From Pseudolactococcus reticulitermitis (GTDB taxonomy: Bacteria; Bacillota; Bacilli; Lactobacillales; Streptococcaceae): a stretch of DNA of 64,000 nt. The first letter of the stretch is position 1. The number at the start of each line of letters is the position of its first letter. Of the stretch, positions 1 to 64,000 are shown piece by piece. The DNA lies in the NCBI RefSeq assembly GCF_002260845.1, contig NZ_BEDT01000002.1:62001-126000 (forward strand), written 5' to 3'. A program made the translations under genes and the position numbers. The notes beneath the pieces are model-generated. The model did no database searches. It had not been told where the DNA came from and saw only the letters and a program-made list of their open reading frames with translations.

Positions 1-1
1 C

Positions 2-1261
2 GAAACAATTATCGACCATATTCCTGCGCCAGTTGACAACTCTGACGAACCTTTGCAATTCCAAGTCTCATTGCTTGATTACAATGATTTCGTTGGTCGT
101 ATCGGTATCGGACGTGTGTTCCGTGGCACGATTAAAGTTGGAGACAGCGTCACGCTTTCGAAACTTGATGGGACGAAACAAAACTTCCGTGTCACTAAAT
201 TATTCGGTTTCTTCGGTCTTGACCGGATTGAAATCCAAGAAGCAAAAGCTGGTGATTTGATTGCTGTATCTGGTATGGATGACATCTTTGTTGGGGAAAC
301 AGTCACACCGTCTGACCACATCGATCCACTGCCAATTCTGCACATCGATGAACCGACTTTGCAAATGACTTTCCTTGTCAATAACTCACCTTTCGCTGGT
401 CGCGAAGGCAAATGGGTCACATCACGTAAAGTGGAAGAACGCCTGCAATCAGAGTTGCAAACTGACGTGTCACTTCGGATTGATCCAACTGATTCACCTG
501 ACCGTTGGATCGTCTCAGGTCGTGGCGAATTGCATTTGTCAATCTTAATCGAAACCATGCGTCGTGAAGGCTATGAACTTCAAGTCTCACGTCCAGAAGT
601 TATCGAACGTGACATCGATGGTGTCCGTTCTGAACCATTTGAACGTGTCCAAATCGACACACCTGAAGAATACCAAGGCTCTATCATCCAAGCGCTTTCT
701 GAGCGTAAAGGGAACATGCTGGATATGGTCAACACTGGTAACGGTCAAGTTCGTTTGATTTTCCTTGTCCCAGCTCGTGGTTTGATTGGTTTCTCTACTG
801 AATTCTTGTCAATGACACGTGGTTACGGGATTATGAACCACACTTTCGACCAATATATGCCAATGATTCATGAACAAATCGGTGGTCGTAGCCGTGGTGC
901 CCTTGTTTCTATCGACACTGGTAAAACAACGACTTATGCCATCATGGGTGTTGAAGAACGTGGAACGATCTTTGTTAATCCGGGAACTGAAGTTTATGAA
1001 GGCATGATTATCGGGGAACATTCTCGTGAAAATGACTTGACAGTCAATGTGACAAAAGCGAAACAAATGACCAACGTCCGTTCTGCCAATAAAGACCAAA
1101 CCAACGTCATCAAAACACCACGTATCTTGACTTTGGAAGAATCAATCGAATTTATGGCTGATGACGAGTACCTCGAAATCACACCGGAATCAATCCGTTT
1201 GCGTAAACAAATCTTGAACAAAGCAGAACGCGAAAAAGCCAACAAAAAGAAAAAAGGATAA
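2..1261 (+). CDS. typA: TypA/BipA translational GTPase, C-terminal part (5' end outside window)
   Basis: The reading frame is open from base 2, so the gene starts upstream of the window. The 419 codons present cover about two thirds of the usual ~610 residues: EF-Tu-like domain II (VGRIGIGRVFRGTIKVGD), the EF-G-like domains III and V (GRGELHLSILIETMRREGYE; ARGLIGFSTEFLSMTRG) and the TypA-specific C-terminal domain ending in a Lys-rich tail. The N-terminal GTPase domain is missing only because of the window edge. TypA is a ribosome-associated GTPase involved in ribosome assembly and stress or cold adaptation. A small membrane protein gene follows after 29 bp. Confidence 0.97.
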   Translation, partial: ETIIDHIPAPVDNSDEPLQFQVSLLDYNDFVGRIGIGRVFRGTIKVGDSVTLSKLDGTKQNFRVTKLFGFFGLDRIEIQEAKAGDLIAVSGMDDIFVGETVTPSDHIDPLPILHIDEPTLQMTFLVNNSPFAGREGKWVTSRKVEERLQSELQTDVSLRIDPTDSPDRWIVSGRGELHLSILIETMRREGYELQVSRPEVIERDIDGVRSEPFERVQIDTPEEYQGSIIQALSERKGNMLDMVNTGNGQVRLIFLVPARGLIGFSTEFLSMTRGYGIMNHTFDQYMPMIHEQIGGRSRGALVSIDTGKTTTYAIMGVEERGTIFVNPGTEVYEGMIIGEHSRENDLTVNVTKAKQMTNVRSANKDQTNVIKTPRILTLEESIEFMADDEYLEITPESIRLRKQILNKAEREKANKKKKG

Positions 1262-1290
1262 GCGATTGCTAGATAGAAGAGGGGAATGAG

Positions 1291-1521
1291 ATGTTTTATT
1301 TAGTCGTATTAACACTCTTTGTCTTGTGTTATCTCTTTTTGGCACCTGATGATATCAAAAAAAGTTTAAATATTTTTGTTGCGATTATCGGGACAGTCTT
1401 AGCTGTGACGATTATCATTTCACTCATTGTCCAAAATAAAACGACCATTTTGCAAGGTATCGTCGTCTTAGCTGGCGTTACGCTAATGATTGAAAGTATT
1501 CGTGAAATTAATCAGTTATAA
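1291..1521 (+). CDS. small membrane protein, DUF3165-like
   Basis: 76 residues, almost entirely hydrophobic, with about three membrane segments (residues 1-18, 25-46 and 50-68). An SD (AGAGGGG) precedes the ATG at 1291. Length, composition and position directly after typA match the DUF3165 family of Streptococcaceae, whose function is unknown. It is probably co-transcribed with typA and ends at the hairpin terminator 1524-1549. The family assignment is from memory of the neighbourhood rather than from a diagnostic motif. Confidence 0.7.
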   Translation: MFYLVVLTLFVLCYLFLAPDDIKKSLNIFVAIIGTVLAVTIIISLIVQNKTTILQGIVVLAGVTLMIESIREINQL

Positions 1522-1523
1522 GA

Positions 1524-1549
1524 AAATCAGTCGAGAGGCTGATTTTTTT
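1524..1549 (+). terminator. intrinsic terminator of typA operon
   Basis: Stem AAATCAG / CTGATTT followed by a run of seven T. Its T-tract runs directly into the TG of the extended -10 element for tsaE, so terminator and next promoter are fused. Confidence 0.85.
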
Positions 1550-1563
1550 GATATAATAAACCT
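1549..1563 (+). promoter_or_regulatory. extended -10 promoter, predicted leaderless start of tsaE
   Basis: TGA-TATAAT-AAACCT directly followed by the ATG at 1564. The usual start point, about 7 nt after the -10, is the A of the start codon. No Shine-Dalgarno sequence is present. Confidence 0.65.
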
Positions 1564-1986
1564 ATGAAAGTAAATGAAAAACAAATGCTGGCGTTTGCTG
1601 AAACCTTAGGCAAAAAGTTGCAAGCAGGAGATATTATCGTCTTGACCGGTGAATTAGGCGCAGGTAAAACAACCTTTACCAAGGGTCTCGCCCTCGGTTT
1701 AGACATTCATCAGATGATAAAAAGCCCGACCTACACCATCGTTCGGGAGTACGAGGGGCGCCTCCCCTTGTATCATATGGATGTCTATCGGATTGGCGAT
1801 GATCCAGATTCGATTGATTTAGATGATTATTTATTTGGCAATGGTGTCACTGTGATTGAGTGGGGGAATCTTTTAGCGCAAGATTTGCCGACTGAGTATC
1901 TGGAGATTATTTTTGACTACCAAGATGATGAACGAGAAGTGACCCTAGTCGCACATGGCAGTCACTATGACAGCTATTTAGCCTAG
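1564..1986 (+). CDS. tsaE: tRNA threonylcarbamoyladenosine biosynthesis ATPase TsaE
   Basis: 140 residues with the Walker A motif GELGAGKTT at residues 29-37, a KSPTYTIVREYEG segment and HMDVYR, all typical of TsaE (YjeE). It is the ATPase that works with TsaB, TsaD and TsaC to make t6A37 in tRNAs reading ANN codons; cytoplasmic. The ATG follows 6 nt behind an extended -10, so the mRNA is predicted to be leaderless. The GNAT gene follows after 31 bp in the same orientation, as in other lactic acid bacteria. Confidence 0.95.
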   Translation: MKVNEKQMLAFAETLGKKLQAGDIIVLTGELGAGKTTFTKGLALGLDIHQMIKSPTYTIVREYEGRLPLYHMDVYRIGDDPDSIDLDDYLFGNGVTVIEWGNLLAQDLPTEYLEIIFDYQDDEREVTLVAHGSHYDSYLA

Positions 1987-2017
1987 ATTTAAACCTTGTC
2001 GCCCTTAAAGGAGCCAT

Positions 2018-2533
2018 ATGACTGAAATTATCGTAAGAGAAGCAGCACCGCAAGACGCCAAAAACTTGATTGATTTCCTCAATCAAGTCGGTAAGGAATC
2101 ACATTTTTTAACCCTCGATGAAGCAGGTATCTTGCTGACGGAAGCCCAAATGTCTGAATACCTCGCACAAATTGCTGAAAAAGATAATAACGCCTATCTG
2201 TTAGCCTTAGTGGACAATCAAATTGCTGGTGTTATTAGTTTGACAGCAGATTTTCATGACCGTATTCGCCATATCGGCGATTTATTTATCGCTGTTAGCC
2301 AAGATTTCCAGGGCTATGGTATCGGTCATATTTTGATGACGGATATGTTGGACTTTATTCAGGAAGTTGGGGCCATCAAGCGCTTGGAACTTCAAGTTCA
2401 GAAACGAAATGACAGAGCCATTCATCTTTATCAAAAACATGGTTTTGAGATGGAATCAACTCGAAAATTCGGTGCAAGAGATGAATTTGGTACCCTCATC
2501 GATGTATTAGAAATGGTCAAATTTTTTGATTAA
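2018..2533 (+). CDS. GNAT family N-acetyltransferase
   Basis: 171 residues with a GNAT fold. The acetyl-CoA loop reads QGYGIGHILM (about residues 98-107), followed by LELQVQKRNDRAIHLYQKHGFE, the typical beta5/alpha4 signature. SD AAAGGAG lies upstream of ATG 2018. Substrate unknown. It lies between tsaE and an LCP protein, a common arrangement in lactococci and streptococci, probably in the tsaE transcript. Confidence 0.88.
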   Translation: MTEIIVREAAPQDAKNLIDFLNQVGKESHFLTLDEAGILLTEAQMSEYLAQIAEKDNNAYLLALVDNQIAGVISLTADFHDRIRHIGDLFIAVSQDFQGYGIGHILMTDMLDFIQEVGAIKRLELQVQKRNDRAIHLYQKHGFEMESTRKFGARDEFGTLIDVLEMVKFFD

Positions 2534-2585
2534 GGTTACAAGTTTGTAACATTTTATACGAATGCAGGTTTGCATCTAGTTTTTC

Positions 2586-2600
2586 TGGTAAAATGGAATA
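2586..2600 (+). promoter_or_regulatory. extended -10 promoter, predicted leaderless start of the first LCP gene
   Basis: TGG-TAAAAT-GGAATA directly followed by ATG 2601. Same geometry as at 1549, 11760, 14666 and 27479 and on the minus strand at 11703, 19633 and 26287. Confidence 0.6.
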
Positions 2601-3911
2601 ATGAAAAGAAGTCAGAGAATTAATGAAGAAGCCAAGCATGGCTCTAAAAGAACTAAAAATAGAAAGCTAAAGAAAAACGGCAAGCCAAAGATGAGACTTT
2701 GGAAGAAACTATTGCTAAGTTTTTTAGCAGTCATTTTAGTGTTTGCAGGCCTCATCTTTGCTTATGGTACCGTTGTGTTAAATCGGACAGAGAATGCTTT
2801 TAAATCAACGTTTTCTGATTTAGGCTTGAGTTCGAGTAAAAAATCAGATGACATCATCAAGGCGACTAAACCTTTGACTATCTTACTGATGGGAGTGGAT
2901 ACTGGTTCTGGTGATCGGACTGATTTGTGGTCAGGTCAGTCGGATACGATGATTGTCATGACAATCAACCCTCAGACCAATACGACGACCATGGTTTCCT
3001 TGGAACGGGATATGTTGACGAATATCATCGATAAAGATGGGGATGTTGTCGAGACAGCCAAGCTAAATGCCGCCTATGCGAGTGGTGATGCTGTGTCTGC
3101 AGTCTCAACGATTCAGCAACAAATTGGCTTAGATATTGATAAATATGCCCTGATTAACATGAATGGTTTGAAAGACCTTGTGGACGCTGTTGGCGGCATT
3201 GAAGTAGATAATCAACTAGGGGCAACGATTTCAATTGAAGAAACGGAGCCTGATTATACCGCAACCATTGCCCCCGGTAAGCAACATATCGATGGCGACC
3301 AGGCCTTGGTCTATGCCCGGATGCGCCATCAGGATCCAGAAGGTGATATTGGTCGTCAAGCGCGTCAGCGTGAAGTCATTACGCAAATCATGGGTAAAAT
3401 TTTAAGCTTGGATTCCATCACCAAGTATGAGAAAATTTTGACCGCCATTTCTGGCAATATGAAAACAGACTTTGCTGTGAATGCTAATTCTTTGAAAAGT
3501 TTGCTAGGTTACAAGGATGCTTTCAAAAAAATGCGCTCGATTAAATTGCAAGGTCTAGGTGAAATGATTGATGGGATTTCTTACCAAGTCATGCCAGCTG
3601 ATAACTTATTGAGTGTTCAAAATGCCTTGCGCTTATCGCTTGGCAAGCCAGTCGAAAAAAGCCTGTCACCTAATATTATTACCTTTGAAAATTATTATGG
3701 TGGCTATGCGCCAAGTGTAACATTGCCAACAGTCACAACAACGGTCAATGGCAAAACAACTGAGAAAACCTTGCTGACGGATGGCGAGGAGACTTCCGCA
3801 GAAAAAGCCACAGAAGCAAGTACATCTGAGACTACCGCGACATCAGATACGACCTATGATAGTCAAACCTCAGAAACACAATATGATGTTTATGGCAATC
3901 CCATTTATTGA
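2601..3911 (+). CDS. LytR-CpsA-Psr family wall polymer transferase
   Basis: 436 residues. A basic cytoplasmic N-terminus (1-32), one membrane helix (about 33-56) and an extracellular LCP domain (about 90-245) with DRTDLWSGQSDTMIVMTINP, SLERDMLTNI and the Arg-rich VYARMRHQDPEGDIGRQARQ block. A Ser/Thr/Glu-rich tail (about 385-436) ends in NPIY. LCP proteins transfer teichoic acid or capsule polymers from lipid carriers to peptidoglycan. A second LCP gene is at 27494. The ATG lies 6 nt after an extended -10 with no SD. Confidence 0.92.
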   Translation: MKRSQRINEEAKHGSKRTKNRKLKKNGKPKMRLWKKLLLSFLAVILVFAGLIFAYGTVVLNRTENAFKSTFSDLGLSSSKKSDDIIKATKPLTILLMGVDTGSGDRTDLWSGQSDTMIVMTINPQTNTTTMVSLERDMLTNIIDKDGDVVETAKLNAAYASGDAVSAVSTIQQQIGLDIDKYALINMNGLKDLVDAVGGIEVDNQLGATISIEETEPDYTATIAPGKQHIDGDQALVYARMRHQDPEGDIGRQARQREVITQIMGKILSLDSITKYEKILTAISGNMKTDFAVNANSLKSLLGYKDAFKKMRSIKLQGLGEMIDGISYQVMPADNLLSVQNALRLSLGKPVEKSLSPNIITFENYYGGYAPSVTLPTVTTTVNGKTTEKTLLTDGEETSAEKATEASTSETTATSDTTYDSQTSETQYDVYGNPIY

Positions 3912-3932
3912 TAGATGCATTTTAAACAGTAT

Positions 3933-3961
3933 TTGACGAAACTGCTGAATTTTGGTAAAAT
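3933..3961 (+). promoter_or_regulatory. promoter of tRNA-Arg
   Basis: -35 TTGACG (3933-3938), 17-bp spacer, -10 TAAAAT (3956-3961) with an upstream TGG. Predicted start near 3968, just ahead of the tRNA at 3977. Confidence 0.75.
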
Positions 3962-3976
3962 TTAGTAGTTGTATTT

Positions 3977-4050
3977 GGTCTCATAGCTCAGCTGGATAGA
4001 GCATTCGCCTTCTAAGCGAACGGTCGCAGGTTCGAATCCTGCTGGGATCA
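3977..4050 (+). tRNA. tRNA-Arg (anticodon UCU)
   Basis: A cloverleaf can be drawn: acceptor GGTCTCA with TGGGATC (two G-U pairs), D arm GCTC/GAGC, anticodon stem TTCGC/GCGAA with loop CTTCTAA (anticodon TCT, reads AGA), T arm GCAGG-TTCGAAT-CCTGC, discriminator A at 4050. The CCA end is not encoded (CTA follows). It has its own promoter and terminator. Confidence 0.96.
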
Positions 4051-4066
4051 CTAATTGATAAAGTTT

Positions 4067-4096
4067 AAAACTTCTTAGATTCTGAGAAGTTTTTTT
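4067..4096 (+). terminator. terminator of tRNA-Arg
   Basis: Stem AAAACTTCT / AGAAGTTTT with a seven-T tail. Confidence 0.85.
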
Positions 4097-4202
4097 GTTA
4101 GTTTGGGGTATAAATAGAGCTTATAGCCTTATTAAAGGTTTAAGTATATGGCGAACGCTGAAATCTATGCTATCATTAGTCTAAGAGAAAAAAGGAGGCG
4201 CT

Positions 4203-4889
4203 ATGCAGTATCTACCCTTAGAAAAATCAGAAGTTTTGCGCTATCTGGGCTATAGGCGCAAACAAGAATTAACGGCGGCTATCTCGGCGCTGGTGGATGA
4301 GATGATGCTGGCAGTTCAGGACGTGTCAAATGCCCGATATATTTATCAGGCCTATGATTTTACCCTAGATGAGAGTAAGCAAGCCATTCATTTAACCAAT
4401 ACTGACTTGGTGTTCCAGTCGAAACAGCTTTACAGTCATCTGAAACATGCGAAACAAATCGTTTTGTTAGCAGCCACGCTAGGGATTGAAGTCGAACGTC
4501 AAGTCAGGCTTTATGAACTGTCTGAGATGACCAAGGCGCTTGTCTTAGATGCGGCATGTGTGGATTATATTGAAAAAATCTGTGATTTAGCAGAGGTTGA
4601 TATTGATGCTCAGTTTAAAGATAAAGTACTAAATCGCAGATTTTCGCCAGGTTATGGTGACCTGTCTCTAGACGTTCAGCCTCAATTTTTAAAAACTTTG
4701 GAAGCTGATCGACAACTGGGATTAACCTTGACAGAGACCAATTTAATGGTGCCTAGAAAATCAGTCACAGCTATTCTTGGCTTATTTGAGGACGAAAAAC
4801 TAGCGCGACCTAGACGCAAGCCACCTCAAAATCTGACAGTTGAGATGGTTAGAAATGGCAATTTTAATGTGATGGATACAGCCTTATGA
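4203..4889 (+). CDS. stand-alone methionine synthase reactivation-domain protein
   Basis: 228 residues. The C-terminal half carries RFSPGYGDLSLDVQ (about residues 147-160) and LGLTLTETNLMVPRKSVTAI, the S-adenosylmethionine-binding signature of the MetH activation domain. In E. coli that domain is the C-terminal part of a 1227-residue MetH; here it is a separate gene. Its expected role is reductive methylation of inactive cob(II)alamin on MetH. It overlaps the next gene by 4 bp (ATGA), and the MetH gene at 5609, which lacks this domain, completes the set. SD AAAGGAGG lies before ATG 4203; an extended -10 (TGC-TATCAT) ends at 4176. Confidence 0.85.
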   Translation: MQYLPLEKSEVLRYLGYRRKQELTAAISALVDEMMLAVQDVSNARYIYQAYDFTLDESKQAIHLTNTDLVFQSKQLYSHLKHAKQIVLLAATLGIEVERQVRLYELSEMTKALVLDAACVDYIEKICDLAEVDIDAQFKDKVLNRRFSPGYGDLSLDVQPQFLKTLEADRQLGLTLTETNLMVPRKSVTAILGLFEDEKLARPRRKPPQNLTVEMVRNGNFNVMDTAL

Positions 4890-5383
4890 TGACGAAAAGA
4901 TTAACGCGTCTTGCCATATTAACCGCACTTGCCTGTGTGCTTCGGCTTGTTTTTGGTGCTTTTCCAAATGTTAAACCAATTGCAGCCCTGTTTTTTGTCC
5001 TTATCTTGGCTTACGGTTTAGCTGACGCCATCATTGTCAGTAGTTTAACGATGGTTGTGACTGGCTTTTTGATGGGATTCTCAGTGATTATTTTGGGACA
5101 GATGATCAGCTATGCCTTGATTTTGAGTCTGGGGGCACTCGTCTTTAAATGGATTAAACCGATTTTTCTACGAACGTTAGTGATTTTCGGTTTGACCATG
5201 CTGTATGGGGTGCTTATCTCGATTTTTTCTGCTCGACTATTCGGTAGTCCGATCTTACCCTTTTGGCTCAGTGGCTTGACGTTTGACCTGGCACATGCCG
5301 TGTCAACGGCACTCTTTTTCCCAATTTTAGTGACCATTTTCAAAAATATTTTAAAACATGATACTGAAAGCGATGCGACGTAA
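4886..5383 (+). CDS. ECF transporter S component, probably for a cobalamin-type substrate
   Basis: 165 residues with about five to six membrane helices and the N-terminal FPNVKPIAALFF motif seen in one group of ECF S components. The ATG overlaps the stop of the MetH reactivation gene, so the two are translationally coupled. That coupling and the MetH gene behind it suggest uptake of B12 or a precursor (CblT-like). The substrate is an inference from context; the EcfA/A'/T module is not in the window. Confidence 0.7.
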   Translation: MMTKRLTRLAILTALACVLRLVFGAFPNVKPIAALFFVLILAYGLADAIIVSSLTMVVTGFLMGFSVIILGQMISYALILSLGALVFKWIKPIFLRTLVIFGLTMLYGVLISIFSARLFGSPILPFWLSGLTFDLAHAVSTALFFPILVTIFKNILKHDTESDAT

Positions 5384-5608
5384 TCGCAAACTTCTGTAGA
5401 AAATTAGGGATTTATGGTGCTCCTGCGATGACTCGTCGTAGGTGAACTTTCTGCGCTTGCGCAGGTTCAGAAATCATCTATTTTCCTATGGCATTGCAGT
5501 TGCTGCTTTAGCAGCGTACGGAAAAGCTAAAGGCAACGTGCCTTAGTGATTTATCACTTAGGCGTTGATAAGAAGTGAGCTTGGAGTTCAAATAAAGGAA
5601 GACCTAAT
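5384..5608 (+). promoter_or_regulatory. hairpin-rich leader of metH, possible RNA element
   Basis: 225 bp with a chain of strong inverted repeats: GAAC-TTT-CTGCGC / GCGCAG-GTTC (5444-5468), GCTGC-TTTA-GCAGC (5502-5515), AAGGCA-ACG-TGCCTT (5530-5544) and CCTTAGTGA-TTTA-TCACTTAGG (5541-5562). The last two share CCTT (5541-5544) and cannot form together. No T-run follows. No B12 box, T-box or SAM-box motif was recognised, so the element class is unknown. SD AAAGGAAG precedes the metH ATG. Confidence 0.45.
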
Positions 5609-7987
5609 ATGACGATTTTAACAGCTTTAAAAACGCAAATTTTACTTTTTGACGGGGCAATGGGGACGCAACTTCAAAACAGGGGCTTACCGATTGGTGG
5701 CATTCCTGAGCATTTTAATCTGACGCATCCGGAGGTTGTTGCGGCAATTCATCGAGATTATGTAGCGGCAGGGGCGGATGTTATCACGACCAATACCTTT
5801 CAGGCGAATACGACGAAAATGACGGCAGATGGGGTGGCAGAGACGATTCGTGCAGCGGTTGCTCTGGCTAAACAAGCTGCGCCAAAATATGTCGCCTATG
5901 ACATGGGACCGACAGGCCAACTTCTGCAACCTATGGGTACTTTGTCTTTTGAGGCAGCTTATGAGATGTTCAAACATCAGGCAATCATCGCGGAGCAAGC
6001 TGGGGCAGATTTAGTTATCATCGAGACGGTAGCCGATTTGTTGGAGGCTAAAATCGCAGTTTTAGCGGTTAAAGAAAATACGAAATTGCCCGTCTTTGTC
6101 ACCATGACTTATCAGGAAGATGGTCGAACCTTTGTCGGGGTTGACCCGCAAACTGCAACTTTGACCCTGCAAAATCTGGGTGTGGATGTGCTCGGAGTCA
6201 ACTGTTCACTGGGACCAAAAGAATTAGCACCGATTGTCGATAAAATTTTAGAGTATGCACAAATGCCAGTCATGGTGCAGGCTAATGCGGGTCTACCACA
6301 GATGGCAAATGGCGAGACGGTTTACAAAATCACACCTGAAACTTATGTCGCCTATACGCAAAAACTGTTGGCGCAAGGTGTGGCGGTCGTCGGGGGATGT
6401 TGTGGGACAACACCAGAATTTATCCGCCAATTACGCTCGCTCATCGATCAAACGGAAAAAGTTTATCCAGAGCCAAAATCAGGCACTTTTATCACTTCAG
6501 GACTTAAAACGCTAGAAATTGGTAAGGGCTTGACGCTTATCGGTGAGAGAATCAATCCAACAGGTAAACCGCGCCTGAAAGCAGCCCTGCGTCAAAATAA
6601 TATCGGCTACCTTATTCAAGAAGCAGTTGCCCAGCGTGATGCTGGCGCTGATATTTTGGATGTCAATGTTGGCCTACCCGAGATTGATGAGGCTCAGATG
6701 ATGGTTAAAACGATTGTCGAGTTGCAGTCTTTGCTTGACCTGCCCTTACAGATTGATTCGTCAGAAGTGGCAGCGCTTGAAGCTGGTGCGCGTCATTATA
6801 ATGGTGTTCCTCTGGTTAATTCAGTCAATGGCAAACCGTCTAGTCTGGCTAAGATTTTGCCAATCGTGGCGAAATACGGCGGGGTTGTTCTAGGCCTCTG
6901 TCTAGATGAGACAGGCATTCCTGAAACGGCTGAAAAGCGCTATCAAATCGCTGAAAAAATCGTCCATGAAGCTGGGAAATATGGCATTACACCCGACCGT
7001 GTGATGATTGATCCCCTGGTCTTGACAGCCTCTGCCCAGCAAGACCAAGTGCTTGTCACATTGGATACCATTCGCCTAGTCAAAGAACGTTTGGGCTGTA
7101 AAACGGTTGTCGGCTTGTCCAACATTTCCTTTGGCTTGCCAAATCGTGATTTACTCAATGGCACGTTTCTGGCGCAAGCCTTTGGCGCAGGACTTGATGC
7201 GCCGATTATGAACCCTTTGTCAGATGATATGATGCGCGTGGTGCGCTCGCTCAAGGTGTTCACGGGACAAGATAGCAACTCGGCAGAGTATATCGCGAAA
7301 GCTCAAAATGCAACAATCGCCGTCACGGCGTCCAATGGGAGTGGCAATCAAGCACCGACTGATGACACCCTAGATTTGAAAGGGATGATTATCAAAGGTC
7401 GTAAGGAGTTGACAGCTGATGAAACGAGAAAAATGCTGGAAACACTGACACCGCTTGAAATCGTCAACGCCTATTTTATTCCTGCTTTGGATGTTGTCGG
7501 TGCTCAATTTGAAAAAGGCGAGCTATTTTTACCACAGCTCATGCAGTCTGCTGAGGCGACGCAACAAGCACAAGAAGTCTTGAAAGTAGCACTTGCAAAA
7601 TCAGGTCAACAATCAGCATCTCTAGGCAAACTTTTACTTGCGACGGTCGAAGGGGATATCCATGATATCGGTAAAAATATCGTGAAGATGATTCTGGAAA
7701 ACTATGGCTATGCTGTCGTTGACCTTGGCAAAGATGTGCCGATTGAGACAGTGGTGGAGACGGTTGTCACGCAAAAGATTAAATTGGTTGGTCTATCAGC
7801 CTTGATGACGACAACAGTGCAAAATATGAAAAAAACGATTACTGCCGTTAAAGCTGTTGCACCAGACACTGTCTTTATGGTCGGTGGGGCAGTCCTCAAT
7901 GAAGAATACCGTGAATTTGTCGGTGCTGACTATTATGCCAAAGATGCCATGGTGAGTGTTGAAATCGCTCAGACATTTTTTAAGTAA
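5609..7987 (+). CDS. metH: cobalamin-dependent methionine synthase lacking the activation domain
   Basis: 792 residues. Residues 1-290: homocysteine methyltransferase domain (FDGAMGTQLQNRG; zinc ligands in VNCSLGP and GGCCGTTP). About 305-560: pterin-binding domain (GERINPTGKPRLKAAL; DILDVNVGLPEID). About 580-670: cobalamin cap. About 670-792: B12 domain with EGDIHDIGKNIV, the DxHxxG base-off motif. It transfers the methyl group of 5-methyl-THF to homocysteine via methylcobalamin. The E. coli enzyme is ~430 residues longer because it includes the reactivation domain, encoded here at 4203. Cytoplasmic. Confidence 0.93.
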   Translation: MTILTALKTQILLFDGAMGTQLQNRGLPIGGIPEHFNLTHPEVVAAIHRDYVAAGADVITTNTFQANTTKMTADGVAETIRAAVALAKQAAPKYVAYDMGPTGQLLQPMGTLSFEAAYEMFKHQAIIAEQAGADLVIIETVADLLEAKIAVLAVKENTKLPVFVTMTYQEDGRTFVGVDPQTATLTLQNLGVDVLGVNCSLGPKELAPIVDKILEYAQMPVMVQANAGLPQMANGETVYKITPETYVAYTQKLLAQGVAVVGGCCGTTPEFIRQLRSLIDQTEKVYPEPKSGTFITSGLKTLEIGKGLTLIGERINPTGKPRLKAALRQNNIGYLIQEAVAQRDAGADILDVNVGLPEIDEAQMMVKTIVELQSLLDLPLQIDSSEVAALEAGARHYNGVPLVNSVNGKPSSLAKILPIVAKYGGVVLGLCLDETGIPETAEKRYQIAEKIVHEAGKYGITPDRVMIDPLVLTASAQQDQVLVTLDTIRLVKERLGCKTVVGLSNISFGLPNRDLLNGTFLAQAFGAGLDAPIMNPLSDDMMRVVRSLKVFTGQDSNSAEYIAKAQNATIAVTASNGSGNQAPTDDTLDLKGMIIKGRKELTADETRKMLETLTPLEIVNAYFIPALDVVGAQFEKGELFLPQLMQSAEATQQAQEVLKVALAKSGQQSASLGKLLLATVEGDIHDIGKNIVKMILENYGYAVVDLGKDVPIETVVETVVTQKIKLVGLSALMTTTVQNMKKTITAVKAVAPDTVFMVGGAVLNEEYREFVGADYYAKDAMVSVEIAQTFFK

Positions 7988-8104
7988 GACGGATAATCAT
8001 CACTGATACCTAGCCAGAGGTGTTTTCTCTTATCTGGCTTAAAAAGCTAGCGATGAAAAGTCGTCTCTTACCATCTACCCCAAAAATGACAAAATATTAT
8101 GAAA

Positions 8105-8126
8105 TGTAAGCGTTTCATGGTATACT
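8105..8126 (+). promoter_or_regulatory. cre-like site next to extended -10 of the lipoprotein gene
   Basis: TGTAAGCGTTTCAT (8105-8118) matches 12 of 14 positions of the CcpA consensus WGWAARCGYTWWMA. It abuts the extended -10 TGG-TATACT (8118-8126). This position predicts repression by CcpA in glucose. Confidence 0.6.
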
Positions 8127-8161
8127 GGATAGGAAATAAAAAAATATTTGGAGGAATTAGG

Positions 8162-9103
8162 ATGAAGTTTAAGAAATTAGGAATGGTGGCTGCTTTGGTC
8201 GTCAGCGCAGTTGCATTGACAGCTTGTGGGACGGATAATAAAGCGCAATTTATCAAAGATAATGCTGAATTAGCGAAAGCTTCCACACAAAAGTTTAATT
8301 TAAAAATGGATAATTTAAAAGTCATTGCGAGTGGGGATGCAAAATCTTATGTCCCGATTATTAATGGTTATTTATCAAGTGTTGAGTTTTCAGGGAAATC
8401 AATGACGGATGGCAAAAATGCTCAGGTCACTATGGACGTCTCCCTTGCAGGACAAGAGATTCCCTTGGAAGTTGTGACAAAAGATACGGATGCTTATGTT
8501 AAACTCGAAACGCTAAAACCGGTACTTGATATGTACCTCCAATCTTCTGGTGCTGGTGTTGCTAGCATGGGATTAGATATGACGAAAATCAAAGGGAAAT
8601 ACTTAGATCTTACCGCTATTTCTGAAGAAAATGCGAAAGAGACAGAGGCTGTTTCTTCCCTAGATGTTAAAGATGCTAAAAAAGCCTTGGATAAGGCCTA
8701 TAATTCTTTAGATAAAACAGATTTTAGCAAAGATGGTTCAGCCATTACGATGACTTTGTCTGGTGATCAACTTGCAAAATTTATCAAAACTTATCTGTCT
8801 GCTTTACCTGAAAAATCGAAAGAGTCATTTGATGACCTTCTAAAAGATAAAGATTTTGATAAAGAGTTACCTAAAGTCATTAAGGCATTAAGTATCACAA
8901 CAGATAGTAAAAATAAAACATCGAATGTTGTCGTGAAATTTACTGGTAAAGAAGTAGAGGGTTATGGTCTTGATGGGCAAATCTCTTATAAAACCACTTA
9001 TTCTAATGGTAAAGTAACGGTAAAAATCCCCGCTAAAGGCAATCTGATCAAAACTACTGAAGAATTGACAGGACTAATTTCAAATAGTGTTCAAGCTAAT
9101 TGA
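8162..9103 (+). CDS. lipoprotein of unknown function
   Basis: 313 residues from ATG 8162, chosen because of SD TTTGGAGG; an upstream ATG at 8099 lies inside the promoter. Signal peptide with lipobox LTAC at residues 18-21. The rest is hydrophilic and Lys/Asp-rich with no recognised domain; alternating strand-like segments (AQVTMDVSLAGQEIPLEV, DAYVKLETL) recall lipoproteins that fold as a beta-sheet sandwich. Expected on the outer face of the membrane. A cre-like site in the promoter suggests carbon control. A terminator follows. Confidence 0.8.
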   Translation: MKFKKLGMVAALVVSAVALTACGTDNKAQFIKDNAELAKASTQKFNLKMDNLKVIASGDAKSYVPIINGYLSSVEFSGKSMTDGKNAQVTMDVSLAGQEIPLEVVTKDTDAYVKLETLKPVLDMYLQSSGAGVASMGLDMTKIKGKYLDLTAISEENAKETEAVSSLDVKDAKKALDKAYNSLDKTDFSKDGSAITMTLSGDQLAKFIKTYLSALPEKSKESFDDLLKDKDFDKELPKVIKALSITTDSKNKTSNVVVKFTGKEVEGYGLDGQISYKTTYSNGKVTVKIPAKGNLIKTTEELTGLISNSVQAN

Positions 9104-9113
9104 TAGAAAATGA

Positions 9114-9147
9114 AACCATCGCTTATCTCTAATAGGCGGTGGTTTTT
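9114..9147 (+). terminator. terminator of lipoprotein gene
   Basis: AACCATCGC / GCGGTGGTT stem (one G-T pair), 13-nt loop, then a short T-run. Confidence 0.75.
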
Positions 9148-9220
9148 AGGAATAGGTTCAGTAAAGTAAAATCATTTATGTTAAAATAAAGGTAAGATTG
9201 TTATAGATGAAAGGAATGAT

Positions 9221-9979
9221 ATGAAATTAACAGCTTTGGGTGTGTGGGGAGGCTATCCTTACAAGGATGCTGGAACGACCGCTTATCTCTTAACCAGTAA
9301 TTCTGGTTTCAATCTCATGATTGATGCGGGCAGTCGCGCCGTGACAGAGTTAGAGCATGAAATCTCGCCACTCTGTATCGATGCGGTAATTGTCAGCCAT
9401 TACCATCAAGACCACATCGCAGATTTGGGTGTTTTGCGCCAGTATCGTCAGCTTTGGCCGAAGACAGATCCAGATTGGGATGGCGCCATCCTCAAAATCT
9501 ATGGGCATAACGAAGATACCCACGAGTTCCAAAATCTCACGCTAGACGGCGTCTCTGAAGGCATTGCTTATGATGTCACTGGTGTTCAGAAAATCGGACC
9601 ATTCGATATTACCTTTACCAAAACAGTGCATCCAATCATCTGTTACGCCATGCGGATTACAGAGCGTAAAACAGGTCAGACCCTCGTTTTCACGGGCGAT
9701 ACGGGCTGGTTCAATGGTCTAGTTGACTTTTCAAAGGCTGCTGATATGTTACTAGCGGATGTGTACTTTTTCTCAGACAAATCAAACATGCCCAATCATT
9801 TGTCAAGCCTAGAAGCCGGACGGATTGCGCGTGAGGCAAAGGTTAAAAAATTAGTCCTGACGCATTTGCCGCAGTTTGGGGATTTGGAACAATTGAGACA
9901 AGAAGCAGCAGACGAAGCACAAGGTGTGCCAACGGAGCTTGCGACGCCACATCAGACTTGGGACTTTAATACATTTTGA
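9221..9979 (+). CDS. metallo-beta-lactamase fold hydrolase (YhfI-like)
   Basis: 252 residues. The metal-binding motif SHYHQDHIADL (HxHxDH) is near residue 65, a second ligand lies in FTGDTGWF, and THLPQF is near the C-terminus. The overall pattern resembles the RNase Z-like/YhfI group. Substrate unknown; a phosphodiesterase activity is possible. SD AAAGGA, and an extended -10 TGT-TAAAAT at 9179-9187. It overlaps the TTG start of tadA by 3 nt, so both are probably one operon. Confidence 0.85.
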   Translation: MKLTALGVWGGYPYKDAGTTAYLLTSNSGFNLMIDAGSRAVTELEHEISPLCIDAVIVSHYHQDHIADLGVLRQYRQLWPKTDPDWDGAILKIYGHNEDTHEFQNLTLDGVSEGIAYDVTGVQKIGPFDITFTKTVHPIICYAMRITERKTGQTLVFTGDTGWFNGLVDFSKAADMLLADVYFFSDKSNMPNHLSSLEAGRIAREAKVKKLVLTHLPQFGDLEQLRQEAADEAQGVPTELATPHQTWDFNTF

Positions 9980-10446
9980 TAGATTTTACACCAGAAGAAA
10001 AAGCATATTTCATGCGCCAAGCCTTGATAGAAGCGCAAAAAGCTGCAGATCATGAGGAAGTCCCGATTGGTGCAGTGATTGTTAAGGATGGTGAAATTAT
10101 TGCACGGTCTTATAATGCACGTGAGCTCCATCAAAAAGCGACACACCACGCTGAAATTTGTGCCATTGATCTGGCAAATGATGTTGTGGGGAATTGGCGC
10201 TTGCTTGACTGTGCCTTATTTGTGACGATTGAGCCCTGTGTCATGTGTTCGGGGGCGATTTCGCTTGCTCGTTTGCCACAGGTTTATTTCGGTGCAACCA
10301 ACCCTAAATTTGGTGGAGCTGTCTCTCTGTACCAAATCTTAGAGGATCCGCGGCTTAATCACCGCCTCCATGTTGAATCAGGCATTTTAGAAGCAGAATG
10401 TGCGCAAATGATGCAAAATTTTTTCAAAAATCGCCGCAAAAAATAA
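9976..10446 (+). CDS. tadA: tRNA-specific adenosine deaminase TadA
   Basis: 156 residues. Zinc deaminase motifs HAEICAID (His and catalytic Glu, about residues 56-63) and PCVMCSGAI (two Cys). It converts A34 to inosine in tRNA-Arg(ACG). The start is a TTG at 9976 overlapping the upstream TGA; it gives the family N-terminus (FTPEEKAYFMRQAL). A later ATG at 10012 would cut off this helix. The SRP RNA gene follows, a conserved order in Lactobacillales. Confidence 0.93.
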   Translation: MIDFTPEEKAYFMRQALIEAQKAADHEEVPIGAVIVKDGEIIARSYNARELHQKATHHAEICAIDLANDVVGNWRLLDCALFVTIEPCVMCSGAISLARLPQVYFGATNPKFGGAVSLYQILEDPRLNHRLHVESGILEAECAQMMQNFFKNRRKK

Positions 10447-10452
10447 ATTTTA

Positions 10453-10461
10453 TGCTATAAT
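10453..10461 (+). promoter_or_regulatory. extended -10 of the SRP RNA gene
   Basis: TGC-TATAAT, giving a start at about 10468 where the RNA's closing helix begins. Confidence 0.75.
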
Positions 10462-10467
10462 TGTAAA

Positions 10468-10546
10468 TGAGGCAATAGTAATGCTATGAAGTGGGTCAGG
10501 TGCGGAAGCAAGCAGCCCTAAGTAGCGTTCCTATGTGCCTTATTTT
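10468..10546 (+). ncRNA. ffs: signal recognition particle RNA (small type)
   Basis: Contains the conserved apical motif GGTCAGGTGCGGAAGCAAGC with the GGAA tetraloop and the symmetric and asymmetric loops. The ends pair (GAGGCA with TGCCTT), giving one long hairpin of about 79 nt as in other Lactobacillales, followed by T-rich sequence. It binds Ffh for co-translational membrane targeting. Ends are accurate to a few bases. Confidence 0.93.
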
Positions 10547-10611
10547 TATACCGTGATTTTAATTAAGTCTGTTTACTCAGATTTATGTTGAAGATGAAAG
10601 AAGGGCAGCTC

Positions 10612-11154
10612 ATGTATAGTCAAACAACGTACAACTCGCCGGTAGGTCACTTAACTTTGGCTAGTGATGGTGAAAGTCTCATCGGTCTATGGTTAGAAAA
10701 TCAAAAATATTTTGCTGACAATTTTCCTGAGGAATGGGTGGCGAATGATTGCTTGCCAGTATTTGAGGCAACTAAAAAGTGGTTAGACCGTTACTTTTCA
10801 GGTGAGCAACCGTCGGTAACATCTATTCCTTTAGCACCTATTGGTAGCGAGTTTAGACAGACTGTTTGGCGATTGTTACACAAAATTCCTTATGGTCAAG
10901 TCATGACCTATGGCGAGCTTGCTGAGAAAATCGCAGCAGAGATGGGTAGAGCAAGCATGTCCAGCCAAGCCGTCGGGGGTGCTGTCGGCCATAATCCGAT
11001 TTCGATTATCATCCCCTGCCACCGTGTCGTCGGCAGTGATGGCAGTCTGACTGGCTACGCTGGTGGTCTCACGACTAAAGTCAAGTTGCTAACTTTAGAA
11101 GCAGTCGATATGACAAATTTGTACATGCCGAAACATGGCATTAGCAGGAATTAA
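10612..11154 (+). CDS. ogt: methylated-DNA--protein-cysteine S-methyltransferase
   Basis: 180 residues from ATG 10612, preferred over 10585 because SD AGAAGGG lies between them. N-terminal Ogt-like domain, then the DNA-binding domain with the helix PYGQVMTYGELAEKIA and the active-site motif IPCHRVVGSDG (Cys acceptor). It removes O6-alkyl groups from guanine in a single-turnover reaction. A strong terminator follows. Confidence 0.93.
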   Translation: MYSQTTYNSPVGHLTLASDGESLIGLWLENQKYFADNFPEEWVANDCLPVFEATKKWLDRYFSGEQPSVTSIPLAPIGSEFRQTVWRLLHKIPYGQVMTYGELAEKIAAEMGRASMSSQAVGGAVGHNPISIIIPCHRVVGSDGSLTGYAGGLTTKVKLLTLEAVDMTNLYMPKHGISRN

Positions 11155-11172
11155 CACGACTAACAAAAAAAG

Positions 11173-11208
11173 AACCCACAGAAAAGCTATTGATTTTCTG
11201 TGGGTTTT
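11173..11208. terminator. bidirectional terminator between ogt and the yueI-like gene
   Basis: 13-bp stem AACCCACAGAAAA / TTTTCTGTGGGTT, flanked by A-rich sequence upstream and T-rich downstream, between convergent genes. Confidence 0.85.
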
Positions 11209-11238
11209 AAGTCCATAAAACGATTAGTTTTTTAAGAT

Positions 11239-11688
11239 TTAACCAAAAAGTTTAGCGAAAAATCCCTTTTTCTGAGGTGGAAGTGCAGGTGATTCCTTCG
11301 GCACCAAATCAGGAAAAACATCAGACAAGCCAATCTTGTCAAGATTAAGCGCATGGTCGGTATGAATGACGATGCCATAGTGATCAGAAGCAGGCTCAGT
11401 TAAAATCTGTCCCTCAAAATGATGGTCAGTGGCTAATTTCAGATAATAGCCAGTCAAGTCATCAGGCAATTCACCACAAATTTTAACAAAAATTGGCGGT
11501 TCTGCTGTGTCAAAATGATTTAAAATTTGTCCAAATTTGTCTTTGACTTGTGTAGATTTCGCGTCAGTAAAAGTAATCGCAAGAAAAATACGCTCACGAA
11601 AAGTGTTCAGGTACAATTTTTGTTCATCGGGATTTAGTCGATATTCACCGCTTGAGGCGCGATCAAGCCTATTTTCTAAATTCGTCAT
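11239..11688 (-). CDS. YueI-like protein, DUF1694
   Basis: 149 residues. The N-terminal segment YRLNPDEQKLYLNTFRERIFLAIT is characteristic of DUF1694 (B. subtilis YueI). The C-terminal tail is basic (QKKGFFAKLFG), a possible membrane-surface anchor. Function unknown. The ATG lies 6 nt after TGG-TAAAAT on the minus strand with no SD, so a leaderless transcript is predicted. Divergent from the GNAT gene at 11775, which shares this geometry. Confidence 0.75.
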   Translation of the reverse strand: MTNLENRLDRASSGEYRLNPDEQKLYLNTFRERIFLAITFTDAKSTQVKDKFGQILNHFDTAEPPIFVKICGELPDDLTGYYLKLATDHHFEGQILTEPASDHYGIVIHTDHALNLDKIGLSDVFPDLVPKESPALPPQKKGFFAKLFG

Positions 11689-11703
11689 ACTGTTATTTTA
11701 CCA
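11689..11703 (-). promoter_or_regulatory. extended -10 promoter, predicted leaderless start of the yueI-like gene
   Basis: On the minus strand TGG-TAAAAT-AACAGT then ATG (11688). Confidence 0.6.
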
Positions 11704-11759
11704 CAAATAAACCGGTTTCATTCAAAAACATTTTTTCTATACCACTCATGAGATATTAA

Positions 11760-11774
11760 TGTTATAATACAGTC
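11760..11774 (+). promoter_or_regulatory. extended -10 promoter, predicted leaderless start of the RimJ/RimL-type gene
   Basis: TGT-TATAAT-ACAGTC then ATG 11775. Divergent from the matching minus-strand element at 11689-11703. Confidence 0.65.
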
Positions 11775-12332
11775 ATGAGTATCTATGAAAAATTAGCGAC
11801 TTTCAACATCATTGAAACGCCGCGGTTAGTGTTGCGGCCCCTGTCGATGACGGATGCCGAAGATATGTTTGACTACGCGAGTAAACCGGATAATTTGGTT
11901 TACGTTTTTCCTGCACATCATAATCTAGCGGAAACACGCTTGACGATTGCGACTTTATTTATGAAAGAGCCCTTGGGAAAATGGGCGATTGAACTCAAGT
12001 CAGAGGCTGCTATGATTGGAACGGTTACCTTTGTCAAATTAGATGAAAAAGCAAGAACGGCAGAAATTGGCTATACACTAAACCAAAAATATTGGGGACA
12101 AGGCTTAATGACGGAGGCTGTTAGAACGCTTGCAGAAATCAGCTTGACAGAATTTGGTCTATGTCAGTTGGCTATCGTCGTTGATGCAGAAAATATTGGT
12201 TCGTGTAAGGTCGCCGAAAAGTCAGGTTTTATTTTACAAGAAAACTATAAAGCGCTCAATCCTTATACCAAAATTTTGAGAAATTTTAAACGTTATACTC
12301 GTTTAAGTCAAAAAAGTAAACAAAATTTTTGA
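11775..12332 (+). CDS. GNAT acetyltransferase, RimJ/RimL type
   Basis: 185 residues. It starts with the family pattern IIETPRLVLRPLSMTDAEDM and has the acetyl-CoA loop region EIGYTLNQKYWGQGLMTEAV (about residues 99-118), then NIGSCKVAEKSGF. These enzymes acetylate ribosomal proteins or small amines; the substrate here is unknown. Predicted leaderless start. No terminator was seen before the next gene. Confidence 0.88.
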   Translation: MSIYEKLATFNIIETPRLVLRPLSMTDAEDMFDYASKPDNLVYVFPAHHNLAETRLTIATLFMKEPLGKWAIELKSEAAMIGTVTFVKLDEKARTAEIGYTLNQKYWGQGLMTEAVRTLAEISLTEFGLCQLAIVVDAENIGSCKVAEKSGFILQENYKALNPYTKILRNFKRYTRLSQKSKQNF

Positions 12333-12427
12333 GATATTTTTTGTCAACGAAGAAGTGACGGAAAATAGCCAAAAATGTTTGCTTTATTGACTTAAATGTG
12401 TACATAGAAAGGTTTATCAGGTAGAAC

Positions 12428-13711
12428 ATGAGTAAACATCAAGAATTACTAGACTATATCGATGATTTGGAAATAGGCAAGAAGGTCAGTGTTCGTGGTC
12501 TTGCCAATCGGCTCAAGGTCTCTGACGGTACAGCTTATCGGGCGATTAAGGAAGCGCAGGCGCGCGGTCTTGTTTCCATCAATGATCGCTCAGGCACAAC
12601 GCGAATTGCGACGCAAGAACAGCGCGTGATTGAAACGCTGACCTTTGGCGAGATTGCCAAAATTGCCAGTGCAGAAGTGATGGCGGGTGAAGCAGGGCTA
12701 ACTCAGGCTTTTAGCAAATTCGCCATTGCTGCCATGACCAAGGAAAATATTCTCAAATACCTCACGCGTGGGGGGCTGGTGATTGTCGGTGACCGCACGG
12801 ACATTCAAATTCTTGCCCTCCATGAAGGCAATGCGGTGTTGATTACAGGGGGTGTTGAGATTGAGCCGCAAGTGTTAGACTATGCGAACGCTCACGCCAT
12901 CCCTGTCCTGCGAACAGATTTTGATACCTTTACCGTCGCCAGCCGAATCAACCGTGCGCTGTCTAATGAATTAATCAAAAAAGAAATCGCAACGGTAGCA
13001 GATGTCTATCAGAGTCAGGCACCCACGCTTTATGAAGTGTCGACCGTTAAAGACTATCTGGATTTAGTCAAGAAAACTAATGGTTCCAGATTTGCCGTCA
13101 TCAATCAACATAAGTTAGTCGTTGGTGTTGTGAGTATGCGCGATGTGACGGGCAAGAAAAATAGTACAACGATTGATAAGGTCATGACCCGCAATCCCAA
13201 ACTGGCTAAGTTTGAGATGACAGTTGCCTCAACCAGTCAAAAGATGATTTTTGATGGTTACGACATGATGCCCGTGGTCAATAGCGATAGTACTTATGCA
13301 GGGATTATCAGTAAGTCAGACATGCTTCGGAGTATGCAGGAGTCGTCTGAACAAAGCCAGTTTTCACACACCTTGACGGATGATGTGGCGCGCGCTGTCA
13401 AAGAAGTGCAATCCTACTATACTTTTACCGTTGAGCCATTCATGATGAATAATGTCGGTAACATTGCCAATGGGATGATGGCTGAGATTATCAGTAATAT
13501 TACCGATCGCGTCATGACTAAAACCAAAAATAAAAATATTATCATCGAATCAATGAGCATTTATTTCATGGGTGCTGTCGCCATTGACGATGAGCTGGAA
13601 GTTTATCCCAAGATTATCAGCGAGACGAGACTTGGCGCGACGATTGATTTTGAAGTCTATCTGGATTACCAGATTATCAGTAAGAGTTTAGTCACCCTAC
13701 AAATTAACTAG
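12428..13711 (+). CDS. spxR: CBS-HotDog transcription factor SpxR (YtoI family)
   Basis: 427 residues. Winged-helix DNA-binding domain (about 1-60, VSVRGLANRLKVSDGTAYRAI), DRTGG domain (about 65-175), two CBS motifs (about 195-310; VVSMRDVTGKK, GIISKSDMLRS) and a C-terminal hotdog thioesterase-like domain (about 330-427). In pneumococcus SpxR controls spxB and virulence genes; CBS and hotdog parts suggest sensing of adenylates and an acyl-CoA. Followed after 18 bp by the DHH phosphoesterase gene, the order known in streptococci. Confidence 0.88.
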   Translation: MSKHQELLDYIDDLEIGKKVSVRGLANRLKVSDGTAYRAIKEAQARGLVSINDRSGTTRIATQEQRVIETLTFGEIAKIASAEVMAGEAGLTQAFSKFAIAAMTKENILKYLTRGGLVIVGDRTDIQILALHEGNAVLITGGVEIEPQVLDYANAHAIPVLRTDFDTFTVASRINRALSNELIKKEIATVADVYQSQAPTLYEVSTVKDYLDLVKKTNGSRFAVINQHKLVVGVVSMRDVTGKKNSTTIDKVMTRNPKLAKFEMTVASTSQKMIFDGYDMMPVVNSDSTYAGIISKSDMLRSMQESSEQSQFSHTLTDDVARAVKEVQSYYTFTVEPFMMNNVGNIANGMMAEIISNITDRVMTKTKNKNIIIESMSIYFMGAVAIDDELEVYPKIISETRLGATIDFEVYLDYQIISKSLVTLQIN

Positions 13712-13729
13712 AAAAAGGAAGCTACAGAT

Positions 13730-14665
13730 ATGCATGACATTTTAGATAAAATCAAAGCCTATGATGAGATTGTCATTCATCGGCATAAAAATCCCGATCC
13801 AGATGCGCTGGGCAGTCAGCTAGGTTTACGGGATATCTTGCGGACGAATTTTCCAGATAAGACCGTTTCAGCAGTCGGCTTTGATGAGCCTAGCCTAGCT
13901 TTTATCGGGAAAATGGATCAGCTCCCAGATGAAACTTTCAAAGGAAAACTCGTCATCGTGACGGATACGGCGAATACACCCCGGATTGACGATGCGCGCT
14001 ATCAGACAGGGGATTGCTTGATTAAAATCGACCATCACCCCAATGATGATGCCTATGGTGATTTGCTAGCAGTTGATACGACAGCCAGCTCAGCATCAGA
14101 AATCATTGCCAATTTTGCCTTTGACAATGACTTGGCACTGTCTGACGAGGCAGCCAGAGTGCTATACGCAGGGATTGTTGGTGATACAGGTCGTTTTCTC
14201 TATCCTGCCACGACACCTCAAACGCTCTATACCGCTGCAAAATTAGCAGAGCACGATTTTGATAGAGCAGGTCTCATGCGTGAAATGGACAGCTTTGACA
14301 TGAAAATTGCGAGACTGCAGGGCTATGTCTATGAACATCTTGAGATTTCACCAGAAGGTGTGGCCCGCATTTTTATCACGCAAGCCTTGATGCAGGCACA
14401 TGGTATCTCAGATTCAGAAACGTCTGCGATTGTTTCAGCACCAGGGAAAATTAAAGAAATTCAAACCTGGGCCATTTTTGTTGAGCAAACAGACGGACAT
14501 TTTCGTGTCAGAATGCGCTCGAAAGTCGCACCGATTAATGCCATTGCCAAACAACACGCCGGTGGTGGTCACCCGCTCGCCAGTGGTGCCAATAGTTATT
14601 CGGCACAAGAAAACGATGACATTTTTCAAGAATTAAGAAATAATTTAGTTGCTTTTCAGAAATAG
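13730..14665 (+). CDS. DHH/DHHA1 phosphoesterase (NrnA / Pde2 type)
   Basis: 311 residues. The DHH-family motifs are HRHKNPDPDALGSQLGL (about 18-34), VTDTANTPRID, KIDHHPND (the DHH triad, about 100) and, in DHHA1, GGGHPLASGA (about 280-289). Length fits stand-alone proteins that cleave pApA/c-di-AMP or short oligoribonucleotides and pAp. Cytoplasmic, Mn-dependent. Linked to spxR, probably co-transcribed. Confidence 0.87.
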   Translation: MHDILDKIKAYDEIVIHRHKNPDPDALGSQLGLRDILRTNFPDKTVSAVGFDEPSLAFIGKMDQLPDETFKGKLVIVTDTANTPRIDDARYQTGDCLIKIDHHPNDDAYGDLLAVDTTASSASEIIANFAFDNDLALSDEAARVLYAGIVGDTGRFLYPATTPQTLYTAAKLAEHDFDRAGLMREMDSFDMKIARLQGYVYEHLEISPEGVARIFITQALMQAHGISDSETSAIVSAPGKIKEIQTWAIFVEQTDGHFRVRMRSKVAPINAIAKQHAGGGHPLASGANSYSAQENDDIFQELRNNLVAFQK

Positions 14666-14680
14666 TGGTATAATTGTTTT
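14666..14680 (+). promoter_or_regulatory. extended -10 promoter, predicted leaderless start of the HD gene
   Basis: TGG-TATAAT-TGTTTT then ATG 14681. The TAG stop of the upstream gene ends at 14665, so this promoter begins in the very next base. Confidence 0.65.
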
Positions 14681-15187
14681 ATGAATAAAAAAGATTTTCC
14701 ATGGCTGTATGATGCTGAGTATATGTCCTATGTCGGTGGGCTCTTAGAGACACCAGAAGTTCAAAAATTAAATGAGTTTACACATCACTACATTTCGACG
14801 CGCTTGCTCCATTCTTTGAATGTCAGCTACACGTCTTACAAAATTTCTAAAAAATTGGGTTGGAACAAAAAAGCAACGGCTCGTGCAGGGCTGTTACATG
14901 ACCTCTTTTATTACGACTGGCGTGAAACCAAGTTTCCCGAAGGCAGTCATGCCTATGTGCATCCAAGAATTGCTTATCAAAACGCTCAAAAACTGACGAC
15001 AATTTCGAAATTAGAAAAAGACATCATCATCAAACATATGTGGGGGGCAACCATTGCACCACCACGCTATAAAGAAAGTTTTGTCGTGACTTTTGTTGAT
15101 GATTACGTCGCCATCAAAGAATGGACGCAGTTGATGAAGATGAAATGGAAACATCATAAACTGTTCAAGAAAGAAAAATTAAGTTAA
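14681..15187 (+). CDS. HD domain hydrolase
   Basis: 168 residues. HD motifs: HSLNVSYTSYKISKKLGW, RAGLLHDLFYYDW (HD pair near residue 74) and KHMWG near residue 120. Proteins of this type are metal-dependent phosphohydrolases; the substrate is unknown. Predicted leaderless start. The stop overlaps the next ATG by one base (TAATG), so the two are coupled. Confidence 0.8.
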   Translation: MNKKDFPWLYDAEYMSYVGGLLETPEVQKLNEFTHHYISTRLLHSLNVSYTSYKISKKLGWNKKATARAGLLHDLFYYDWRETKFPEGSHAYVHPRIAYQNAQKLTTISKLEKDIIIKHMWGATIAPPRYKESFVVTFVDDYVAIKEWTQLMKMKWKHHKLFKKEKLS

Positions 15188-15645
15188 TGAAATTGCAAAA
15201 TCAAGACATCAAAATAGGTAAAACGATTGATGAATTAGTGGAGGGTGAGACCTTTAGTCTGTCTGAAACGATTAAAAATCGTGAAATTTTGCTCTATCTC
15301 GGTCTTACGAACGATGACAATCCGCTCTATTCGCAGTATGATTATATTAAGGAACTTGGTTTGACTAAACCAGTGGTGCCAACTGCTCTGATTTTTGGCA
15401 TCATTACCTCGACCATCAACAAACATCTGCCAGGTCCTGGTAGTCATGTTGTCAATGTTAATCTTAACCTCATTGAAAAAATCTTTCGAAATGATTTGTT
15501 GAGTTTTAATTTTGAAATCATCAAAATTGATACCAACAAAGATTTGGTCACGATTAATATTGAGATTATGCGTGATGAGGAACGGGTGGCAGACGCTATT
15601 GTCTTGGTGCAACCGCCTTTAGAAGAGTTTGTTGTATCAGAGTAG
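15187..15645 (+). CDS. MaoC-like hotdog protein
   Basis: 152 residues with the MaoC-type hydratase pattern: LYLGLTNDDNPLYSQYDY (normally containing Asp and His catalytic residues, here D-N and no clear His) and PTALIFGIITS. Because the catalytic His is not obvious, activity is uncertain. Translationally coupled to the HD gene. Confidence 0.68.
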   Translation: MKLQNQDIKIGKTIDELVEGETFSLSETIKNREILLYLGLTNDDNPLYSQYDYIKELGLTKPVVPTALIFGIITSTINKHLPGPGSHVVNVNLNLIEKIFRNDLLSFNFEIIKIDTNKDLVTINIEIMRDEERVADAIVLVQPPLEEFVVSE

Positions 15646-15693
15646 TTGAACTCTAGTGTTGGTAGTCATATGGAGTTCTAAAAGGAGGAGATT

Positions 15694-16401
15694 ATGGATA
15701 ATCAAATTTTTGAAACAAATCAACATACAGGCAAGTTTTCACTTGCTGATTTCTTCGCGCGGATCTATGCGCTGGTTGGCATGGGGATTGCCGTCAGTGC
15801 TGTTGTGGCCTTTATTACGTTGACGATGTTTGCTGATAGTATCTCAGCGATTTTAACAGGCAATACTTGGCTTTTATTCGTCTTATGGATTTTAGAAATG
15901 GTGTTAGTCGTTGCACTTGCCCCAATGGCTAGAAAAAATTCACCAATGGCGCTACCCGCTTTCATTGCTTTTTCAGCATTAAATGGCTTCACCTTGACGT
16001 TTACCTTAGCTTACTTTGAACTCAGTAGCATTGCCATTGCTTTTGCGATTACAGCAGGTATGTTCTTTGCTCTCTCAATCTTTGGTAAAACGACCAAACG
16101 TGATTTGTCTGGTATGGGGAAAGCGATGTTTGCAGCCTTGATAGGGATTATCATTGCCAGCGTCGTGAACCTCTTTGTCGGCTCTTCAGGTATGGATTTC
16201 ATGATTTCAATTCTTTCAGTCATCGTCTTTTCAGGCTTGATTGCTTGGGATAATCAAAGAATTGAAACGCTTTACCACCAAAACAACGGTAACGTGACCG
16301 ATGGCTGGGCAGTGAGCATGGCCTTGAGCCTTTACTTGGACTTTATCAACCTGTTCATCTCCATTTTGAGAATTTTCGGGATTGGTGGCAGCAAAGATTA
16401 A
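15694..16401 (+). CDS. Bax inhibitor-1/YccA family membrane protein
   Basis: 235 residues with seven predicted membrane helices. The C-terminal part has the family signature AWDNQRIETLYHQ and SLYLDFINLFISILRIFG. Members are pH-sensitive calcium leak channels or protease regulators. SD AAAAGGAGGAG lies upstream. Ends at a terminator (16407). Confidence 0.9.
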   Translation: MDNQIFETNQHTGKFSLADFFARIYALVGMGIAVSAVVAFITLTMFADSISAILTGNTWLLFVLWILEMVLVVALAPMARKNSPMALPAFIAFSALNGFTLTFTLAYFELSSIAIAFAITAGMFFALSIFGKTTKRDLSGMGKAMFAALIGIIIASVVNLFVGSSGMDFMISILSVIVFSGLIAWDNQRIETLYHQNNGNVTDGWAVSMALSLYLDFINLFISILRIFGIGGSKD

Positions 16402-16406
16402 GTTCA

Positions 16407-16437
16407 AAAAAATCATCCGAGAGATGATTTTTTGTTT
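16407..16437 (+). terminator. terminator after the Bax-inhibitor gene
   Basis: AAATCATC / GATGATTT stem with a T6 run. Confidence 0.8.
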
Positions 16438-16459
16438 TACGGTCATTTTGATTTAGAAA

Positions 16460-16975
16460 ATGGGGAAGAAATTGAGCGAGGGATTAACCTATCAAAAAGT
16501 AGAGACGACAAAAGCGCTGGAAAAATTATCAGAGTTGATCCAAATGATCTGGCCAGAAGTCTTTACGCCGGTGATTGGCGCAGCCCAAGTCGCCTATATG
16601 CTAGAAACCTACCAGTCAATCGAGCAAATCAAAAGAGAAATCGATGACGGTGTTCAGTATGAAATCATCAGCTTAGATGAAGAGGCAGTCGGCTATTTAG
16701 CTTATGAACTTCAAGAAAATCAATTGTTTATCAGTAAAGTCTATTTATTAGCCAGCTATCGAGGACAGGGATTATCGCGACAAGCCTTTAATCGGCTTGA
16801 GGACATCGCACGGCAAGAAAGCAAGGATAAGTTACATTTACATGTCAATCGTTATAACGCGCGTGCTATTGCCGTCTATCAGCATTATGGTTTTGACATC
16901 GATAAAGCAATTGATACGCCTTTAGGAGATTTTGTCCTCAATGATTATTGGATGACTAAAACTTTATCTGACTAG
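16460..16975 (+). CDS. GNAT family N-acetyltransferase
   Basis: 171 residues. Acetyl-CoA loop region SKVYLLASYRGQGLSRQAF (about 93-111), then LHLHVNRYNARAIAVYQHYGF, a clear GNAT signature. The start at 16460 has no good SD; a TTG ten bases downstream is an alternative. Substrate unknown. Confidence 0.82.
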   Translation: MGKKLSEGLTYQKVETTKALEKLSELIQMIWPEVFTPVIGAAQVAYMLETYQSIEQIKREIDDGVQYEIISLDEEAVGYLAYELQENQLFISKVYLLASYRGQGLSRQAFNRLEDIARQESKDKLHLHVNRYNARAIAVYQHYGFDIDKAIDTPLGDFVLNDYWMTKTLSD

Positions 16976-16982
16976 CATATGA

Positions 16983-17010
16983 AAAAACTGCCGAAATTGA
17001 CAGTTTTTTA
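16983..17010. terminator. bidirectional terminator between convergent genes
   Basis: AAAAACTG / CAGTTTTT stem between the GNAT stop (16975) and the DUF4357-like stop (17013). Confidence 0.75.
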
Positions 17011-17012
17011 TT

Positions 17013-17735
17013 TTATTTAACAACCGTATGGCTGGAAAGGGTTTGACCGTTTTGATCTTTAAGCACCAGCCAAGAGTTAGTTCCTGCGAAATAAAGCAAA
17101 TGACCGACTTCATTAACCGATTTCAGATGAATATCAGCTGTTGTCACAAAATCCGTGCCAATCGCCTCAGCGTGTTCTTGCCGTAAGGTCATGGCAAATT
17201 TCTGTGCAAAGCCAATAGAGCCATCTTGATTGAGGGGCATGTCTTGTTTGAGGACAGCGCCTTTTTTGATAACCATATCGTTACGTTTCAGCCAATAGAC
17301 CTCAGCTTTAGCGCCATCGTAATCGACATAAAAAGGGATGTCAGCAATTGCCTTTGAAAAACGATACTGGGCTTTACCTGAGCTTTTAGGAGGCGTCTCA
17401 GGTGTTTGGGGTGTCATCTTGAATTGATAGCCTAGCAGGTCTAAATAAGGCGCAAGCTGTGCCAGATAAGCCGTTAAAACTTTGGTCTGATGACTGGGTA
17501 CTTTTTGAGCCATGAGATGTTTTTTGAAATAAATCGGATCAATGTCTACAGGCAAGCTAAAAACGAGGACACGATCAGCTTTGGTTTTTTGAGTCACTAG
17601 ATTTGACCCTTTAAAATAGAACGTGGCTTTAGAGGTGTCTGCAACCAAGGCTGTTAAATCAAGCACATCCAGTTGCCCCAAATGCTCGGGAAAGGTCACG
17701 GTTAAACGCTTATCTTCAAAACTTGCCATCATCAT
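17013..17735 (-). CDS. uncharacterised protein with DUF4357-like C-terminus
   Basis: 240 residues. It starts with three Met codons and overlaps the serS stop by 4 nt (ATGA), so it is translated with serS. The last ~65 residues (KGAVLKQDM...[20 protein letters not shown]) resemble DUF4357, which ends in a similar NGW-WK-DGxTL block. The N-terminal part was not recognised. Function unknown; no membrane segments. Confidence 0.6.
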
Positions 17736-19000
17736 TTAATCACATCAACGCCACCAAGATAAGGGCGGAGGACTTCAGGAATGGTAACAGATCCGTCAGC
17801 GTTTTGATAGTTTTCAAGCAAAGCCGCAACTGTACGACCGACCGCTAAACCAGAACCATTTAAAGTATGGAGAAGTTGCGTTTTACCAGCTTCATCACGA
17901 TAACGAATTTGCGCACGGCGCGCTTGGAAGTCTTCCGTATTAGAACAAGAAGAAATTTCACGATAAGTCTGTTGTGATGGAATCCAAACTTCCAAGTCAT
18001 AGGTTTTAGCCGCAGAGAAGCCCATATCGCCAGTTGACAAGGCGACAACCCGATAAGCCAAGCCTAATTTTTCAAGAATGTTACCGGCATTTTCGACCAT
18101 TTTTTCGAGTTCTTGGTAAGAGGTTTCTGGCTTAGAAAACTTAACCATTTCGACTTTATGGAATTGGTGCAAGCGGATGAGACCACGAGTGTCACGACCA
18201 GCTGAACCCGCCTCAGAACGAAATGACGGGCTCATAGCTGTGAAATAAATCGGTAAGTCGCTACCGTCGATAATTTCATTGCGATAGTAGTTAGTCAAGG
18301 GCACTTCCGCAGTCGGAATGAGGACAAAATCACTATCAGCCAACTCAAAGGTATCTTCCTTAAATTTCGGATATTGACCCGTGCCGTACATTGACTCATG
18401 ATTAACCATATAAGGGGTAATCATCTCAGTGTAGCCTTCTTTGGCATGTTCGTCCAGCATGAAGTTGTAGAGGGCGCGTTCAAGACGGGCGCCCAAACCT
18501 TTGTAGAACAAGAAGCGTGAACCCGTGACTTTGGCACCACGTTCCCAGTCTAAAATGCCTAATTTTTCGCCCAAATCCCAGTGAGCTTGTGGCTCAAAGT
18601 CAAAGTTTGGCACCTCACCGACCCGTTTGACTTCGACATTATCATCTTCATCGGCGCCGACAGGCACATCAGCAGCAGGGATATTGGGCAATGTTTCGAG
18701 AATACCTGTCACTTTTTCATCGAAGAAAGCGAGTTCTGAGTCAAGCGCCTTGATATGGCTTGCCACTTCCTGCATTTGCGCGATGGCAGTGCTAGCATCT
18801 TCCTTGTTACGTTTGGCAAGGCCAATGGCCTCAGACGCCTCGTTACGTTGTTTTTTGAGATTTTCCGTTTCAATGATTAACTCACGTCTTTTCGCATCGA
18901 AATCACGTAATTCATAGAGTTTTTCAGATGCCACACCACGTGTTTTGAGTTTGGCCTCTACCTCGTCAAATTGGTTGCGAATTTGTTTAATGTCTAACAT
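17732..19000 (-). CDS. serS: seryl-tRNA synthetase
   Basis: 422 residues. The N-terminal helical arm (about 1-105, coiled coil contacting the tRNA-Ser variable arm) is followed by a class II core with motif 2 ([20 protein letters not shown]) and motif 3 ([20 protein letters not shown]). It charges tRNA-Ser. Expression is controlled by the T-box leader upstream (19003-19210). The downstream DUF4357-like gene is coupled. Confidence 0.97.
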
Positions 19001-19002
19001 AG

Positions 19003-19210
19003 TTATCCTCCAAGGAATGAAAAAGATGCCTTCAAAAGTGACAGGGCGTTTTTCAACACGGTTCCACCTGTCTTGCTTGAAAGCATCTCATTTTTTTATT
19101 TTAGTTAATGAAAGGCGGTAGAATTTCAGACGCATCAAGGAGTTGCTTGCATCAACCGCAACCTTTCTAAACCAATGATTCATCTTACTTATCCGCTAAG
19201 ACAATTATAG
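19003..19210 (-). promoter_or_regulatory. T-box leader of serS
   Basis: On the minus strand, an extended -10 (TGC-TATAAT) is followed by stem I whose 3' side reads GAAATTCTACCGCC, with a UCU (Ser) triplet in the specifier position. The T-box sequence AGGTGGAACCGTG follows (19052-19064), then a terminator: GATGCTTTCAAG... pairs with ...TTGAAGGCATC and runs into TTTTT. Uncharged tRNA-Ser would favour the antiterminator. Confidence 0.88.
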
Positions 19211-19228
19211 CAAGATAGGCTATAATAA

Positions 19229-19618
19229 TCAACTTTTTCTTTTAGTCAATAATTTTTTGACTTTACTCATGAGTGTCGGTGCTTTAACCACCTTGTCATT
19301 ACCGATATGTTCCCGAATCAGTTTCAGGACTTTACCAGCGTCTTTAGAAGAAAAACGCACATGGTTTTGTCGTTTGCTGTTGCCTTGTCTATTTAACACA
19401 ATGATGAATTGACGACTGATTTTATTTTGGCGCGTGACGATACCCTCGACATGGTGAATGGTTTCCCAGGGTATTTGAATGGTATCAGCAACATTGGCAT
19501 CGTTAAAAAACTCAAATGCTTTATCGCCAATGAGGAGCTTACCATAAACGCTACCAATGCCAACATAGGCGATAGCTTGAAAAGGGGCAGAAGTTTTTGT
19601 ATTCAGTGATTGTACCAT
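19229..19618 (-). CDS. manO: ManO, DUF956 family protein of the mannose PTS locus
   Basis: 129 residues. Fits DUF956 in length and in IPWETIHHVEGIVTRQ and RFSSKDAGKVLKLIREHIG; the family is nearly always found directly downstream of manXYZ. It has a GRAM/PH-like look and was named ManO as a putative regulator; the biochemical role is not established. A terminator separates it from manZ and it has its own predicted leaderless promoter (TGA-TATACT-ATAACT-ATG). Confidence 0.85.
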   Translation of the reverse strand: MVQSLNTKTSAPFQAIAYVGIGSVYGKLLIGDKAFEFFNDANVADTIQIPWETIHHVEGIVTRQNKISRQFIIVLNRQGNSKRQNHVRFSSKDAGKVLKLIREHIGNDKVVKAPTLMSKVKKLLTKRKS

Positions 19619-19633
19619 AGTTATAGTATATCA
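19619..19633 (-). promoter_or_regulatory. extended -10 promoter, predicted leaderless start of manO
   Basis: Minus strand TGA-TATACT-ATAACT then ATG at 19618. Lies just past the man operon terminator. Confidence 0.6.
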
Positions 19634-19641
19634 TTTTTCAC

Positions 19642-19670
19642 AAAAAAAGCCTGTCATAAATGACAAGCTT
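19642..19670 (-). terminator. terminator of the manXYZ operon
   Basis: Minus strand stem AGCTTGTCA-TTTA-TGACAGGCT, then a T7 run. Confidence 0.85.
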
Positions 19671-19680
19671 TTCAAATTTC

Positions 19681-20592
19681 TTACATTACACCGAGTACGT
19701 GCATCACAACACCAAAGATGAAGAGGCCAATGATGATAACGATTGGTGAAACTTTTTTCTTAAGTAACCACATACAGAAGAATGTTAAGAGCAACCCAGC
19801 AAGACCTGGAATCAAACCATCCAAGTTTTGTTGTAAAGTTGTGACTTTATCAGGTGTTTGAGAAAGTCCTTCGCCAACTTTTTGGAAGGCTTCTTGGATA
19901 CCTTTGTTACCTTTAGGGAGTTTATCCCATTCGATGAAAGCACCTTCAGAGAGTTTAACTTTAGAAACTTGAAGGGCAAACTTGATAGAGACCCAACGTT
20001 CTACGAGAACGGCAAGGATAAACATCCCCAAGATTGACGCACCTTTAGTGATGTCTTGCAACAAACCACCAGACAAGTCAGAGGTAATTGAAGACCCAGC
20101 TTTGTAACCGAATTCTTGTGTGTACCAGATAAATGCCCAACGAATCACGTTCCAAAGGACGAAGAAAAGAATTGGTCCAATAACGTTACCGCTCAAAGCA
20201 AGTGAGGCACCGATCGCACCTAAGATAGGACGAACAGTAAACCAGAAGACAGGGTCACCGATACCGGCAAGAGGCCCCATCATACCAACTTTAACCCCTT
20301 GAATGGCAACATCATCAATTGCGGCACCATTCGCACGTTCTTCCTCAAGGGCAAGTGTGACACCCATGATTGGGCTAGCAACGTAAGGGTGCGTATTGAA
20401 GAACTCCATGTGGCGTGTCAAAGCAGCAGAGCGGTCTTCTTTACTTGTGTAAAGTTTTTTGATGGCTGGGATCAAAGAGAAAGCCCAACCTAAGTTTTGC
20501 ATCCGTTCATAGTTCCAAGAACCTTGAAGGAAAGTAGAACGCCAAGCAACGGCTAAACGGTCATTTTTTGAAAGTTTAATTTTTTCACTCAT
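19681..20592 (-). CDS. manZ: mannose-family PTS permease, IID component
   Basis: 303 residues from the ATG at 20592 (MSEKIKLSKNDRLAVAWRS); an earlier ATG at 20622 lies inside manY and before the SD AAAGGACG. It has family features: QGSWNYERMQNLGWAFSLIPAIKKLY, MEFFNTHPYVASPIMGVTLALEEE and hydrophobic segments at the C-terminus. With IIC it forms the membrane channel that takes up mannose and glucose with phosphorylation. Third gene of the operon. Confidence 0.94.
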   Translation of the reverse strand: MSEKIKLSKNDRLAVAWRSTFLQGSWNYERMQNLGWAFSLIPAIKKLYTSKEDRSAALTRHMEFFNTHPYVASPIMGVTLALEEERANGAAIDDVAIQGVKVGMMGPLAGIGDPVFWFTVRPILGAIGASLALSGNVIGPILFFVLWNVIRWAFIWYTQEFGYKAGSSITSDLSGGLLQDITKGASILGMFILAVLVERWVSIKFALQVSKVKLSEGAFIEWDKLPKGNKGIQEAFQKVGEGLSQTPDKVTTLQQNLDGLIPGLAGLLLTFFCMWLLKKKVSPIVIIIGLFIFGVVMHVLGVM

Positions 20593-20611
20593 AATAATCT
20601 TGTCGTCCTTT

Positions 20612-21418
20612 CTAATAGTCATTTAAGATGTCGCCGATAGGATCTGTACTACCAGAACCACCACCAGTGCCGCCGTTACCACCCATTTTAGAAAGGTTGA
20701 TATAGACGAGGGCAAGTGCAACACCAATTGCACCAAGGGCGATAAGTGTCAAATCGCTAACTGCGGCAAGTGCAAAACCAATGGCAAAGAAAGGCCAAAC
20801 TTCACGTGATGCCATCATGTTGATAACCATGGCGTAACCTACGGCAACAACCATACCACCACCGATAGCCATACCATCAGTCAACCAGGCAGGCATTGCT
20901 TCAAGCGCATCTTGAACGGCTTGAGTTGGCACCAAAATAAGGGCCAAAGCAGGGACAACAATCCGAATACCTTGTAATAGAAGTGCGGCAAAATGGAAGC
21001 GTTGAAGACCAGCAAAGTTACCTTTTTTAGCTTCAGCATCAGCACCGTGAACCAAACCGACAGAAATCGTCCGAACGATCATTGTTAAGAAAAGACCAGC
21101 AACTGAAAGCGGGATAGCTGTTGAGAAGGCAACTGTGATACCTTTAGTATCGAAGTTACCAGATTGTACCATGATAATGGCAGCAGCAACACCGGCAAGG
21201 GCAGCATCGGGTGCAACAGCAGCTCCGATATTCGCCCAACCAAGTGCCATCATTTGAATTGTACCACCAAGGATAATACCAGCTGTCAAGTGACCAGTCA
21301 CAAGACCGATCAATGTACAAGAAATAATAGGTTGGTGAAATTGGAACTGATCAAGAATCCCATCAAGACCTGCGAGGAAAGCAATGATCAGAACCAAAAT
21401 AATAGAGATAATAGACAT
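20612..21418 (-). CDS. manY: mannose-family PTS permease, IIC component
   Basis: 268 residues, mostly hydrophobic, with the conserved GLVTGHLTAGIILGGTIQMM and GWANIGAAVAPDAALAG segments. The C-terminus is Gly-rich (GGNGGTGGGSGS), unusual in length but seen in lactococcal homologues. Operon order IIAB-IIC-IID. Confidence 0.95.
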   Translation of the reverse strand: MSIISIILVLIIAFLAGLDGILDQFQFHQPIISCTLIGLVTGHLTAGIILGGTIQMMALGWANIGAAVAPDAALAGVAAAIIMVQSGNFDTKGITVAFSTAIPLSVAGLFLTMIVRTISVGLVHGADAEAKKGNFAGLQRFHFAALLLQGIRIVVPALALILVPTQAVQDALEAMPAWLTDGMAIGGGMVVAVGYAMVINMMASREVWPFFAIGFALAAVSDLTLIALGAIGVALALVYINLSKMGGNGGTGGGSGSTDPIGDILNDY

Positions 21419-21435
21419 GTTTAATTCCTTTCGTT

Positions 21436-22425
21436 TTACTGAACGTTAGCTTTTTTGATCAAATCGAACAAATTAGCTTTAGAGTCATTTGGTACTTTAC
21501 GGACATCAAATTCGACTCCCAAATCACGTAGTTTTTCAAAGGTTTCAACATCTTCTTTATCCATTGATAACACTTTGTTAACCATCGTTTTACCAGTTGA
21601 ATGCGCCATTGAGCCAACGTTGACTGTGTCGATAGGAACGCCACCTTCAACCGCTGTTAAAACATCTTCTGGGTTTTCAAAAAGTAATAAAGCGTGTGTG
21701 TTACCAAAACGTGGATCTTTGGCAATCTCAATCATTTTAGCGATTGGGATAACATTAGCTTTCACGCCGTTTGGCGCAGCTTGACCGATGAGTTGTTTAC
21801 GCAAATCATCTTTGGCAACAGCGTCAGAAACAACAATGATACGGTCTGCTTTAGAAGCTGGTGTCCAAGCCGTAGCGACTTGACCGTGCAGTAAACGTGT
21901 ATCAATGCGAGCAAGATTGATTTTAATCTTACCATCACCGATGACAGTGCCTTCAGGAATAGCAGAAGTTGCTGCTTTTTCAGTTGGTGCAGTTGCGACT
22001 GTTTCTTCAGGTTGAAGCGTTTCAGGTAACACACGGATACCATCTTTTGCTTCTTTGAGGATGTTAGCAACGACTTTTTCTACGCCGGCATCAGCATCCA
22101 TCATCCGTTCAGTGTAGGCTTGAATTAACATGGGTAAATTCAAACCTGTAATAATAGCGATGTTGCGATCTGGATTTTCGCCCAGAACAGCACTTGCTTG
22201 GTTAAATGGTGAACCACTCCATAAATCCGCAAGCACCAAAATCTCATCATCAGCGTCAAATGTTGCGATGGCTGCGTCGATTTTAGCACGCAAGTCATCA
22301 GGACCTTCGCTAGGCATGAAAGTGACCGTTTGGACTTTTTCTTGCTCACCGAAAATCATTGAACCTGATTGATGGATACCTTCGGCAAATTCGCCGTGGC
22401 TCGCAATTACGATTCCGATACTCAA
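21436..22425 (-). CDS. manX: mannose-family PTS IIAB component
   Basis: 329 residues. IIA domain (1-~135) with the phosphorylatable His in [12 protein letters not shown] (His-10), an Ala/Pro/Thr linker (~138-165), and IIB domain (~168-329) with the active His in [16 protein letters not shown]. It passes phosphate from HPr to the incoming sugar. It also usually links PTS flux to carbon regulation. SD AGGAGG. First gene of the operon, behind promoter 22472-22501 and a cre-like site. Confidence 0.96.
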
Positions 22426-22471
22426 ATTTGAGTTCCTCCTTATGAATAATTGTAAAAAAATATTACACTCT

Positions 22472-22501
22472 ATTATGCACTTATCCTGAATGGTTTGTCA
22501 A
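22472..22501 (-). promoter_or_regulatory. promoter of the man PTS operon
   Basis: Minus strand -35 TTGACA (22496-22501), 18-bp spacer, -10 CATAAT (22472-22477). Leader of about 40 nt. Confidence 0.75.
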
Positions 22502-22509
22502 GCTATATT

Positions 22510-22523
22510 TGCAACCGTTTTCC
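22510..22523. promoter_or_regulatory. cre-like site upstream of the man promoter
   Basis: TGCAACCGTTTTCC matches TGNAANCGNTNNCA at all but the last position. It sits 8 bp upstream of the -35, a position typical of CcpA activation rather than repression. It also resembles the MalR operators at 32580 and 39401, so the regulator could be either. Confidence 0.55.
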
Positions 22524-22669
22524 ATGTCATCATATTGTATTATGACAGACTATTTACAAACTTGGAAAAATACTCTGATAAAAAATAAGCTGTTTTCTCT
22601 AGGTATATTGCTAAAAATGTTATAAACTATACCTATAAATAAAAATTAGAATCTGAGTAGGCAATCACC

Positions 22670-23566
22670 ATGAGAATCCAACAATTAAAATATATCATCA
22701 AAATCGTTGAGACAGGCTCGATGAATGAGGCGTCAAAACATTTATTTGTGACACAGCCGTCACTTTCAAATGCGGTAAGAGAATTAGAAGAAGAAATGGG
22801 AATTAAAATTTTCACGCGTTCCACTCGTGGCATTACCTTGACATCAGATGGTGCTGAGTTTTTATCTTACGCGAGACAAATTGTAGAGCAAACAGAGCTT
22901 TTGGAAGAACGCTATAAATATAAGCATGAGAAAAAGGAGCTGTTTGCTGTCTCCGCACAACATTATGCCTTCGTTGTCGAAAGTTTTGCCAGCATTTTGC
23001 GGGAAAATGATATGCGAAACTATGAGCTGATTTTGCGGGAGACACGGACGCATGAAGTGATTGCTGATGTGCGCGATTTTCGCTCAGAAATCGGCGTTTT
23101 ATACCTCAACGATTTTAATCGGGATGTCCTGACTAAACTATTCTTGGATAACAATCTTGAGTTTACCCCGCTATTTCAGACGGTCCCGCACGTTTTTATC
23201 TCTAAGCACCATCCGCTAGCTAATCAAACGTCGGTCACGATTGACGAAATGGCAGCCTTTCCCTATCTGAGCTATGAGCAAGGGGAGCGCAATTCCTTTT
23301 ACTTTTCTGAGGAGATTTTGTCGACGGCGAGACATGATAAATCGATCGTTGTATCTGACCGTGCGACCCTCTTTAATTTGCTGATTGGGCTCGACGGCTA
23401 CACCATTTCCACGGGGATTTTAAACAGCGATTTGAATGGCGATGACATCGTCAGCGTGCCGCTGCAAGTGGATGAGCAAATCGAGATTGGCTATATTTGT
23501 CACAAGAAAGGTCTGTTATCAGAACTCGGGCAACGCTTTTTGAAAGAACTGAAAGCTAAGGTTTAA
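22670..23566 (+). CDS. LysR-family transcriptional regulator
   Basis: 298 residues. N-terminal winged helix (1-60: MNEASKHLFVTQPSLSNAVRELEEEMG) and a periplasmic-binding-protein-like effector domain (~90-295). It is divergent from manX over a 244-bp gap, but nothing in the sequence ties it to the PTS. The effector is unknown. It is similar in layout to the sulfur-amino-acid regulators of streptococci, but no specific match was recognised. Confidence 0.88.
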   Translation: MRIQQLKYIIKIVETGSMNEASKHLFVTQPSLSNAVRELEEEMGIKIFTRSTRGITLTSDGAEFLSYARQIVEQTELLEERYKYKHEKKELFAVSAQHYAFVVESFASILRENDMRNYELILRETRTHEVIADVRDFRSEIGVLYLNDFNRDVLTKLFLDNNLEFTPLFQTVPHVFISKHHPLANQTSVTIDEMAAFPYLSYEQGERNSFYFSEEILSTARHDKSIVVSDRATLFNLLIGLDGYTISTGILNSDLNGDDIVSVPLQVDEQIEIGYICHKKGLLSELGQRFLKELKAKV

Positions 23567-23585
23567 CCATTTAGGGAGGGGCAAA

Positions 23586-24755
23586 ATGCCTGAGACAATT
23601 TTTTCAAAACAAGACATTCGGCGCTATCTGATTCACCATTTTGGGCTAGATCGGTTAGATGCCTATGGCGCTGGAAAAACGGGTCTTTTAACGTATATCA
23701 GGCACGTGACGAGTCTGCAGCAAGACCCGCTGAATATCATCGGGACAAACATTGATATTATTTTAGCCAGTCGGTTTTCAGAGTATTCGCCTCAGATGTT
23801 GGCTGAGTTGCTCTATGAAGATGAGCTTTTGATAGAAGGCTTTGATAAGGAGGCCTGTCTGTTTTCACGCGATGAATGGGGACGCTTTGCCTTTGCCCGT
23901 GAAAAAAGGGCTGAAGCGCATCTCAGGACTTTGAGTTATCGAAACCATGAGATGGCGTTGGACTACTTGGCTGATGTGACGGAGATTTTACAGAAGAGTT
24001 CTGAGCCGATTTCCCCTCAGGATTTGAAGCTTGGGCAACTTGCTGATAGTAGCTGGGGAAGTTCAAATTTAGGTAATGCTGTTCTTTACCAGCTTTGGTG
24101 TCAAGGCCTAGCAGTGATTGCTGGGAGACAAGGACGGCGTAAACTGTATAAGCACTATGAACAAGCCAAGGGCTTGACCAATTTACCGACATTTGACTCA
24201 GAAACAGACTTTTTGGACTGGTTTATCTATCGGAGGTTGTCTGGCTTAGGGGCTTATTGGCTGAAGTCTGGTGCGGGCTGGCTAGGGCGAATGATGAAAG
24301 AGCGTAAAGCCGTTATCGCGCGGTTTGTCGATCAGGGAAAAGTCGTTAAAATTCAGGTGACAGATATGACAGAATCGCTGTACCTGACGCAGGACAATTA
24401 TCAGCGATTACTAGCGGTCAAAGAGACGCCAATCAAAACCAATCAGGTCAAATTTATTGCGCCACTGGATAATTTGATTTGGGATCGGAAATTTGTTAAA
24501 GAACTCTTTGATTTTGAATATGTTTGGGAAGTGTATAAGCCAGAAAAATTACGCCAATATGGCTATTATGTTTTGCCTATTCTTTTAGGAGATAAATTGA
24601 TAGCTCGATTTGAACCAGACCGAGATAAGACACGTCAGAATACTTTGCAAATCAGCAAGATTTGGTTCGAGTCGGAAAGCTATCAAACACCTGAAATTGA
24701 AAGGCTGATTGCGACGGAAGTTCAACGTTATAATGCTTTGCTACCGAGAAAATAG
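23586..24755 (+). CDS. winged-helix protein of the YcaQ/AlkX DNA glycosylase family
   Basis: 389 residues. The N-terminal part has IRHVTSLQQDPLNIIGTNIDI, in which QQD lines up with the catalytic Q-x-D motif of YcaQ (HTH_42 family). Known members unhook interstrand crosslinks or remove bulky alkyl adducts. SD GGGAGGGG. It follows the LysR gene by 19 bp and may share its transcript. Confidence 0.78.
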   Translation: MPETIFSKQDIRRYLIHHFGLDRLDAYGAGKTGLLTYIRHVTSLQQDPLNIIGTNIDIILASRFSEYSPQMLAELLYEDELLIEGFDKEACLFSRDEWGRFAFAREKRAEAHLRTLSYRNHEMALDYLADVTEILQKSSEPISPQDLKLGQLADSSWGSSNLGNAVLYQLWCQGLAVIAGRQGRRKLYKHYEQAKGLTNLPTFDSETDFLDWFIYRRLSGLGAYWLKSGAGWLGRMMKERKAVIARFVDQGKVVKIQVTDMTESLYLTQDNYQRLLAVKETPIKTNQVKFIAPLDNLIWDRKFVKELFDFEYVWEVYKPEKLRQYGYYVLPILLGDKLIARFEPDRDKTRQNTLQISKIWFESESYQTPEIERLIATEVQRYNALLPRK

Positions 24756-24805
24756 CACTCTTATATTTAGAAATAAAAATTAACAAGAAAAGTAGGAATA
24801 ATATA

Positions 24806-25381
24806 ATGAAAAAAAGTAGAACAGAAGCCTTTACAGACGCTGTTATTGCCATCGTCATGACAATTTTAGTCTTGGAGTTTCCACACGTTCATGGGTCTAC
24901 CTTTGCAGACTTGATTGTTCTGAAAGATATTTTCCCAGCTTATGTCATTAGTTTTATCTTTTTGGTGATTTACTGGAGTAATCATCATCATATTTTTCAA
25001 ATCATTGATAAAGTCAGTGGTCAAACGCTTTGGTGGAATAATGCGTTTATCTTTTTAATCACGCTTTTGCCATTTACGACTAGCTGGTTGGGGGATAATA
25101 TTTGGGCGCATGATCCAGAAATTCTTTTTGCTGCTTTGTTTTTATTCGCTAACTTAACTTGGTTATGCATGATTAAAAACTTAGTGAAAGTTAATGCCCA
25201 CAATGCGTGTGTGACGAAAATTTTGGGAGATTATCGTAAATCTTATCGGACATTGTTATTAAACTTGTTGGCTTTGATAGTCGCTTTCTTTATCCCAATT
25301 GGTGGCTTGCTGATCAACGTTGTTTCTTTTCTCCTTTGGGTTGTGCCGGACAAACGAATTGAAAAGATTAAAAACAAGTAA
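24806..25381 (+). CDS. TMEM175 family (DUF1211) potassium channel-like protein
   Basis: 191 residues with about six membrane helices. The first helix carries the family motif RTEAFTDAVIAIVMTILVLE, the selectivity filter region of TMEM175. YWSNHHHIFQ and WWNNAFIFLITLLPF also fit. Bacterial members are tetrameric K+ channels. SD GTAGGAA. Confidence 0.85.
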   Translation: MKKSRTEAFTDAVIAIVMTILVLEFPHVHGSTFADLIVLKDIFPAYVISFIFLVIYWSNHHHIFQIIDKVSGQTLWWNNAFIFLITLLPFTTSWLGDNIWAHDPEILFAALFLFANLTWLCMIKNLVKVNAHNACVTKILGDYRKSYRTLLLNLLALIVAFFIPIGGLLINVVSFLLWVVPDKRIEKIKNK

Positions 25382-25540
25382 GGCTTGACAGGATTGTGAG
25401 GTATAAAAAAGAAAAACACCCCATATGTTGCGGCTGATTTTTTGAAAAACAGGACATTCTGACACCATTTTTAATGTTTTATTTCAGAAAATATGATAAA
25501 CTTGATATAAGTACTTTAATAAAGAGAGGGTGTTAGGTAC

Positions 25541-26035
25541 ATGATTAAAATATTCGGTAAATTACGTTATCATTGGCAACCCGAGTTGTCAATCACGATA
25601 ACTTACTGGTGCTTGTCCATTGCACCTATTTTCATTAGCTTGGCTTTATTATATGAAAATACCAAAATTTCAAAATCATCTTTTATCCTTTTTATTATTT
25701 TTATCGTGTTAGTCTGGATAGGGTTTCAACGCTATTTTGAAATTTCGGATGATAAAGATTTATTGCTGTCAAGAGGTTTGGTACCAGGCTATGCTGGGAA
25801 GACCGTGATTTCAAGTATCTCTAAAATAAAAATCAGTAAACGTGCGATTATTATTTATACCAATCACAATGTTAAAGGTAAGATTTTCTATATGAGAAAA
25901 TGGCCTAAAAAATATTTTGTGGATACGTTGACAACAAATTCATATTTTCAAGGAGAGGTTGAATTAATCGGTCATATTGACCATTATTTTGACAGCTATT
26001 CTAACGACAAAAAAAGTAAACTCAGCCAAATTTAA
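25541..26035 (+). CDS. ebsA: EbsA-like membrane protein
   Basis: 164 residues with two N-terminal membrane helices (~20-40, 46-63) and a C-terminal basic domain. The start FGKLRYHWQPELSITITYW and the position next to ferredoxin, LysM protein and cmk match the EbsA family of streptococci and enterococci (annotated as pore-forming or surface-related; function unproven). SD AGAGAGGG. Confidence 0.72.
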   Translation: MIKIFGKLRYHWQPELSITITYWCLSIAPIFISLALLYENTKISKSSFILFIIFIVLVWIGFQRYFEISDDKDLLLSRGLVPGYAGKTVISSISKIKISKRAIIIYTNHNVKGKIFYMRKWPKKYFVDTLTTNSYFQGEVELIGHIDHYFDSYSNDKKSKLSQI

Positions 26036-26043
26036 AATGTATC

Positions 26044-26066
26044 AAAAAAGCACAGGCTAGCTGTGC
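26044..26066 (-). terminator. terminator of the ferredoxin gene
   Basis: Minus strand GCACAG-CTAGC-CTGTGC then T6. Confidence 0.75.
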
Positions 26067-26074
26067 AATGATAA

Positions 26075-26272
26075 TTAATAGGCTTTGACGACGATGGCTC
26101 TAGTTGGGCATTCTTTAGCCGCTTGAACAAGACTAGCGTCAGACGTGATGTCAAGTTCGGTATCGCCCGTATCAAAACGAACTAAACCATCGATATCATA
26201 GTTAAAAATCGGATTATAAGTGTGGCAGAGGCCACAAGCAATGCACTGCTCAGGAAGTATTTGAATTCTCAT
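26075..26272 (-). CDS. ferredoxin
   Basis: 65 residues from ATG 26272 (MRIQILPEQCIACGLCHTY). Cys pattern CxxCxxC near the N-terminus plus a fourth Cys in KECPTRAI indicate one [4Fe-4S] cluster. An upstream in-frame ATG at 26329 would run through the promoter and into the divergent gene. The ATG is 6 nt behind TGT-TATACT, so the mRNA is predicted leaderless. Electron carrier; partner unknown. Confidence 0.9.
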   Translation of the reverse strand: MRIQILPEQCIACGLCHTYNPIFNYDIDGLVRFDTGDTELDITSDASLVQAAKECPTRAIVVKAY

Positions 26273-26287
26273 ATGACTAGTATAACA
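26273..26287 (-). promoter_or_regulatory. extended -10 promoter, predicted leaderless start of ferredoxin
   Basis: Minus strand TGT-TATACT-AGTCAT then ATG. The TATA core (26281-26284) is shared with a plus-strand TATAAC (26281-26286) facing the LysM gene. Confidence 0.6.
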
Positions 26288-26300
26288 GAGAAAGGACATC

Positions 26301-26777
26301 ATGACTAAAAAAAATGAACCATGGAACAATGAAGTTTATGGTGCCATGCAGGAATCGCGTGGTGATATGCCGCCTAAACGGTCATCTAAAAAAAATGAGG
26401 CTTCTACCAATTTTTTAACTTTTTTAGTTGTCCTTTTGTTTATGATTATTGGTGGCATTGTGGTGATTATTGTTTGGAATAATCGACTTGTCGATAATAC
26501 TAAGATTTCATCGAGTTTTTATACGAGTAAATCTAGTGTTGCTCAATCAACACCAGCTAGCCAATCGAGTTCAGCAACAGAAGAGAAATCTTCGGAGCCT
26601 GAAACGTCTGAGTCAAGTTCAGCTGTAGTTGGCGAGACGACGACGGTTGAAGCTGGCGAAGGTCTGTATCAAATCGCTGCCCGAACAGGTGGCGATGCTC
26701 AAACAATTGCCAAGGCAAACGGGATGACCGTTGAGAATTGGTATGCAAACCCAGGAGATGTCATTAAGTTAAAATGA
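26301..26777 (+). CDS. LysM surface protein (SAG1386/EF1546 type)
   Basis: 158 residues. Charged N-terminal cytoplasmic part (1-32), one membrane helix (~33-55), a Ser/Thr/Glu-rich linker (~70-110) and a C-terminal LysM motif ([20 protein letters not shown], ~112-158) that binds peptidoglycan. The protein is a membrane-anchored wall-binding factor of unknown role. SD AAAGGA. It overlaps the cmk start (ATGA), so it is coupled to cmk, as in streptococci. Confidence 0.87.
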
Positions 26778-27436
26778 ATTTAAAAGAGATTAGAATTGCC
26801 ATTGATGGCCCAGCTTCTAGCGGCAAATCAACCGTTGCTAAAATGATTGCTAAAGATCTGGATATTATCTATCTGGATACGGGTGCCATGTACCGTGCGG
26901 CAACTTATGTTGCGCTATCAAACGATTTAGATGACGATGTCGCGCAAATCATTGCCATTTTAAAAGAAAATCCGATTTCATTTGGCACGTCGTCAGAAGG
27001 TCAGCTGGTCTATGTCGGTGAAGTGGATGTGACCCATGCCATTCGTCAAAATGATGTGACCAATGCGGTTTCTAAAATTTCAGCCATTCCTGAAATTCGT
27101 GCCTATCTGGTTGATGCCCAGCGTGAGATTGCAGGTCATGGCGGGATTGTTATGGACGGTCGAGACATTGGGACAGTTGTTTTACCTGATGCTGAGCTTA
27201 AAATCTTTTTAGTGGCTTCTGTCGAAGAACGGGCAGAACGCCGTTATAAGGAGAATTTAGCTAAAGGGATTGAAACGGATTTCGCGCAATTGAAGTTTGA
27301 GATTGCTGAGCGTGATCGCAAGGATTCAACACGGAAAGTTAGCCCGCTTAAACAGGCTGACGATGCGATTTTAATTGATACAACAGGCATGGGTATCGCA
27401 GTAGTAGTTGCTAAAATTGAAAGTTTTATTAAATAA
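26774..27436 (+). CDS. cmk: cytidylate kinase
   Basis: 220 residues. P-loop [15 protein letters not shown] (~13-27), LDTGAMYRA, the CMP-binding insert, [13 protein letters not shown] and the lid [14 protein letters not shown]. Phosphorylates CMP and dCMP. Translationally coupled to the LysM gene. Confidence 0.97.
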
Positions 27437-27478
27437 TTCTGATTAATTTCAGTTTTTTTTTACATTTAGCTGGAAATT

Positions 27479-27493
27479 TGATAAAATAAGGGA
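27479..27493 (+). promoter_or_regulatory. extended -10 promoter, predicted leaderless start of the second LCP gene
   Basis: TGA-TAAAAT-AAGGGA then ATG 27494. The AAGGGA looks like an SD but abuts the ATG with no spacer and so cannot act as one. Confidence 0.55.
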
Positions 27494-28789
27494 ATGGACC
27501 AACGAATAAAATTAAGAATAGAATATTTACGTGCTAATCTCAAATACCTTAACGATACTGAGTTGGCAGAATATAATCGGTTGACTGGTCAGCATTTGAC
27601 ACACCAGCACCAACAGCAAACGCAAGAACCTTACCAAGCACAACAAACTCATCAATCAAATCAGGGGTATCAGTCGTCTCAAGCCTATCAACAAGCACCG
27701 AGGTTTGAACCGCAGCCCAGCTCGGATGGGGTTAATCAACATCATTATAAGCAGCATAAGCAGCGCCCAGTTAAAAAGCCTAAAAATAAGAAAAAACGTA
27801 AAAAAGTGAGTTTCTGGAAGAAATTACGCCGTTTTCTTTTGCTTATCCTGATTTTGATGATTGCGTTCTTTATCTATGGTTACCAGCGTGGTAAAAGTCA
27901 CGCGCCAGAAGGTTTGAAAACAGAGAAGTTTTCCGGTCAAAAAGCACCTTCTGGTGCGACCAATATCTTGATATTAGGGACTGACCAGCGTGATTTTCAG
28001 ACGACTGGTGATGCGCGAAGTGACTCAATCATGGTCATGCAGATAGGAGCTAAAGATAAGAAAGTCAAGCTCGTCAGCTTTATGCGGGATACCTTGGTCT
28101 ATCAGCCGGGCGTTAGCCAATACGGTGCAGATACGAAAATCAATGTCGCCTATAACATAGGAGAACAAGATGACCATCAGGGCGCCGAGTACATGCGTGA
28201 GGTCTTGAAGAAAAACTTTGACATCGATATTCAGTACTATGCCTTAGTCAACTTCAATAGTTTTGCGACAGTCATTGATTCTCTCTTTCCAATGGGCGTT
28301 AAGATTGATGCTAAGTTTGCCACGATTGGTGGCGAAAAAGTTAAGTCAGTGGAGGTGCCAGACGATTTGAATTGGACACCTGAGCATCAAGATCCGATTC
28401 AAAGGATTAAAGTCGGTCCACAGCGGATGGATGGTCGAACCTTGCTCAATTATGCGCGTTTCCGTAAGGATGATGAGGGTGACTTCGGTCGGACTAAACG
28501 TCAACAGCAGGTCATGCAGGCGATTATGTCAGGCGTTAAGAGTCCGCTGACTCTCTTCACAGGCAGTTCAGCCTTGGGCACAATCAAAGGCGTGACCTCA
28601 ACCAATGTCAGCGATTTCTTTATGCTGACCCATGCCCCAGGCCTCGCACTCAATGCAGCCAAAGGGATTGAAAGTTATACCGTTCCTGAAAATGGCGACT
28701 GGGTTGAGGCCTTAGACCAATACGGCGGCTCAGGTTTACAGATAGACTTTGATAAGTATCAGGCTAAACTGAAAAACTTGCTAGGGTAA
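27494..28789 (+). CDS. LytR-CpsA-Psr family wall polymer transferase (second copy)
   Basis: 431 residues. Gln/His-rich cytoplasmic N-terminus (~35-90), a Lys/Arg stretch, one membrane helix (~113-133), and an LCP domain (~165-340) with TNILILGTDQRD, DSIMVMQIG, SFMRDTLV and NYARFRKDDEGDFGRTKRQQ. It differs from the copy at 2601 in its poly-Gln N-terminus and lacks the Ser/Thr tail. Both copies have the same predicted leaderless start. Confidence 0.92.
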   Translation: MDQRIKLRIEYLRANLKYLNDTELAEYNRLTGQHLTHQHQQQTQEPYQAQQTHQSNQGYQSSQAYQQAPRFEPQPSSDGVNQHHYKQHKQRPVKKPKNKKKRKKVSFWKKLRRFLLLILILMIAFFIYGYQRGKSHAPEGLKTEKFSGQKAPSGATNILILGTDQRDFQTTGDARSDSIMVMQIGAKDKKVKLVSFMRDTLVYQPGVSQYGADTKINVAYNIGEQDDHQGAEYMREVLKKNFDIDIQYYALVNFNSFATVIDSLFPMGVKIDAKFATIGGEKVKSVEVPDDLNWTPEHQDPIQRIKVGPQRMDGRTLLNYARFRKDDEGDFGRTKRQQQVMQAIMSGVKSPLTLFTGSSALGTIKGVTSTNVSDFFMLTHAPGLALNAAKGIESYTVPENGDWVEALDQYGGSGLQIDFDKYQAKLKNLLG

Positions 28790-28806
28790 TAACAATAATC
28801 AATCAA

Positions 28807-28834
28807 AAGTCTAGCTGATTGGCTAGGCTTTTTT
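28807..28834 (+). terminator. terminator of the second LCP gene
   Basis: AAGTCTAGC / GCTAGGCTT stem followed by T6. Confidence 0.8.
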
Positions 28835-28859
28835 GCTTAGCCATCACACACAGGAACAA

Positions 28860-28890
28860 CAAAAAAAGCCTGCCAGCAACCTGACAAGCT
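28860..28890 (-). terminator. terminator of the malEFG operon
   Basis: Minus strand AGCTTGTCAG-GTTG-CTGGCAGGCT with T7. Confidence 0.85.
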
Positions 28891-28898
28891 TTAAACAA

Positions 28899-29759
28899 TT
28901 AGCCTTTATCAGCCCCAGCCGTAATCCCATTGACATAGAATTTTTGCATGAAGATGAAGAGCAAGGTAATCGGAATGGCGATGATCACACACCCTGCGAT
29001 AAACTGTGTGAAGTAAGTGGTCGCAGAACCCTTTGAGTTAAATACCATGCTGTAAAGACCGTAGGCAATGGTAAATGATTTTGAATCATTGTTACCTAAG
29101 ATAATACCTGAGAAGATGAAGTCTGTCCAGGGGGCGATGAAAGCCATCAAGGCAGTGTAGACGATAATCGGTTTTGAAAGTGGCAAGGTAATGTTGGTAA
29201 AGACTTGCCATTTGTTGGCACCGTCGATTTTCGCTGCCTCGTCGATTGACGCTGGAATGGTATCAAAGAAACCTTTAGCGATGTAGAAGCCAAGTCCTGC
29301 CCCCCCCGCATAAACCATGACCAGACCGCCAAGGCTGAGCATATCAAATGATTTCAAGATGTAGTATAAGGCAATCATGGACATGAAACCGGGAAACATC
29401 CCAAGTACCAAGGCGATTTGTAAGAAAGGTTTACGGAAGGCAAATTTCAAACGTGAGAGGACGTAACTCATCATGATGATAATGAGCGTTGAAATGACCA
29501 TTGAGAGGACTGAGACGATTAAGGTATTAACCAACCAGTTGACAAAGGGGAAGACACCATTTGCATTTTTGATGAGGGAAACATAGTTGTCAATGGTAAA
29601 GTTATCCGGAATAATCGTGTCAACAAACCCAGTTGAGTTTTTAGTGAAGGACACGAGGACAATCCAGACAATTGGGAAGAGCCAAATAATGGCAAGAAGG
29701 ATGAGTAGAATGTAACGTCCGACTAATGATAAGAGACGTTGATGTGCATAAGATTTCAT
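28899..29759 (-). CDS. malG: maltodextrin ABC transporter permease MalG
   Basis: 286 residues with six membrane helices. The EAA loop that docks on the ATPase reads EAAKIDGANKWQVFTNITLP (~187-206). SD AAGGAGGGG lies inside the malF end; only three bases separate malF stop and malG start. Works with MalF, MalE and a multi-sugar ATPase (MsmK/MalK type) not present in this window. Confidence 0.95.
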   Translation of the reverse strand: MKSYAHQRLLSLVGRYILLILLAIIWLFPIVWIVLVSFTKNSTGFVDTIIPDNFTIDNYVSLIKNANGVFPFVNWLVNTLIVSVLSMVISTLIIIMMSYVLSRLKFAFRKPFLQIALVLGMFPGFMSMIALYYILKSFDMLSLGGLVMVYAGGAGLGFYIAKGFFDTIPASIDEAAKIDGANKWQVFTNITLPLSKPIIVYTALMAFIAPWTDFIFSGIILGNNDSKSFTIAYGLYSMVFNSKGSATTYFTQFIAGCVIIAIPITLLFIFMQKFYVNGITAGADKG

Positions 29760-29762
29760 GAT

Positions 29763-31139
29763 TTACCCCTCCTTAAATGCATTAGTTCGGCGATAAGCGA
29801 CGAGTGAGATGCTGGCGTTGACGATAAAGATTAAGATACCGAGCGCCGCAGCAACGTTGTATTGTTGCGTCTGACCAAAGACCAGTTTGTAGAGCCAAGT
29901 GACCAGCAAGTCCGTTTCACCAGCTGAATTGTAGTTGGCATTCATCGGCCAGCCACCTGTTAAGAGGTAGATGACATTGAAGTTGTTGATATTGCCGATA
30001 AATTGTTGAATCAAAGCGGGTGTCATCACAAACAAAATTTGTGGGAAAGTGATGGATTTGAAGATTTTGAAGCTGTTGGCCCCATCAATCCGTGCCGCCT
30101 CAATCTGATCTTGTGGCAAGTTTTGGATGATTGCAGTTGAGGTCAACATAGAGACAGGAATCCCAATCCACATGTTGACAACGATAACGGTAGCACGTGA
30201 GACCCAAGCATTGGAGTCTGTTGTGATAAATTTAATCGGCTCAGAGATGATGTGCCAACCCATGAGCAGGTTATTCAAGGCACCTTGTGTGTTGAGGAAT
30301 TGCGCCATCAAAAGCAAGGTCACAAATTGTGGGACGGCAAAGACGATCACGAAGATTGTCCGCCACATGCCTTTTCCTTTAATCCCTTTGGATTCAATCA
30401 GCATGGCAAGTAGTACACCACCGAGGAAGGTTGTCAAAGTCGCAAGGACTGCCCAGATGAGTGTCCAAATCAGGACAGGGAAGAACGTGCCAGCCAAGTT
30501 ACCTGAGAGAATTTGCCCAAATGAGGTAAATCCAGTCCAAGAAAAGGCAATCGCATGGTTTTTATTATAGTTGGTAAACGCCATGGTAATCATGTAGAGC
30601 GTTGGCAAAATCGTGAAAAGGAAAACACCCAAGAGTGGAATCGCCATCAAGGTTTTGTGCAAGTTGCTATCCAGAAGTGATGCCAACTCTTCTTTGTTAC
30701 TTGGGATGTGCTGTCCTGTTTGTTTCAGATAAACCAAGTGTTTATTTGACTTGTAGTTTTGGATGAAGAGGACAACGAAAGCAATGATAATGAGTATCGC
30801 AAGGACACCCCAAAGTAAGATAATGACAGAATTGTCAGGTTGAATGGTGACGGGAATGCCGTCCTTATCAAGACCTGTTGTCATTTTCTTGTTTGGTCCA
30901 AGTGTCGTCAAGAGTGACAAGGCACTGATGCCACTAAAGACAAGCCAGCCGAGAAAGGCGATTTCTAATAATAAGAACATGGCGCCTTTGGCAAACTGTT
31001 TGTGTTTGAGCTGATTCAGTCCCATGATGAAGAAGGTCAGCTTTTCGGTAGTCCCAGCATGCCAGATGTCGCCTATCGTTAAATTACGCTCGGCTTCTGA
31101 AACGATGGATTCCGCGTTCATTTTTCTTTTTTTAGCCAT
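29763..31139 (-). CDS. malF: maltodextrin ABC transporter permease MalF
   Basis: 458 residues. Long N-terminal part with two extra hydrophobic segments (~45-75 and 100-125), then the permease core with the EAA loop EAARIDGANSFKIFKSITFP. Length matches MalF/MalC of Gram-positive maltodextrin importers. SD AGGAAGA. Separated from malE by a 163-bp hairpin-rich gap. Confidence 0.95.
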   Translation of the reverse strand: MAKKRKMNAESIVSEAERNLTIGDIWHAGTTEKLTFFIMGLNQLKHKQFAKGAMFLLLEIAFLGWLVFSGISALSLLTTLGPNKKMTTGLDKDGIPVTIQPDNSVIILLWGVLAILIIIAFVVLFIQNYKSNKHLVYLKQTGQHIPSNKEELASLLDSNLHKTLMAIPLLGVFLFTILPTLYMITMAFTNYNKNHAIAFSWTGFTSFGQILSGNLAGTFFPVLIWTLIWAVLATLTTFLGGVLLAMLIESKGIKGKGMWRTIFVIVFAVPQFVTLLLMAQFLNTQGALNNLLMGWHIISEPIKFITTDSNAWVSRATVIVVNMWIGIPVSMLTSTAIIQNLPQDQIEAARIDGANSFKIFKSITFPQILFVMTPALIQQFIGNINNFNVIYLLTGGWPMNANYNSAGETDLLVTWLYKLVFGQTQQYNVAAALGILIFIVNASISLVAYRRTNAFKEG

Positions 31140-31186
31140 AATAATCTTCCTAATGTTGAGTTAGTGAAATGAATTGAATAAGACCG

Positions 31187-31272
31187 AGCCCGCATGGCGG
31201 GCTGATAGAGGTCAGCACTAGCCGTACGGCTAGGCTAATCTAAAGTATAAAAAGTTAGTTTGACCTAACTCT
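31187..31272 (-). promoter_or_regulatory. three-hairpin block between malE and malF
   Basis: On the mRNA in order: AGTTAG-GTCAAA-CTAACT followed by TTTTTA (31246-31272; a weak terminator), the 16-bp palindrome CTAGCCGTACGGCTAG (31218-31233), and AGCCCGC-CAT-GCGGGCT (31187-31203). Expected to cause partial termination and 3'-end protection of malE mRNA. Confidence 0.6.
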
Positions 31273-31302
31273 TTATGCATGTTTTATCACTGATCGAATT
31301 GA

Positions 31303-32526
31303 TTATTTGTTGATGTCTTTTGCGAATGTTCCTAATTGTGCTTTGTAGTCAGCTTCTTTGATTTGACCTGTGTAGGCACCGTTGATAAGTGGTGTTGCTT
31401 TGTCCCAGAAGATAGACATTTGCGCTAATTTAGGCATCAAAGTAGAGTAACCAGGTTGTGCCATTGTGATTACAGTTTTAGTCAAGTCTGATGCTTGAAC
31501 ATCTGCATTTTCTTGTGCTTTCGTATTAGTTGGTACGAGGCCTTGATCTTTAAAGAGAACAAGTTGTGCCGCTTCAGAAGTGAGGTAAGCGGCGAGTTTT
31601 TGTGCGCCGGCTTGGTCAGGTGCTTTAGCGTTGACAGCGATTGATTTAATCCCAAGGAAGGCTTGCATTTGTTTTTCTTCGCCACCGATATTGATTGTTG
31701 GGTATGGTGCCACTGCCATTTTGTCGCCGAGGACTTCTTTAACGGAAGTAGATGACCAAGGCCCATCGATGATAGCAGAGACTTTACCAGATTTTAATTG
31801 GTTAAGTGTGTTATCTGTATTCATCACGCCTTTATTATTTTTTTGTTCTGCAAACCATTTCATGGCGTTGACACCTTTGTCAGAATCAACGGACATGTCG
31901 CCAAGTTTTTCACCATTTTCTCCATAAAGTGTTGTACCTGCAGAGAAGAAGATCGGGTAAACGTTATATGGGACAGCGAAGTTTGTACCAAGTACCCCTT
32001 TAGAGGTCAAAGTATCCCAAGATTTCACATCATCAGCAGTGAGTTTTGTTTTATCATAGTAGATGAACTGTGATTGTTCTTCGTAAGGCAGGGCGTAAGT
32101 TTTACCTTTGTAGTTGACGGCATTGAAAGCAAGTTCGCTGTTTTCTGCTTTAGAAGCATCCGCGTATTTAGGTGCGATTTCATTGATATAACCTTTTTCA
32201 GCCATATCGCCTAATTGATCGTGAGGGACTTGGAAGACATCACCATATTTCGCAGGGTCTTTAGCGATGTCAGTTTTAGCATTTGAGGCACCAGAGTTGT
32301 TCGCTTTGACTTCAACTTTGACATCTTTGTTTTCTTTTTCGAAGTTAGCTACGATTTCATCGTAAGCTTTCTTTTGTTCAGTATCGACATAAAGACGGAC
32401 AGTTTTACCATCTGTTTTAGCTTTTGAACCACCATCAGATGATTTAGATGAGCCACAGGCAGTAAGTGCTACAGCTGCAGTACCAAGGATTGCTGTTGAG
32501 AGCAAAGCTTTTTTCCAAGTTTTCAT
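31303..32526 (-). CDS. malE: maltodextrin-binding lipoprotein MalE
   Basis: 407 residues. Signal peptide with lipobox LTAC (Cys-24), then a family 1 extracellular solute-binding protein. It contains DPAKYGDVFQVPHDQLGDMAEKG and YEEQSQFIYYD, as in maltose/maltodextrin receptors. Lipid-anchored to the outer membrane leaflet face. SD GGAGGATTA. Controlled by a promoter with a MalR-type operator in its spacer and a cre in the leader. Confidence 0.95.
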   Translation of the reverse strand: MKTWKKALLSTAILGTAAVALTACGSSKSSDGGSKAKTDGKTVRLYVDTEQKKAYDEIVANFEKENKDVKVEVKANNSGASNAKTDIAKDPAKYGDVFQVPHDQLGDMAEKGYINEIAPKYADASKAENSELAFNAVNYKGKTYALPYEEQSQFIYYDKTKLTADDVKSWDTLTSKGVLGTNFAVPYNVYPIFFSAGTTLYGENGEKLGDMSVDSDKGVNAMKWFAEQKNNKGVMNTDNTLNQLKSGKVSAIIDGPWSSTSVKEVLGDKMAVAPYPTINIGGEEKQMQAFLGIKSIAVNAKAPDQAGAQKLAAYLTSEAAQLVLFKDQGLVPTNTKAQENADVQASDLTKTVITMAQPGYSTLMPKLAQMSIFWDKATPLINGAYTGQIKEADYKAQLGTFAKDINK

Positions 32527-32549
32527 AAGTTAATCCTCCATCGCTTTTA

Positions 32550-32563
32550 TGAAAGCGTTTTTA
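32550..32563. promoter_or_regulatory. cre in the malE leader
   Basis: TGAAAGCGTTTTTA matches 13 of 14 positions of the CcpA consensus. Lies between the malE promoter and the malE ATG, a roadblock position. Confidence 0.75.
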
Positions 32564-32575
32564 TTTTACATCTCT

Positions 32576-32604
32576 ATTATGCAACCGTTTGTCTAAAATG
32601 TCAA
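32576..32604 (-). promoter_or_regulatory. malE promoter with MalR-type operator
   Basis: Minus strand -35 TTGACA (32599-32604), 17-bp spacer, -10 CATAAT (32576-32581). TGCAACCGTTTGTC (plus, 32580-32593) fills the spacer and touches the -10, so a bound LacI-type protein would block RNA polymerase. Confidence 0.75.
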
Positions 32605-32749
32605 GCATTATTTTTATTTTTTTGAAAAACATTTATTTTTCCTTAATTTATCCAGTAATAGCGCCTATCTATTAATGTTGTCAAATTTTTTAATATCACG
32701 AGAGGATTGGTTTTGGATAGTAAATAAATAAAATATTTGTCATTCTATG

Positions 32750-32763
32750 TGCAAACGGTTGCA
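32750..32763. promoter_or_regulatory. MalR-type operator for the plus-strand maltodextrin genes
   Basis: TGCAAACGGTTGCA, the exact reverse complement of the operator at 39401. It overlaps a possible -35 (TTGCAA, 32759-32764) that is 16 bp from TAAACT preceded by TGT. The rest of the 327-bp gap between malE and 32854 is AT-rich without other recognised signals. Confidence 0.7.
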
Positions 32764-32853
32764 ATTTAGCTTTATTATGTTAAACTATTTTTGAAAGCAG
32801 TTACAAATCTTATTTTTAAGAGATGTAGGATGTAGATAGAGGAGAAAATTAAT

Positions 32854-34626
32854 ATGAACTTATCAGCAATTTACCATCGCCCCGAATCAGAATATGCCTA
32901 TCTCTATACGGCAAGTGAAATGCGTGTCCGTATTCGCACCGCTCTAGATGATATTGCCAAAATCGTCGTCGTCTCAGGCGACCCCTACGATTTTTCAGAT
33001 GGTGTCTGGCAAAAAGAAGCAGATGTTGCCATGACGCGAGGTCTGGCGACAGAAACGCATCAATATTGGGAAGCCAAACTCTATGCACCACATCATCGCC
33101 TGAATTACGGCTTTAATATCACAGGACTTGATGGCGAGGCGCTCTTCTATGGCGACCAAGGCTTTGAGCCACTGATTGATGAGACGGCAGGTAGCGATGG
33201 CCTGATGGGCTCAAATGCCTACTTTAAAATGCCTTATTTCCAAGAGATTGATCGCTTTAAAGCACCCGAGTGGGTCAAGGAAACGATTTGGTACCAAATT
33301 TTCCCTGAGCGTTTTGCCAATGGCGATCCGTCTAATGATAATGACGGGACACTGCCTTGGAATCCAGATGATCATCCCACACGAGAAGCCTTTTATGGTG
33401 GCGATTTACGTGGTGTGATTGACCATCTCGACCATCTGGTCGATTTGGGGATTAACGGTATTTATTTCAATCCGATTTTTGAGGCTCCGACTAATCATAA
33501 GTATGATACGCGGAATTATTTAGAAATCGACCCGCATTTTGGAACAAAAGATGATTTTAAGGAATTAGTCGATCAGGCACATGCGCGTGGCATTAAAGTC
33601 ATGCTTGATGCTGTTTTTAACCACATAGGAGATGAAAGCCCAGAATGGCTTGATGTGCTGGCAAATGGTCAGCAGTCTAAGTATGCCGATTGGTTTCACA
33701 TTCATTCTTGGCCGATTAAGACGACACCGAAAAGCGAGTATGATGATCATGCTAACTATGAAACTTTTGCCTTCACGCGCCATATGCCCAAACTCAACAC
33801 AGCCAATCCTGAAGTCCAAGACTACCTATTAGATATCAGTACCTATTGGATTCGTGAATTTGGCATTGATGCGTGGCGGATTGATGTTGCCAATGAAGTC
33901 GATCACCATTTCTGGAAAAGATTTTACAAAGCAGTCACTGCTATTGACCCAGATTTTTATATCTTAGGTGAGATTTGGACGAGCGCCCAGTCTTGGCTGA
34001 CTGGCGATGAGTTCAATGGGGTGATGAACTACGCTTTTACCGGTTCAATTATCGATTATTTCGCCAAAAGAAAAATATCGGCAGACAAATTTGTCAGCAA
34101 TCTCAATGCCCAGCTCATGCTCAATCGCGACCAGACCAATCAAATGATGTATAATTTACTGGATTCTCACGATGCCCCGCGTGTCCTCAGTCTGGCAAAT
34201 GGTGATAAGGACATTGTCAAGCAAATGTATGCCTTTATGTTCCTGCAACAAGGCACGCCGGATATTTACTACGGCAGTGAGTATGCCATGACGGGCGAGA
34301 ATGACCCTGATAATCGCAAACCCATGGAGTGGCGACCTGAGAAACAAGATCATGATATGTATGCTTTTATGAAAGATTTAATTCAACTTCGTAAAGACCA
34401 GTTGGCAGTTCTTGTCGAGGGCGATTTGGCTTGGCAGGTTGACGGTGATGTCGTGAGCGTGACGCGTCGTCTGTCAGGCATGCGTTTGACCGCTGTCTTT
34501 AATGCGAGTGAGACTGCCTATGACACCAGTGCTGAGTCCGGTCAAGTGATTTTTGCCAATCATTTTAGTGAGGGCACCTTAGCACCCAAAGGCTTTGTCG
34601 TCTTTTTAGAAAGTGAGGCCGTTTAA
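32854..34626 (+). CDS. neopullulanase / maltogenic-amylase-type alpha-glycosidase (GH13_20)
   Basis: 590 residues. N-terminal CBM34-like beta domain (~1-125), then the GH13 barrel: WYQIFPERFANGDPSND, DAVFNHIG, WRIDVANEVDH (nucleophile Asp), ILGEIW (acid/base Glu), LLDSHDAPR (transition-state Asp). No signal peptide, so it acts in the cytoplasm on imported maltodextrins, cyclodextrins or pullulan fragments. The next gene overlaps by one base (TAATG). Confidence 0.92.
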   Translation: MNLSAIYHRPESEYAYLYTASEMRVRIRTALDDIAKIVVVSGDPYDFSDGVWQKEADVAMTRGLATETHQYWEAKLYAPHHRLNYGFNITGLDGEALFYGDQGFEPLIDETAGSDGLMGSNAYFKMPYFQEIDRFKAPEWVKETIWYQIFPERFANGDPSNDNDGTLPWNPDDHPTREAFYGGDLRGVIDHLDHLVDLGINGIYFNPIFEAPTNHKYDTRNYLEIDPHFGTKDDFKELVDQAHARGIKVMLDAVFNHIGDESPEWLDVLANGQQSKYADWFHIHSWPIKTTPKSEYDDHANYETFAFTRHMPKLNTANPEVQDYLLDISTYWIREFGIDAWRIDVANEVDHHFWKRFYKAVTAIDPDFYILGEIWTSAQSWLTGDEFNGVMNYAFTGSIIDYFAKRKISADKFVSNLNAQLMLNRDQTNQMMYNLLDSHDAPRVLSLANGDKDIVKQMYAFMFLQQGTPDIYYGSEYAMTGENDPDNRKPMEWRPEKQDHDMYAFMKDLIQLRKDQLAVLVEGDLAWQVDGDVVSVTRRLSGMRLTAVFNASETAYDTSAESGQVIFANHFSEGTLAPKGFVVFLESEAV

Positions 34627-35894
34627 TGGCAGTTGATACTCCTAAAACACTTCGCGGACAGCTGATTTACTCGATTTTTCCACGTAATTTCAGTCAGGCT
34701 GGGACATTTGCGGCGATTGAGCCTGAGCTTGACCGCATCAAGGCTCTGGGAACAGATATCATCTGGCTCATGCCCATTCATCCGATTGGCACGGTCAACC
34801 GTAAGGGGTCTCTCGGCTCTCCCTATGCCATTCAGGACTACCGTGAAGTCAATCCTGAGTATGGCACAAAGGCTGATTTTATCCATTTGACAGAAGCCAT
34901 TCACGCTAGAGGCATGAAAGTCATCATTGATGTCGTTTATAATCATACCTCGCCAGATTCGTGGCTCATTCAGCATCATCCCGAGTGGTTTTACCGCAAG
35001 CCTAACGGCGACTTTGGCAATAAGACTGGGGATTGGACGGATGTCAAAGACTTGGATTATAGCCTGAGCCATGATCTCTGGGACTATCAGATTGAAACCC
35101 TTCAGATGTGGGCAGAAGTTGTGGACGGTTTCCGTTGTGATGTCGCGTCCCTCGTGCCGCTGAATTTTTGGTTGGAAGCCCGTCAAGCTGTGGCCAAAGT
35201 ACGTCCAGATGCCATTTGGCTGTCAGAATCAGTCGAAGAAAGTTTCGTCAGCTATAACAGAAGTCAAGGTCAAACAGCGCTTTCAGAATCTGAGATTTTC
35301 CAAGCCTTTGACATGGCTTATGACTATGATGTCTTTGAGATTTTCAACGATGTCTTGACAGGCAAAGGCAGTCTAGCAGACTATGCGGCGGCTTTGACAC
35401 GGCAAACCGTGATTTATCCAGATAATTATGTCAAAATGCGTTATCTGGAAAACCATGATAATTTCCGTGCCGCAGCCTTGATTCCTGACCCTGAAAAACT
35501 TGCCACTTGGACAGCTTTTATCTATTTTCAGCAAGGCACGACACAACTTTATGCCGGCCAGGAAGTGCATGCCAAACACATTCCAAGTCTTTTTGATGCC
35601 GACAAGGTGGACTGGCAAACTGGTCTTGACCAGAGTGCTTATTTAGCAAGGTTAGCGGAAATTACCTCAGCAGAAATTTTTAAGACTGGTTATTATACGA
35701 TTGAAGCAGACGGACAGTCGCTCATCGGCAAATATGTTTTGGGAAGAGAAGAAATCGTCGGACTATTCCCAGTTCAAGGCATTGGCATTGCGCATCTTAA
35801 TGGGAAATATGAAGAGTTATTGACGGGAGAAATCGTCCAAAGTAATAATGGTAAGGTTGCTTTTCATCGTGCCATGATATTGAAAGAAGTATGA
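34626..35894 (+). CDS. intracellular alpha-amylase family protein (GH13)
   Basis: 422 residues, short for the family. GH13 motifs: DVVYNHTS, GFRCDVASLVP (nucleophile Asp), WLSESVEE (Glu) and ENHDNFRAA (Asp). No secretion signal, no carbohydrate-binding module. Translationally coupled to the previous GH13 gene. A 123-bp gap with inverted repeats (TTCGCGAA; GATTTC/GAAATC) separates it from dexB. Confidence 0.88.
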   Translation: MAVDTPKTLRGQLIYSIFPRNFSQAGTFAAIEPELDRIKALGTDIIWLMPIHPIGTVNRKGSLGSPYAIQDYREVNPEYGTKADFIHLTEAIHARGMKVIIDVVYNHTSPDSWLIQHHPEWFYRKPNGDFGNKTGDWTDVKDLDYSLSHDLWDYQIETLQMWAEVVDGFRCDVASLVPLNFWLEARQAVAKVRPDAIWLSESVEESFVSYNRSQGQTALSESEIFQAFDMAYDYDVFEIFNDVLTGKGSLADYAAALTRQTVIYPDNYVKMRYLENHDNFRAAALIPDPEKLATWTAFIYFQQGTTQLYAGQEVHAKHIPSLFDADKVDWQTGLDQSAYLARLAEITSAEIFKTGYYTIEADGQSLIGKYVLGREEIVGLFPVQGIGIAHLNGKYEELLTGEIVQSNNGKVAFHRAMILKEV

Positions 35895-35962
35895 AAAGTG
35901 TCAAATTAAGAAGACTTTGAGCGGACATCGTTCGCGAATGACCTAGCTTGGACGGAGCGTAA

Positions 35963-37633
<1,671 letters not shown>

Positions 37634-37651
37634 GTTTTAATGAAACAAGAA

Positions 37652-37682
37652 GGGGCGATTATATCTTTTATCGCTTTTTTTG
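37652..37682 (+). terminator. terminator after dexB
   Basis: GCGAT / ATCGC stem followed by T7. Confidence 0.7.
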
Positions 37683-37710
37683 TTCAGGAATAAGAATTGA
37701 AGTTCTACGC

Positions 37711-37740
37711 TTGACAATGCAATCGTTTGCATTGTATAAT
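37711..37740 (+). promoter_or_regulatory. promoter of the alpha-glucosidase gene with MalR-type operator
   Basis: -35 TTGACA (37711-37716), 18-bp spacer, -10 TATAAT (37735-37740). The operator TGCAATCGTTTGCA (37718-37731) occupies the spacer. Confidence 0.85.
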
Positions 37741-37775
37741 GGTGGCAAACGACGACATAAAAAATGGAGTGACAG

Positions 37776-39398
37776 ATGAAAAGTAATTGGTTTAAACAAG
37801 CAGTGGGCTATCAAATTTATCCCAAATCATTTCGCGATACGAATGGCGACGGCATTGGCGATATTAATGGGATTATCGAAAAATTACCCTATCTCAAAGA
37901 TTTGGGTATTGATTTTATCTGGATTAATCCGATTTATAAAAGCCCGCAGTTTGATGGTGGCTATGATATTTCTGATTATTATGCCTTGGACGAAGCACGT
38001 TTTGGCACGATGGCTGACTTACAAAACTTGATTTCACGAGCGCATTCACTAGAGATGAAAATCATCATGGACTTAGTCGTCAATCATACGTCTGATCAGC
38101 ACCCTTGGTTCATTGAAAGTCGCAAGTCTAAGGACAATCCCTATCGGGATTATTACCATTGGCAACCGGCAACGCCTGATCATCTGCCCAATAACTGGGT
38201 GTCATTTTTTGGTGGGAGTACTTGGACCATTGATGAGCCGACGGGAGAGGCTTATTTTCACGTATTTGCGAAGGAGCAGCCCGATTTGAACTGGCACAAT
38301 CCTAAGGTGCGCGAGGAGATTTATGCCATGGTGCGTTGGTGGCTGGAGCAGGGGATTGACGGCTTTAGGCTAGATGCCATCAGTCACATCGAGAAAGCAC
38401 CGTGGGATTTTAAAATCAAATCTTTTAAGGATAATGACCCGTGGGAACCTTTCATGAATGTGGCAGGTATCGAGGCTTACATGCAGGAATTTAAGAAGAT
38501 TTTTGATGCCTACGATGCGCTGACCGTTGGGGAGGCGAGTGGTGTATCGAGCAAGAAAGCGCCAGATTGGACGGACGATCAGGGCTATATCGACATGATT
38601 TTTGAGCTGGAGCATAGTGTCAAAGATGACACGGGCAAGGCTGATTTGAAACGCTTTAAAGAGGCAATCATCCGCTGGCAGGAAGATATGCTTGCGCGTG
38701 GGTGGAATGCGCCCTATCTGGAAAATCACGATCAGCCGCGCGTGATTGATGTCTTAGGAGATGGTACGGACGCGTCGGCAAAAGCGCTGGCTGTGGCTTA
38801 CATGCTGTTGCGTGGCACGCCCTTTATTTATCAAGGGCAAGAAATCGGCATGACGAATTTTGACTACACGGATATTTCGCAGGTCGATGCGACTGATACG
38901 ATTTATTTATACCATGAAAAAGTAGCAGCCGGCTTGTCGAAAGCAGCCGCGCTCAAGGCAGCGACGGTTAATTCTAGGGATCATTCTCGGACACCGATGC
39001 AATGGGATGCGACTGAAAACGCTGGCTTTACTGATGGTCAGCCTTGGTTAGCGATTAACCCTAACTATCGGGAGAAAAATATTGCCGTATCCCAAGCTGA
39101 CCCAGACTCAATCCTGAATCTCTATAAATTTTTGATTCAACTGCGCCATGAGAACCAGGCCATTTCTGAGGGGGGCATCAAATTTTTATGCCCTGACCAT
39201 CCGACAGTATTGGCATATGAACGGGACGAATTTTTAATCGTGACCAATTTATCAGCTGAGCCAACGACTGTCATATTTGAAGTTCCTTTGCAAGAATATA
39301 CAGACGTTATCAGCCAAGCAGAACTCCCGACTTTAACAGACTTACAACTAGAGGGCTGGGCTTACCGAATCTACAAGAAAAACAAAAAAACAGCTTGA
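37776..39398 (+). CDS. alpha-glucosidase (GH13_31)
   Basis: 540 residues. GH13_31 motifs: [51 protein letters not shown] (nucleophile Asp), TVGEASGVS (Glu), LENHDQPRV. Ala follows the nucleophile Asp, the residue linked to alpha-1,4 preference, in contrast to Val in the neighbouring DexB. Cytoplasmic. It has its own promoter and operator; mapA follows with another promoter. Confidence 0.9.
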   Translation: MKSNWFKQAVGYQIYPKSFRDTNGDGIGDINGIIEKLPYLKDLGIDFIWINPIYKSPQFDGGYDISDYYALDEARFGTMADLQNLISRAHSLEMKIIMDLVVNHTSDQHPWFIESRKSKDNPYRDYYHWQPATPDHLPNNWVSFFGGSTWTIDEPTGEAYFHVFAKEQPDLNWHNPKVREEIYAMVRWWLEQGIDGFRLDAISHIEKAPWDFKIKSFKDNDPWEPFMNVAGIEAYMQEFKKIFDAYDALTVGEASGVSSKKAPDWTDDQGYIDMIFELEHSVKDDTGKADLKRFKEAIIRWQEDMLARGWNAPYLENHDQPRVIDVLGDGTDASAKALAVAYMLLRGTPFIYQGQEIGMTNFDYTDISQVDATDTIYLYHEKVAAGLSKAAALKAATVNSRDHSRTPMQWDATENAGFTDGQPWLAINPNYREKNIAVSQADPDSILNLYKFLIQLRHENQAISEGGIKFLCPDHPTVLAYERDEFLIVTNLSAEPTTVIFEVPLQEYTDVISQAELPTLTDLQLEGWAYRIYKKNKKTA

Positions 39399-39445
39399 CG
39401 TGCAACCGTTTGCATGGTAAACTAGAAGAAATGAAACCGATTGCA
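39395..39445 (+). promoter_or_regulatory. mapA-pgmB promoter with two MalR-type operators
   Basis: -35 TTGACG (39395-39400), 17-bp spacer fully taken by TGCAACCGTTTGCA (39401-39414), -10 TGG-TAAACT (to 39423). A second site TGAAACCGATTGCA (39432-39445) lies just downstream of the start. Centre distance is 31 bp, about three helical turns. Confidence 0.85.
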
Positions 39446-39513
39446 TAAATTGACGGTTTGGCGTATGCAAAAGGATGCCAATTTTAAAAAAGAAATGAGT
39501 GAGGACATCAAGA

Positions 39514-41781
39514 ATGAATCAAATCAAACGTATTATGGCGATTGACCCATGGCAAATCAAATCTGATACATTAGAAATTGAAGACAGACGGTTACAAGAA
39601 TCTCTGACAGCCATTGGCAACGGCTATATGGGCATGCGGGGAAATTTTGCTGAAACTTACTCTGGTGATATGCACCAAGGCTTCTACTTAGCTGGTGTCT
39701 GGTACCCGGATAAAACACGTGTCGGCTGGTGGAAAAATGGCTATCCAGAATATTTTGGTAAGGCGATTAATGCGCTCAATATTGCCAAAATAAAATTATT
39801 TATTGATGATGCAGAAGTGGACTTGGCGACTGAAAAAATCAGTGACTTTAACATCTCACTCGACATGGCTAAAGGTAGCCTTAGCTATACCTATGTCGTG
39901 CGTGGCGTCAAAGTCTCGACTGAACGCTTTTTTTCAGCGGATGTCTTAGAACTTGCAGTTTTCGCCTTTCATTTTGAAACGGTAGACGGGCAGACGCATA
40001 CGATTCAGATTGATGCTATCCTTGATGCCGATGTTAAAAATGAAGATGCCAACTACGATGAGCAGTTCTGGAATATCCTAGACAAAGGTCAGACTGAAAA
40101 CGGGTCTTATATCGCAACGCAAACGCTGGAAAATCCCTTTGGTGTGGCTCAATTTAGTGTTGTTGCCAGCCAATCTTTTGCAGGTGACTTTCAGGCAGTT
40201 GCACAGACGATGACAGATAAATCTGTCATTGATACCTTTGAAACAACTGTCTCTGCAACGCAAACTTCAGTTTTTGAAAAACGTGTTGTCGTGACCACAA
40301 GCCGTGACTATGATGGACTTGAAGCTGTGATTGCGGGCAACCAAGCTATCGTCGAAAAATCTGTCCAAGGTCATGACTACAGCAGCCTCTATCAAGCACA
40401 AGTCGATGCCTGGGCGAAACGCTGGGAGATTGCCGATGTTGTGATTGAAGGCTCTGATGAAGCCCAACAAGGCATCCGTTTCAACCTGTTCCAACTCTTC
40501 TCAACTTACTACGGCGAAGATGAACGCCTCAACATTGGCCCTAAAGGCTTTACAGGTGAAAAATATGGTGGTGCGACTTACTGGGATACAGAGGCCTACG
40601 CAGTGCCGCTCTATCTCTCATTGGCAGACGAAAAAGTGACTAAAAATCTCTTGAAATATCGTCGTCAACAACTCCCACAAGCGCAGCATAATGCCCGCCA
40701 ACAAGGTCTTAAAGGCGCTTTGTATCCAATGGTGACTTTCACAGGTGTCGAGTGTCATAACGAGTGGGAAATTACTTTCGAAGAAATTCACCGCAATGGC
40801 GCGATTCCTTATGCCATTTACAACTATACTAACTACACAGGCGACGAAACTTACTTGGCGCGTGAGGGGCTTGACGTCCTCGTAGAAGTGGCGCGTTTCT
40901 GGGCAGACCGTGTGCATTATTCAGCCCGTCACGACAAATACATGATTCATGGTGTCACAGGACCAAATGAGTACGAAAACAACATTAACAACAACTGGTA
41001 TACCAATACGCTGGCTGCTTGGGTCTTGCGCTATACAGCTGAAAGTCTAGCGAAACATCCGCGTCCTGACCTCAATGTCACAGCGGACGAATTAGCAAAA
41101 TGGTCAGAAATTGTCGACAAGATGTACTATCCCTATGATGAAAAAGAAGGCGTTTTTGTCCAACACGATGGCTTTATGGATAAAGACCTTCGCCCAGTTG
41201 CAGCCTTGGACGCATCAGATTTACCGCTCAATCAAAACTGGTCTTGGGATAAAATTTTACGTTCACCATTTATCAAACAAGCCGATGTCTTGCAAGGGAT
41301 TTATTTCTTTGGCAATCAATTCTCTTTAGAAGAAAAACGCCGTAACTTTGACTTTTATGAGCCAATGACAGTGCATGAAAGTTCACTTTCACCGTCTATT
41401 CATGCGATTTTAGCAGCTGAGTTGGGTAAAGAAGCCAAGGCAGTTGAAATGTATGGTCGGACAGCACGTCTTGATTTGGATAATTATAACAATGACACAG
41501 AAGACGGTCTGCACATTACCTCGATGACAGGGTCTTGGCTCGCCATTGTGCAAGGCTTTGCCCAAATGAAAACATGGGATGGCAAACTGAGTTTTGCACC
41601 ATTTTTACCAGGTGACTGGACGGCCTATACCTTCCATATCAACTACCGTGGGCGCCTTTTGAAAATTCAAGTGGCAGAAAATGTCACGGTCAGCTTGCTA
41701 TCAGGCAATGCTTTGACTTTAGAGGTTTACGGTCAAGCAGTTGACTTGACGTCTAATTATACTGTGAAAGTAGGTGGTTAA
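39514..41781 (+). CDS. mapA: maltose phosphorylase (GH65)
   Basis: 755 residues from ATG 39514; SD GTGAGGAC lies just upstream, and a GTG at 39499 falls within it. N-terminal beta-sandwich domain (~1-265), linker, and (alpha/alpha)6 barrel with [15 protein letters not shown], where Glu is the general acid. Splits maltose with phosphate to beta-glucose-1-phosphate and glucose, saving one ATP. Followed by pgmB, which uses the product. Confidence 0.96.
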
Positions 41782-41782
41782 G

Positions 41783-42445
41783 ATGTTTCAAGCAGTTTTA
41801 TTTGACCTTGACGGTGTGATTACGGACACCGCAGAATACCATTTTCTCGCTTGGGAAAAATTGGCGAAAGAAATCGGCATCACGATTGACCGCGAGTTCA
41901 ATGAAAATCTAAAAGGTGTGTCACGTGAAGAATCGCTACGTCGTATTTTAGTACATGGTGGTCAGGAAAATGCCTATACAGCAGAAGCATTTGCGGATAT
42001 GGCCAAACGTAAAAATGACAATTACGTTGAGATGATTCAAGCGGTGTCCCCTAAAGATGTCTATCCGGGTATTCTCCAATTACTCCAAGAGTTGCGAGCC
42101 AATGGCATTAAAATTGCCCTAGCATCTGCGTCAAAAAATGGGCCTTTCTTACTGGACCAGATGCAATTAACAGCCTATTTTGATGCCATTGCCGATCCAG
42201 CCAAAGTGGCTGCAAGCAAACCAGCACCAGACATTTTCATCGCAGCAGCTGAGGGCGTCGGTGTCGATGTGAGCCAAGCGATTGGGATTGAGGATGCTTA
42301 TTCTGGTATCGCAGCGATTAAAGCAGCGCATGTGTTGCCAATCGGTGTCGGTAAAGCAGAAATATTGGGCGAAGACATTGCCATTGTCCCTGATACAAGT
42401 CAGCTGACCCTTGATTTTTTAACCAAAGTATGGGACAATAAATAA
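41783..42445 (+). CDS. pgmB: beta-phosphoglucomutase
   Basis: 220 residues from ATG 41783; SD AGGTGG. HAD motif [15 protein letters not shown] (two Asp), [20 protein letters not shown] and [13 protein letters not shown]. Converts beta-glucose-1-phosphate to glucose-6-phosphate. Directly behind mapA, one base between stop and start. Confidence 0.95.
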
Positions 42446-42452
42446 TTAGCAG

Positions 42453-42486
42453 ACGGAAACGCTTTCAAGTGTTTTTCCGTTTTTCT
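42453..42486 (+). terminator. terminator after pgmB, overlapping a cre
   Basis: ACGGAAA / TTTCCGT stem then T5. The 5' arm and loop contain CGGAAACGCTTTCA (42454-42467), 12 of 14 matches to the CcpA consensus. It lies between pgmB and malR. Confidence 0.65.
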
Positions 42487-42548
42487 GCCTTTTGTAAAAA
42501 AGAGATAAACGAAATATAAGACATAAAAATGATAGTAGAAGGGGTGCT

Positions 42549-43523
42549 ATGGCAGTTACAATTAAAGATGTCGCCAGACGTGCGGGCGTCAATGCGTCAA
42601 CGGTCAGTCGAGCGATTCATAATCATTCGGCGATTTCTGAGAAAACGAAAGAAAAAGTTAAGAAAGCCATGGCTGACCTAGGGTACTCACGAAATTCAGC
42701 AGCGCAAATGCTGGCAAGTGGCAAGGCGGGTGCTATCGGCGTGATTTTTCCACCGATTGAAAACAAGTCTGAGCAACCCTTTTTCATGAAAATTTTGACG
42801 GCCATTAACCAAGAAGCCCGTCAAAACAAAATCACAGTTTCCATCGCCTCCGGTCATACAAACGCAGAACTTTTAAGTCAAGTCAGGGTCATGTACCAAG
42901 AAAAACGTGTCGATGGCTTTATTATGCTGTATGTTGGAGAAGAAGATGCGGTGCGAGAGTATCTTTTAGCTGATGAAATTCCTTTCGTCATCGTCGGCAC
43001 ACCTGTCGAGCGAGCCAATGACATCACTGCCGTTGATAATGATAACAAACTCATGGGGGCTGAGGCGACGCAATATCTGGCAACTCTAGGACACAAAAAA
43101 TTAGCCTTTGTGACAAATACGGACAAGGGCGAAGTTTTTCGGGACCGTTACCGTGGTTTTGACGAGAAAATTCAGTCGCTTGGCCTGAGCGGTCATTTGC
43201 TTAATACGACCAAAACATCAAGTTTAGGCGGGGCGACAGCGCTTGTCGTTTTAGATGATATTCTAGCCATTAAAGTGATTCAAGGTCTTTCAGAGCAAGG
43301 GATTGGTGTTCCTGATGATATTTCTGTCATCTCGTTTAATAACTCAGTTTTCGCGAGTTTAATTCATCCTTATCTCACGACATTTGATATCAATATCACA
43401 CAACTTGGTCATCGTTCTGTCCAAAAGTTACTGCATTTGCTCGCAAATCCAAGTGATTTTCACGAAAAAGTGACAGTACCATTTGAACTGAAAGTACGCG
43501 AATCAACGAAAGCTGTCAACTGA
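42549..43523 (+). CDS. malR: LacI-family maltose operon regulator MalR
   Basis: 324 residues. HTH at the N-terminus (TIKDVARRAGVNASTVSRAI) with the hinge YSRNSAAQMLASGKAG, then the two-lobed sugar-binding domain. The gene closes the maltose cluster, and LacI-type operators are found at each mal promoter, so it is the likely repressor. SD GAAGGGG. The terminator overlaps the stop codon. Confidence 0.9.
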   Translation: MAVTIKDVARRAGVNASTVSRAIHNHSAISEKTKEKVKKAMADLGYSRNSAAQMLASGKAGAIGVIFPPIENKSEQPFFMKILTAINQEARQNKITVSIASGHTNAELLSQVRVMYQEKRVDGFIMLYVGEEDAVREYLLADEIPFVIVGTPVERANDITAVDNDNKLMGAEATQYLATLGHKKLAFVTNTDKGEVFRDRYRGFDEKIQSLGLSGHLLNTTKTSSLGGATALVVLDDILAIKVIQGLSEQGIGVPDDISVISFNNSVFASLIHPYLTTFDINITQLGHRSVQKLLHLLANPSDFHEKVTVPFELKVRESTKAVN

Positions 43524-43532
43524 CGGCTTTTT
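43509..43532 (+). terminator. terminator of malR
   Basis: AAAGCTGTCA / TGACGGCTTT arms, T-run after. The stop TGA (43521-43523) is in the stem. Confidence 0.75.
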
Positions 43533-43540
43533 ATGTTTAT

Positions 43541-43562
43541 CTTAAGTTTTTTAAGCTAAAAT
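43541..43562 (+). promoter_or_regulatory. ciaR promoter with possible CiaR repeat
   Basis: Direct half-sites CTTAAG (43541-43546) and TTTAAG (43550-43555) precede TAAAAT (43557-43562). In pneumococcus CiaR binds TTTAAG-N5-TTTAAG; the spacing here is N3. Confidence 0.4.
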
Positions 43563-43636
43563 AGTGTAAAATGAAAAGAAAGCAAGTTAATAAAACAGCA
43601 CCGCAGTCTTATTATCTAAGAGAGGAAAGCAAGACG

Positions 43637-44308
43637 ATGATTAAAATACTGTTAGTGGAGGATGACTTATCTTTATCCAATTCAGTTTATGATTTTTTAG
43701 AAAATTTTGCAGATGTCGTCCAAGTTTTTGATGGCGATGAAGGCTTATATGAAGCGGAAATGAATATTTACGATATTGTTTTACTTGACCTCATGCTGCC
43801 TGAAAAAAACGGCTTTGAAGTCCTATCTGAACTTCGTGCCAAGGGAGTTAAGACCCCTGTCTTAATCATGACAGCAAAAGAAAGCCTAGACGATAAAATG
43901 CATGGCTTTGAAATCGGTGCAGACGATTATCTGACTAAACCTTTCTATCTGGATGAGCTGAAAGCACGGATACAGGCCCTACTCAAACGTTCAGGCAAGC
44001 TCGAAGATACCTCGACGATTAAATATGGCGAAGCTCTCGTTGTCAATACTGCTAATAATCAAGTGACCGTACTAGGTAAACCCATCGAAATTCTCGGTAA
44101 AGAGTTCGACTTGCTCCTATATTTTTTGCAAAATCGTAATGTCATTTTACCTAAAGAGCAGATTTTCGATCGCATTTGGGGCTTTGACAGCGACACCACC
44201 GTGACCGTCGTCGAAGTCTATATGTCAAAATTACGCAAGAAGCTCAAAGGCACCGAGTTTGCGGAGAATCTTGCGACGCTACGCAATGTCGGTTATATTT
44301 TAAGATAG
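43637..44308 (+). CDS. ciaR: response regulator CiaR
   Basis: 223 residues from ATG 43637 ([10 protein letters not shown]); SD AGAGAGGAAAG. Earlier ATG 43571 would add 22 atypical residues. Receiver domain with phospho-Asp in [12 protein letters not shown] and an OmpR-type winged helix ([20 protein letters not shown]). The pattern matches streptococcal CiaR almost throughout. It controls competence, wall stress and small RNAs in streptococci. ciaH follows. Confidence 0.95.
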
Positions 44309-44344
44309 GACAAAAGATATGGAAAAAAATGAAGAAGAAAACGC

Positions 44345-45700
44345 ATGAAAAAAATCATCAAAAAAATTGCCAGTCGTCATCTGTTTCGCTTTGATGTGAA
44401 ACATTTTTTGCATTTTTTCGTTGTTTTTACGCTCATTTTTGTGGCCTTATCGGCGATTATCTTGCAAACGATGACTTCTGGTATTTACAAATCAACGGAT
44501 GAGAATATCGAAAGATTGGCCAAAAATCCTTTAATGCTGACGAGTCTTGCTTTACAGGGCAATAACAATACGACGATTTTGGCTAATGGCAAGACAGAAG
44601 CGCAGGGAAATGATTCGGGTGGTGCTGCGAGAATACCACAACTATCTGTTTTTTCTCCGAATCAAACCGTGATTCTCTATGATAAAAAAGGTAATATTTT
44701 AAATGCAGACATTGACCTAGAAACGGCAACAGTCGCTAATAATCTAAAATTTAATCAATCAAATCTTGGTAAAATCGGCACGGTAACGATTAAAACGGCT
44801 ACAGGTGATGCGCTACTTTACCGCACCAAAACGTTTAAGGCGAGTTTTGACAAAAGCGTCACAACCAATATTGCTTACATCCAAGTTTTTATCAATGTTG
44901 ATCAGCTATCGGATAGTCTTGAGCGTAGCCAGTTTATCATTTTAACAACCATGGTCAGCTTTTGGCTGATTTCACTGGTAGCCTCTATTTATCTCTCTAG
45001 ATGGTCACTAAAGCCTGTTTTGGCAGCTTATGAAAAAGAGAAGAATTTTGTCGAAAATGCCAGTCATGAATTGAGAACGCCTTTGACAATCTTGCAAAAT
45101 CGGCTAGAACTTTTATTCCAAAAACCGACAGCGACGATTATTGACGAAAGTGAAAATATCTCGCAAAGTCTGGCAGAGGTTCGGAACATGCGGATGCTGA
45201 CCAGTAATTTGCTCAATCTCGCCAAACGTGATGGTGGTCTTAAAGTTGAGCTGACAAAAGTTAATCAGACCTATTTTGAAAAAATATTTGAAAATTACAA
45301 GTTGCTTGCTGAAAATTCTAATCGCGCCTTTACCAGCACAGTCAACTTTAAAGACCAGGTCAGACTAGATGAAAGTCTGATTAAGCAAGTCCTCACGATT
45401 TTATTTGACAACGCCGTCAAGTATTCAGATGATGGCAGTCAGATTGCTATTCAAGTTGAAAAAACAGGTCAAAATTTGATAATCACCACTTCAGACAATG
45501 GTTTTGGGATTTCTGATGCTGACAAAAAGAAAATCTTTGATCGTTTTTATCGCGTGGATAAGGCAAGAACCCGTCAAAAAGGTGGTTTTGGTCTAGGTTT
45601 AGCGCTAGCTAAGCAGATTATTGATGCCTGTGGCGGTCGAATTGACGTCCAAGACAATCAGCCACAAGGCACTAAGTTTATCATTAAATTACGTGTCTAA
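44345..45700 (+). CDS. ciaH: sensor histidine kinase CiaH
   Basis: 451 residues. Two membrane helices (~22-43 and ~198-218) enclose an extracytoplasmic sensor region of ~150 residues. Kinase core: H-box NASHELRTPLTIL, N-box FDNAVKYSD, G-boxes DNGFGIS and GGFGLGLALAK. Closely follows the CiaH layout. A nine-codon reading frame (44319-44348) ends over the start; its role is unclear. Confidence 0.93.
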   Translation: MKKIIKKIASRHLFRFDVKHFLHFFVVFTLIFVALSAIILQTMTSGIYKSTDENIERLAKNPLMLTSLALQGNNNTTILANGKTEAQGNDSGGAARIPQLSVFSPNQTVILYDKKGNILNADIDLETATVANNLKFNQSNLGKIGTVTIKTATGDALLYRTKTFKASFDKSVTTNIAYIQVFINVDQLSDSLERSQFIILTTMVSFWLISLVASIYLSRWSLKPVLAAYEKEKNFVENASHELRTPLTILQNRLELLFQKPTATIIDESENISQSLAEVRNMRMLTSNLLNLAKRDGGLKVELTKVNQTYFEKIFENYKLLAENSNRAFTSTVNFKDQVRLDESLIKQVLTILFDNAVKYSDDGSQIAIQVEKTGQNLIITTSDNGFGISDADKKKIFDRFYRVDKARTRQKGGFGLGLALAKQIIDACGGRIDVQDNQPQGTKFIIKLRV

Positions 45701-45744
45701 ATTAGCCGTTTGGATACAAAGCAAGGAAAGAAAATAGAAGCACC

Positions 45745-46008
45745 ATGCTGAAGAAAATGATTACTCGTGTGCTCATCGCACCCGTTCGATTCTATCAAGT
45801 CGCTATCTCGCCCTTGCTACCAGGAGCTTGCAGGTATCACCCGACTTGTTCGAATTATATGATTGTCGCCATTCAAAAACACGGATTCCTCGGTGTGTTA
45901 ATGGGTACAGCAAGGATTTTGCGTTGCAATCCTTTTGTTAAAGGCGGTGTTGATTACGTCCCAGACCATTTTTCATTGAAGCGAAATCCTGTTAAGCCTG
46001 AACGATAA
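45745..46008 (+). CDS. yidD: membrane protein insertion efficiency factor YidD
   Basis: 87 residues, basic and amphipathic. Signature Cys-rich core [18 protein letters not shown] and [17 protein letters not shown]. YidD associates with the inner membrane near the YidC insertase. The gene is intact; the prophage begins right behind it. Confidence 0.93.
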
Positions 46009-46054
46009 TAGTGGGGCTTTTGTATCTTAAAAAATAATTTGGCACATATAAAAC

Positions 46055-46082
46055 AAAAACCCTTATTTGACAAGGGTTTTTA
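46055..46082. terminator. bidirectional terminator at prophage left end
   Basis: AAAAACCCTT / AAGGGTTTTT stem with a 7-nt loop, between convergent yidD and int. Confidence 0.8.
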
Positions 46083-46154
46083 GCGTATATTAGTGTCCCC
46101 CGCCGACTTTTAAATTAGATTATAAACGTTGATATAAAGGGATTTAAATCATAT

Positions 46155-46176
46155 CTTGTGCCAAACTTGTGCCAAA
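46155..46176. repeat. tandem 11-bp repeats, probable integrase arm sites
   Basis: CTTGTGCCAAA twice in perfect tandem. An inverted copy of the core (TTTGGCACA) is at 46038-46046. Located just behind the integrase gene. Confidence 0.6.
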
Positions 46177-46179
46177 TTT

Positions 46180-47307
46180 TTATATTTCCTCTAAAATTGA
46201 AGCAATATGCTTGTTTTCCTTTTCTTCCAACTCTTTCAAGATATGGGAGTAAACTGACATAGTGATTGACAAATCTTTGTGACCTAGTCGTTTTGATACC
46301 GCAAGAATATTGACATCTTTGTAGAGTAGGACGGATGCGTGGGTATGTCTCAGACCATGAAGTGTTAGTGGTGTATCTATTCCGGACTGCTTACATAGTT
46401 TGGAAAGTTGTTTGTTGATAGCGTTGTTTGATATGGCTTGCGTTACAGCATTGGAGAAAACAAGATGGTGTCTATTTATCATTTCTAGGGACCTGAAAAA
46501 TTTAGTTTGCTCTGCTTGAAAATTACTAAGTGCTTCTAGGGTACTATCATCGATTGATATTTTTCTAACAGACTGCTCGTTTTTAGTAGGTGCAAATCCT
46601 GTGTTGAAATGATAATCCCAAGTTTGGCAAACATTGATATATTTTTTATCATAGTTGATATTATCCCAAGTTAAGCCAAGCAATTCGCCAAAACGCATTC
46701 CGGTCATGCCGGCAATGAAAATCATGAAATTTGATGGATACTTTGGGTTGATTCTGCTTTTTGCTGATTTCATAAGGCGTTTGAACTCTAAAAAGTTGAG
46801 GTATTTATCTTTTTCTTTTTTGACTTCAGTTTCACCTTTGATGACAACGTTTTTTGTGAAATCAAGTGGGATGACACCTTCGTCTATTAGATTGACAATA
46901 CTCGCACGTATAGTTGAGTTAAATCTTTCGATGGTAGGAGTAGCATGAGTTTTTGAAAATTGATTAATGATTTCTTGGTATCTTGTACGTGTTAAAGATT
47001 TGACAGTCGCATATTTGAAATACTTTTCTATATTCATCAAAATATTTTCATATTTTAAAAAGGTAACATCGCTGATTTTACCTTTTTTATATATTTCAAT
47101 CCATTGGCGGAAGTAGTCGGACAGCAAAACATCTTTATCGTTGACCGCAAATCCTTTGCCAAGTTTAATTTCCATTTCAGAAGCCGCCAATATTGCATCG
47201 GATTTTTTGGGAAAGCTGCTTTTTCTTAACTTCTTATATTTACCGTCTTTGGATTTATAAGATATTTCATATTGCCAAACCTTGCCACGTTTTGTATATC
47301 GTGCCAT
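46180..47307 (-). CDS. int: phage tyrosine integrase
   Basis: 375 residues from ATG 47307 (MARYTKRGKVWQYEISYKSK); an ATG five codons upstream (47322) is an alternative. N-terminal arm-binding domain (AP2-like, 1-50), core-binding domain (~60-155) and catalytic domain with Arg (GMRFGELLGLTWDNI), HGLRHTHASVLL (His-x-x-Arg), LGHKDLSITMSVYSHI (His and Tyr nucleophile). Integrates and excises the prophage. Confidence 0.95.
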   Translation of the reverse strand: MARYTKRGKVWQYEISYKSKDGKYKKLRKSSFPKKSDAILAASEMEIKLGKGFAVNDKDVLLSDYFRQWIEIYKKGKISDVTFLKYENILMNIEKYFKYATVKSLTRTRYQEIINQFSKTHATPTIERFNSTIRASIVNLIDEGVIPLDFTKNVVIKGETEVKKEKDKYLNFLEFKRLMKSAKSRINPKYPSNFMIFIAGMTGMRFGELLGLTWDNINYDKKYINVCQTWDYHFNTGFAPTKNEQSVRKISIDDSTLEALSNFQAEQTKFFRSLEMINRHHLVFSNAVTQAISNNAINKQLSKLCKQSGIDTPLTLHGLRHTHASVLLYKDVNILAVSKRLGHKDLSITMSVYSHILKELEEKENKHIASILEEI

Positions 47308-47419
47308 TTTTTCTTCTTTCATAAATTAATTTTTCAGGATGAAGAGGGTAGAACTTTTTGCAATTGATATTTATGTATTATTGTTGTAAAATAAACTTAA
47401 ATATAATGGGAGGATAAGA

Positions 47420-47602
47420 ATGATGAGACAACTGATATCAGAATTTTTTTGGTATGCCACTTTTTTATTTGGTATATTGTTCCTATCTATTAAACTTTAT
47501 AAAGTTGTATTTTCAAAAAATTCAACTACAAAAATTCTACTTTTTAGCATCGTTACTACTATTATCCTCTTGCTTTTTTTCATTAGAGTCAATATTTATT
47601 GA
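47420..47602 (+). CDS. small two-helix membrane protein, lysogeny module
   Basis: 60 residues with two hydrophobic segments (~10-25 and ~38-57). Strong SD GGGAGG 6 nt before ATG 47420, and TATAAT nine bases further up. The 3' 66 bp overlap the convergent gene at 47537. Opposite to int and to the accessory genes. No family recognised; membrane-acting superinfection exclusion or toxin-like roles are possible but unsupported. Confidence 0.5.
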   Translation: MMRQLISEFFWYATFLFGILFLSIKLYKVVFSKNSTTKILLFSIVTTIILLLFFIRVNIY

Positions 47603-48745
47603 ACTTTCGTTACCTATTTGCTGTTTAGTATCAGAGTCAGTTTTTTCTGCCTCTTTTTTCTTTTCCTCTATGTAAGAGGATAAAGTATCTGGTAATTCAA
47701 TACCCAATTCCGTAATAGGAACTTTTAGTTTATCGGCGAGATCAATAGCCTTTTCAATTTGTTTTAATTTTTGGTCATCTAATTCAAGCTCTTTGTTTTT
47801 TATTTCAATTTTCTTTGTTTGATCTTCTCGATAACCTTTCACCAATCCAGGGATATCTACTTCAATGTTACCTAAAAGTTGACTACCAAATGTAACTTTA
47901 CCTCCATAGGGGGTGGAAGTAATATAAGCTAATAATGCAAATGTAAACATCCCCTTAAGAGCAGTCTTAGAAATAGTTTCTACTGGACCTGGAGATTGAA
48001 CATTAACTTTTACTTCCATCTTTTCACCTGGGAAAAGATATCCATACATCAGATTGTAATAGTATATAAATTGACCAAGTGATGCACCATTAATATCATC
48101 ATTTTTAGTTACTTTGAATACTATATGTAGTGTATCATCTTCAATATATACAGGAAATAGTGCTCTATTAATAAAAATTTTATAGTCATTAACATCAGAT
48201 ATTACTTGATGTGAGAAGATCATTTTATACAATTTACTATCAGCATCGTCCCTGCTAAATGATTTAATCCACTTTACATTAATTCTTTTTTTATAACTTG
48301 ATTTTTTATAGTGTATATTTTCTTTACTTGTCGTAATAATTTCACTATCAGGAATTTCATAGGCGTTGCTAATGACACGCCCAACTAGAAATAGTTCAGA
48401 AGAGATTGAAGGAATGATAATTATATCATTTATTTCAATCCTATTTACAAATCTTAAGAGTTGGGTAGCAATTTTCCCTGTTTGATTTATTTTTTCTGAC
48501 TTAATTTGATCATAATAAATATGATTGATTTTATTTTTTAATATTTCAGTTGAATTATTCGAGTCTGAGATATGTTCAAGAGTTATTTCATTATAGTCGA
48601 TTCCTATGTAGGAGTTAATATTGAAGTCAGTAAAATAATCTCCTCCATTTGTTCTTACAAACCAATAATTTACATCATGGTCAATTACAGGAATGTTATC
48701 AAGCAGTTCATCAATATTAATTGTTTTTATAAAGTTGTTAGTCAT
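47537..48745 (-). CDS. prophage accessory protein: PUA/EVE-like sensor domain plus membrane segment
   Basis: 402 residues. The N-terminal ~165 residues follow the pattern of the PUA/EVE-like N-terminal domain of Mrr-type restriction proteins: NYWFVRTNGGDYFTDFNINSYIGIDYNEI, then NDIIIIPSISSELFLVGRVISNAYEI and KRINVKWIKSFSRDD. The middle part is unrecognised. A hydrophobic stretch (~272-292) and a Lys/Glu-rich coiled coil (~325-365) follow; the tail is Ser/Asn/Lys-rich. No nuclease motif is visible. It sits in the int-cI interval where defence and exclusion genes often lie. Confidence 0.55.
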   Translation of the reverse strand: MTNNFIKTINIDELLDNIPVIDHDVNYWFVRTNGGDYFTDFNINSYIGIDYNEITLEHISDSNNSTEILKNKINHIYYDQIKSEKINQTGKIATQLLRFVNRIEINDIIIIPSISSELFLVGRVISNAYEIPDSEIITTSKENIHYKKSSYKKRINVKWIKSFSRDDADSKLYKMIFSHQVISDVNDYKIFINRALFPVYIEDDTLHIVFKVTKNDDINGASLGQFIYYYNLMYGYLFPGEKMEVKVNVQSPGPVETISKTALKGMFTFALLAYITSTPYGGKVTFGSQLLGNIEVDIPGLVKGYREDQTKKIEIKNKELELDDQKLKQIEKAIDLADKLKVPITELGIELPDTLSSYIEEKKKEAEKTDSDTKQQIGNESSINIDSNEKKQEDNSSNDAKK

Positions 48746-48806
48746 AGTTTCTCCTCTAGTGAGTATGATATTAGAAGTTGAGAACAGTAGAATGATTAAT
48801 TTTCAT

Positions 48807-49751
48807 TCAAAGTTGCTCAATAAATGTACTCTCTGACAATATTTGTATATCTTGTCCAGCTAGTTGTTTTTCAGCAGCTTTTTTCTGTTTGCCGGTAAGT
48901 CCATTTTTTACATTTTTGGAATAGTCGGTATCGCCAACGATCAAGAAATTTGTATCTTTAGTGATGCCATTTTGAGGATGACCGCCTAAATTTACAATGA
49001 TTTGAAAAGCCTCTTTTCTTGTGAAACTTTCAAGTTTTCCTGTCATGACAATATAGCTATCATAAAAAATGTGGTCAGTATCAAATTCTGAGACAGTAGA
49101 TTTTAAATCGTCAATATTAATTCTGCTTTTGTTTAACGGTGATGTATAGCTCCAGTCATCACCGAGTATATTTTTGCAGCAGTCAAAAACTGATTTTGTG
49201 ACATGGCAGTCTGCCATAGCACGGTGTAATCTGCCAAAGTCTAACTCGAAATATTGATTTAAATCTTTAAGCCTATGGTGCTTTAAATCGGGTAAAGCTC
49301 GCCTTGAAATTCGCAACGTATCAATAAAATCATTGTTAAATTTAAAGTCTAGGAAATTGAGTGCATCATCGTATAGGAAATTCAAATCAAAATTAACGTT
49401 GTGACCAACGATTGTATCTGTTCCGACAAAATAAATGAAATCTTGGATTGCTGATTTCGTTGGTATGCCATCGGTCTCAATCATTTCAGTTGTGATTTTG
49501 GTTAATGTCGTTACAAATGGGTCAAGGCATTCAAAATCAGCAGGCTTGACAAGACAGCTGAACTCATCAACTATTTCATGATTTCTTACTTTTAAAGCAG
49601 CAATTTCTATGATGTCATTATAACCAGTATCTAAGCCAGTAGTCTCTATATCGACAACAGAGTAATCAGGCGTGAACTTAGCTAAACTATTGCCTTTTTC
49701 ACGAGTAATAGTTTTTCTGTCTATTGGACCAAACGAAATGTCAATCGTCAT
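48807..49751 (-). CDS. DEDDh 3'-5' exonuclease with C-terminal BRCT domain
   Basis: 314 residues. Exonuclease domain (~25-200) with VVDIETTGL (Asp, Glu), VGHNVNFDLNFL (Asp) and HRAMADCHVTKSVF (His, Asp), as in the DnaQ/PolC epsilon group. BRCT domain (~230-314) reads VMTGKLESFTRKEAFQIIV and FLIVGDTDYSKN, like NAD-dependent ligase. Such fusions occur in phages and mobile elements; a role in DNA repair or defence is possible. Same strand as the PUA-like gene. Confidence 0.82.
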   Translation of the reverse strand: MTIDISFGPIDRKTITREKGNSLAKFTPDYSVVDIETTGLDTGYNDIIEIAALKVRNHEIVDEFSCLVKPADFECLDPFVTTLTKITTEMIETDGIPTKSAIQDFIYFVGTDTIVGHNVNFDLNFLYDDALNFLDFKFNNDFIDTLRISRRALPDLKHHRLKDLNQYFELDFGRLHRAMADCHVTKSVFDCCKNILGDDWSYTSPLNKSRINIDDLKSTVSEFDTDHIFYDSYIVMTGKLESFTRKEAFQIIVNLGGHPQNGITKDTNFLIVGDTDYSKNVKNGLTGKQKKAAEKQLAGQDIQILSESTFIEQL

Positions 49752-49816
49752 TACACAGCACCTCTTTATTATGATTTTTATAGATTATATTGGGAAAGCG
49801 AACGGTTACAGCAATC

Positions 49817-50209
49817 TTAACTTGCAGTAACGTGTCCTTCGCTGTCTTTTGGGTCACCTTCGAATTGAGCTAACTCAAATTTAGCAAATTTCAAAATTGC
49901 AGCTTGGCCAGCTTCATCAAGTTTGTTCATTATTTCAGTGACTTCTGAAATAGTTTTATTATTGATATTTTTTCCTTGATTCAATTTTGGGGTACCATTA
50001 TCCATTGGCACTTGAAGACCAATTAAAAAGCTTTCATTTACATTCAAGGCCTTAGCAATTAATAAGATTTTATCTGATTTTGCTTCATATTTACCATTTA
50101 TCCAATCACTAATAGAAGATTTGCTAATCCCTGTTAATTCTGAAAGTTCGATGGGTTTCATGCCTCTCTCATTTAATGCTTGTTTCAGTCTTTCTGAGAA
50201 AATGTTCAT
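49817..50209 (-). CDS. CI-like phage repressor
   Basis: 130 residues. HTH_3 domain (ELSELTGISKSSISDWINGKYEAKSDKILLIAKALNV, ~20-57) and a short C-terminal part (~90-120) with no LexA-type Ser/Lys protease. Short repressors of this type are inactivated by other means than self-cleavage. Divergent from a Cro-like gene across 186 bp of operators. Confidence 0.85.
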   Translation of the reverse strand: MNIFSERLKQALNERGMKPIELSELTGISKSSISDWINGKYEAKSDKILLIAKALNVNESFLIGLQVPMDNGTPKLNQGKNINNKTISEVTEIMNKLDEAGQAAILKFAKFELAQFEGDPKDSEGHVTAS

Positions 50210-50233
50210 ATTTCCGTACTCCCTTGTAAATAA

Positions 50234-50262
50234 AGTATATCAGTAAAACTGAACAAAATCAA
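50234..50262 (-). promoter_or_regulatory. repressor promoter
   Basis: Minus strand -35 TTGATT (50257-50262), 17-bp spacer, -10 TATACT (50234-50239). An imperfect operator-like CAGTAAAACTGAAC lies in the spacer. Confidence 0.65.
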
Positions 50263-50300
50263 TGCAAAACAGCGTTTTATTTTATAAATAAAAAATAAAT

Positions 50301-50314
50301 ACGGAAAACCGAAA
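50301..50314. promoter_or_regulatory. phage operator copy 1
   Basis: ACGGAAAACCGAAA, an inverted repeat (CGG-AAAA-CCG) in the middle of the divergent region. Confidence 0.65.
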
Positions 50315-50321
50315 TATATAC

Positions 50322-50349
50322 TTGACTTTTATTTTAAGAATGCTATACT
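50322..50349 (+). promoter_or_regulatory. early lytic promoter
   Basis: -35 TTGACT (50322-50327), 16-bp spacer, extended -10 TGC-TATACT (50344-50349). Confidence 0.75.
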
Positions 50350-50362
50350 TAATTTAGAAAAG

Positions 50363-50378
50363 GTTCGGAAAACCGAAC
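50363..50378. promoter_or_regulatory. phage operator copy 2
   Basis: GTTCGGAAAACCGAAC, a 16-bp inverted repeat (arms GTTCGG / CCGAAC), just downstream of the early promoter start. Confidence 0.75.
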
Positions 50379-50395
50379 AAGAAAGGAGTTACATT

Positions 50396-50650
50396 ATGGA
50401 AAAAATTATTTTTGATTTTTCAAAACTTCGTGGAAGAATTAAAGAACGCTATCGAAATGAAAGTGTATTTTCAGAAGTCGCTAAAATATCCAAGCCTTCT
50501 TTGAGCGCAAAGTTAAACAATAAGACTTATTTTAAGCCGTCAGAGATTGTGGAGATTTCTGAAATCCTTGAAATTCCAGATGATGAAGTTAAATCATATT
50601 TTTTTAAACAAAAAGTACGGTTTTCCGAACGAGAAATGCACGCAAGCTAG
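50396..50650 (+). CDS. Cro-like regulator (DUF739 type)
   Basis: 84 residues, an HTH of the DUF739 type: SEVAKISKPSLSAKLNNKTYFKPSEIVEISEIL. SD GAAAGGAG. Expected to repress cI transcription at the onset of the lytic cycle. A third operator copy lies inside its 3' end. Confidence 0.82.
   Translation: MEKIIFDFSKLRGRIKERYRNESVFSEVAKISKPSLSAKLNNKTYFKPSEIVEISEILEIPDDEVKSYFFKQKVRFSEREMHAS
50617..50630. promoter_or_regulatory. phage operator copy 3, inside the Cro-like gene
   Basis: ACGGTTTTCCGAAC matches GTTCGGAAAACCGA in reverse at 13 of 14 positions. Confidence 0.6.
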
Positions 50651-50660
50651 AAAGGAGTAG
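50639..50660 (+). repeat. 22-bp RBS cassette, copy 1
   Basis: Encodes the last residues of the Cro-like protein (His-Ala-Ser-stop) plus the next SD. The second copy is at 51179-51200 with one mismatch. Confidence 0.7.
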
Positions 50661-50662
50661 AT

Positions 50663-50878
50663 ATGACAGAAAAATCAGATGAAATAATGTCAACGAATGA
50701 ACGACAGGCGATGAATGATAGGGCACTTGTTGCTAGAACAAAACGGCTAGAATTACGCATAGTTTTGGAAGAAAAAATAGATTGTTTAATCGATGGGATT
50801 GTTCATAATCCTAAAACAAAAAGCAATCCAGAAATGGTCACTGCCATTACTGGATTGCTAAAAGTAAGGTTGGGCTGA
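50663..50878 (+). CDS. small phage protein, unknown
   Basis: 71 residues, charged and helical, no recognised motif. SD AAAGGAG. The segment LELRIVLEEKIDCLIDGIVHNPK is amphipathic. Ends at 50878, directly abutting the stop of the convergent minus-strand gene. Confidence 0.65.
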   Translation: MTEKSDEIMSTNERQAMNDRALVARTKRLELRIVLEEKIDCLIDGIVHNPKTKSNPEMVTAITGLLKVRLG

Positions 50879-51103
50879 TTAATCAAAATCACGATTAGAT
50901 ACAGCATAGATGACATGATTTGTGTTGATAAGATAAGATTCGTCTTCATCTTTGAGTTTTAATTCGATAAAAGGGTCGTTATCTTTATCACTTATTATAT
51001 CACCAAAAATAGAATCAAAAGTTAGCTCAGTACCATCGATAAATCTTAAAACAATGGGATACTTTGGCTCAACTTTTAGTAACATTTCAATGTATTTTTT
51101 CAT
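50879..51103 (-). CDS. small phage protein on minus strand, unknown
   Basis: 74 residues, acidic, beta-rich (KYPIVLRFIDGTELTFDSIFGD). SD GAAAGGA upstream of ATG 51103. It runs against the early transcript and looks like an inserted cargo gene. No family recognised. Confidence 0.6.
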   Translation of the reverse strand: MKKYIEMLLKVEPKYPIVLRFIDGTELTFDSIFGDIISDKDNDPFIELKLKDEDESYLINTNHVIYAVSNRDFD

Positions 51104-51178
51104 TGGACTAATTCCTTTCTGATTATTTCAAGCATTGCCGTGCTTGATAGATTTATTATATCAGAAACGGAGTACAAA

Positions 51179-51200
51179 CACGCAAGCTAGGAAGGAGTAG
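51179..51200 (+). repeat. 22-bp RBS cassette, copy 2
   Basis: Same as 50639-50660 with one mismatch. Here the codons before the stop are a remnant with no gene attached. Confidence 0.7.
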
Positions 51201-51203
51201 GGA

Positions 51204-51449
51204 GTGAATATCATAGAGGCAACAAAAAAAGCCTTGCAAGAAAACAAGGCGATTTCAAATCCTAGTGATTTAGAGGGTGGATTGGCATTTTTACCAACTA
51301 ACTCCGAATGTTTCGGGATTTTATTAGTTACAACGGAACCAAGTTTGGATAAAGAAAATGGAATCCACAAAGAAGTTTGGCAAGCGCCTGGTAGATTTTG
51401 GAATCCAATAGCAAATGATTTGCTGAGAGAGGATTGGGAATTACTTTAG
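51204..51449 (+). CDS. Tad2-like protein (DUF2829), anti-Thoeris candidate
   Basis: 81 residues with a GTG start behind SD AGGAGTAGGG. It follows the DUF2829 pattern: IIEATKKALQENKAISNPS at the N-terminus and FWNPIANDLLREDWELL at the C-terminus. In characterised phages Tad2 sequesters the cyclic ADP-ribose isomer made by Thoeris ThsB, blocking ThsA. The middle part is somewhat divergent (GGLAFLPTNSECFGILLVTT). Confidence 0.72.
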   Translation: MNIIEATKKALQENKAISNPSDLEGGLAFLPTNSECFGILLVTTEPSLDKENGIHKEVWQAPGRFWNPIANDLLREDWELL

Positions 51450-51782
51450 AAAAGAAAGGATATCCATTGCACTTAGAATTTTCTTTGCAGTCCTTGGGAT
51501 GACAGTTTCCATGTAGATGATCAGCTCATCGGTTATCCAAGCGCGATAGATTTTATTGCTAGCATTTTGACACTTTAAAAAACCTTTTCTTTGTAATTCG
51601 TACATGGTTTCTTTAAGGTCGGCATAAAGCCATGTCGGTGCAAGTCTTGAAAGTTCATCTGAGCCACCAGATATGGTCTTAGCGGTTCTTTTATCAATAC
51701 CATTATTAATTCTGTCTAAATATTCCTTGTAAATTATCGCAAGTAATTCCTTGGAATCTTTCGTCAGTTGTATATCATTCAT
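51441..51782 (-). CDS. phage protein on minus strand, winged-helix-like
   Basis: 113 residues. The order DLKETMYELQRKGFLKCQN...YRAWITDELIIYME resembles a winged helix, but the family is not recognised. SD AAAGGAGG. Second gene of a two-gene minus-strand unit; the stop overlaps the end of the Tad2-like gene by 9 bp. Confidence 0.55.
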   Translation of the reverse strand: MNDIQLTKDSKELLAIIYKEYLDRINNGIDKRTAKTISGGSDELSRLAPTWLYADLKETMYELQRKGFLKCQNASNKIYRAWITDELIIYMETVIPRTAKKILSAMDILSFLK

Positions 51783-51802
51783 AAATTTAACCTCCTTTCT
51801 GA

Positions 51803-52159
51803 TTATTTCAGATTTTTAACCTTGTTATTAAGCTGTGATAATCCGTCAATAGATTTTGCAAGCCTAGAAAAATCAAGTTCGCCACTAAAGAATTTACCTA
51901 GCATCTCATTTTGCATATCATCTGATTTGCTAGATTTTAAGAGTTCGTATTCTGCTGTAAGTTTATCAATCTCATGTCTTTGACTTTTTTCTAATTCAGT
52001 TAGCCGTTGCTCCAGTTCTCTGTTTTTTATTTCAAATTCATTCGATTTAGTTTTGTTTTCAGAACGAATTTTGTAAAGCGTTAAAAGAAAGCTAAAGAAA
52101 CCACTGGCAAAAACAGTAAATATTGAAATGATACTTTGTATTAATATTTGATCATTCAT
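51803..52159 (-). CDS. membrane-anchored coiled-coil phage protein
   Basis: 118 residues: one N-terminal membrane helix (~7-29) and a long coiled coil (~36-78, NRELEQRLTELEKSQRHEIDKL). C-terminal part ends in LNNKVKNLK. SD GAAAGGAT. First gene behind a strong minus-strand promoter. Function unknown. Confidence 0.6.
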   Translation of the reverse strand: MNDQILIQSIISIFTVFASGFFSFLLTLYKIRSENKTKSNEFEIKNRELEQRLTELEKSQRHEIDKLTAEYELLKSSKSDDMQNEMLGKFFSGELDFSRLAKSIDGLSQLNNKVKNLK

Positions 52160-52227
52160 GAGTTAACATCCTTTCTTTGGTATTTTTGAATAAAAACAGC
52201 TAGCCGCGGTATTTCATTCATAAAAAT

Positions 52228-52256
52228 ATTATATCATCATCATATACAAAACACAA
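52228..52256 (-). promoter_or_regulatory. promoter of the minus-strand unit 51441-52159
   Basis: Minus strand -35 TTGTGT (52251-52256), 17-bp spacer, extended -10 TGA-TATAAT (52228-52233). Confidence 0.65.
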
Positions 52257-52311
52257 CATATAGTTGTGGATAAAGTTATTAACAACTTCATATAGGTGTT
52301 GGGGAGGAAGA

Positions 52312-52497
52312 ATGCAACAGGTAATCATTAAAAAAATGCAAGAAAAAAGGTTGTCACAGAGTCAACTTGCTAAGTTGGTAGGAGTGAAACAGCAATACAT
52401 CTCTAAATTTTTACTGGGAAAAGTAAAAAGCCCTGGCTTTAACTTCATGATCAGAATAGCGGATGCGCTTGATATTGATTTGAATGACCTCAGATAA
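52312..52497 (+). CDS. small HTH (XRE-type) phage regulator
   Basis: 61 residues from ATG 52312, chosen for SD GGGAGGAAG. Nearly the whole protein is one HTH_3 domain (SQSQLAKLVGVKQQYISKFLLGK). A perfect DnaA-box sequence (TGTGGATAA, 52265-52273) lies upstream. Confidence 0.75.
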   Translation: MQQVIIKKMQEKRLSQSQLAKLVGVKQQYISKFLLGKVKSPGFNFMIRIADALDIDLNDLR

Positions 52498-52507
52498 GGT
52501 CATAGGA

Positions 52508-52569
52508 TGCGCGTGAGTTGAAAAAACACATTGCGAAATCAACGTGCTGGGAATCACGTCAAAAAAGCA
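52508..52569 (+). repeat. 62-bp direct repeat, copy 1
   Basis: Copy 2 is at 53426-53488 (one mismatch, one inserted base). Contains an inverted repeat ACGTG / CACGT. Both copies lie just before an SD and a tiny reading frame. Confidence 0.8.
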
Positions 52570-52588
52570 AACTAGGAAGGGGCAGGAC

Positions 52589-52720
52589 ATGAATTTACAA
52601 CTAATTGCAATTGACGAGATGTTAAAAAAACTCACTGAAATCAGTGAGCAAAATAATGAGATATTGGCTATTTTGAAACAAAATCCAGCGCAGTATCCGC
52701 ATCAAAATCAGCAGCAATAA
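52589..52720 (+). CDS. 43-residue phage microprotein
   Basis: ATG 52589 follows SD GGAAGGGGCAGG. The product starts MNLQLIAIDEMLKKLTEISE, is an amphipathic helix and ends in a Gln/His-rich tail. The last 53 bp overlap the convergent DUF4145 gene. No family recognised. Confidence 0.5.
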   Translation: MNLQLIAIDEMLKKLTEISEQNNEILAILKQNPAQYPHQNQQQ

Positions 52721-53369
52721 AAGTCGCAGCAGCGATGATGAAACGTTTCAAGTCAGATAAGTCTTTATCAGTGTGTTTTCTGATGTAGTGAGCCTCGTCG
52801 TTACCAAGCCAAGCCGTTGCAGTTGATAATGTTTGAAGTTTTGGAAAATCCGATAGATACGTCTTAATCGTCTGGCTAAGTGGCTGAGATTTTATCTTAT
52901 CTATTTTATCGGGATTTAATCTAATGACATAATCTTTGATCAAAAATTCAGCTGATTTTCTATAGCCTAAACCACAAACATCATATAAACCATAGGCTTC
53001 TGCCATTGCGGCTTGTTTATAAATGCTGACAAATTCACTAGAAACCTGTTCAATGTGTTCTGGTAGAGTGACCTCGATTTGCAGGTTATAGTTGTATTTT
53101 ACCAGACTGGTTGTATAAGGCGTGCTAGAACTCCCTGCATAAGGAGAGTTTAGGTTATCAATATGATATTCAAAAATAGCGTATTGCTGACAAACGAGAC
53201 ATCTTAATGAGACAGCAAAACTATCACCAACACGTCTATCAAACGTTGAAATATTAACTGGGGAAAAAGCGAGTTTTTCAAAACAATGCGGGCAGGTTAA
53301 GAGGGCTTCAACTTGTGCTGAGCTAGTGGTATTTCCGACAATAGGTAGCTTGATAATTTGTAATGGCAT
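52668..53369 (-). CDS. DUF4145-like protein with zinc ribbon
   Basis: 233 residues. N-terminal CPHC...CLVC zinc ribbon (~26-61) and a helical C-terminal half with GYRKSAEFLIKDYVI and TAWLGNDEAHYIRKH, the DUF4145 pattern. That family has been grouped with HEPN-fold proteins and is found near restriction and other defence genes. The gene opposes the early operon and is flanked by the 62-bp repeats. Ordinary SD not clear. Confidence 0.68.
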   Translation of the reverse strand: MPLQIIKLPIVGNTTSSAQVEALLTCPHCFEKLAFSPVNISTFDRRVGDSFAVSLRCLVCQQYAIFEYHIDNLNSPYAGSSSTPYTTSLVKYNYNLQIEVTLPEHIEQVSSEFVSIYKQAAMAEAYGLYDVCGLGYRKSAEFLIKDYVIRLNPDKIDKIKSQPLSQTIKTYLSDFPKLQTLSTATAWLGNDEAHYIRKHTDKDLSDLKRFIIAAATFIAADFDADTALDFVSK

Positions 53370-53425
53370 AAAGGTAACCTCGTTTTTGTTTTTATTATAC
53401 CAAAAACAAAAATTAAAGTGCTATT

Positions 53426-53488
53426 TGCGCGTGAGTTGAAAAAACACATTGCGAAATCAAACGTGCTGGGAAACACGTCAAAAAAGCA
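53426..53488 (+). repeat. 62-bp direct repeat, copy 2
   Basis: See copy 1 at 52508-52569. Confidence 0.8.
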
Positions 53489-53505
53489 CCCTAGAAGGAT
53501 GTGAG

Positions 53506-53607
53506 ATGTCGTCATTGATTTTGGCGAGATGTGAAAATTTAATGCTTTGTAGTACACGCAGTGCCATGCTCACAAATTTGCGCACGCTAATCAGGGGAAG
53601 GTCCTGA
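53506..53607 (+). CDS. possible 33-residue peptide
   Basis: ATG 53506 behind SD AGAAGGATG, after repeat copy 2 as the 43-residue frame follows copy 1. Cys- and Arg-containing product, no homology recognised. The gap 53370-53696 otherwise holds the repeat and a hairpin (GCGCT/AGCGC, 53632-53648). Confidence 0.25.
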   Translation: MSSLILARCENLMLCSTRSAMLTNLRTLIRGRS

Positions 53608-53696
53608 ATTTCTCAAAAAGAAAAGAGCGCTTTGCAGAGCGCCCTCATTTCAAATATTTATACCTAAATTATATCACAAAAATGAAAGGAGTGTCT

Positions 53697-54023
53697 ATGG
53701 TACAAAATATTAATGTTAATTTGGCTATTCCCATACCAGATGACATGATTGTAATCAAAAAAACAGAGTTTGAAGAACTAAAGCAAAATGAAATTAAAGG
53801 TCAGTGGGTTGGCATGCCTGATTTTGTTAAACATACAGGGAGGTCAGATGTTTGGCTAAAAGCTCACGTTTTAAACAACATCAATCTCAGAGATCGTTTA
53901 GATATAGAGAACGGCGGGTGGGTGTTTTATCCAAGAAAAGGCGATAAGTGGTTGTTTAAACTTAGTGGATTGAAAGACTTTGTAGAAAATGAATTTAGTA
54001 ATTATGTCGGAGGCAGTAAATGA
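53697..54023 (+). CDS. DUF771-like phage protein
   Basis: 108 residues from ATG 53697 (SD AAAGGAG); ATG 53682 would include the SD. The pattern WVGMPDFVKHTGRSDVWLKAHVL fits DUF771, an early gene in lactococcal and streptococcal phages with an HTH-like part. First of a tightly coupled gene run to 58756. Confidence 0.7.
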   Translation: MVQNINVNLAIPIPDDMIVIKKTEFEELKQNEIKGQWVGMPDFVKHTGRSDVWLKAHVLNNINLRDRLDIENGGWVFYPRKGDKWLFKLSGLKDFVENEFSNYVGGSK

Positions 54024-54307
54024 AAATCGGAAATACAGAAATTAAAGACAATGAACCTATCGGAGATGTCGAAGTTATAGTCGTTAGCATCCAGGCAGAA
54101 ACTGGCAAGATTTATGATTTTATCATGGATACCGAGCAATCAAACAGCCCTGAGCTTGGAGAAACGGTTTGGGTGAGGTCGCAAGGTTGGCCCGGTCGTT
54201 TTGTCGGTATCAGATTAGCAGTGTTAAAAGATGCCATTGGTCATAAAGTAACTGGCATTTTAGGGCAGTCAGATGTGATTGATAAAATCGTGGAGGAAAT
54301 CGGATGA
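54020..54307 (+). CDS. phage protein, unknown
   Basis: 95 residues, acidic, beta-rich at the start (GDVEVIVVSIQAETGKIYDF). Overlaps both neighbours by 4 nt (ATGA type), so it is translated in sequence with them. No family recognised. Confidence 0.62.
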   Translation: MKIGNTEIKDNEPIGDVEVIVVSIQAETGKIYDFIMDTEQSNSPELGETVWVRSQGWPGRFVGIRLAVLKDAIGHKVTGILGQSDVIDKIVEEIG

Positions 54308-54687
54308 GCTATCAGACTAGAAGTGATTTGGAGTTTACTATCTGGAGACAGCAGAAAGAAATTGAGCGGTTGAAAGCGGAAAATGCTTGGGCAAGAAAGA
54401 GTATTGCGCTTGTCATCGAAAAAGATAATGCTGTGGTATCAGAAAATAAGATGCTGAAACAAGAAATAGAAGATTTTGAAAAAGCTAAAAATGCGGATGT
54501 GCCACTTGCAAATTATGCTGATGTTTTTACAAAAAGTGAATTATGGCATAGTCAACATACAAAAAACGAACGATTATTAGATATTATCTTCAAACGTGAG
54601 CCGGATAAAACGGTACGGGTGCCGATTTCTGATGCGGTGGTCTATGTTGTAGAGGAATTGACGGATGAACACGGCAGAACTCTATGA
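54304..54687 (+). CDS. phage protein with N-terminal coiled coil
   Basis: 127 residues. Coiled coil ~10-60 (QQKEIERLKAENAWARKSI), then a compact C-terminal part (VRVPISDAVVYVVEEL). Overlaps both neighbours. Function unknown. Confidence 0.62.
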   Translation: MSYQTRSDLEFTIWRQQKEIERLKAENAWARKSIALVIEKDNAVVSENKMLKQEIEDFEKAKNADVPLANYADVFTKSELWHSQHTKNERLLDIIFKREPDKTVRVPISDAVVYVVEELTDEHGRTL

Positions 54688-54847
54688 GCAGTTGCGAGAA
54701 AAAGACGAGACCATCGCCAAGTTAAGAAAATATATGATGGCCTACACTTTGGCTGTGGATGAGTTACATGGTGCTGAGGGTGGGCAAGAGATTAAAGCAC
54801 TAGCTAAGGAGTTGTTAGCCAGTCGAGTTGAGAAATGGAGTAAATAA
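54665..54847 (+). CDS. small coiled-coil phage protein
   Basis: 60 residues starting MNTAELYEQLREKDETIAKL, all helical. It overlaps the previous gene by 23 bp in another frame. Confidence 0.55.
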   Translation: MNTAELYEQLREKDETIAKLRKYMMAYTLAVDELHGAEGGQEIKALAKELLASRVEKWSK

Positions 54848-54848
54848 G

Positions 54849-55205
54849 ATGATCCCTAAATTTAGAGCGAAAGATGAAAATGGTGTTTGGCATACTGGGT
54901 TGCTAACATTCATGTTTGGGCAATATGCGATTGTGAACGAATCTGATGAAAATACCGTTTACTTGATTGATAAAGAGACTGTGGGACAAAGTACAGGTTT
55001 AAAAGACAAAAATGGTGTTGAGATTTTCAAAGGAGACATCTGTTGGGACACCGATATGGAATGTTTTGGGATAGTTGATTATGACCTTGGAAGTTTTGTA
55101 TTTGAGTGTCAAAGTGTCTGCGATAGCGTTTCAGAGTGCTATGAAGGTTTGGAGGTTGCGGGAAATATCTACGAAAATTCAAATTTATTGGAAGTATCAA
55201 AATGA
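54849..55205 (+). CDS. YopX family phage protein
   Basis: 118 residues from ATG 54849 (MIPKFRAKDENGVWHTG). The middle part GQSTGLKDKNGVEIFKGDI is the hallmark of the YopX family, common in Firmicutes phages; role unknown. Confidence 0.85.
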   Translation: MIPKFRAKDENGVWHTGLLTFMFGQYAIVNESDENTVYLIDKETVGQSTGLKDKNGVEIFKGDICWDTDMECFGIVDYDLGSFVFECQSVCDSVSECYEGLEVAGNIYENSNLLEVSK

Positions 55206-55486
55206 CAGAATACATCGTGAGGTCGGATGATAGTGAGTGGTATGTTTACATCTCAAAAACTGAAGGTTGGTCATTGACTGTATGTGCTGAAATAGCACAT
55301 AAGTTTCCAACTATTGAAAATGCTGAAAAGATGGCGAAAGAACTCAATGATAATCCGCTTTTCAAGAATTATCGGATGCGCGTGGAAGCGTTGGGAGACA
55401 GGCGTAAGCGGATTAAATATGAAACCTATGAGGATAGTGACAAAATCAAAGCCGATGACACTGAAATGCAGTTGGAACTATTTTAG
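55202..55486 (+). CDS. phage protein, unknown
   Basis: 94 residues (starts TEYIVRSDDSEWYVYISK, ends MQLELF). Overlaps the YopX gene by 4 nt. Unrecognised; charged C-terminus. Confidence 0.6.
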   Translation: MTEYIVRSDDSEWYVYISKTEGWSLTVCAEIAHKFPTIENAEKMAKELNDNPLFKNYRMRVEALGDRRKRIKYETYEDSDKIKADDTEMQLELF

Positions 55487-55494
55487 AGGTGGCC

Positions 55495-56295
55495 ATGAAA
55501 TTTATTGATTTATTTGCGGGTATCGGCGGTTTCCGTCTAGGCATGGAATCGGCTGGGCACGAATGCGTGGCATTCTGCGAAATAGACAAATTTGCGCGTG
55601 AATCCTACAAGGCAATTCACAACACGGAAGGAGAAACAGAATTTCATGACATCACTAAAGTCACAGACGAGCAGTGGCGACAATTCCGTGGAGCAGTTGA
55701 CGTTATTTGCGGTGGATTCCCTTGTCAAGCCTTTTCCGTGGCGGGAAAGCGACTCGGATTCATGGACGAAACTAGAGGAACTTTGTTTTTCGAGATTGCA
55801 CGAGCCGCTAAACAAATCGAACCACGGCTTTTACTGCTTGAAAATGTCAAGGGGGTACTATCTCACGACAAAGGGAACACGTTTAGAACTATCCTCGCCA
55901 CCCTTGATGAACTGGGGTATGATGCAGAATGGCAAATACTTAACAGCAAAAATTTCGGAGTTCCCCAAAATAGGGAGCGCGTGTTCATTGTCGGACATTT
56001 TAGAGGAGCGGGCGGACGAAAAGTATTTCCTGTCGAGTCAGGCGGTAGAGAGATTGATGACTTACAAGGACAAACAATTCACACCGTTAGAGCCAAAGAC
56101 GGCGGAGGAGACGGACAAGGATCGTATATTATTGAAAATCGGAAGTCTGAAAAAGATAGAAGATTCGCAAATAAAAATATTCGGCTCACTAGAAAAGGGC
56201 GGGGAATTCTCGCACGAATCAGCGAGGAGAGTTTACGACACTTGCGGGATAGGACCAACATTGGGCACTATGCAAGGGGGGGGACAGCACCCTAA
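55495..56295 (+). CDS. C5-cytosine DNA methyltransferase, catalytic part (split gene)
   Basis: 266 residues from ATG 55495 (SD AGAGGTGG). Motif I DLFAGIGGFRLGMESAGHE, motif IV GGFPCQAFSVAG (catalytic Cys-77), motif VI ENVKG, motif VIII QNRERVFIVG. The target-recognition domain and motifs IX-X are in another frame (to 57034). After about residue 165 the frame stays open to 56295 but its match to the family fades. Either a frameshifted pseudogene or a two-subunit enzyme. Confidence 0.75.
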   Translation: MKFIDLFAGIGGFRLGMESAGHECVAFCEIDKFARESYKAIHNTEGETEFHDITKVTDEQWRQFRGAVDVICGGFPCQAFSVAGKRLGFMDETRGTLFFEIARAAKQIEPRLLLLENVKGVLSHDKGNTFRTILATLDELGYDAEWQILNSKNFGVPQNRERVFIVGHFRGAGGRKVFPVESGGREIDDLQGQTIHTVRAKDGGGDGQGSYIIENRKSEKDRRFANKNIRLTRKGRGILARISEESLRHLRDRTNIGHYARGGTAP

Positions 56296-57034
56296 GATAG
56301 TCGTGCCTGTTTTAACGCCAGATCGTGCCAAAAAACGACAAAACGGCAGAAGATTTAAAACAGATGGCGAAGCAATGTTTACTTTGACCGCTCAGGACAG
56401 GCATGGTGTGCTTGTAAAAGATATGTCCGAAAAAGGTGTCATAAATCCTTTAAAAGGAAAAACAACTAATGGTTGGCATTTTGAACAACAGGTTTATGAT
56501 GCAATTGGATTAGCAAGAACGTTGAAAGCTGGAGGTGGTAGCGGCAATATACCTAAAGTTATAACTAATGTGAATCCAAGTAGAAATGGTATGAACGGTA
56601 ATGTTTATAGTTCGGATGGAATTGCACCCACACTTACAACGAATAAAGGGGAAGGGCCTAAAATCTTACAACGTCCACGAGGTTTTAACTCTGGGGGAGA
56701 ACATGAGATAGCACCTACACTCTCATCTAGCAGTTGGCAAGAAAACAACCTGTTAAAGGTTGGCGGTATTTACACCAATGATTCCCCAGATTTCAATCAT
56801 GGTCCGCTTGATAATTTGAGTAGGACGATAAAAGCTAATAGCCATGATGCGGGAGTTACTGACGGCATTAGAATTAGAAAATTGACGCCTCGGGAGTGTT
56901 GGAGATTGCAAGGCTTTCCAGACTGGACGTTTGATAAGGCGCAAGGGGTCAACAGCAATAGCCAACTCTATAAACAAGCTGGCAACAGTGTGACAGTCAA
57001 TGTCATTTCTGAGATTGCCAAAAGATTAGTATAG
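55985..57034 (+). CDS. C5-cytosine methyltransferase, target-recognition and C-terminal part
   Basis: About 350 codons in the +2 frame; this frame is open from 55592 but family-like only from ~55985 (SLSDILEERADEKYFLSSQA). It has RVYDTCGIGPTLGTMQGGG, several similar GIAPTL/ARTLKAGGGSGN blocks, motif IX region LTPRECWRLQGFPDW and motif X YKQAGNSVTVNVI. No convincing independent start and SD; ATG 56057 is the best candidate. Junction and status discussed in the findings. Confidence 0.65.
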   Translation, partial: SLSDILEERADEKYFLSSQAVERLMTYKDKQFTPLEPKTAEETDKDRILLKIGSLKKIEDSQIKIFGSLEKGGEFSHESARRVYDTCGIGPTLGTMQGGGQHPKIVVPVLTPDRAKKRQNGRRFKTDGEAMFTLTAQDRHGVLVKDMSEKGVINPLKGKTTNGWHFEQQVYDAIGLARTLKAGGGSGNIPKVITNVNPSRNGMNGNVYSSDGIAPTLTTNKGEGPKILQRPRGFNSGGEHEIAPTLSSSSWQENNLLKVGGIYTNDSPDFNHGPLDNLSRTIKANSHDAGVTDGIRIRKLTPRECWRLQGFPDWTFDKAQGVNSNSQLYKQAGNSVTVNVISEIAKRLV

Positions 57035-57046
57035 AAAGTGTGAGAC

Positions 57047-57427
57047 ATGAAAGTTTATTTAGCAACGCCGATGAACGGTAAGTCGATTGAGGAAATCAAA
57101 GAAAAGATTGCGGATTTTGCATCGCTTTTGGCGAATAAAGGGATTGATTTTTTCAATCCATTTTTAGAAACTGTCGCCAAGGATAATGCGGCGGATGGCA
57201 TTGTAAAAGACAAGCGACCGATAGAAATGTTGTGTAATTCTGCACGTTACATCGAAGATTGTGACGGTGTGATTGTCATTGGAAGTCGTGAGGAATTTAA
57301 ACAGTCAAAAGGCTGTCAGATTGAGGCAATGATAGCGGCACTATATGACAAAGACTGTTACTTGTATGATGGCAATGAGTTTAAAAGATTTAAGTCTATT
57401 GAGCTGAAATTTGGAGTGGAGAAATGA
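57047..57427 (+). CDS. DUF4406-like phage protein
   Basis: 126 residues. MKVYLATPMNGKSIEEIKEK and CDGVIVIGSREEF...KGCQIEAMIA follow the nucleoside 2-deoxyribosyltransferase-like fold of DUF4406. Substrate unknown; might act on nucleotides. Overlaps the next gene by 4 nt. Confidence 0.78.
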   Translation: MKVYLATPMNGKSIEEIKEKIADFASLLANKGIDFFNPFLETVAKDNAADGIVKDKRPIEMLCNSARYIEDCDGVIVIGSREEFKQSKGCQIEAMIAALYDKDCYLYDGNEFKRFKSIELKFGVEK

Positions 57428-57624
57428 GCTATATTATTGGGTACAATGCCACCAAATTAAAAACGAAGTGGTACATTAGCAATTTCGAAAATCCTATGCA
57501 AGGTTTGACGAGATACAAATCAAAGGCTTTTAGGTTAGATACATCCGAAAGGGCTAGTGCAATGGTGAAACATTTGAAGATTGTTCGCCCTTATGATTGG
57601 GCGATAGAGGAGATAAGAAAATGA
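57424..57624 (+). CDS. small phage protein, unknown
   Basis: 66 residues, basic, YIIGYNATKLKTKWYISNF start. Coupled to its neighbours (overlaps of 4 nt). Confidence 0.58.
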   Translation: MSYIIGYNATKLKTKWYISNFENPMQGLTRYKSKAFRLDTSERASAMVKHLKIVRPYDWAIEEIRK

Positions 57625-57908
57625 ATAAAACAGAAGAAATTTTTACAAAAAAACAGTTTAAAGCTGAAGTCAAAAGCGCTAATGTGACCGATAGTGGCTT
57701 AGCGCTTAAATTAATCGTACCATTCACTGAAATGATGCCGATTATTCCAACGCTTGCCGAAAGTATCGGACAAGTTGTAAATTTTGAATACACGTTGCCA
57801 CAGGGAAATCTACTGAATGTTATGGAGTGGAAAAATCCAGATCAAACAGAATTAAATCTTGACCCACAAATCAACAAAACTAAGGATCAAGACGAGGAAG
57901 ATAAATGA
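57621..57908 (+). CDS. phage protein, unknown
   Basis: 95 residues from ATG 57621 (overlaps the previous stop). Hydrophilic, acidic tail (KDQDEEDK). No family recognised. Confidence 0.58.
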   Translation: MNKTEEIFTKKQFKAEVKSANVTDSGLALKLIVPFTEMMPIIPTLAESIGQVVNFEYTLPQGNLLNVMEWKNPDQTELNLDPQINKTKDQDEEDK

Positions 57909-58231
57909 CATTTAAAGAGGCTTACGAAAAAGCTGAGAGAAGCGCAAGGGCGCACGATGGTTATGTTGGTGTTATGGCATGGAACCAAATACTTGATAGA
58001 CTGCAAGCCACCTATGCGCCGAAAATAAAGATGACGAAAGCTCAATTTGATTTTTATACAATCGCAATTGATTTGTACGATACATTAGAAGACATACTGA
58101 ATTACAGATGGGATACACCTTCTATTACCGAAGATAGTTATAACGATGAAGTGAGGGAAATCAGAATTTTAGACGATAAAACACTTGCTTTAGCGTGGTT
58201 GTACCCAGAATTGGTCGAGGTAGTGGAATGA
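57905..58231 (+). CDS. phage protein, paralogue of 58466-58756
   Basis: 108 residues. Shares with the gene at 58466 the start MTF(K/E)(E/D)A, the centre TY-PKIKMT and the end (W)L-PE--EVVE. Overlaps the next gene by 4 nt. Function unknown. Confidence 0.62.
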   Translation: MTFKEAYEKAERSARAHDGYVGVMAWNQILDRLQATYAPKIKMTKAQFDFYTIAIDLYDTLEDILNYRWDTPSITEDSYNDEVREIRILDDKTLALAWLYPELVEVVE

Positions 58232-58461
58232 AAACAACAAATTTACCAGAAATTGGCAAAGTATTCAGGATTGGAAAAGATCATACTTTGTTAAAAATGG
58301 AAGAATACGATGGTTATAGACAAGGAATGCGGCCAATGATTTATTTCAGAGTGGAGCGGATTTGGCACTATGCAGATTCTTTTAACATGAGCGCTATAAT
58401 TTTCAATGATATAGAGAGGCTTGGTTTTGAGTATGTGTCAGATGAATTGGTGGAGGAGTAA
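58228..58461 (+). CDS. phage protein, unknown
   Basis: 77 residues from ATG 58228 within the GTGGAATGA junction. Pattern GKVFRIGKDHTLLKMEEYDG is not recognised. Lies between the two paralogues. Confidence 0.55.
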   Translation: MKTTNLPEIGKVFRIGKDHTLLKMEEYDGYRQGMRPMIYFRVERIWHYADSFNMSAIIFNDIERLGFEYVSDELVEE

Positions 58462-58465
58462 TTAA

Positions 58466-58756
58466 ATGACATTCGAAGATGCAGTTGAAATTTATTTTAA
58501 CGGAAAAGATGAAGATGGTCTTTTCAAAATGACTAATGGCGGTGTTTGTGACCTACTGTATATAATTAGGCAGCTTGAAAAAACATATTTGCCGAAAATA
58601 AAGATGACTGGTCGAGAGTTTTATAACTTAAAATGGGTAAAAGAAGATGAAGAAATGGCATTTGAAGATTTGTTTAATATCCTGATGCCAAAATTTACTA
58701 TGGAAGAAATCATGCAAGTTTGGTTGCATCCAGAATGTATTGAGGTAGTGGAATGA
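58466..58756 (+). CDS. phage protein, paralogue of 57905-58231
   Basis: 96 residues, see the partner gene. Ends with the same 15-base junction GAGGTAGTGGAATGA, which here starts the adenine methyltransferase. Confidence 0.62.
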   Translation: MTFEDAVEIYFNGKDEDGLFKMTNGGVCDLLYIIRQLEKTYLPKIKMTGREFYNLKWVKEDEEMAFEDLFNILMPKFTMEEIMQVWLHPECIEVVE

Positions 58757-59556
58757 ATCGTGTCTTAAATTATCCAGGCAGTAAGTGGTCATCAGCAGAG
58801 CGGATTATCAATCTGTTTCCAACACACAAGGCGTACCTTGAGCCGTTTGCCGGAAGTTTGGCCGTGTTTCTAAATAAACCGCCAGATGTGCTAGAGACTA
58901 TTAATGATATAGATGGCAGACTAATCAATATGTGGCGGGTCATGCGCAATCAGCCAGAAGAATTGGCTAGACTGGTAGAACTTACACCATACAGCAGAAA
59001 AGAATATGAGCTATCAAAACTAAAATCTGATGTTGATTTAGAGGATGCGCGTCGAATTTTAATCAAATGTTGGTTTTCAGTTGGTGGAAAATCTGATGGC
59101 GGTTTTAGGCGAAACGTAAAATGGACTGGTCCGTATAATACGAAAACGTGGCAATCTATGCCATCAAGAATTATTCAAGCAGCTGAAAGACTAAAAGATG
59201 CGCAAATTGAGTGTAGCAATGCGATTGAATTGATTGAGAAAATGAATGATGTTGATACGTTAATCTATGCTGATCCGCCATATCTCAATGAAACTGTATC
59301 ATCTAAAACACACTATAAATTTGGCATGGCTGATGAGCAACATCTGGCATTGTTGAGCGCTTTAAAAAATCACAGAGGCCCTGTGATTTTAAGCGGTTAT
59401 AATAGCGGTTTATATGCTGAAGAACTCAATGGGTGGGCAAAGATTGAATTTGATTCAGCAACTGGAAATGTTGGCCAAAAAAAGAAGATTGCAATAGAGT
59501 GCTTGTGGTGCAATTTTGATCCAGTTGAGCAGATGAATATTTTTGATATTGATTAG
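58753..59556 (+). CDS. D12-class adenine-specific DNA methyltransferase
   Basis: 267 residues. Motif I LNYPGSKWSSAERI and EPFAGSLAVFLN, motif IV YADPPYLNE (DPPY), and DMDxR-type spacer helices; the class is Dam/DpnM. Target probably GATC-like but not readable from sequence. Such phage enzymes protect against host restriction. Coupled to the upstream paralogue. Confidence 0.9.
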   Translation: MNRVLNYPGSKWSSAERIINLFPTHKAYLEPFAGSLAVFLNKPPDVLETINDIDGRLINMWRVMRNQPEELARLVELTPYSRKEYELSKLKSDVDLEDARRILIKCWFSVGGKSDGGFRRNVKWTGPYNTKTWQSMPSRIIQAAERLKDAQIECSNAIELIEKMNDVDTLIYADPPYLNETVSSKTHYKFGMADEQHLALLSALKNHRGPVILSGYNSGLYAEELNGWAKIEFDSATGNVGQKKKIAIECLWCNFDPVEQMNIFDID

Positions 59557-59564
59557 GGGATTGA

Positions 59565-59744
59565 ATGTGGATAAGAATTGAAAATGGCAAGGTACATTAT
59601 GCGCATAGCGAGTACACCTTGACAAAATATGGTATAGCTAATTTTCTCTATCGTTTGGCTCGCAAAGGCATTCCAAACGATGAGATGAGCCGAAAAAATT
59701 TAAAGCGGATATCTAGGTTATGCGAATCAGGGAGATTGATATGA
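59565..59744 (+). CDS. 59-residue phage protein
   Basis: ATG 59565 behind SD AGGGGA. Starts MWIRIENGKVHYAHSEYTLT; basic (RLARKG, RKNLKRISRL) and possibly DNA-binding. No family recognised. The first codons contain TGTGGATAA, a DnaA-box sequence. Confidence 0.55.
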   Translation: MWIRIENGKVHYAHSEYTLTKYGIANFLYRLARKGIPNDEMSRKNLKRISRLCESGRLI

Positions 59745-59840
59745 GTGATAATAACGAAATGGCATAGTATCATCTGGGCCATTGTCCATGGATGCTTTGG
59801 TCTGTGGATATTGACACTATTATATAGTAGAAAGTTGTGA
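59745..59840 (+). CDS. 31-residue single-helix membrane microprotein
   Basis: GTG 59745 starts just after the preceding stop; SD GGGAGA at 59730. The product, with WHSIIWAIVHGCFGLWILTL, forms one membrane helix with a basic C-terminus. Prediction rests on SD position and composition only. Confidence 0.4.
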   Translation: MIITKWHSIIWAIVHGCFGLWILTLLYSRKL

Positions 59841-59887
59841 AAATGACTTTCTATTTTCGCTGTAAAGACAGGCGCATCAAGGCTGAG

Positions 59888-59907
59888 CGTTGATTTTAAG
59901 GTCAACG
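59888..59907. promoter_or_regulatory. hairpin upstream of the HUH gene, possible nick-site candidate
   Basis: CGTTGA-TTTTAAGG-TCAACG, 62 bp before the HUH start. The gap 59841-59968 holds no other clear signal except SD-like GAGGGAGC before ATG 59969. Confidence 0.3.
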
Positions 59908-59968
59908 TTTGGCCGGCTTGTAATAGGTATTAAGTTCAGGGACAAACTAAATCAGAGGGAGCGGCATC

Positions 59969-60811
59969 ATGAGCTACATGAGAAATACAGCAATATCAGC
60001 CAATAATAAATATCGAGAATGTAGCATCATGGGTAAATCTATTTCGGTGGATTTAGTTCGAGGCGGTAGACCAAGAAGAAAAAAAGAGAATGCGACAAGA
60101 CCTGTGCAAAAAAATTTGAATGTCAGAAAAGCACAGCAGTGGTTTAGGCTGTCAGCAATAGCGAATTTCAACGAGGGAGATTATACAGCAGAGTTCACTT
60201 TTGCGCCAGAATTTAAACCAGAAACAGTTGAGGAATGTGAAAAAGAAATAGCAAATTTCATCAAGCGGGTAAATCGTGCGAGAAAAAAGAAAGGTTTGCC
60301 AAAGATGAAATACATGGGAGTGATTGAAGGCAAGACGACTGACAAACTACACTTTCACTTGATGATGGATAATTTGTTAAACCGAGACGAAATAGATGAC
60401 CTTTGGAGCAAGGGACGAGGCAAAAATAAAAAGTCTATCGGTTTTACTAAGATCGATAAAATTAAAAATCAATACGGGGTTGATGGCGTTGTTGTCAAAG
60501 CCAATTACATGACGAAAGAATTTAAGTTAGAAAATCAAAAAGGCAAGCGAAAATGGTTTGCCAGTCGGAATTTGAAAAAGCCAGTAGTTGAGAGATCTCA
60601 GAATTGGAAGTACACAGATTCTAAGATTGCCAAATTGTTAGCTAACGATGAATTAGAACAACAATTAGAACATGACAATCCGGGATGGGAGCTGATAGAA
60701 TTTCCTAGGAAAAATCCAGATACGCAAAAAGATGAGCTGGTCAAGATAGATATTAGAGAAAATGAGTACTTGGGATTGATGATATATTATCGAATGCGTA
60801 GGAGGGAGTAA
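59969..60811 (+). CDS. HUH-type rolling-circle replication-associated protein
   Basis: 280 residues. KLHFHLMMD (~127-135) is the HUH metal motif; ANYMTKEFK (~182-190) carries the candidate Tyr nucleophile; KRKWFASRNLKKPVV follows, as in the REP_ORF2-G2P-like family of Gram-positive phages and integrative elements. Expected to nick one DNA strand. N-terminal ~35 residues are basic and less typical; starts at 60005 or 60029 are possible. It precedes the late genes. Confidence 0.8.
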   Translation: MSYMRNTAISANNKYRECSIMGKSISVDLVRGGRPRRKKENATRPVQKNLNVRKAQQWFRLSAIANFNEGDYTAEFTFAPEFKPETVEECEKEIANFIKRVNRARKKKGLPKMKYMGVIEGKTTDKLHFHLMMDNLLNRDEIDDLWSKGRGKNKKSIGFTKIDKIKNQYGVDGVVVKANYMTKEFKLENQKGKRKWFASRNLKKPVVERSQNWKYTDSKIAKLLANDELEQQLEHDNPGWELIEFPRKNPDTQKDELVKIDIRENEYLGLMIYYRMRRRE

Positions 60812-60896
60812 CTATGAGGCATTAGAATTTTCATTGAGCGGCGAATAAGGCAGTCGTATCAACAAGCAATCATACCAAGCAAAGTAAAGAGGTTTT

Positions 60897-61238
60897 ATGG
60901 ATTTAGGGCTAATACCGAGTGAAAAAGAGTGGCGAACAATCTACAAAGAGATTACGCAATTACTCAAACAATACGATAACCTTTCTGACTTAGAGCGCAG
61001 CCATATTGACTGTGCTCTGGATTGGGTAGTCGAAAAAAAAGAAATCGCACACCGCATTATTCTTGACCGATTTTTAAAAAGCGACCAGAATAAGTCCTAT
61101 AATCAACTAGCTTTTGAGTTATACTATGATGAGAGCAACATCAGAAAAATTCGTAATGCTGGATACAAATACTTTGCAGAAAAATACAAAGGGGGTGAGC
61201 TGATTGATAGATGTCTCAACAAGAGAGACGAGACATAG
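60897..61238 (+). CDS. late-gene regulator, ArpU/RinA-like
   Basis: 113 residues. A helical, sigma-region-4-like protein with SYNQLAFELYYDESNIRKIRNAGY (HTH) and YFAEKYKGG at the end. Position just before HNH-terS-terL is where ArpU/RinA-type activators lie. No closer family could be fixed. Confidence 0.68.
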   Translation: MDLGLIPSEKEWRTIYKEITQLLKQYDNLSDLERSHIDCALDWVVEKKEIAHRIILDRFLKSDQNKSYNQLAFELYYDESNIRKIRNAGYKYFAEKYKGGELIDRCLNKRDET

Positions 61239-61509
61239 TTTTTATGTCTCAACAGATTGGATCAAACTCAGGGACAAAGTCTTGACACGTGACAATTATG
61301 AATGTATTTGGTGCAAGGCAGAAGGTAAAGTAACCACAAGGAAGCGTGCAGTGCTTGAGGTAGATCACATCAAGGAGTTAGAACACTATCCACAGCATGC
61401 ACTAGACATCAATAACTTGAGAACACTGTGCAAAGACTGCCATAACAAGCGTCACAACAGGTATCAACAGAGTGCCAAAAAATTTGACGACGAGGAGTTT
61501 AGTTGGTAA
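61204..61509 (+). CDS. HNH endonuclease
   Basis: 101 residues, TTG start (61204) behind SD AAAGGGGGTGAG. CIWCKAEG and CKDCHNKRH zinc ligands, catalytic VDHIKELE. Works with the terminase in cos-type packaging phages. Overlaps the regulator gene by 35 bp. Confidence 0.9.
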   Translation: MIDVSTRETRHSFYVSTDWIKLRDKVLTRDNYECIWCKAEGKVTTRKRAVLEVDHIKELEHYPQHALDINNLRTLCKDCHNKRHNRYQQSAKKFDDEEFSW

Positions 61510-61511
61510 GC

Positions 61512-61530
61512 CCCCCGGTCAAATAAAAGT
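61512..61530. other. candidate cos site region
   Basis: The GC-rich AGCCCCCCGGTC lies just after HNH and before terS, in otherwise AT-rich DNA. That is where cos sites are found in HNH-encoding phages. Confidence 0.4.
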
Positions 61531-61612
61531 GAGAATTGTCTGACAACTCAAGACCAATTGGAAGTGTTTTAACCAAAAAAATCAAAAAAACGCACATGAG
61601 AGGGGGTAACCT

Positions 61613-61918
61613 ATGGCAAAAACAAAACTAGAATTGGAATTATCAAAGTTGATTGACAAAAATTCTGCAAGCGATGTGGAGATTATGCGTCGATATTTGA
61701 GCCTTGTGGACACTTACAAAAAATTAGATAAGTCTATAGAAAAAAATGGCGTCATGATTTCGGTAAAAAATGGCAAACAAAATTTTTTGAAATCAAATCC
61801 AGCCGTTTCTGAAAAAGTCAAAGTTAATGCTGCGTTGATAAAACTTGGTGAATTTTTTGAGAAAAAACGCTTGGAAAAATCAGCCGAAAAAGGAATAAAT
61901 CTGAATGAATTATATTGA
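61613..61918 (+). CDS. terS: phage terminase small subunit (P27 family)
   Basis: 101 residues. Helical, with NGKQNFLKSNPAVSEK and LIKLGEFFE, the P27-type layout. SD GAGGGGG. Overlaps terL by 14 bp. Recognises packaging sites. Confidence 0.82.
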   Translation: MAKTKLELELSKLIDKNSASDVEIMRRYLSLVDTYKKLDKSIEKNGVMISVKNGKQNFLKSNPAVSEKVKVNAALIKLGEFFEKKRLEKSAEKGINLNELY

Positions 61919-63653
61919 ATTTATGCCGAAAGAAGTGAAAAAGTATGTTATAGAGTACGAAAAAGGGAAGATAAAATTAAATAAAGAGCGTGTACAGTTG
62001 ATTGATTATGTTGCGCGTGAAATTGGTCCACGTTTATGCTCTAAAGAGGTGTTTTTTGATGCTGACCAGATTAAAAAATGTATTGGCTATATCGAAAAAT
62101 GGTTTTTTAAACTGGAAAATTTTCAAAAATTTATCATCGCTTTTGTGTTTTTATATTTTTCGGAGAATAAAGCAAATGTTTACCGTGAATTTTTAATCAT
62201 GATGGGGCGTGGCGGTGGCAAAAACGGTTTGATTTCTGGTATTTGTTCGTATCTGTTGACACCGATGCATGGTATTGACAAGTATGACATTTCAATCGTG
62301 GCGAATAGCGAGGAGCAAGCAAAAGTCAGTTTTGATGAGATTTACGATGTGATTGAGGGAAACCCTGCGCTTAAAAAGACTTTTGATAATAAAAGGGCAA
62401 GAATCAGAAACCGTCAGACTAAAAGCGTGATTCGTTATGTGACTAGCAATGGTAGCACGAAGGATGGTGCGCGTGATGGCGCTGTTATTTTTGACGAAAT
62501 ACATCGCTATGAGAGTAATCGTGATGTACGGGTGCATGTTTCCGGGCTTGGCAAGCGCCCAAATCCACGGCAATTTTACATCGGGACTGATGGCTATGTG
62601 CGTGATGGCTTTATCGATAACATTAAAGATAAGGCGCAAAAAGTGCTGACGGGAAAAACGCGTTTTAATTCGCTTTTTCCGTTTATCTGCAAGCTTGATG
62701 ATGAGCGTCAGGTGGATGATTTGGCAACGTGGGAGCTTGCCAATCCGATGTTTCACAAGCCTTTGAGTTCATATGCTAAAGACTTGTGGAATGAGGTGGT
62801 TGAGCAGTATGAGGAGTTGCAAGATGACCCAAGCAATCGAGAAGAGTTCATGACTAAACGGATGAATTTGCCTGTTGCAGATACTGAGCGGAGTGTGGCG
62901 AGCCATGAGGAGCTGGTGGCGACTAAGCGAGAATTTCCTGATTTGGCTGGTCGGCAATGTGTGGGGGCGTTTGACTATGCTGCTGTTCGAGACTTTGCAG
63001 CAGTTGGACTTTTGTTTAAATCAGGCGAGGATTATGTCTGGCTATCTCATAGTTTTGTCCGCAAAGAGTTTGTGGATGCGACTTATGGCTATAGCAAGCC
63101 CAAGGAGACGGTCAATGGCAAGCGGATGTTTGCGCCAATCAAAAAATGGGAGGATGATGGCTTTTTGACGGTACTTGATGCACCGACGATTAGCGCTGAC
63201 CATATAGCAGATTGGTTTGTCAGGATGCGTGATGACGAGGGTTACGATTTGCAGACGATTGTGGCGGATAGATTTAGGGCTGAACATGTGCAACAAGCAT
63301 TTGAAGTGCGTGACTTTGAAGTGCAATATAAAAATAAATTTGATGCGCCGCCGGGTTATCGTTTGGAGATTTTACGAAATGCCCTTGCGATTGATAGTTT
63401 AGTTGCGCCGAAAGTTGAGAGTGCTTTTGCCAGTCAAAATGTCATTTTTGGCGATAATGATATGATGCGGTGGTACACGCATAATGTGTTGCGCAAGCTA
63501 AAGGGCGATGGCAATGTCATCTATGTCAAAAAAGAGGATGTCCGGCGCAAGACGGATGGTTTTAAGGCGTTTGAATACGCGATGTATCATTCGGGAGACT
63601 TGCAAGATGTTAGTGTTGGGGATTTCTATGACAATGTTAATGACTGGTTTTAG
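61905..63653 (+). CDS. terL: phage terminase large subunit
   Basis: 582 residues. ATPase with Walker A GRGGGKN (~101-107), Walker B AVIFDEIH (~192-199), and an RNase H-like nuclease with GAFDYAAVRDFAAVGLL (~350) and IVADRFRAEHVQQAFE. Cuts and pumps DNA into the prohead. Length is typical of the Terminase_1/HK97-like group. Confidence 0.94.
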   Translation: MNYIEFMPKEVKKYVIEYEKGKIKLNKERVQLIDYVAREIGPRLCSKEVFFDADQIKKCIGYIEKWFFKLENFQKFIIAFVFLYFSENKANVYREFLIMMGRGGGKNGLISGICSYLLTPMHGIDKYDISIVANSEEQAKVSFDEIYDVIEGNPALKKTFDNKRARIRNRQTKSVIRYVTSNGSTKDGARDGAVIFDEIHRYESNRDVRVHVSGLGKRPNPRQFYIGTDGYVRDGFIDNIKDKAQKVLTGKTRFNSLFPFICKLDDERQVDDLATWELANPMFHKPLSSYAKDLWNEVVEQYEELQDDPSNREEFMTKRMNLPVADTERSVASHEELVATKREFPDLAGRQCVGAFDYAAVRDFAAVGLLFKSGEDYVWLSHSFVRKEFVDATYGYSKPKETVNGKRMFAPIKKWEDDGFLTVLDAPTISADHIADWFVRMRDDEGYDLQTIVADRFRAEHVQQAFEVRDFEVQYKNKFDAPPGYRLEILRNALAIDSLVAPKVESAFASQNVIFGDNDMMRWYTHNVLRKLKGDGNVIYVKKEDVRRKTDGFKAFEYAMYHSGDLQDVSVGDFYDNVNDWF

Positions 63654-63704
63654 TGATATGAGCATAGGGCGCGCGAATTGTCAAGCGTGCAAAATTAAGT
63701 TGGT

Positions 63705-63736
63705 TAAAAAAGTCCTATTTTTGAGGCTTTTTTTGT
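63705..63736 (+). terminator. hairpin between terL and portal
   Basis: AAAAAAGTCCT / AGGCTTTTTTT arms (one bulge), T-run. A 42-codon frame (63657-63785) runs through it and is not supported. TATACT at 63739-63744 behind the hairpin could restart transcription. Confidence 0.5.
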
Positions 63737-63773
63737 TTATACTGGATTTATACAACATGAAGAAAGGGGTGCT

Positions 63774-64000
63774 ATGGGGGTTTTAGATGCCATTTTGGGG
63801 CGCAAGGAGCGGTCTAGTTTTGAATTTGTGATGGCAAGTGCCACTGCTCAGGCGACGATGAAAAACATTGCGCTTGATACGTGTGTGAATTATGTCGCTC
63901 GGACTTTTGCTAAGGCGACTTTTATCAAAAAAGACAAAAATCAAAAGTCTGTTTTTGACGAGGATTACTATTTACTGAATAGTCGTCCCAATCCTAATCA
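63774..64000 (+). CDS. phage portal protein, N-terminal part (runs off window)
   Basis: 75 codons from ATG 63774, SD GAAAGGGG. Starts MGVLDAILGRKERSSFEFV and has MKNIALDTCVNYVARTFAKA and DYYLLNSRPNPN, the start of HK97-type portals. The gene continues beyond base 64000. Confidence 0.85.
   Translation, partial: MGVLDAILGRKERSSFEFVMASATAQATMKNIALDTCVNYVARTFAKATFIKKDKNQKSVFDEDYYLLNSRPNPN

Follow-up and report, generated by a model that had tools for sequence, protein, structure and literature searches.

Leaderless transcripts in streptococci and predicted ones in lactococci

The closest described counterparts of the genes considered here are the leaderless transcripts of the Lactococcus-Streptococcus clade. 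Published maps record 78 leaderless genes in Streptococcus agalactiae, constituting 8% of the mRNAs, with transcription start sites on average six nucleotides downstream of the TATA box and TGn in 64% of promoters (PMC4448216), 70 S. pneumoniae operons (9%) whose transcripts begin at the first base, where a reporter shows translation of the leaderless pbp2a (PMC6212727), and 67 leaderless cases (8.6%) in S. pyogenes (PMC6431027). The last report also cites work showing that MazF-trimmed ribosomes selectively translate leaderless mRNAs in E. coli. For L. lactis, a leaderless signal was predicted computationally in 2011 (PMC3160421), and no Lactococcus dRNA-seq studies were found in the literature searched. 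An earlier note on the present DNA had regarded leaderless mRNAs as rare in low-GC Firmicutes, which holds for enterococci, where they constitute under 1% (PMC7724050), but not for the Lactococcus-Streptococcus clade, given the 8-9% of streptococcal transcripts.

We analysed a 64-kb stretch of DNA, referred to as the window, from a Lactococcus close to L. chungangensis, in which eight genes carry an extended -10 motif followed at a fixed distance by ATG. They share with these streptococcal transcripts frequent TGn promoters, an AUG start and interspecies conservation, within the same bacterial family, and the streptococcal start sites lie mostly on A; the streptococcal cases were mapped by RNA-seq, whereas those described here are predicted from sequence and belong to another genus. 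They also resemble the TA-led (Pribnow-led) genes of L. lactis and the Lactococcus-Streptococcus clade, in which a TATAAT-like element lies about 12 bp upstream of the start codon and, in Lactococcus, an extremely strong TG peak is seen (PMC3160421); that study provided whole-genome statistics, whereas the present analysis traces individual genes through a genus together with their spacing, terminator and -35. A likeness to the E. coli MazF system would lie in messages with a 5'-terminal AUG, which are predicted here; nothing found here points to stress-dependent translation.

We consider it highly probable (about 94%) that the eight belong to the leaderless class already established in this clade. 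The housekeeping RNA polymerase would recognise an extended -10 of the TGN-TATAAT type, in many cases lacking a clear -35, and would start transcription seven nucleotides beyond the hexamer, at the A of the start codon; the ribosome would then initiate on the 5'-terminal AUG without a Shine-Dalgarno (SD) sequence. The signal is real and conserved and the leaderless class itself is already known in lactococci and streptococci; knowledge of leaderless translation is unchanged by the result. It does yield a simple rule for finding lactococcal leaderless genes (extended -10, six nucleotides, ATG), and it presents lactococci as hosts for testing why genes retain or lose leaders.

Motif geometry in the window

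The sites, all of which were read from the window sequence, are as follows; the first eight lie where the earlier note had placed them and the ninth was absent from its list.

1549..1566, plus strand: TGA-TATAAT-N6-ATG of tsaE (TsaE), gene 1564-1986
2586..2603, plus strand: TGG-TAAAAT-N6-ATG of LCP gene 1 (LytR-like), gene 2601-3911
11686..11703, minus strand: TGG-TAAAAT-N6-ATG of a DUF1694 gene, 11239-11688
11760..11777, plus strand: TGT-TATAAT-N6-ATG of a GNAT acetyltransferase gene, 11775-12332, divergent from the DUF1694 gene
14666..14683, plus strand: TGG-TATAAT-N6-ATG of an HD-domain gene, 14681-15187
19616..19633, minus strand: TGA-TATACT-N6-ATG of a DUF956 gene, 19229-19618
26270..26287, minus strand: TGT-TATACT-N6-ATG of a ferredoxin gene, 26075-26272
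27479..27496, plus strand: TGA-TAAAAT-N6-ATG of LCP gene 2, 27494-28789, with a -35-like word, TTTACA, seen by eye 17 bp 5' of the -10
52219..52236, minus strand: ninth match, TGA-TATAAT-N6-ATG, with its ATG at 52221; the ORF that begins there has 21 codons and ends in a stop overlapping the start of ORF 51803-52159

The eight genes are mixed in role and housekeeping in character, and a common pathway is not visible. The DUF956 gene adjoins a mannose-family PTS; its former name manO was solely the earlier reader's label.

A/T-rich words resembling a -10 might simply happen to precede ATGs. In the window the pattern TGNTAWAMT-N6-ATG occurs nine times, against an average of 0.23, and at most two, in 100 dinucleotide shuffles. 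Coincidence, which the note had already thought unlikely, is further contradicted by the spacing histogram and the conservation described below, and we reject it as having next to no probability.

Spacing, start codons and SD sequences across the genome

Genome-wide, TGNTATAAT-N6-ATG occurs 41 times against four for the reversed pattern, while TGNTATAAT-N(0-30)-ATG yields 227 occurrences over 31 spacings, or about seven per spacing, against 37 reversed. In an 864-kb sample of the same genome, comprising the window and 40 further stretches, TGNTAWAMT precedes in-frame ORF ATGs at a spacing (k) of six nucleotides in 33 cases and of seven in 11, with zero to six cases at every other spacing from 0 to 60. 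The spacing of exactly six reported earlier is correct for the eight window genes; the genome also has a smaller class at seven. GTG starts with the motif were found at neither spacing in this sample, and TTG starts only once, at seven. Within the first 464 kb, none of 32 starts with k=6 or 7 reaches -5 kcal/mol in SD duplex energy, against 63% of 426 other ORFs scored at their leftmost ATG. ORFs were called with a simple script and some k=6 or 7 sites may be false; four of the 44 in this genome fall inside another ORF. A fixed -10 distance that would place +1 on the start codon, AUG-only starts and the lack of an SD are all found.

Conservation within the genus and family

All 76 orthologues read in 11 sister genomes keep TGN-TANNNT in a search that allowed k=5-8, with 12 of the 88 possible pairs lying outside the fetched stretches or at their edge. 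Seventy-two have k=6 and four k=7, and for the latter a leader of one nucleotide is possible. Where the gene was read, no sister genome departs from the geometry: 11 of 11 for tsaE (k=6 in eight, k=7 in three), for LCP gene 1 (one at k=7; in G003 and G008 the ATG used sits four and three codons, respectively, off the projected start), for DUF1694, for ferredoxin and for LCP gene 2, and seven of seven for the GNAT, HD-domain and DUF956 genes, with the other four genomes outside the data read. DUF1694 also shows it elsewhere in the family, in G014 at k=6 and in G130 (genus g45) at k=7.

Where k=6 (72 orthologues), identity to the window is 0.88-0.99 in those hexamer columns that the search did not constrain, compared with 0.43-0.69 in spacer positions -6 to -2. 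Over codons 2-16 of the same orthologues, identity to the window at the three codon positions is 0.84, 0.87 and 0.66. This coding-type substitution from codon 2 onward argues against the starts being mis-chosen and translation proceeding from a downstream SD-led codon. A weak SD does precede one in-frame TTG of tsaE, at codon 27, but a scan of 40 codons found no SD-led downstream start in the other seven genes, and on the strength of the scan and the substitution pattern we dismiss wrong starts as extremely improbable.

T occurs at -1 in 46 of 73 cases against 48 of 153 (p 1e-5), which agrees with transcription starting at the A of the start codon. Computation reveals a fixed and enriched -10-to-ATG distance that is conserved between species, ATG-only use, no SD and a preference for T(-1)A(+1), and the leaderless mRNAs predicted by the earlier note are strongly supported, with 5' ends presumably at the A and initiation probably on a bare AUG.

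The N6-ATG pattern occurs 35-51 times in each of 12 genomes from the same genus, all of those counted (0-5 for the reversed pattern), and 15-32 times in all 15 genus g2 genomes, which belong to the same family; in 102 genomes from other families it occurs 0-12 times, with a median of three and four genomes above seven. A 400-kb sample of G014, of genus g2, shows a small peak of three sites at k=6 and three at k=7, two of these lying inside other ORFs.

Turnover of predicted leaderless starts outside the genus

The geometry kept across the genus extends for tsaE to Streptococcus, where 24 of 24 loci are leaderless-like. With SD sequences called by a lenient pattern, SD-led tsaE starts occur in lactococci L003 and L005 and in the MAG L002 (31 of 80 tsaE loci have no class assigned). 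By the same pattern, outside the genus the DUF956 gene is SD-led at 19 of 26 loci and leaderless-like at five, and the HD-domain gene SD-led at 12 of 22 and leaderless-like at five; DUF956 locus L300 and ferredoxin locus L270 each come from a genome that had already contributed a locus to the count. For LCP gene 1 in Streptococcus (loci L001-L030), two loci gave no hit, 20 were classed as other, two as SD and six as leaderless-like, two of the six (k=8) appearing spurious. Overall, within the family or order, tsaE, DUF956, HD and DUF1694 have leaderless starts in some genomes and SD-led ones in others, and none of these four shows the stable membership across related genera that we would expect of a fixed regulon.

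These patterns bear on any regulatory meaning, which would have to be conjectural. The leaderless class might be a regulon read out by ribosome state, whose translation would rise jointly upon a change in 70S monosomes, in the IF2/IF3 ratio or in MazF-trimmed ribosomes, an idea already raised for streptococci in PMC6431027. It draws some support from the long-conserved membership of certain genes, tsaE above all, and from two proteins above the PemK/MazF cut-off encoded in the same genome, but the genes found have no pathway in common and adding an RBS to the leaderless pbp2a had no effect in a reporter (PMC6212727). Both LCP genes of the window belong to the predicted leaderless class, as had been noted, but a third LCP gene of the genome, located 2.9 kb ahead of the window, is SD-led. 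This gene and the switching of start type argue against an obligatory or single fixed regulon, which we judge unlikely, and the ribosome-state regulon appears quite improbable.

Terminator-like hairpins beside predicted leaderless promoters

Two of the window promoters are preceded by terminator-like hairpins.

1523..1549, plus strand: terminator-like hairpin and T-run upstream of tsaE, the last T being the T of the tsaE promoter TG
19642..19672, minus strand: another such hairpin with a T-run, separating the mannose-family PTS gene from the DUF956 promoter

The tsaE hairpin is present at the same place in eight of 11 sister genomes (absent from G002, G005 and G010), and visual inspection showed paired base changes, which are uncounted. 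The DUF956 hairpin stops nine nucleotides before the TG and is retained in six of the seven sister genomes shown, being absent from G011.

Both structures, directly 5' of their genes, weigh against the alternative that the ATG-proximal promoter is secondary and that expression comes mainly from longer transcripts begun further upstream and translated by SD-independent initiation. So does the divergent arrangement of the genes at 11688 and 11775, and of ferredoxin from 26301. Read-through is possible at the HD-domain gene (14681), which begins 15 bp after the preceding ORF; as a general explanation, upstream transcription is very unlikely.

The association was assessed with a home-made hairpin finder for those intergenic leaderless sites that have an ORF on the same strand no more than 200 nucleotides away. 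In three genomes pooled, a hairpin and T-run abut the TG at 14 of 38 leaderless sites against six of 100 controls (Fisher p 2e-5), the controls being extended -10 sites at spacings of 15-60, which surely include false promoters. The pooled effect derives mostly from the genome of the window (11 of 21 against 3 of 59); G001 gave 3 of 15 against 2 of 20, and G014 0 of 2 against 1 of 21.

Beyond the leaderless reading itself, many leaderless genes of this genome could be insulated fusions of terminator, promoter and start within about 50 bp, perhaps jointly tuned by ribosome state, a proposal that we regard as speculative and rather unlikely. The T-run of the upstream terminator would merge with the TG of the promoter's extended -10, followed by six nucleotides and the ATG, and the terminator would block read-through RNA, in which a leaderless ATG would be unreadable. 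With read-through kept out, expression would depend only on 5'-AUG messages, and an insulated class could be co-tuned by ribosome state. A limited literature search found nothing pertinent on such fusions, although they may still be published. The hairpin would occupy the place of the -35 region.

Leaderless-type starts in the window

The earlier note described eight starts with an extended -10 (TGN plus a hexamer), six bases and then ATG, and all eight are present exactly as it described them. The pattern TGN-TAWAMT-N6-ATG has 9 matches in the window; 100 dinucleotide shuffles gave 0.23 on average. The genes, listed by ATG position, and the ninth match are:

1564 (+), TsaE
2601 (+), LCP protein closest to LytR (2601–3911)
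11775 (+), GNAT acetyltransferase
14681 (+), HD-domain protein
27494 (+), second LCP protein (27494–28789)
11688 (-), DUF1694 protein
19618 (-), DUF956 protein, called manO in the earlier note, behind a mannose-family PTS
26272 (-), small ferredoxin
52159–52236 (-), ninth match, TGATATAAT-N6-ATG, with the 21-codon ORF that it opens

Judged by TsaE, the nearest named relative is Lactococcus chungangensis, with 93% identity, which places the window in a Lactococcus of the L. chungangensis group.

Several local arrangements were observed. DUF1694 and GNAT form a divergent pair (11686–11777) in which both starts are of the leaderless type; in several sister genomes the DUF1694 promoter carries cre-like words, suggesting catabolite control. 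The ferredoxin start and a divergent gene at 26301 (+) have about 28 bp in common (26265–26310), such that the ferredoxin -10 adjoins the Shine-Dalgarno (SD) sequence of the divergent gene and its upstream promoter region falls within the coding start of that gene. Residues 30–127 of the second LCP protein, ahead of the LCP domain, weakly match the MacP family, with an E of 1.3e-6 that falls short of the curated cut-off. This genome also has a third LCP gene (stretch L083, from 17120 on, 2.9 kb before the window); unlike the two in the window, it has an SD and no TGN--10-N6-ATG promoter at its ATG. The stop of the 21-codon ORF overlaps the ATG of an SD-preceded ORF (51803–52159), a layout resembling a leader peptide, itself leaderless, that is coupled to the gene after it; it lies near a phage-like region (about 53–64 kb), in which two DNA methylase genes occur along with a terminase large subunit and a match to a replication protein.

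Spacing, SD sequences and the base before the ATG

A genome-wide count of the kind that the earlier note proposed gave 41 matches to the strict TATAAT form and 4 to the reversed pattern. At any spacing from 0 to 30 there are 227 matches (37 reversed), so that about a fifth of all sit at spacing 6. Ahead of in-frame ATGs within the first 40% of each of 973 ORFs (864 kb of the genome), the extended -10 has 33 occurrences at spacing 6 and 11 at spacing 7, with 0–6 at each of the remaining spacings as far as 60, and 4 of the 44 sites at spacing 6 or 7 fall within another ORF. GTG and TTG starts in the same 864 kb showed no spacing peak.

None of 32 leaderless-type starts in the first 464 kb has an SD duplex that reaches -5 kcal/mol or lower, compared with 63% of 426 other ORFs, scored at their leftmost ATG. 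T directly precedes the ATG in 46 of 73 sites from this genome and genome G001, against 48 of 153 at spacing 15–60 (p 1e-5), as is expected if T is -1 and the A of the ATG is +1. Published mapping in S. agalactiae places transcription starts on average six nucleotides beyond the TATA box, and TGn is present in 64% of promoters there (PMC4448216).

Conservation within the genus

Orthologues in the 11 other genomes of a 12-genome genus sample were searched for TGN-TANNNT at spacing 5–8 ahead of an in-frame ATG. Among 88 gene-genome pairs, 76 were readable, the remaining 12 falling beyond the stretches retrieved or on an edge of them, and all 76 keep the element, its spacing being 6 in 72 and 7 in 4. 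In two orthologues of the LytR-like gene, the ATG with the element is displaced by three or four codons from the projected start. Among the 72 spacing-6 orthologues, identity to the window was 0.88–0.99 in those hexamer columns that the search pattern did not fix, 0.93 at column -17, 0.43–0.69 at spacer columns -6 to -2 and 0.78 at column -1. Across codons 2–16 it was 0.84, 0.87 and 0.66 by codon position, indicating that coding starts at or near the predicted ATG.

Taken with the spacing peak, the absence of SDs and the T at -1, this conservation makes it very likely, with a probability of roughly 0.94, that the eight genes are leaderless, a prediction made from sequence.

Relation to published leaderless genes

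The view that leaderless mRNAs are rare in low-GC Firmicutes is wrong for the Lactococcus-Streptococcus clade, judging from the figures given in the transcript surveys: 8% (78) in S. agalactiae (PMC4448216), 9% in S. pneumoniae, 70 starting on the first base (PMC6212727), and 8.6% in S. pyogenes, where 54 of the 67 are common to S. agalactiae and 39 of those also to S. pneumoniae (PMC6431027). For enterococci the figure reported is <1% (PMC7724050). A 2011 survey describes a Pribnow-led class in this clade, with TG extremely strong in Lactococcus (PMC3160421); the genes of the window thus add to something already known. Adding an RBS to an S. pneumoniae reporter is reported to have had no effect (PMC6212727). 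Control by ribosome state, raised in the earlier note, is speculation already in print for streptococci, where 70S and MazF control of leaderless transcripts is discussed for S. pyogenes (PMC6431027).

The strict form occurs 35–51 times per genome in 12 genomes of the genus, and 15–32 times in 15 same-family genomes of genus g2. Across 102 genomes from other Lactobacillales families the count is 0–12, with a median of 3; four of these exceed 7, and in two of the four a single sequence is present in several copies. In 400 kb sampled from G014, a g2 genome, only six sites stand before ORF starts, three each at spacings 6 and 7, two of the six within other ORFs.

Outside the window, 30 of 36 leaderless-like sites in the genome sample were scanned for function, one of the 30 having no family. 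Functions were mixed: UvrB, RecQ, RNase III, RimM, thymidylate synthase, lipoprotein signal peptidase, response regulators, MurT, FemAB and others.

Abutting terminator-like hairpins

A hairpin leads straight into the TG of the tsaE promoter. Of 11 sister genomes, 8 have a hairpin at this position, and paired base changes are visible in it by eye; the other three have lost it but retain the promoter geometry. Where a same-strand ORF lies close upstream, leaderless sites of the genome sample have an abutting hairpin in 11 of 21 cases, against 3 of 59 at spacing 15–60; two other genomes (3/15 against 2/20, and 0/2 against 1/21) add little. The abutting hairpin is probably a secondary feature of leaderless sites: with no -35 required, a terminator could occupy that position.

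Turnover between leaderless and SD-led starts

Leaderless-like layouts, with SDs called by a lenient pattern, were found in 9 of 30 family loci for DUF956, 9 of 26 for HD and, in the TG form, 8 of 30 for ferredoxin, four in each case from the genus. For DUF1694 the leaderless-like layout is seen throughout the genus and also in G014 (spacing 6) and genus g45 (spacing 7); the other seven homologues found have a leader with an SD-like run, judged by eye. Such switching between SD and leaderless starts speaks against a fixed co-regulated set.

Among the 24 ferredoxin loci with a usable ATG, out of 26 outside the genus, a plain TANNNT lies at spacing 6 in 12, at spacing 7 in 3 and at any other spacing in 0–5; several carry, by eye, a TTGACT- or TTGTTT-like -35 instead of TG. 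There the -10-N6-ATG is kept, and TG and -35 seem to substitute for each other.

For tsaE, 27 of the 80 best loci are leaderless in layout (Streptococcus, 24/24; L. chungangensis; two Periweissella) and 53 are not; among the latter, an SD is present in L. nasutitermitis, in L. hircilactis and in one MAG. The two Periweissella species (loci L032 and L054), outside the Streptococcaceae, carry TGN-TATAAT-N6-ATG, which may be either convergent or old.
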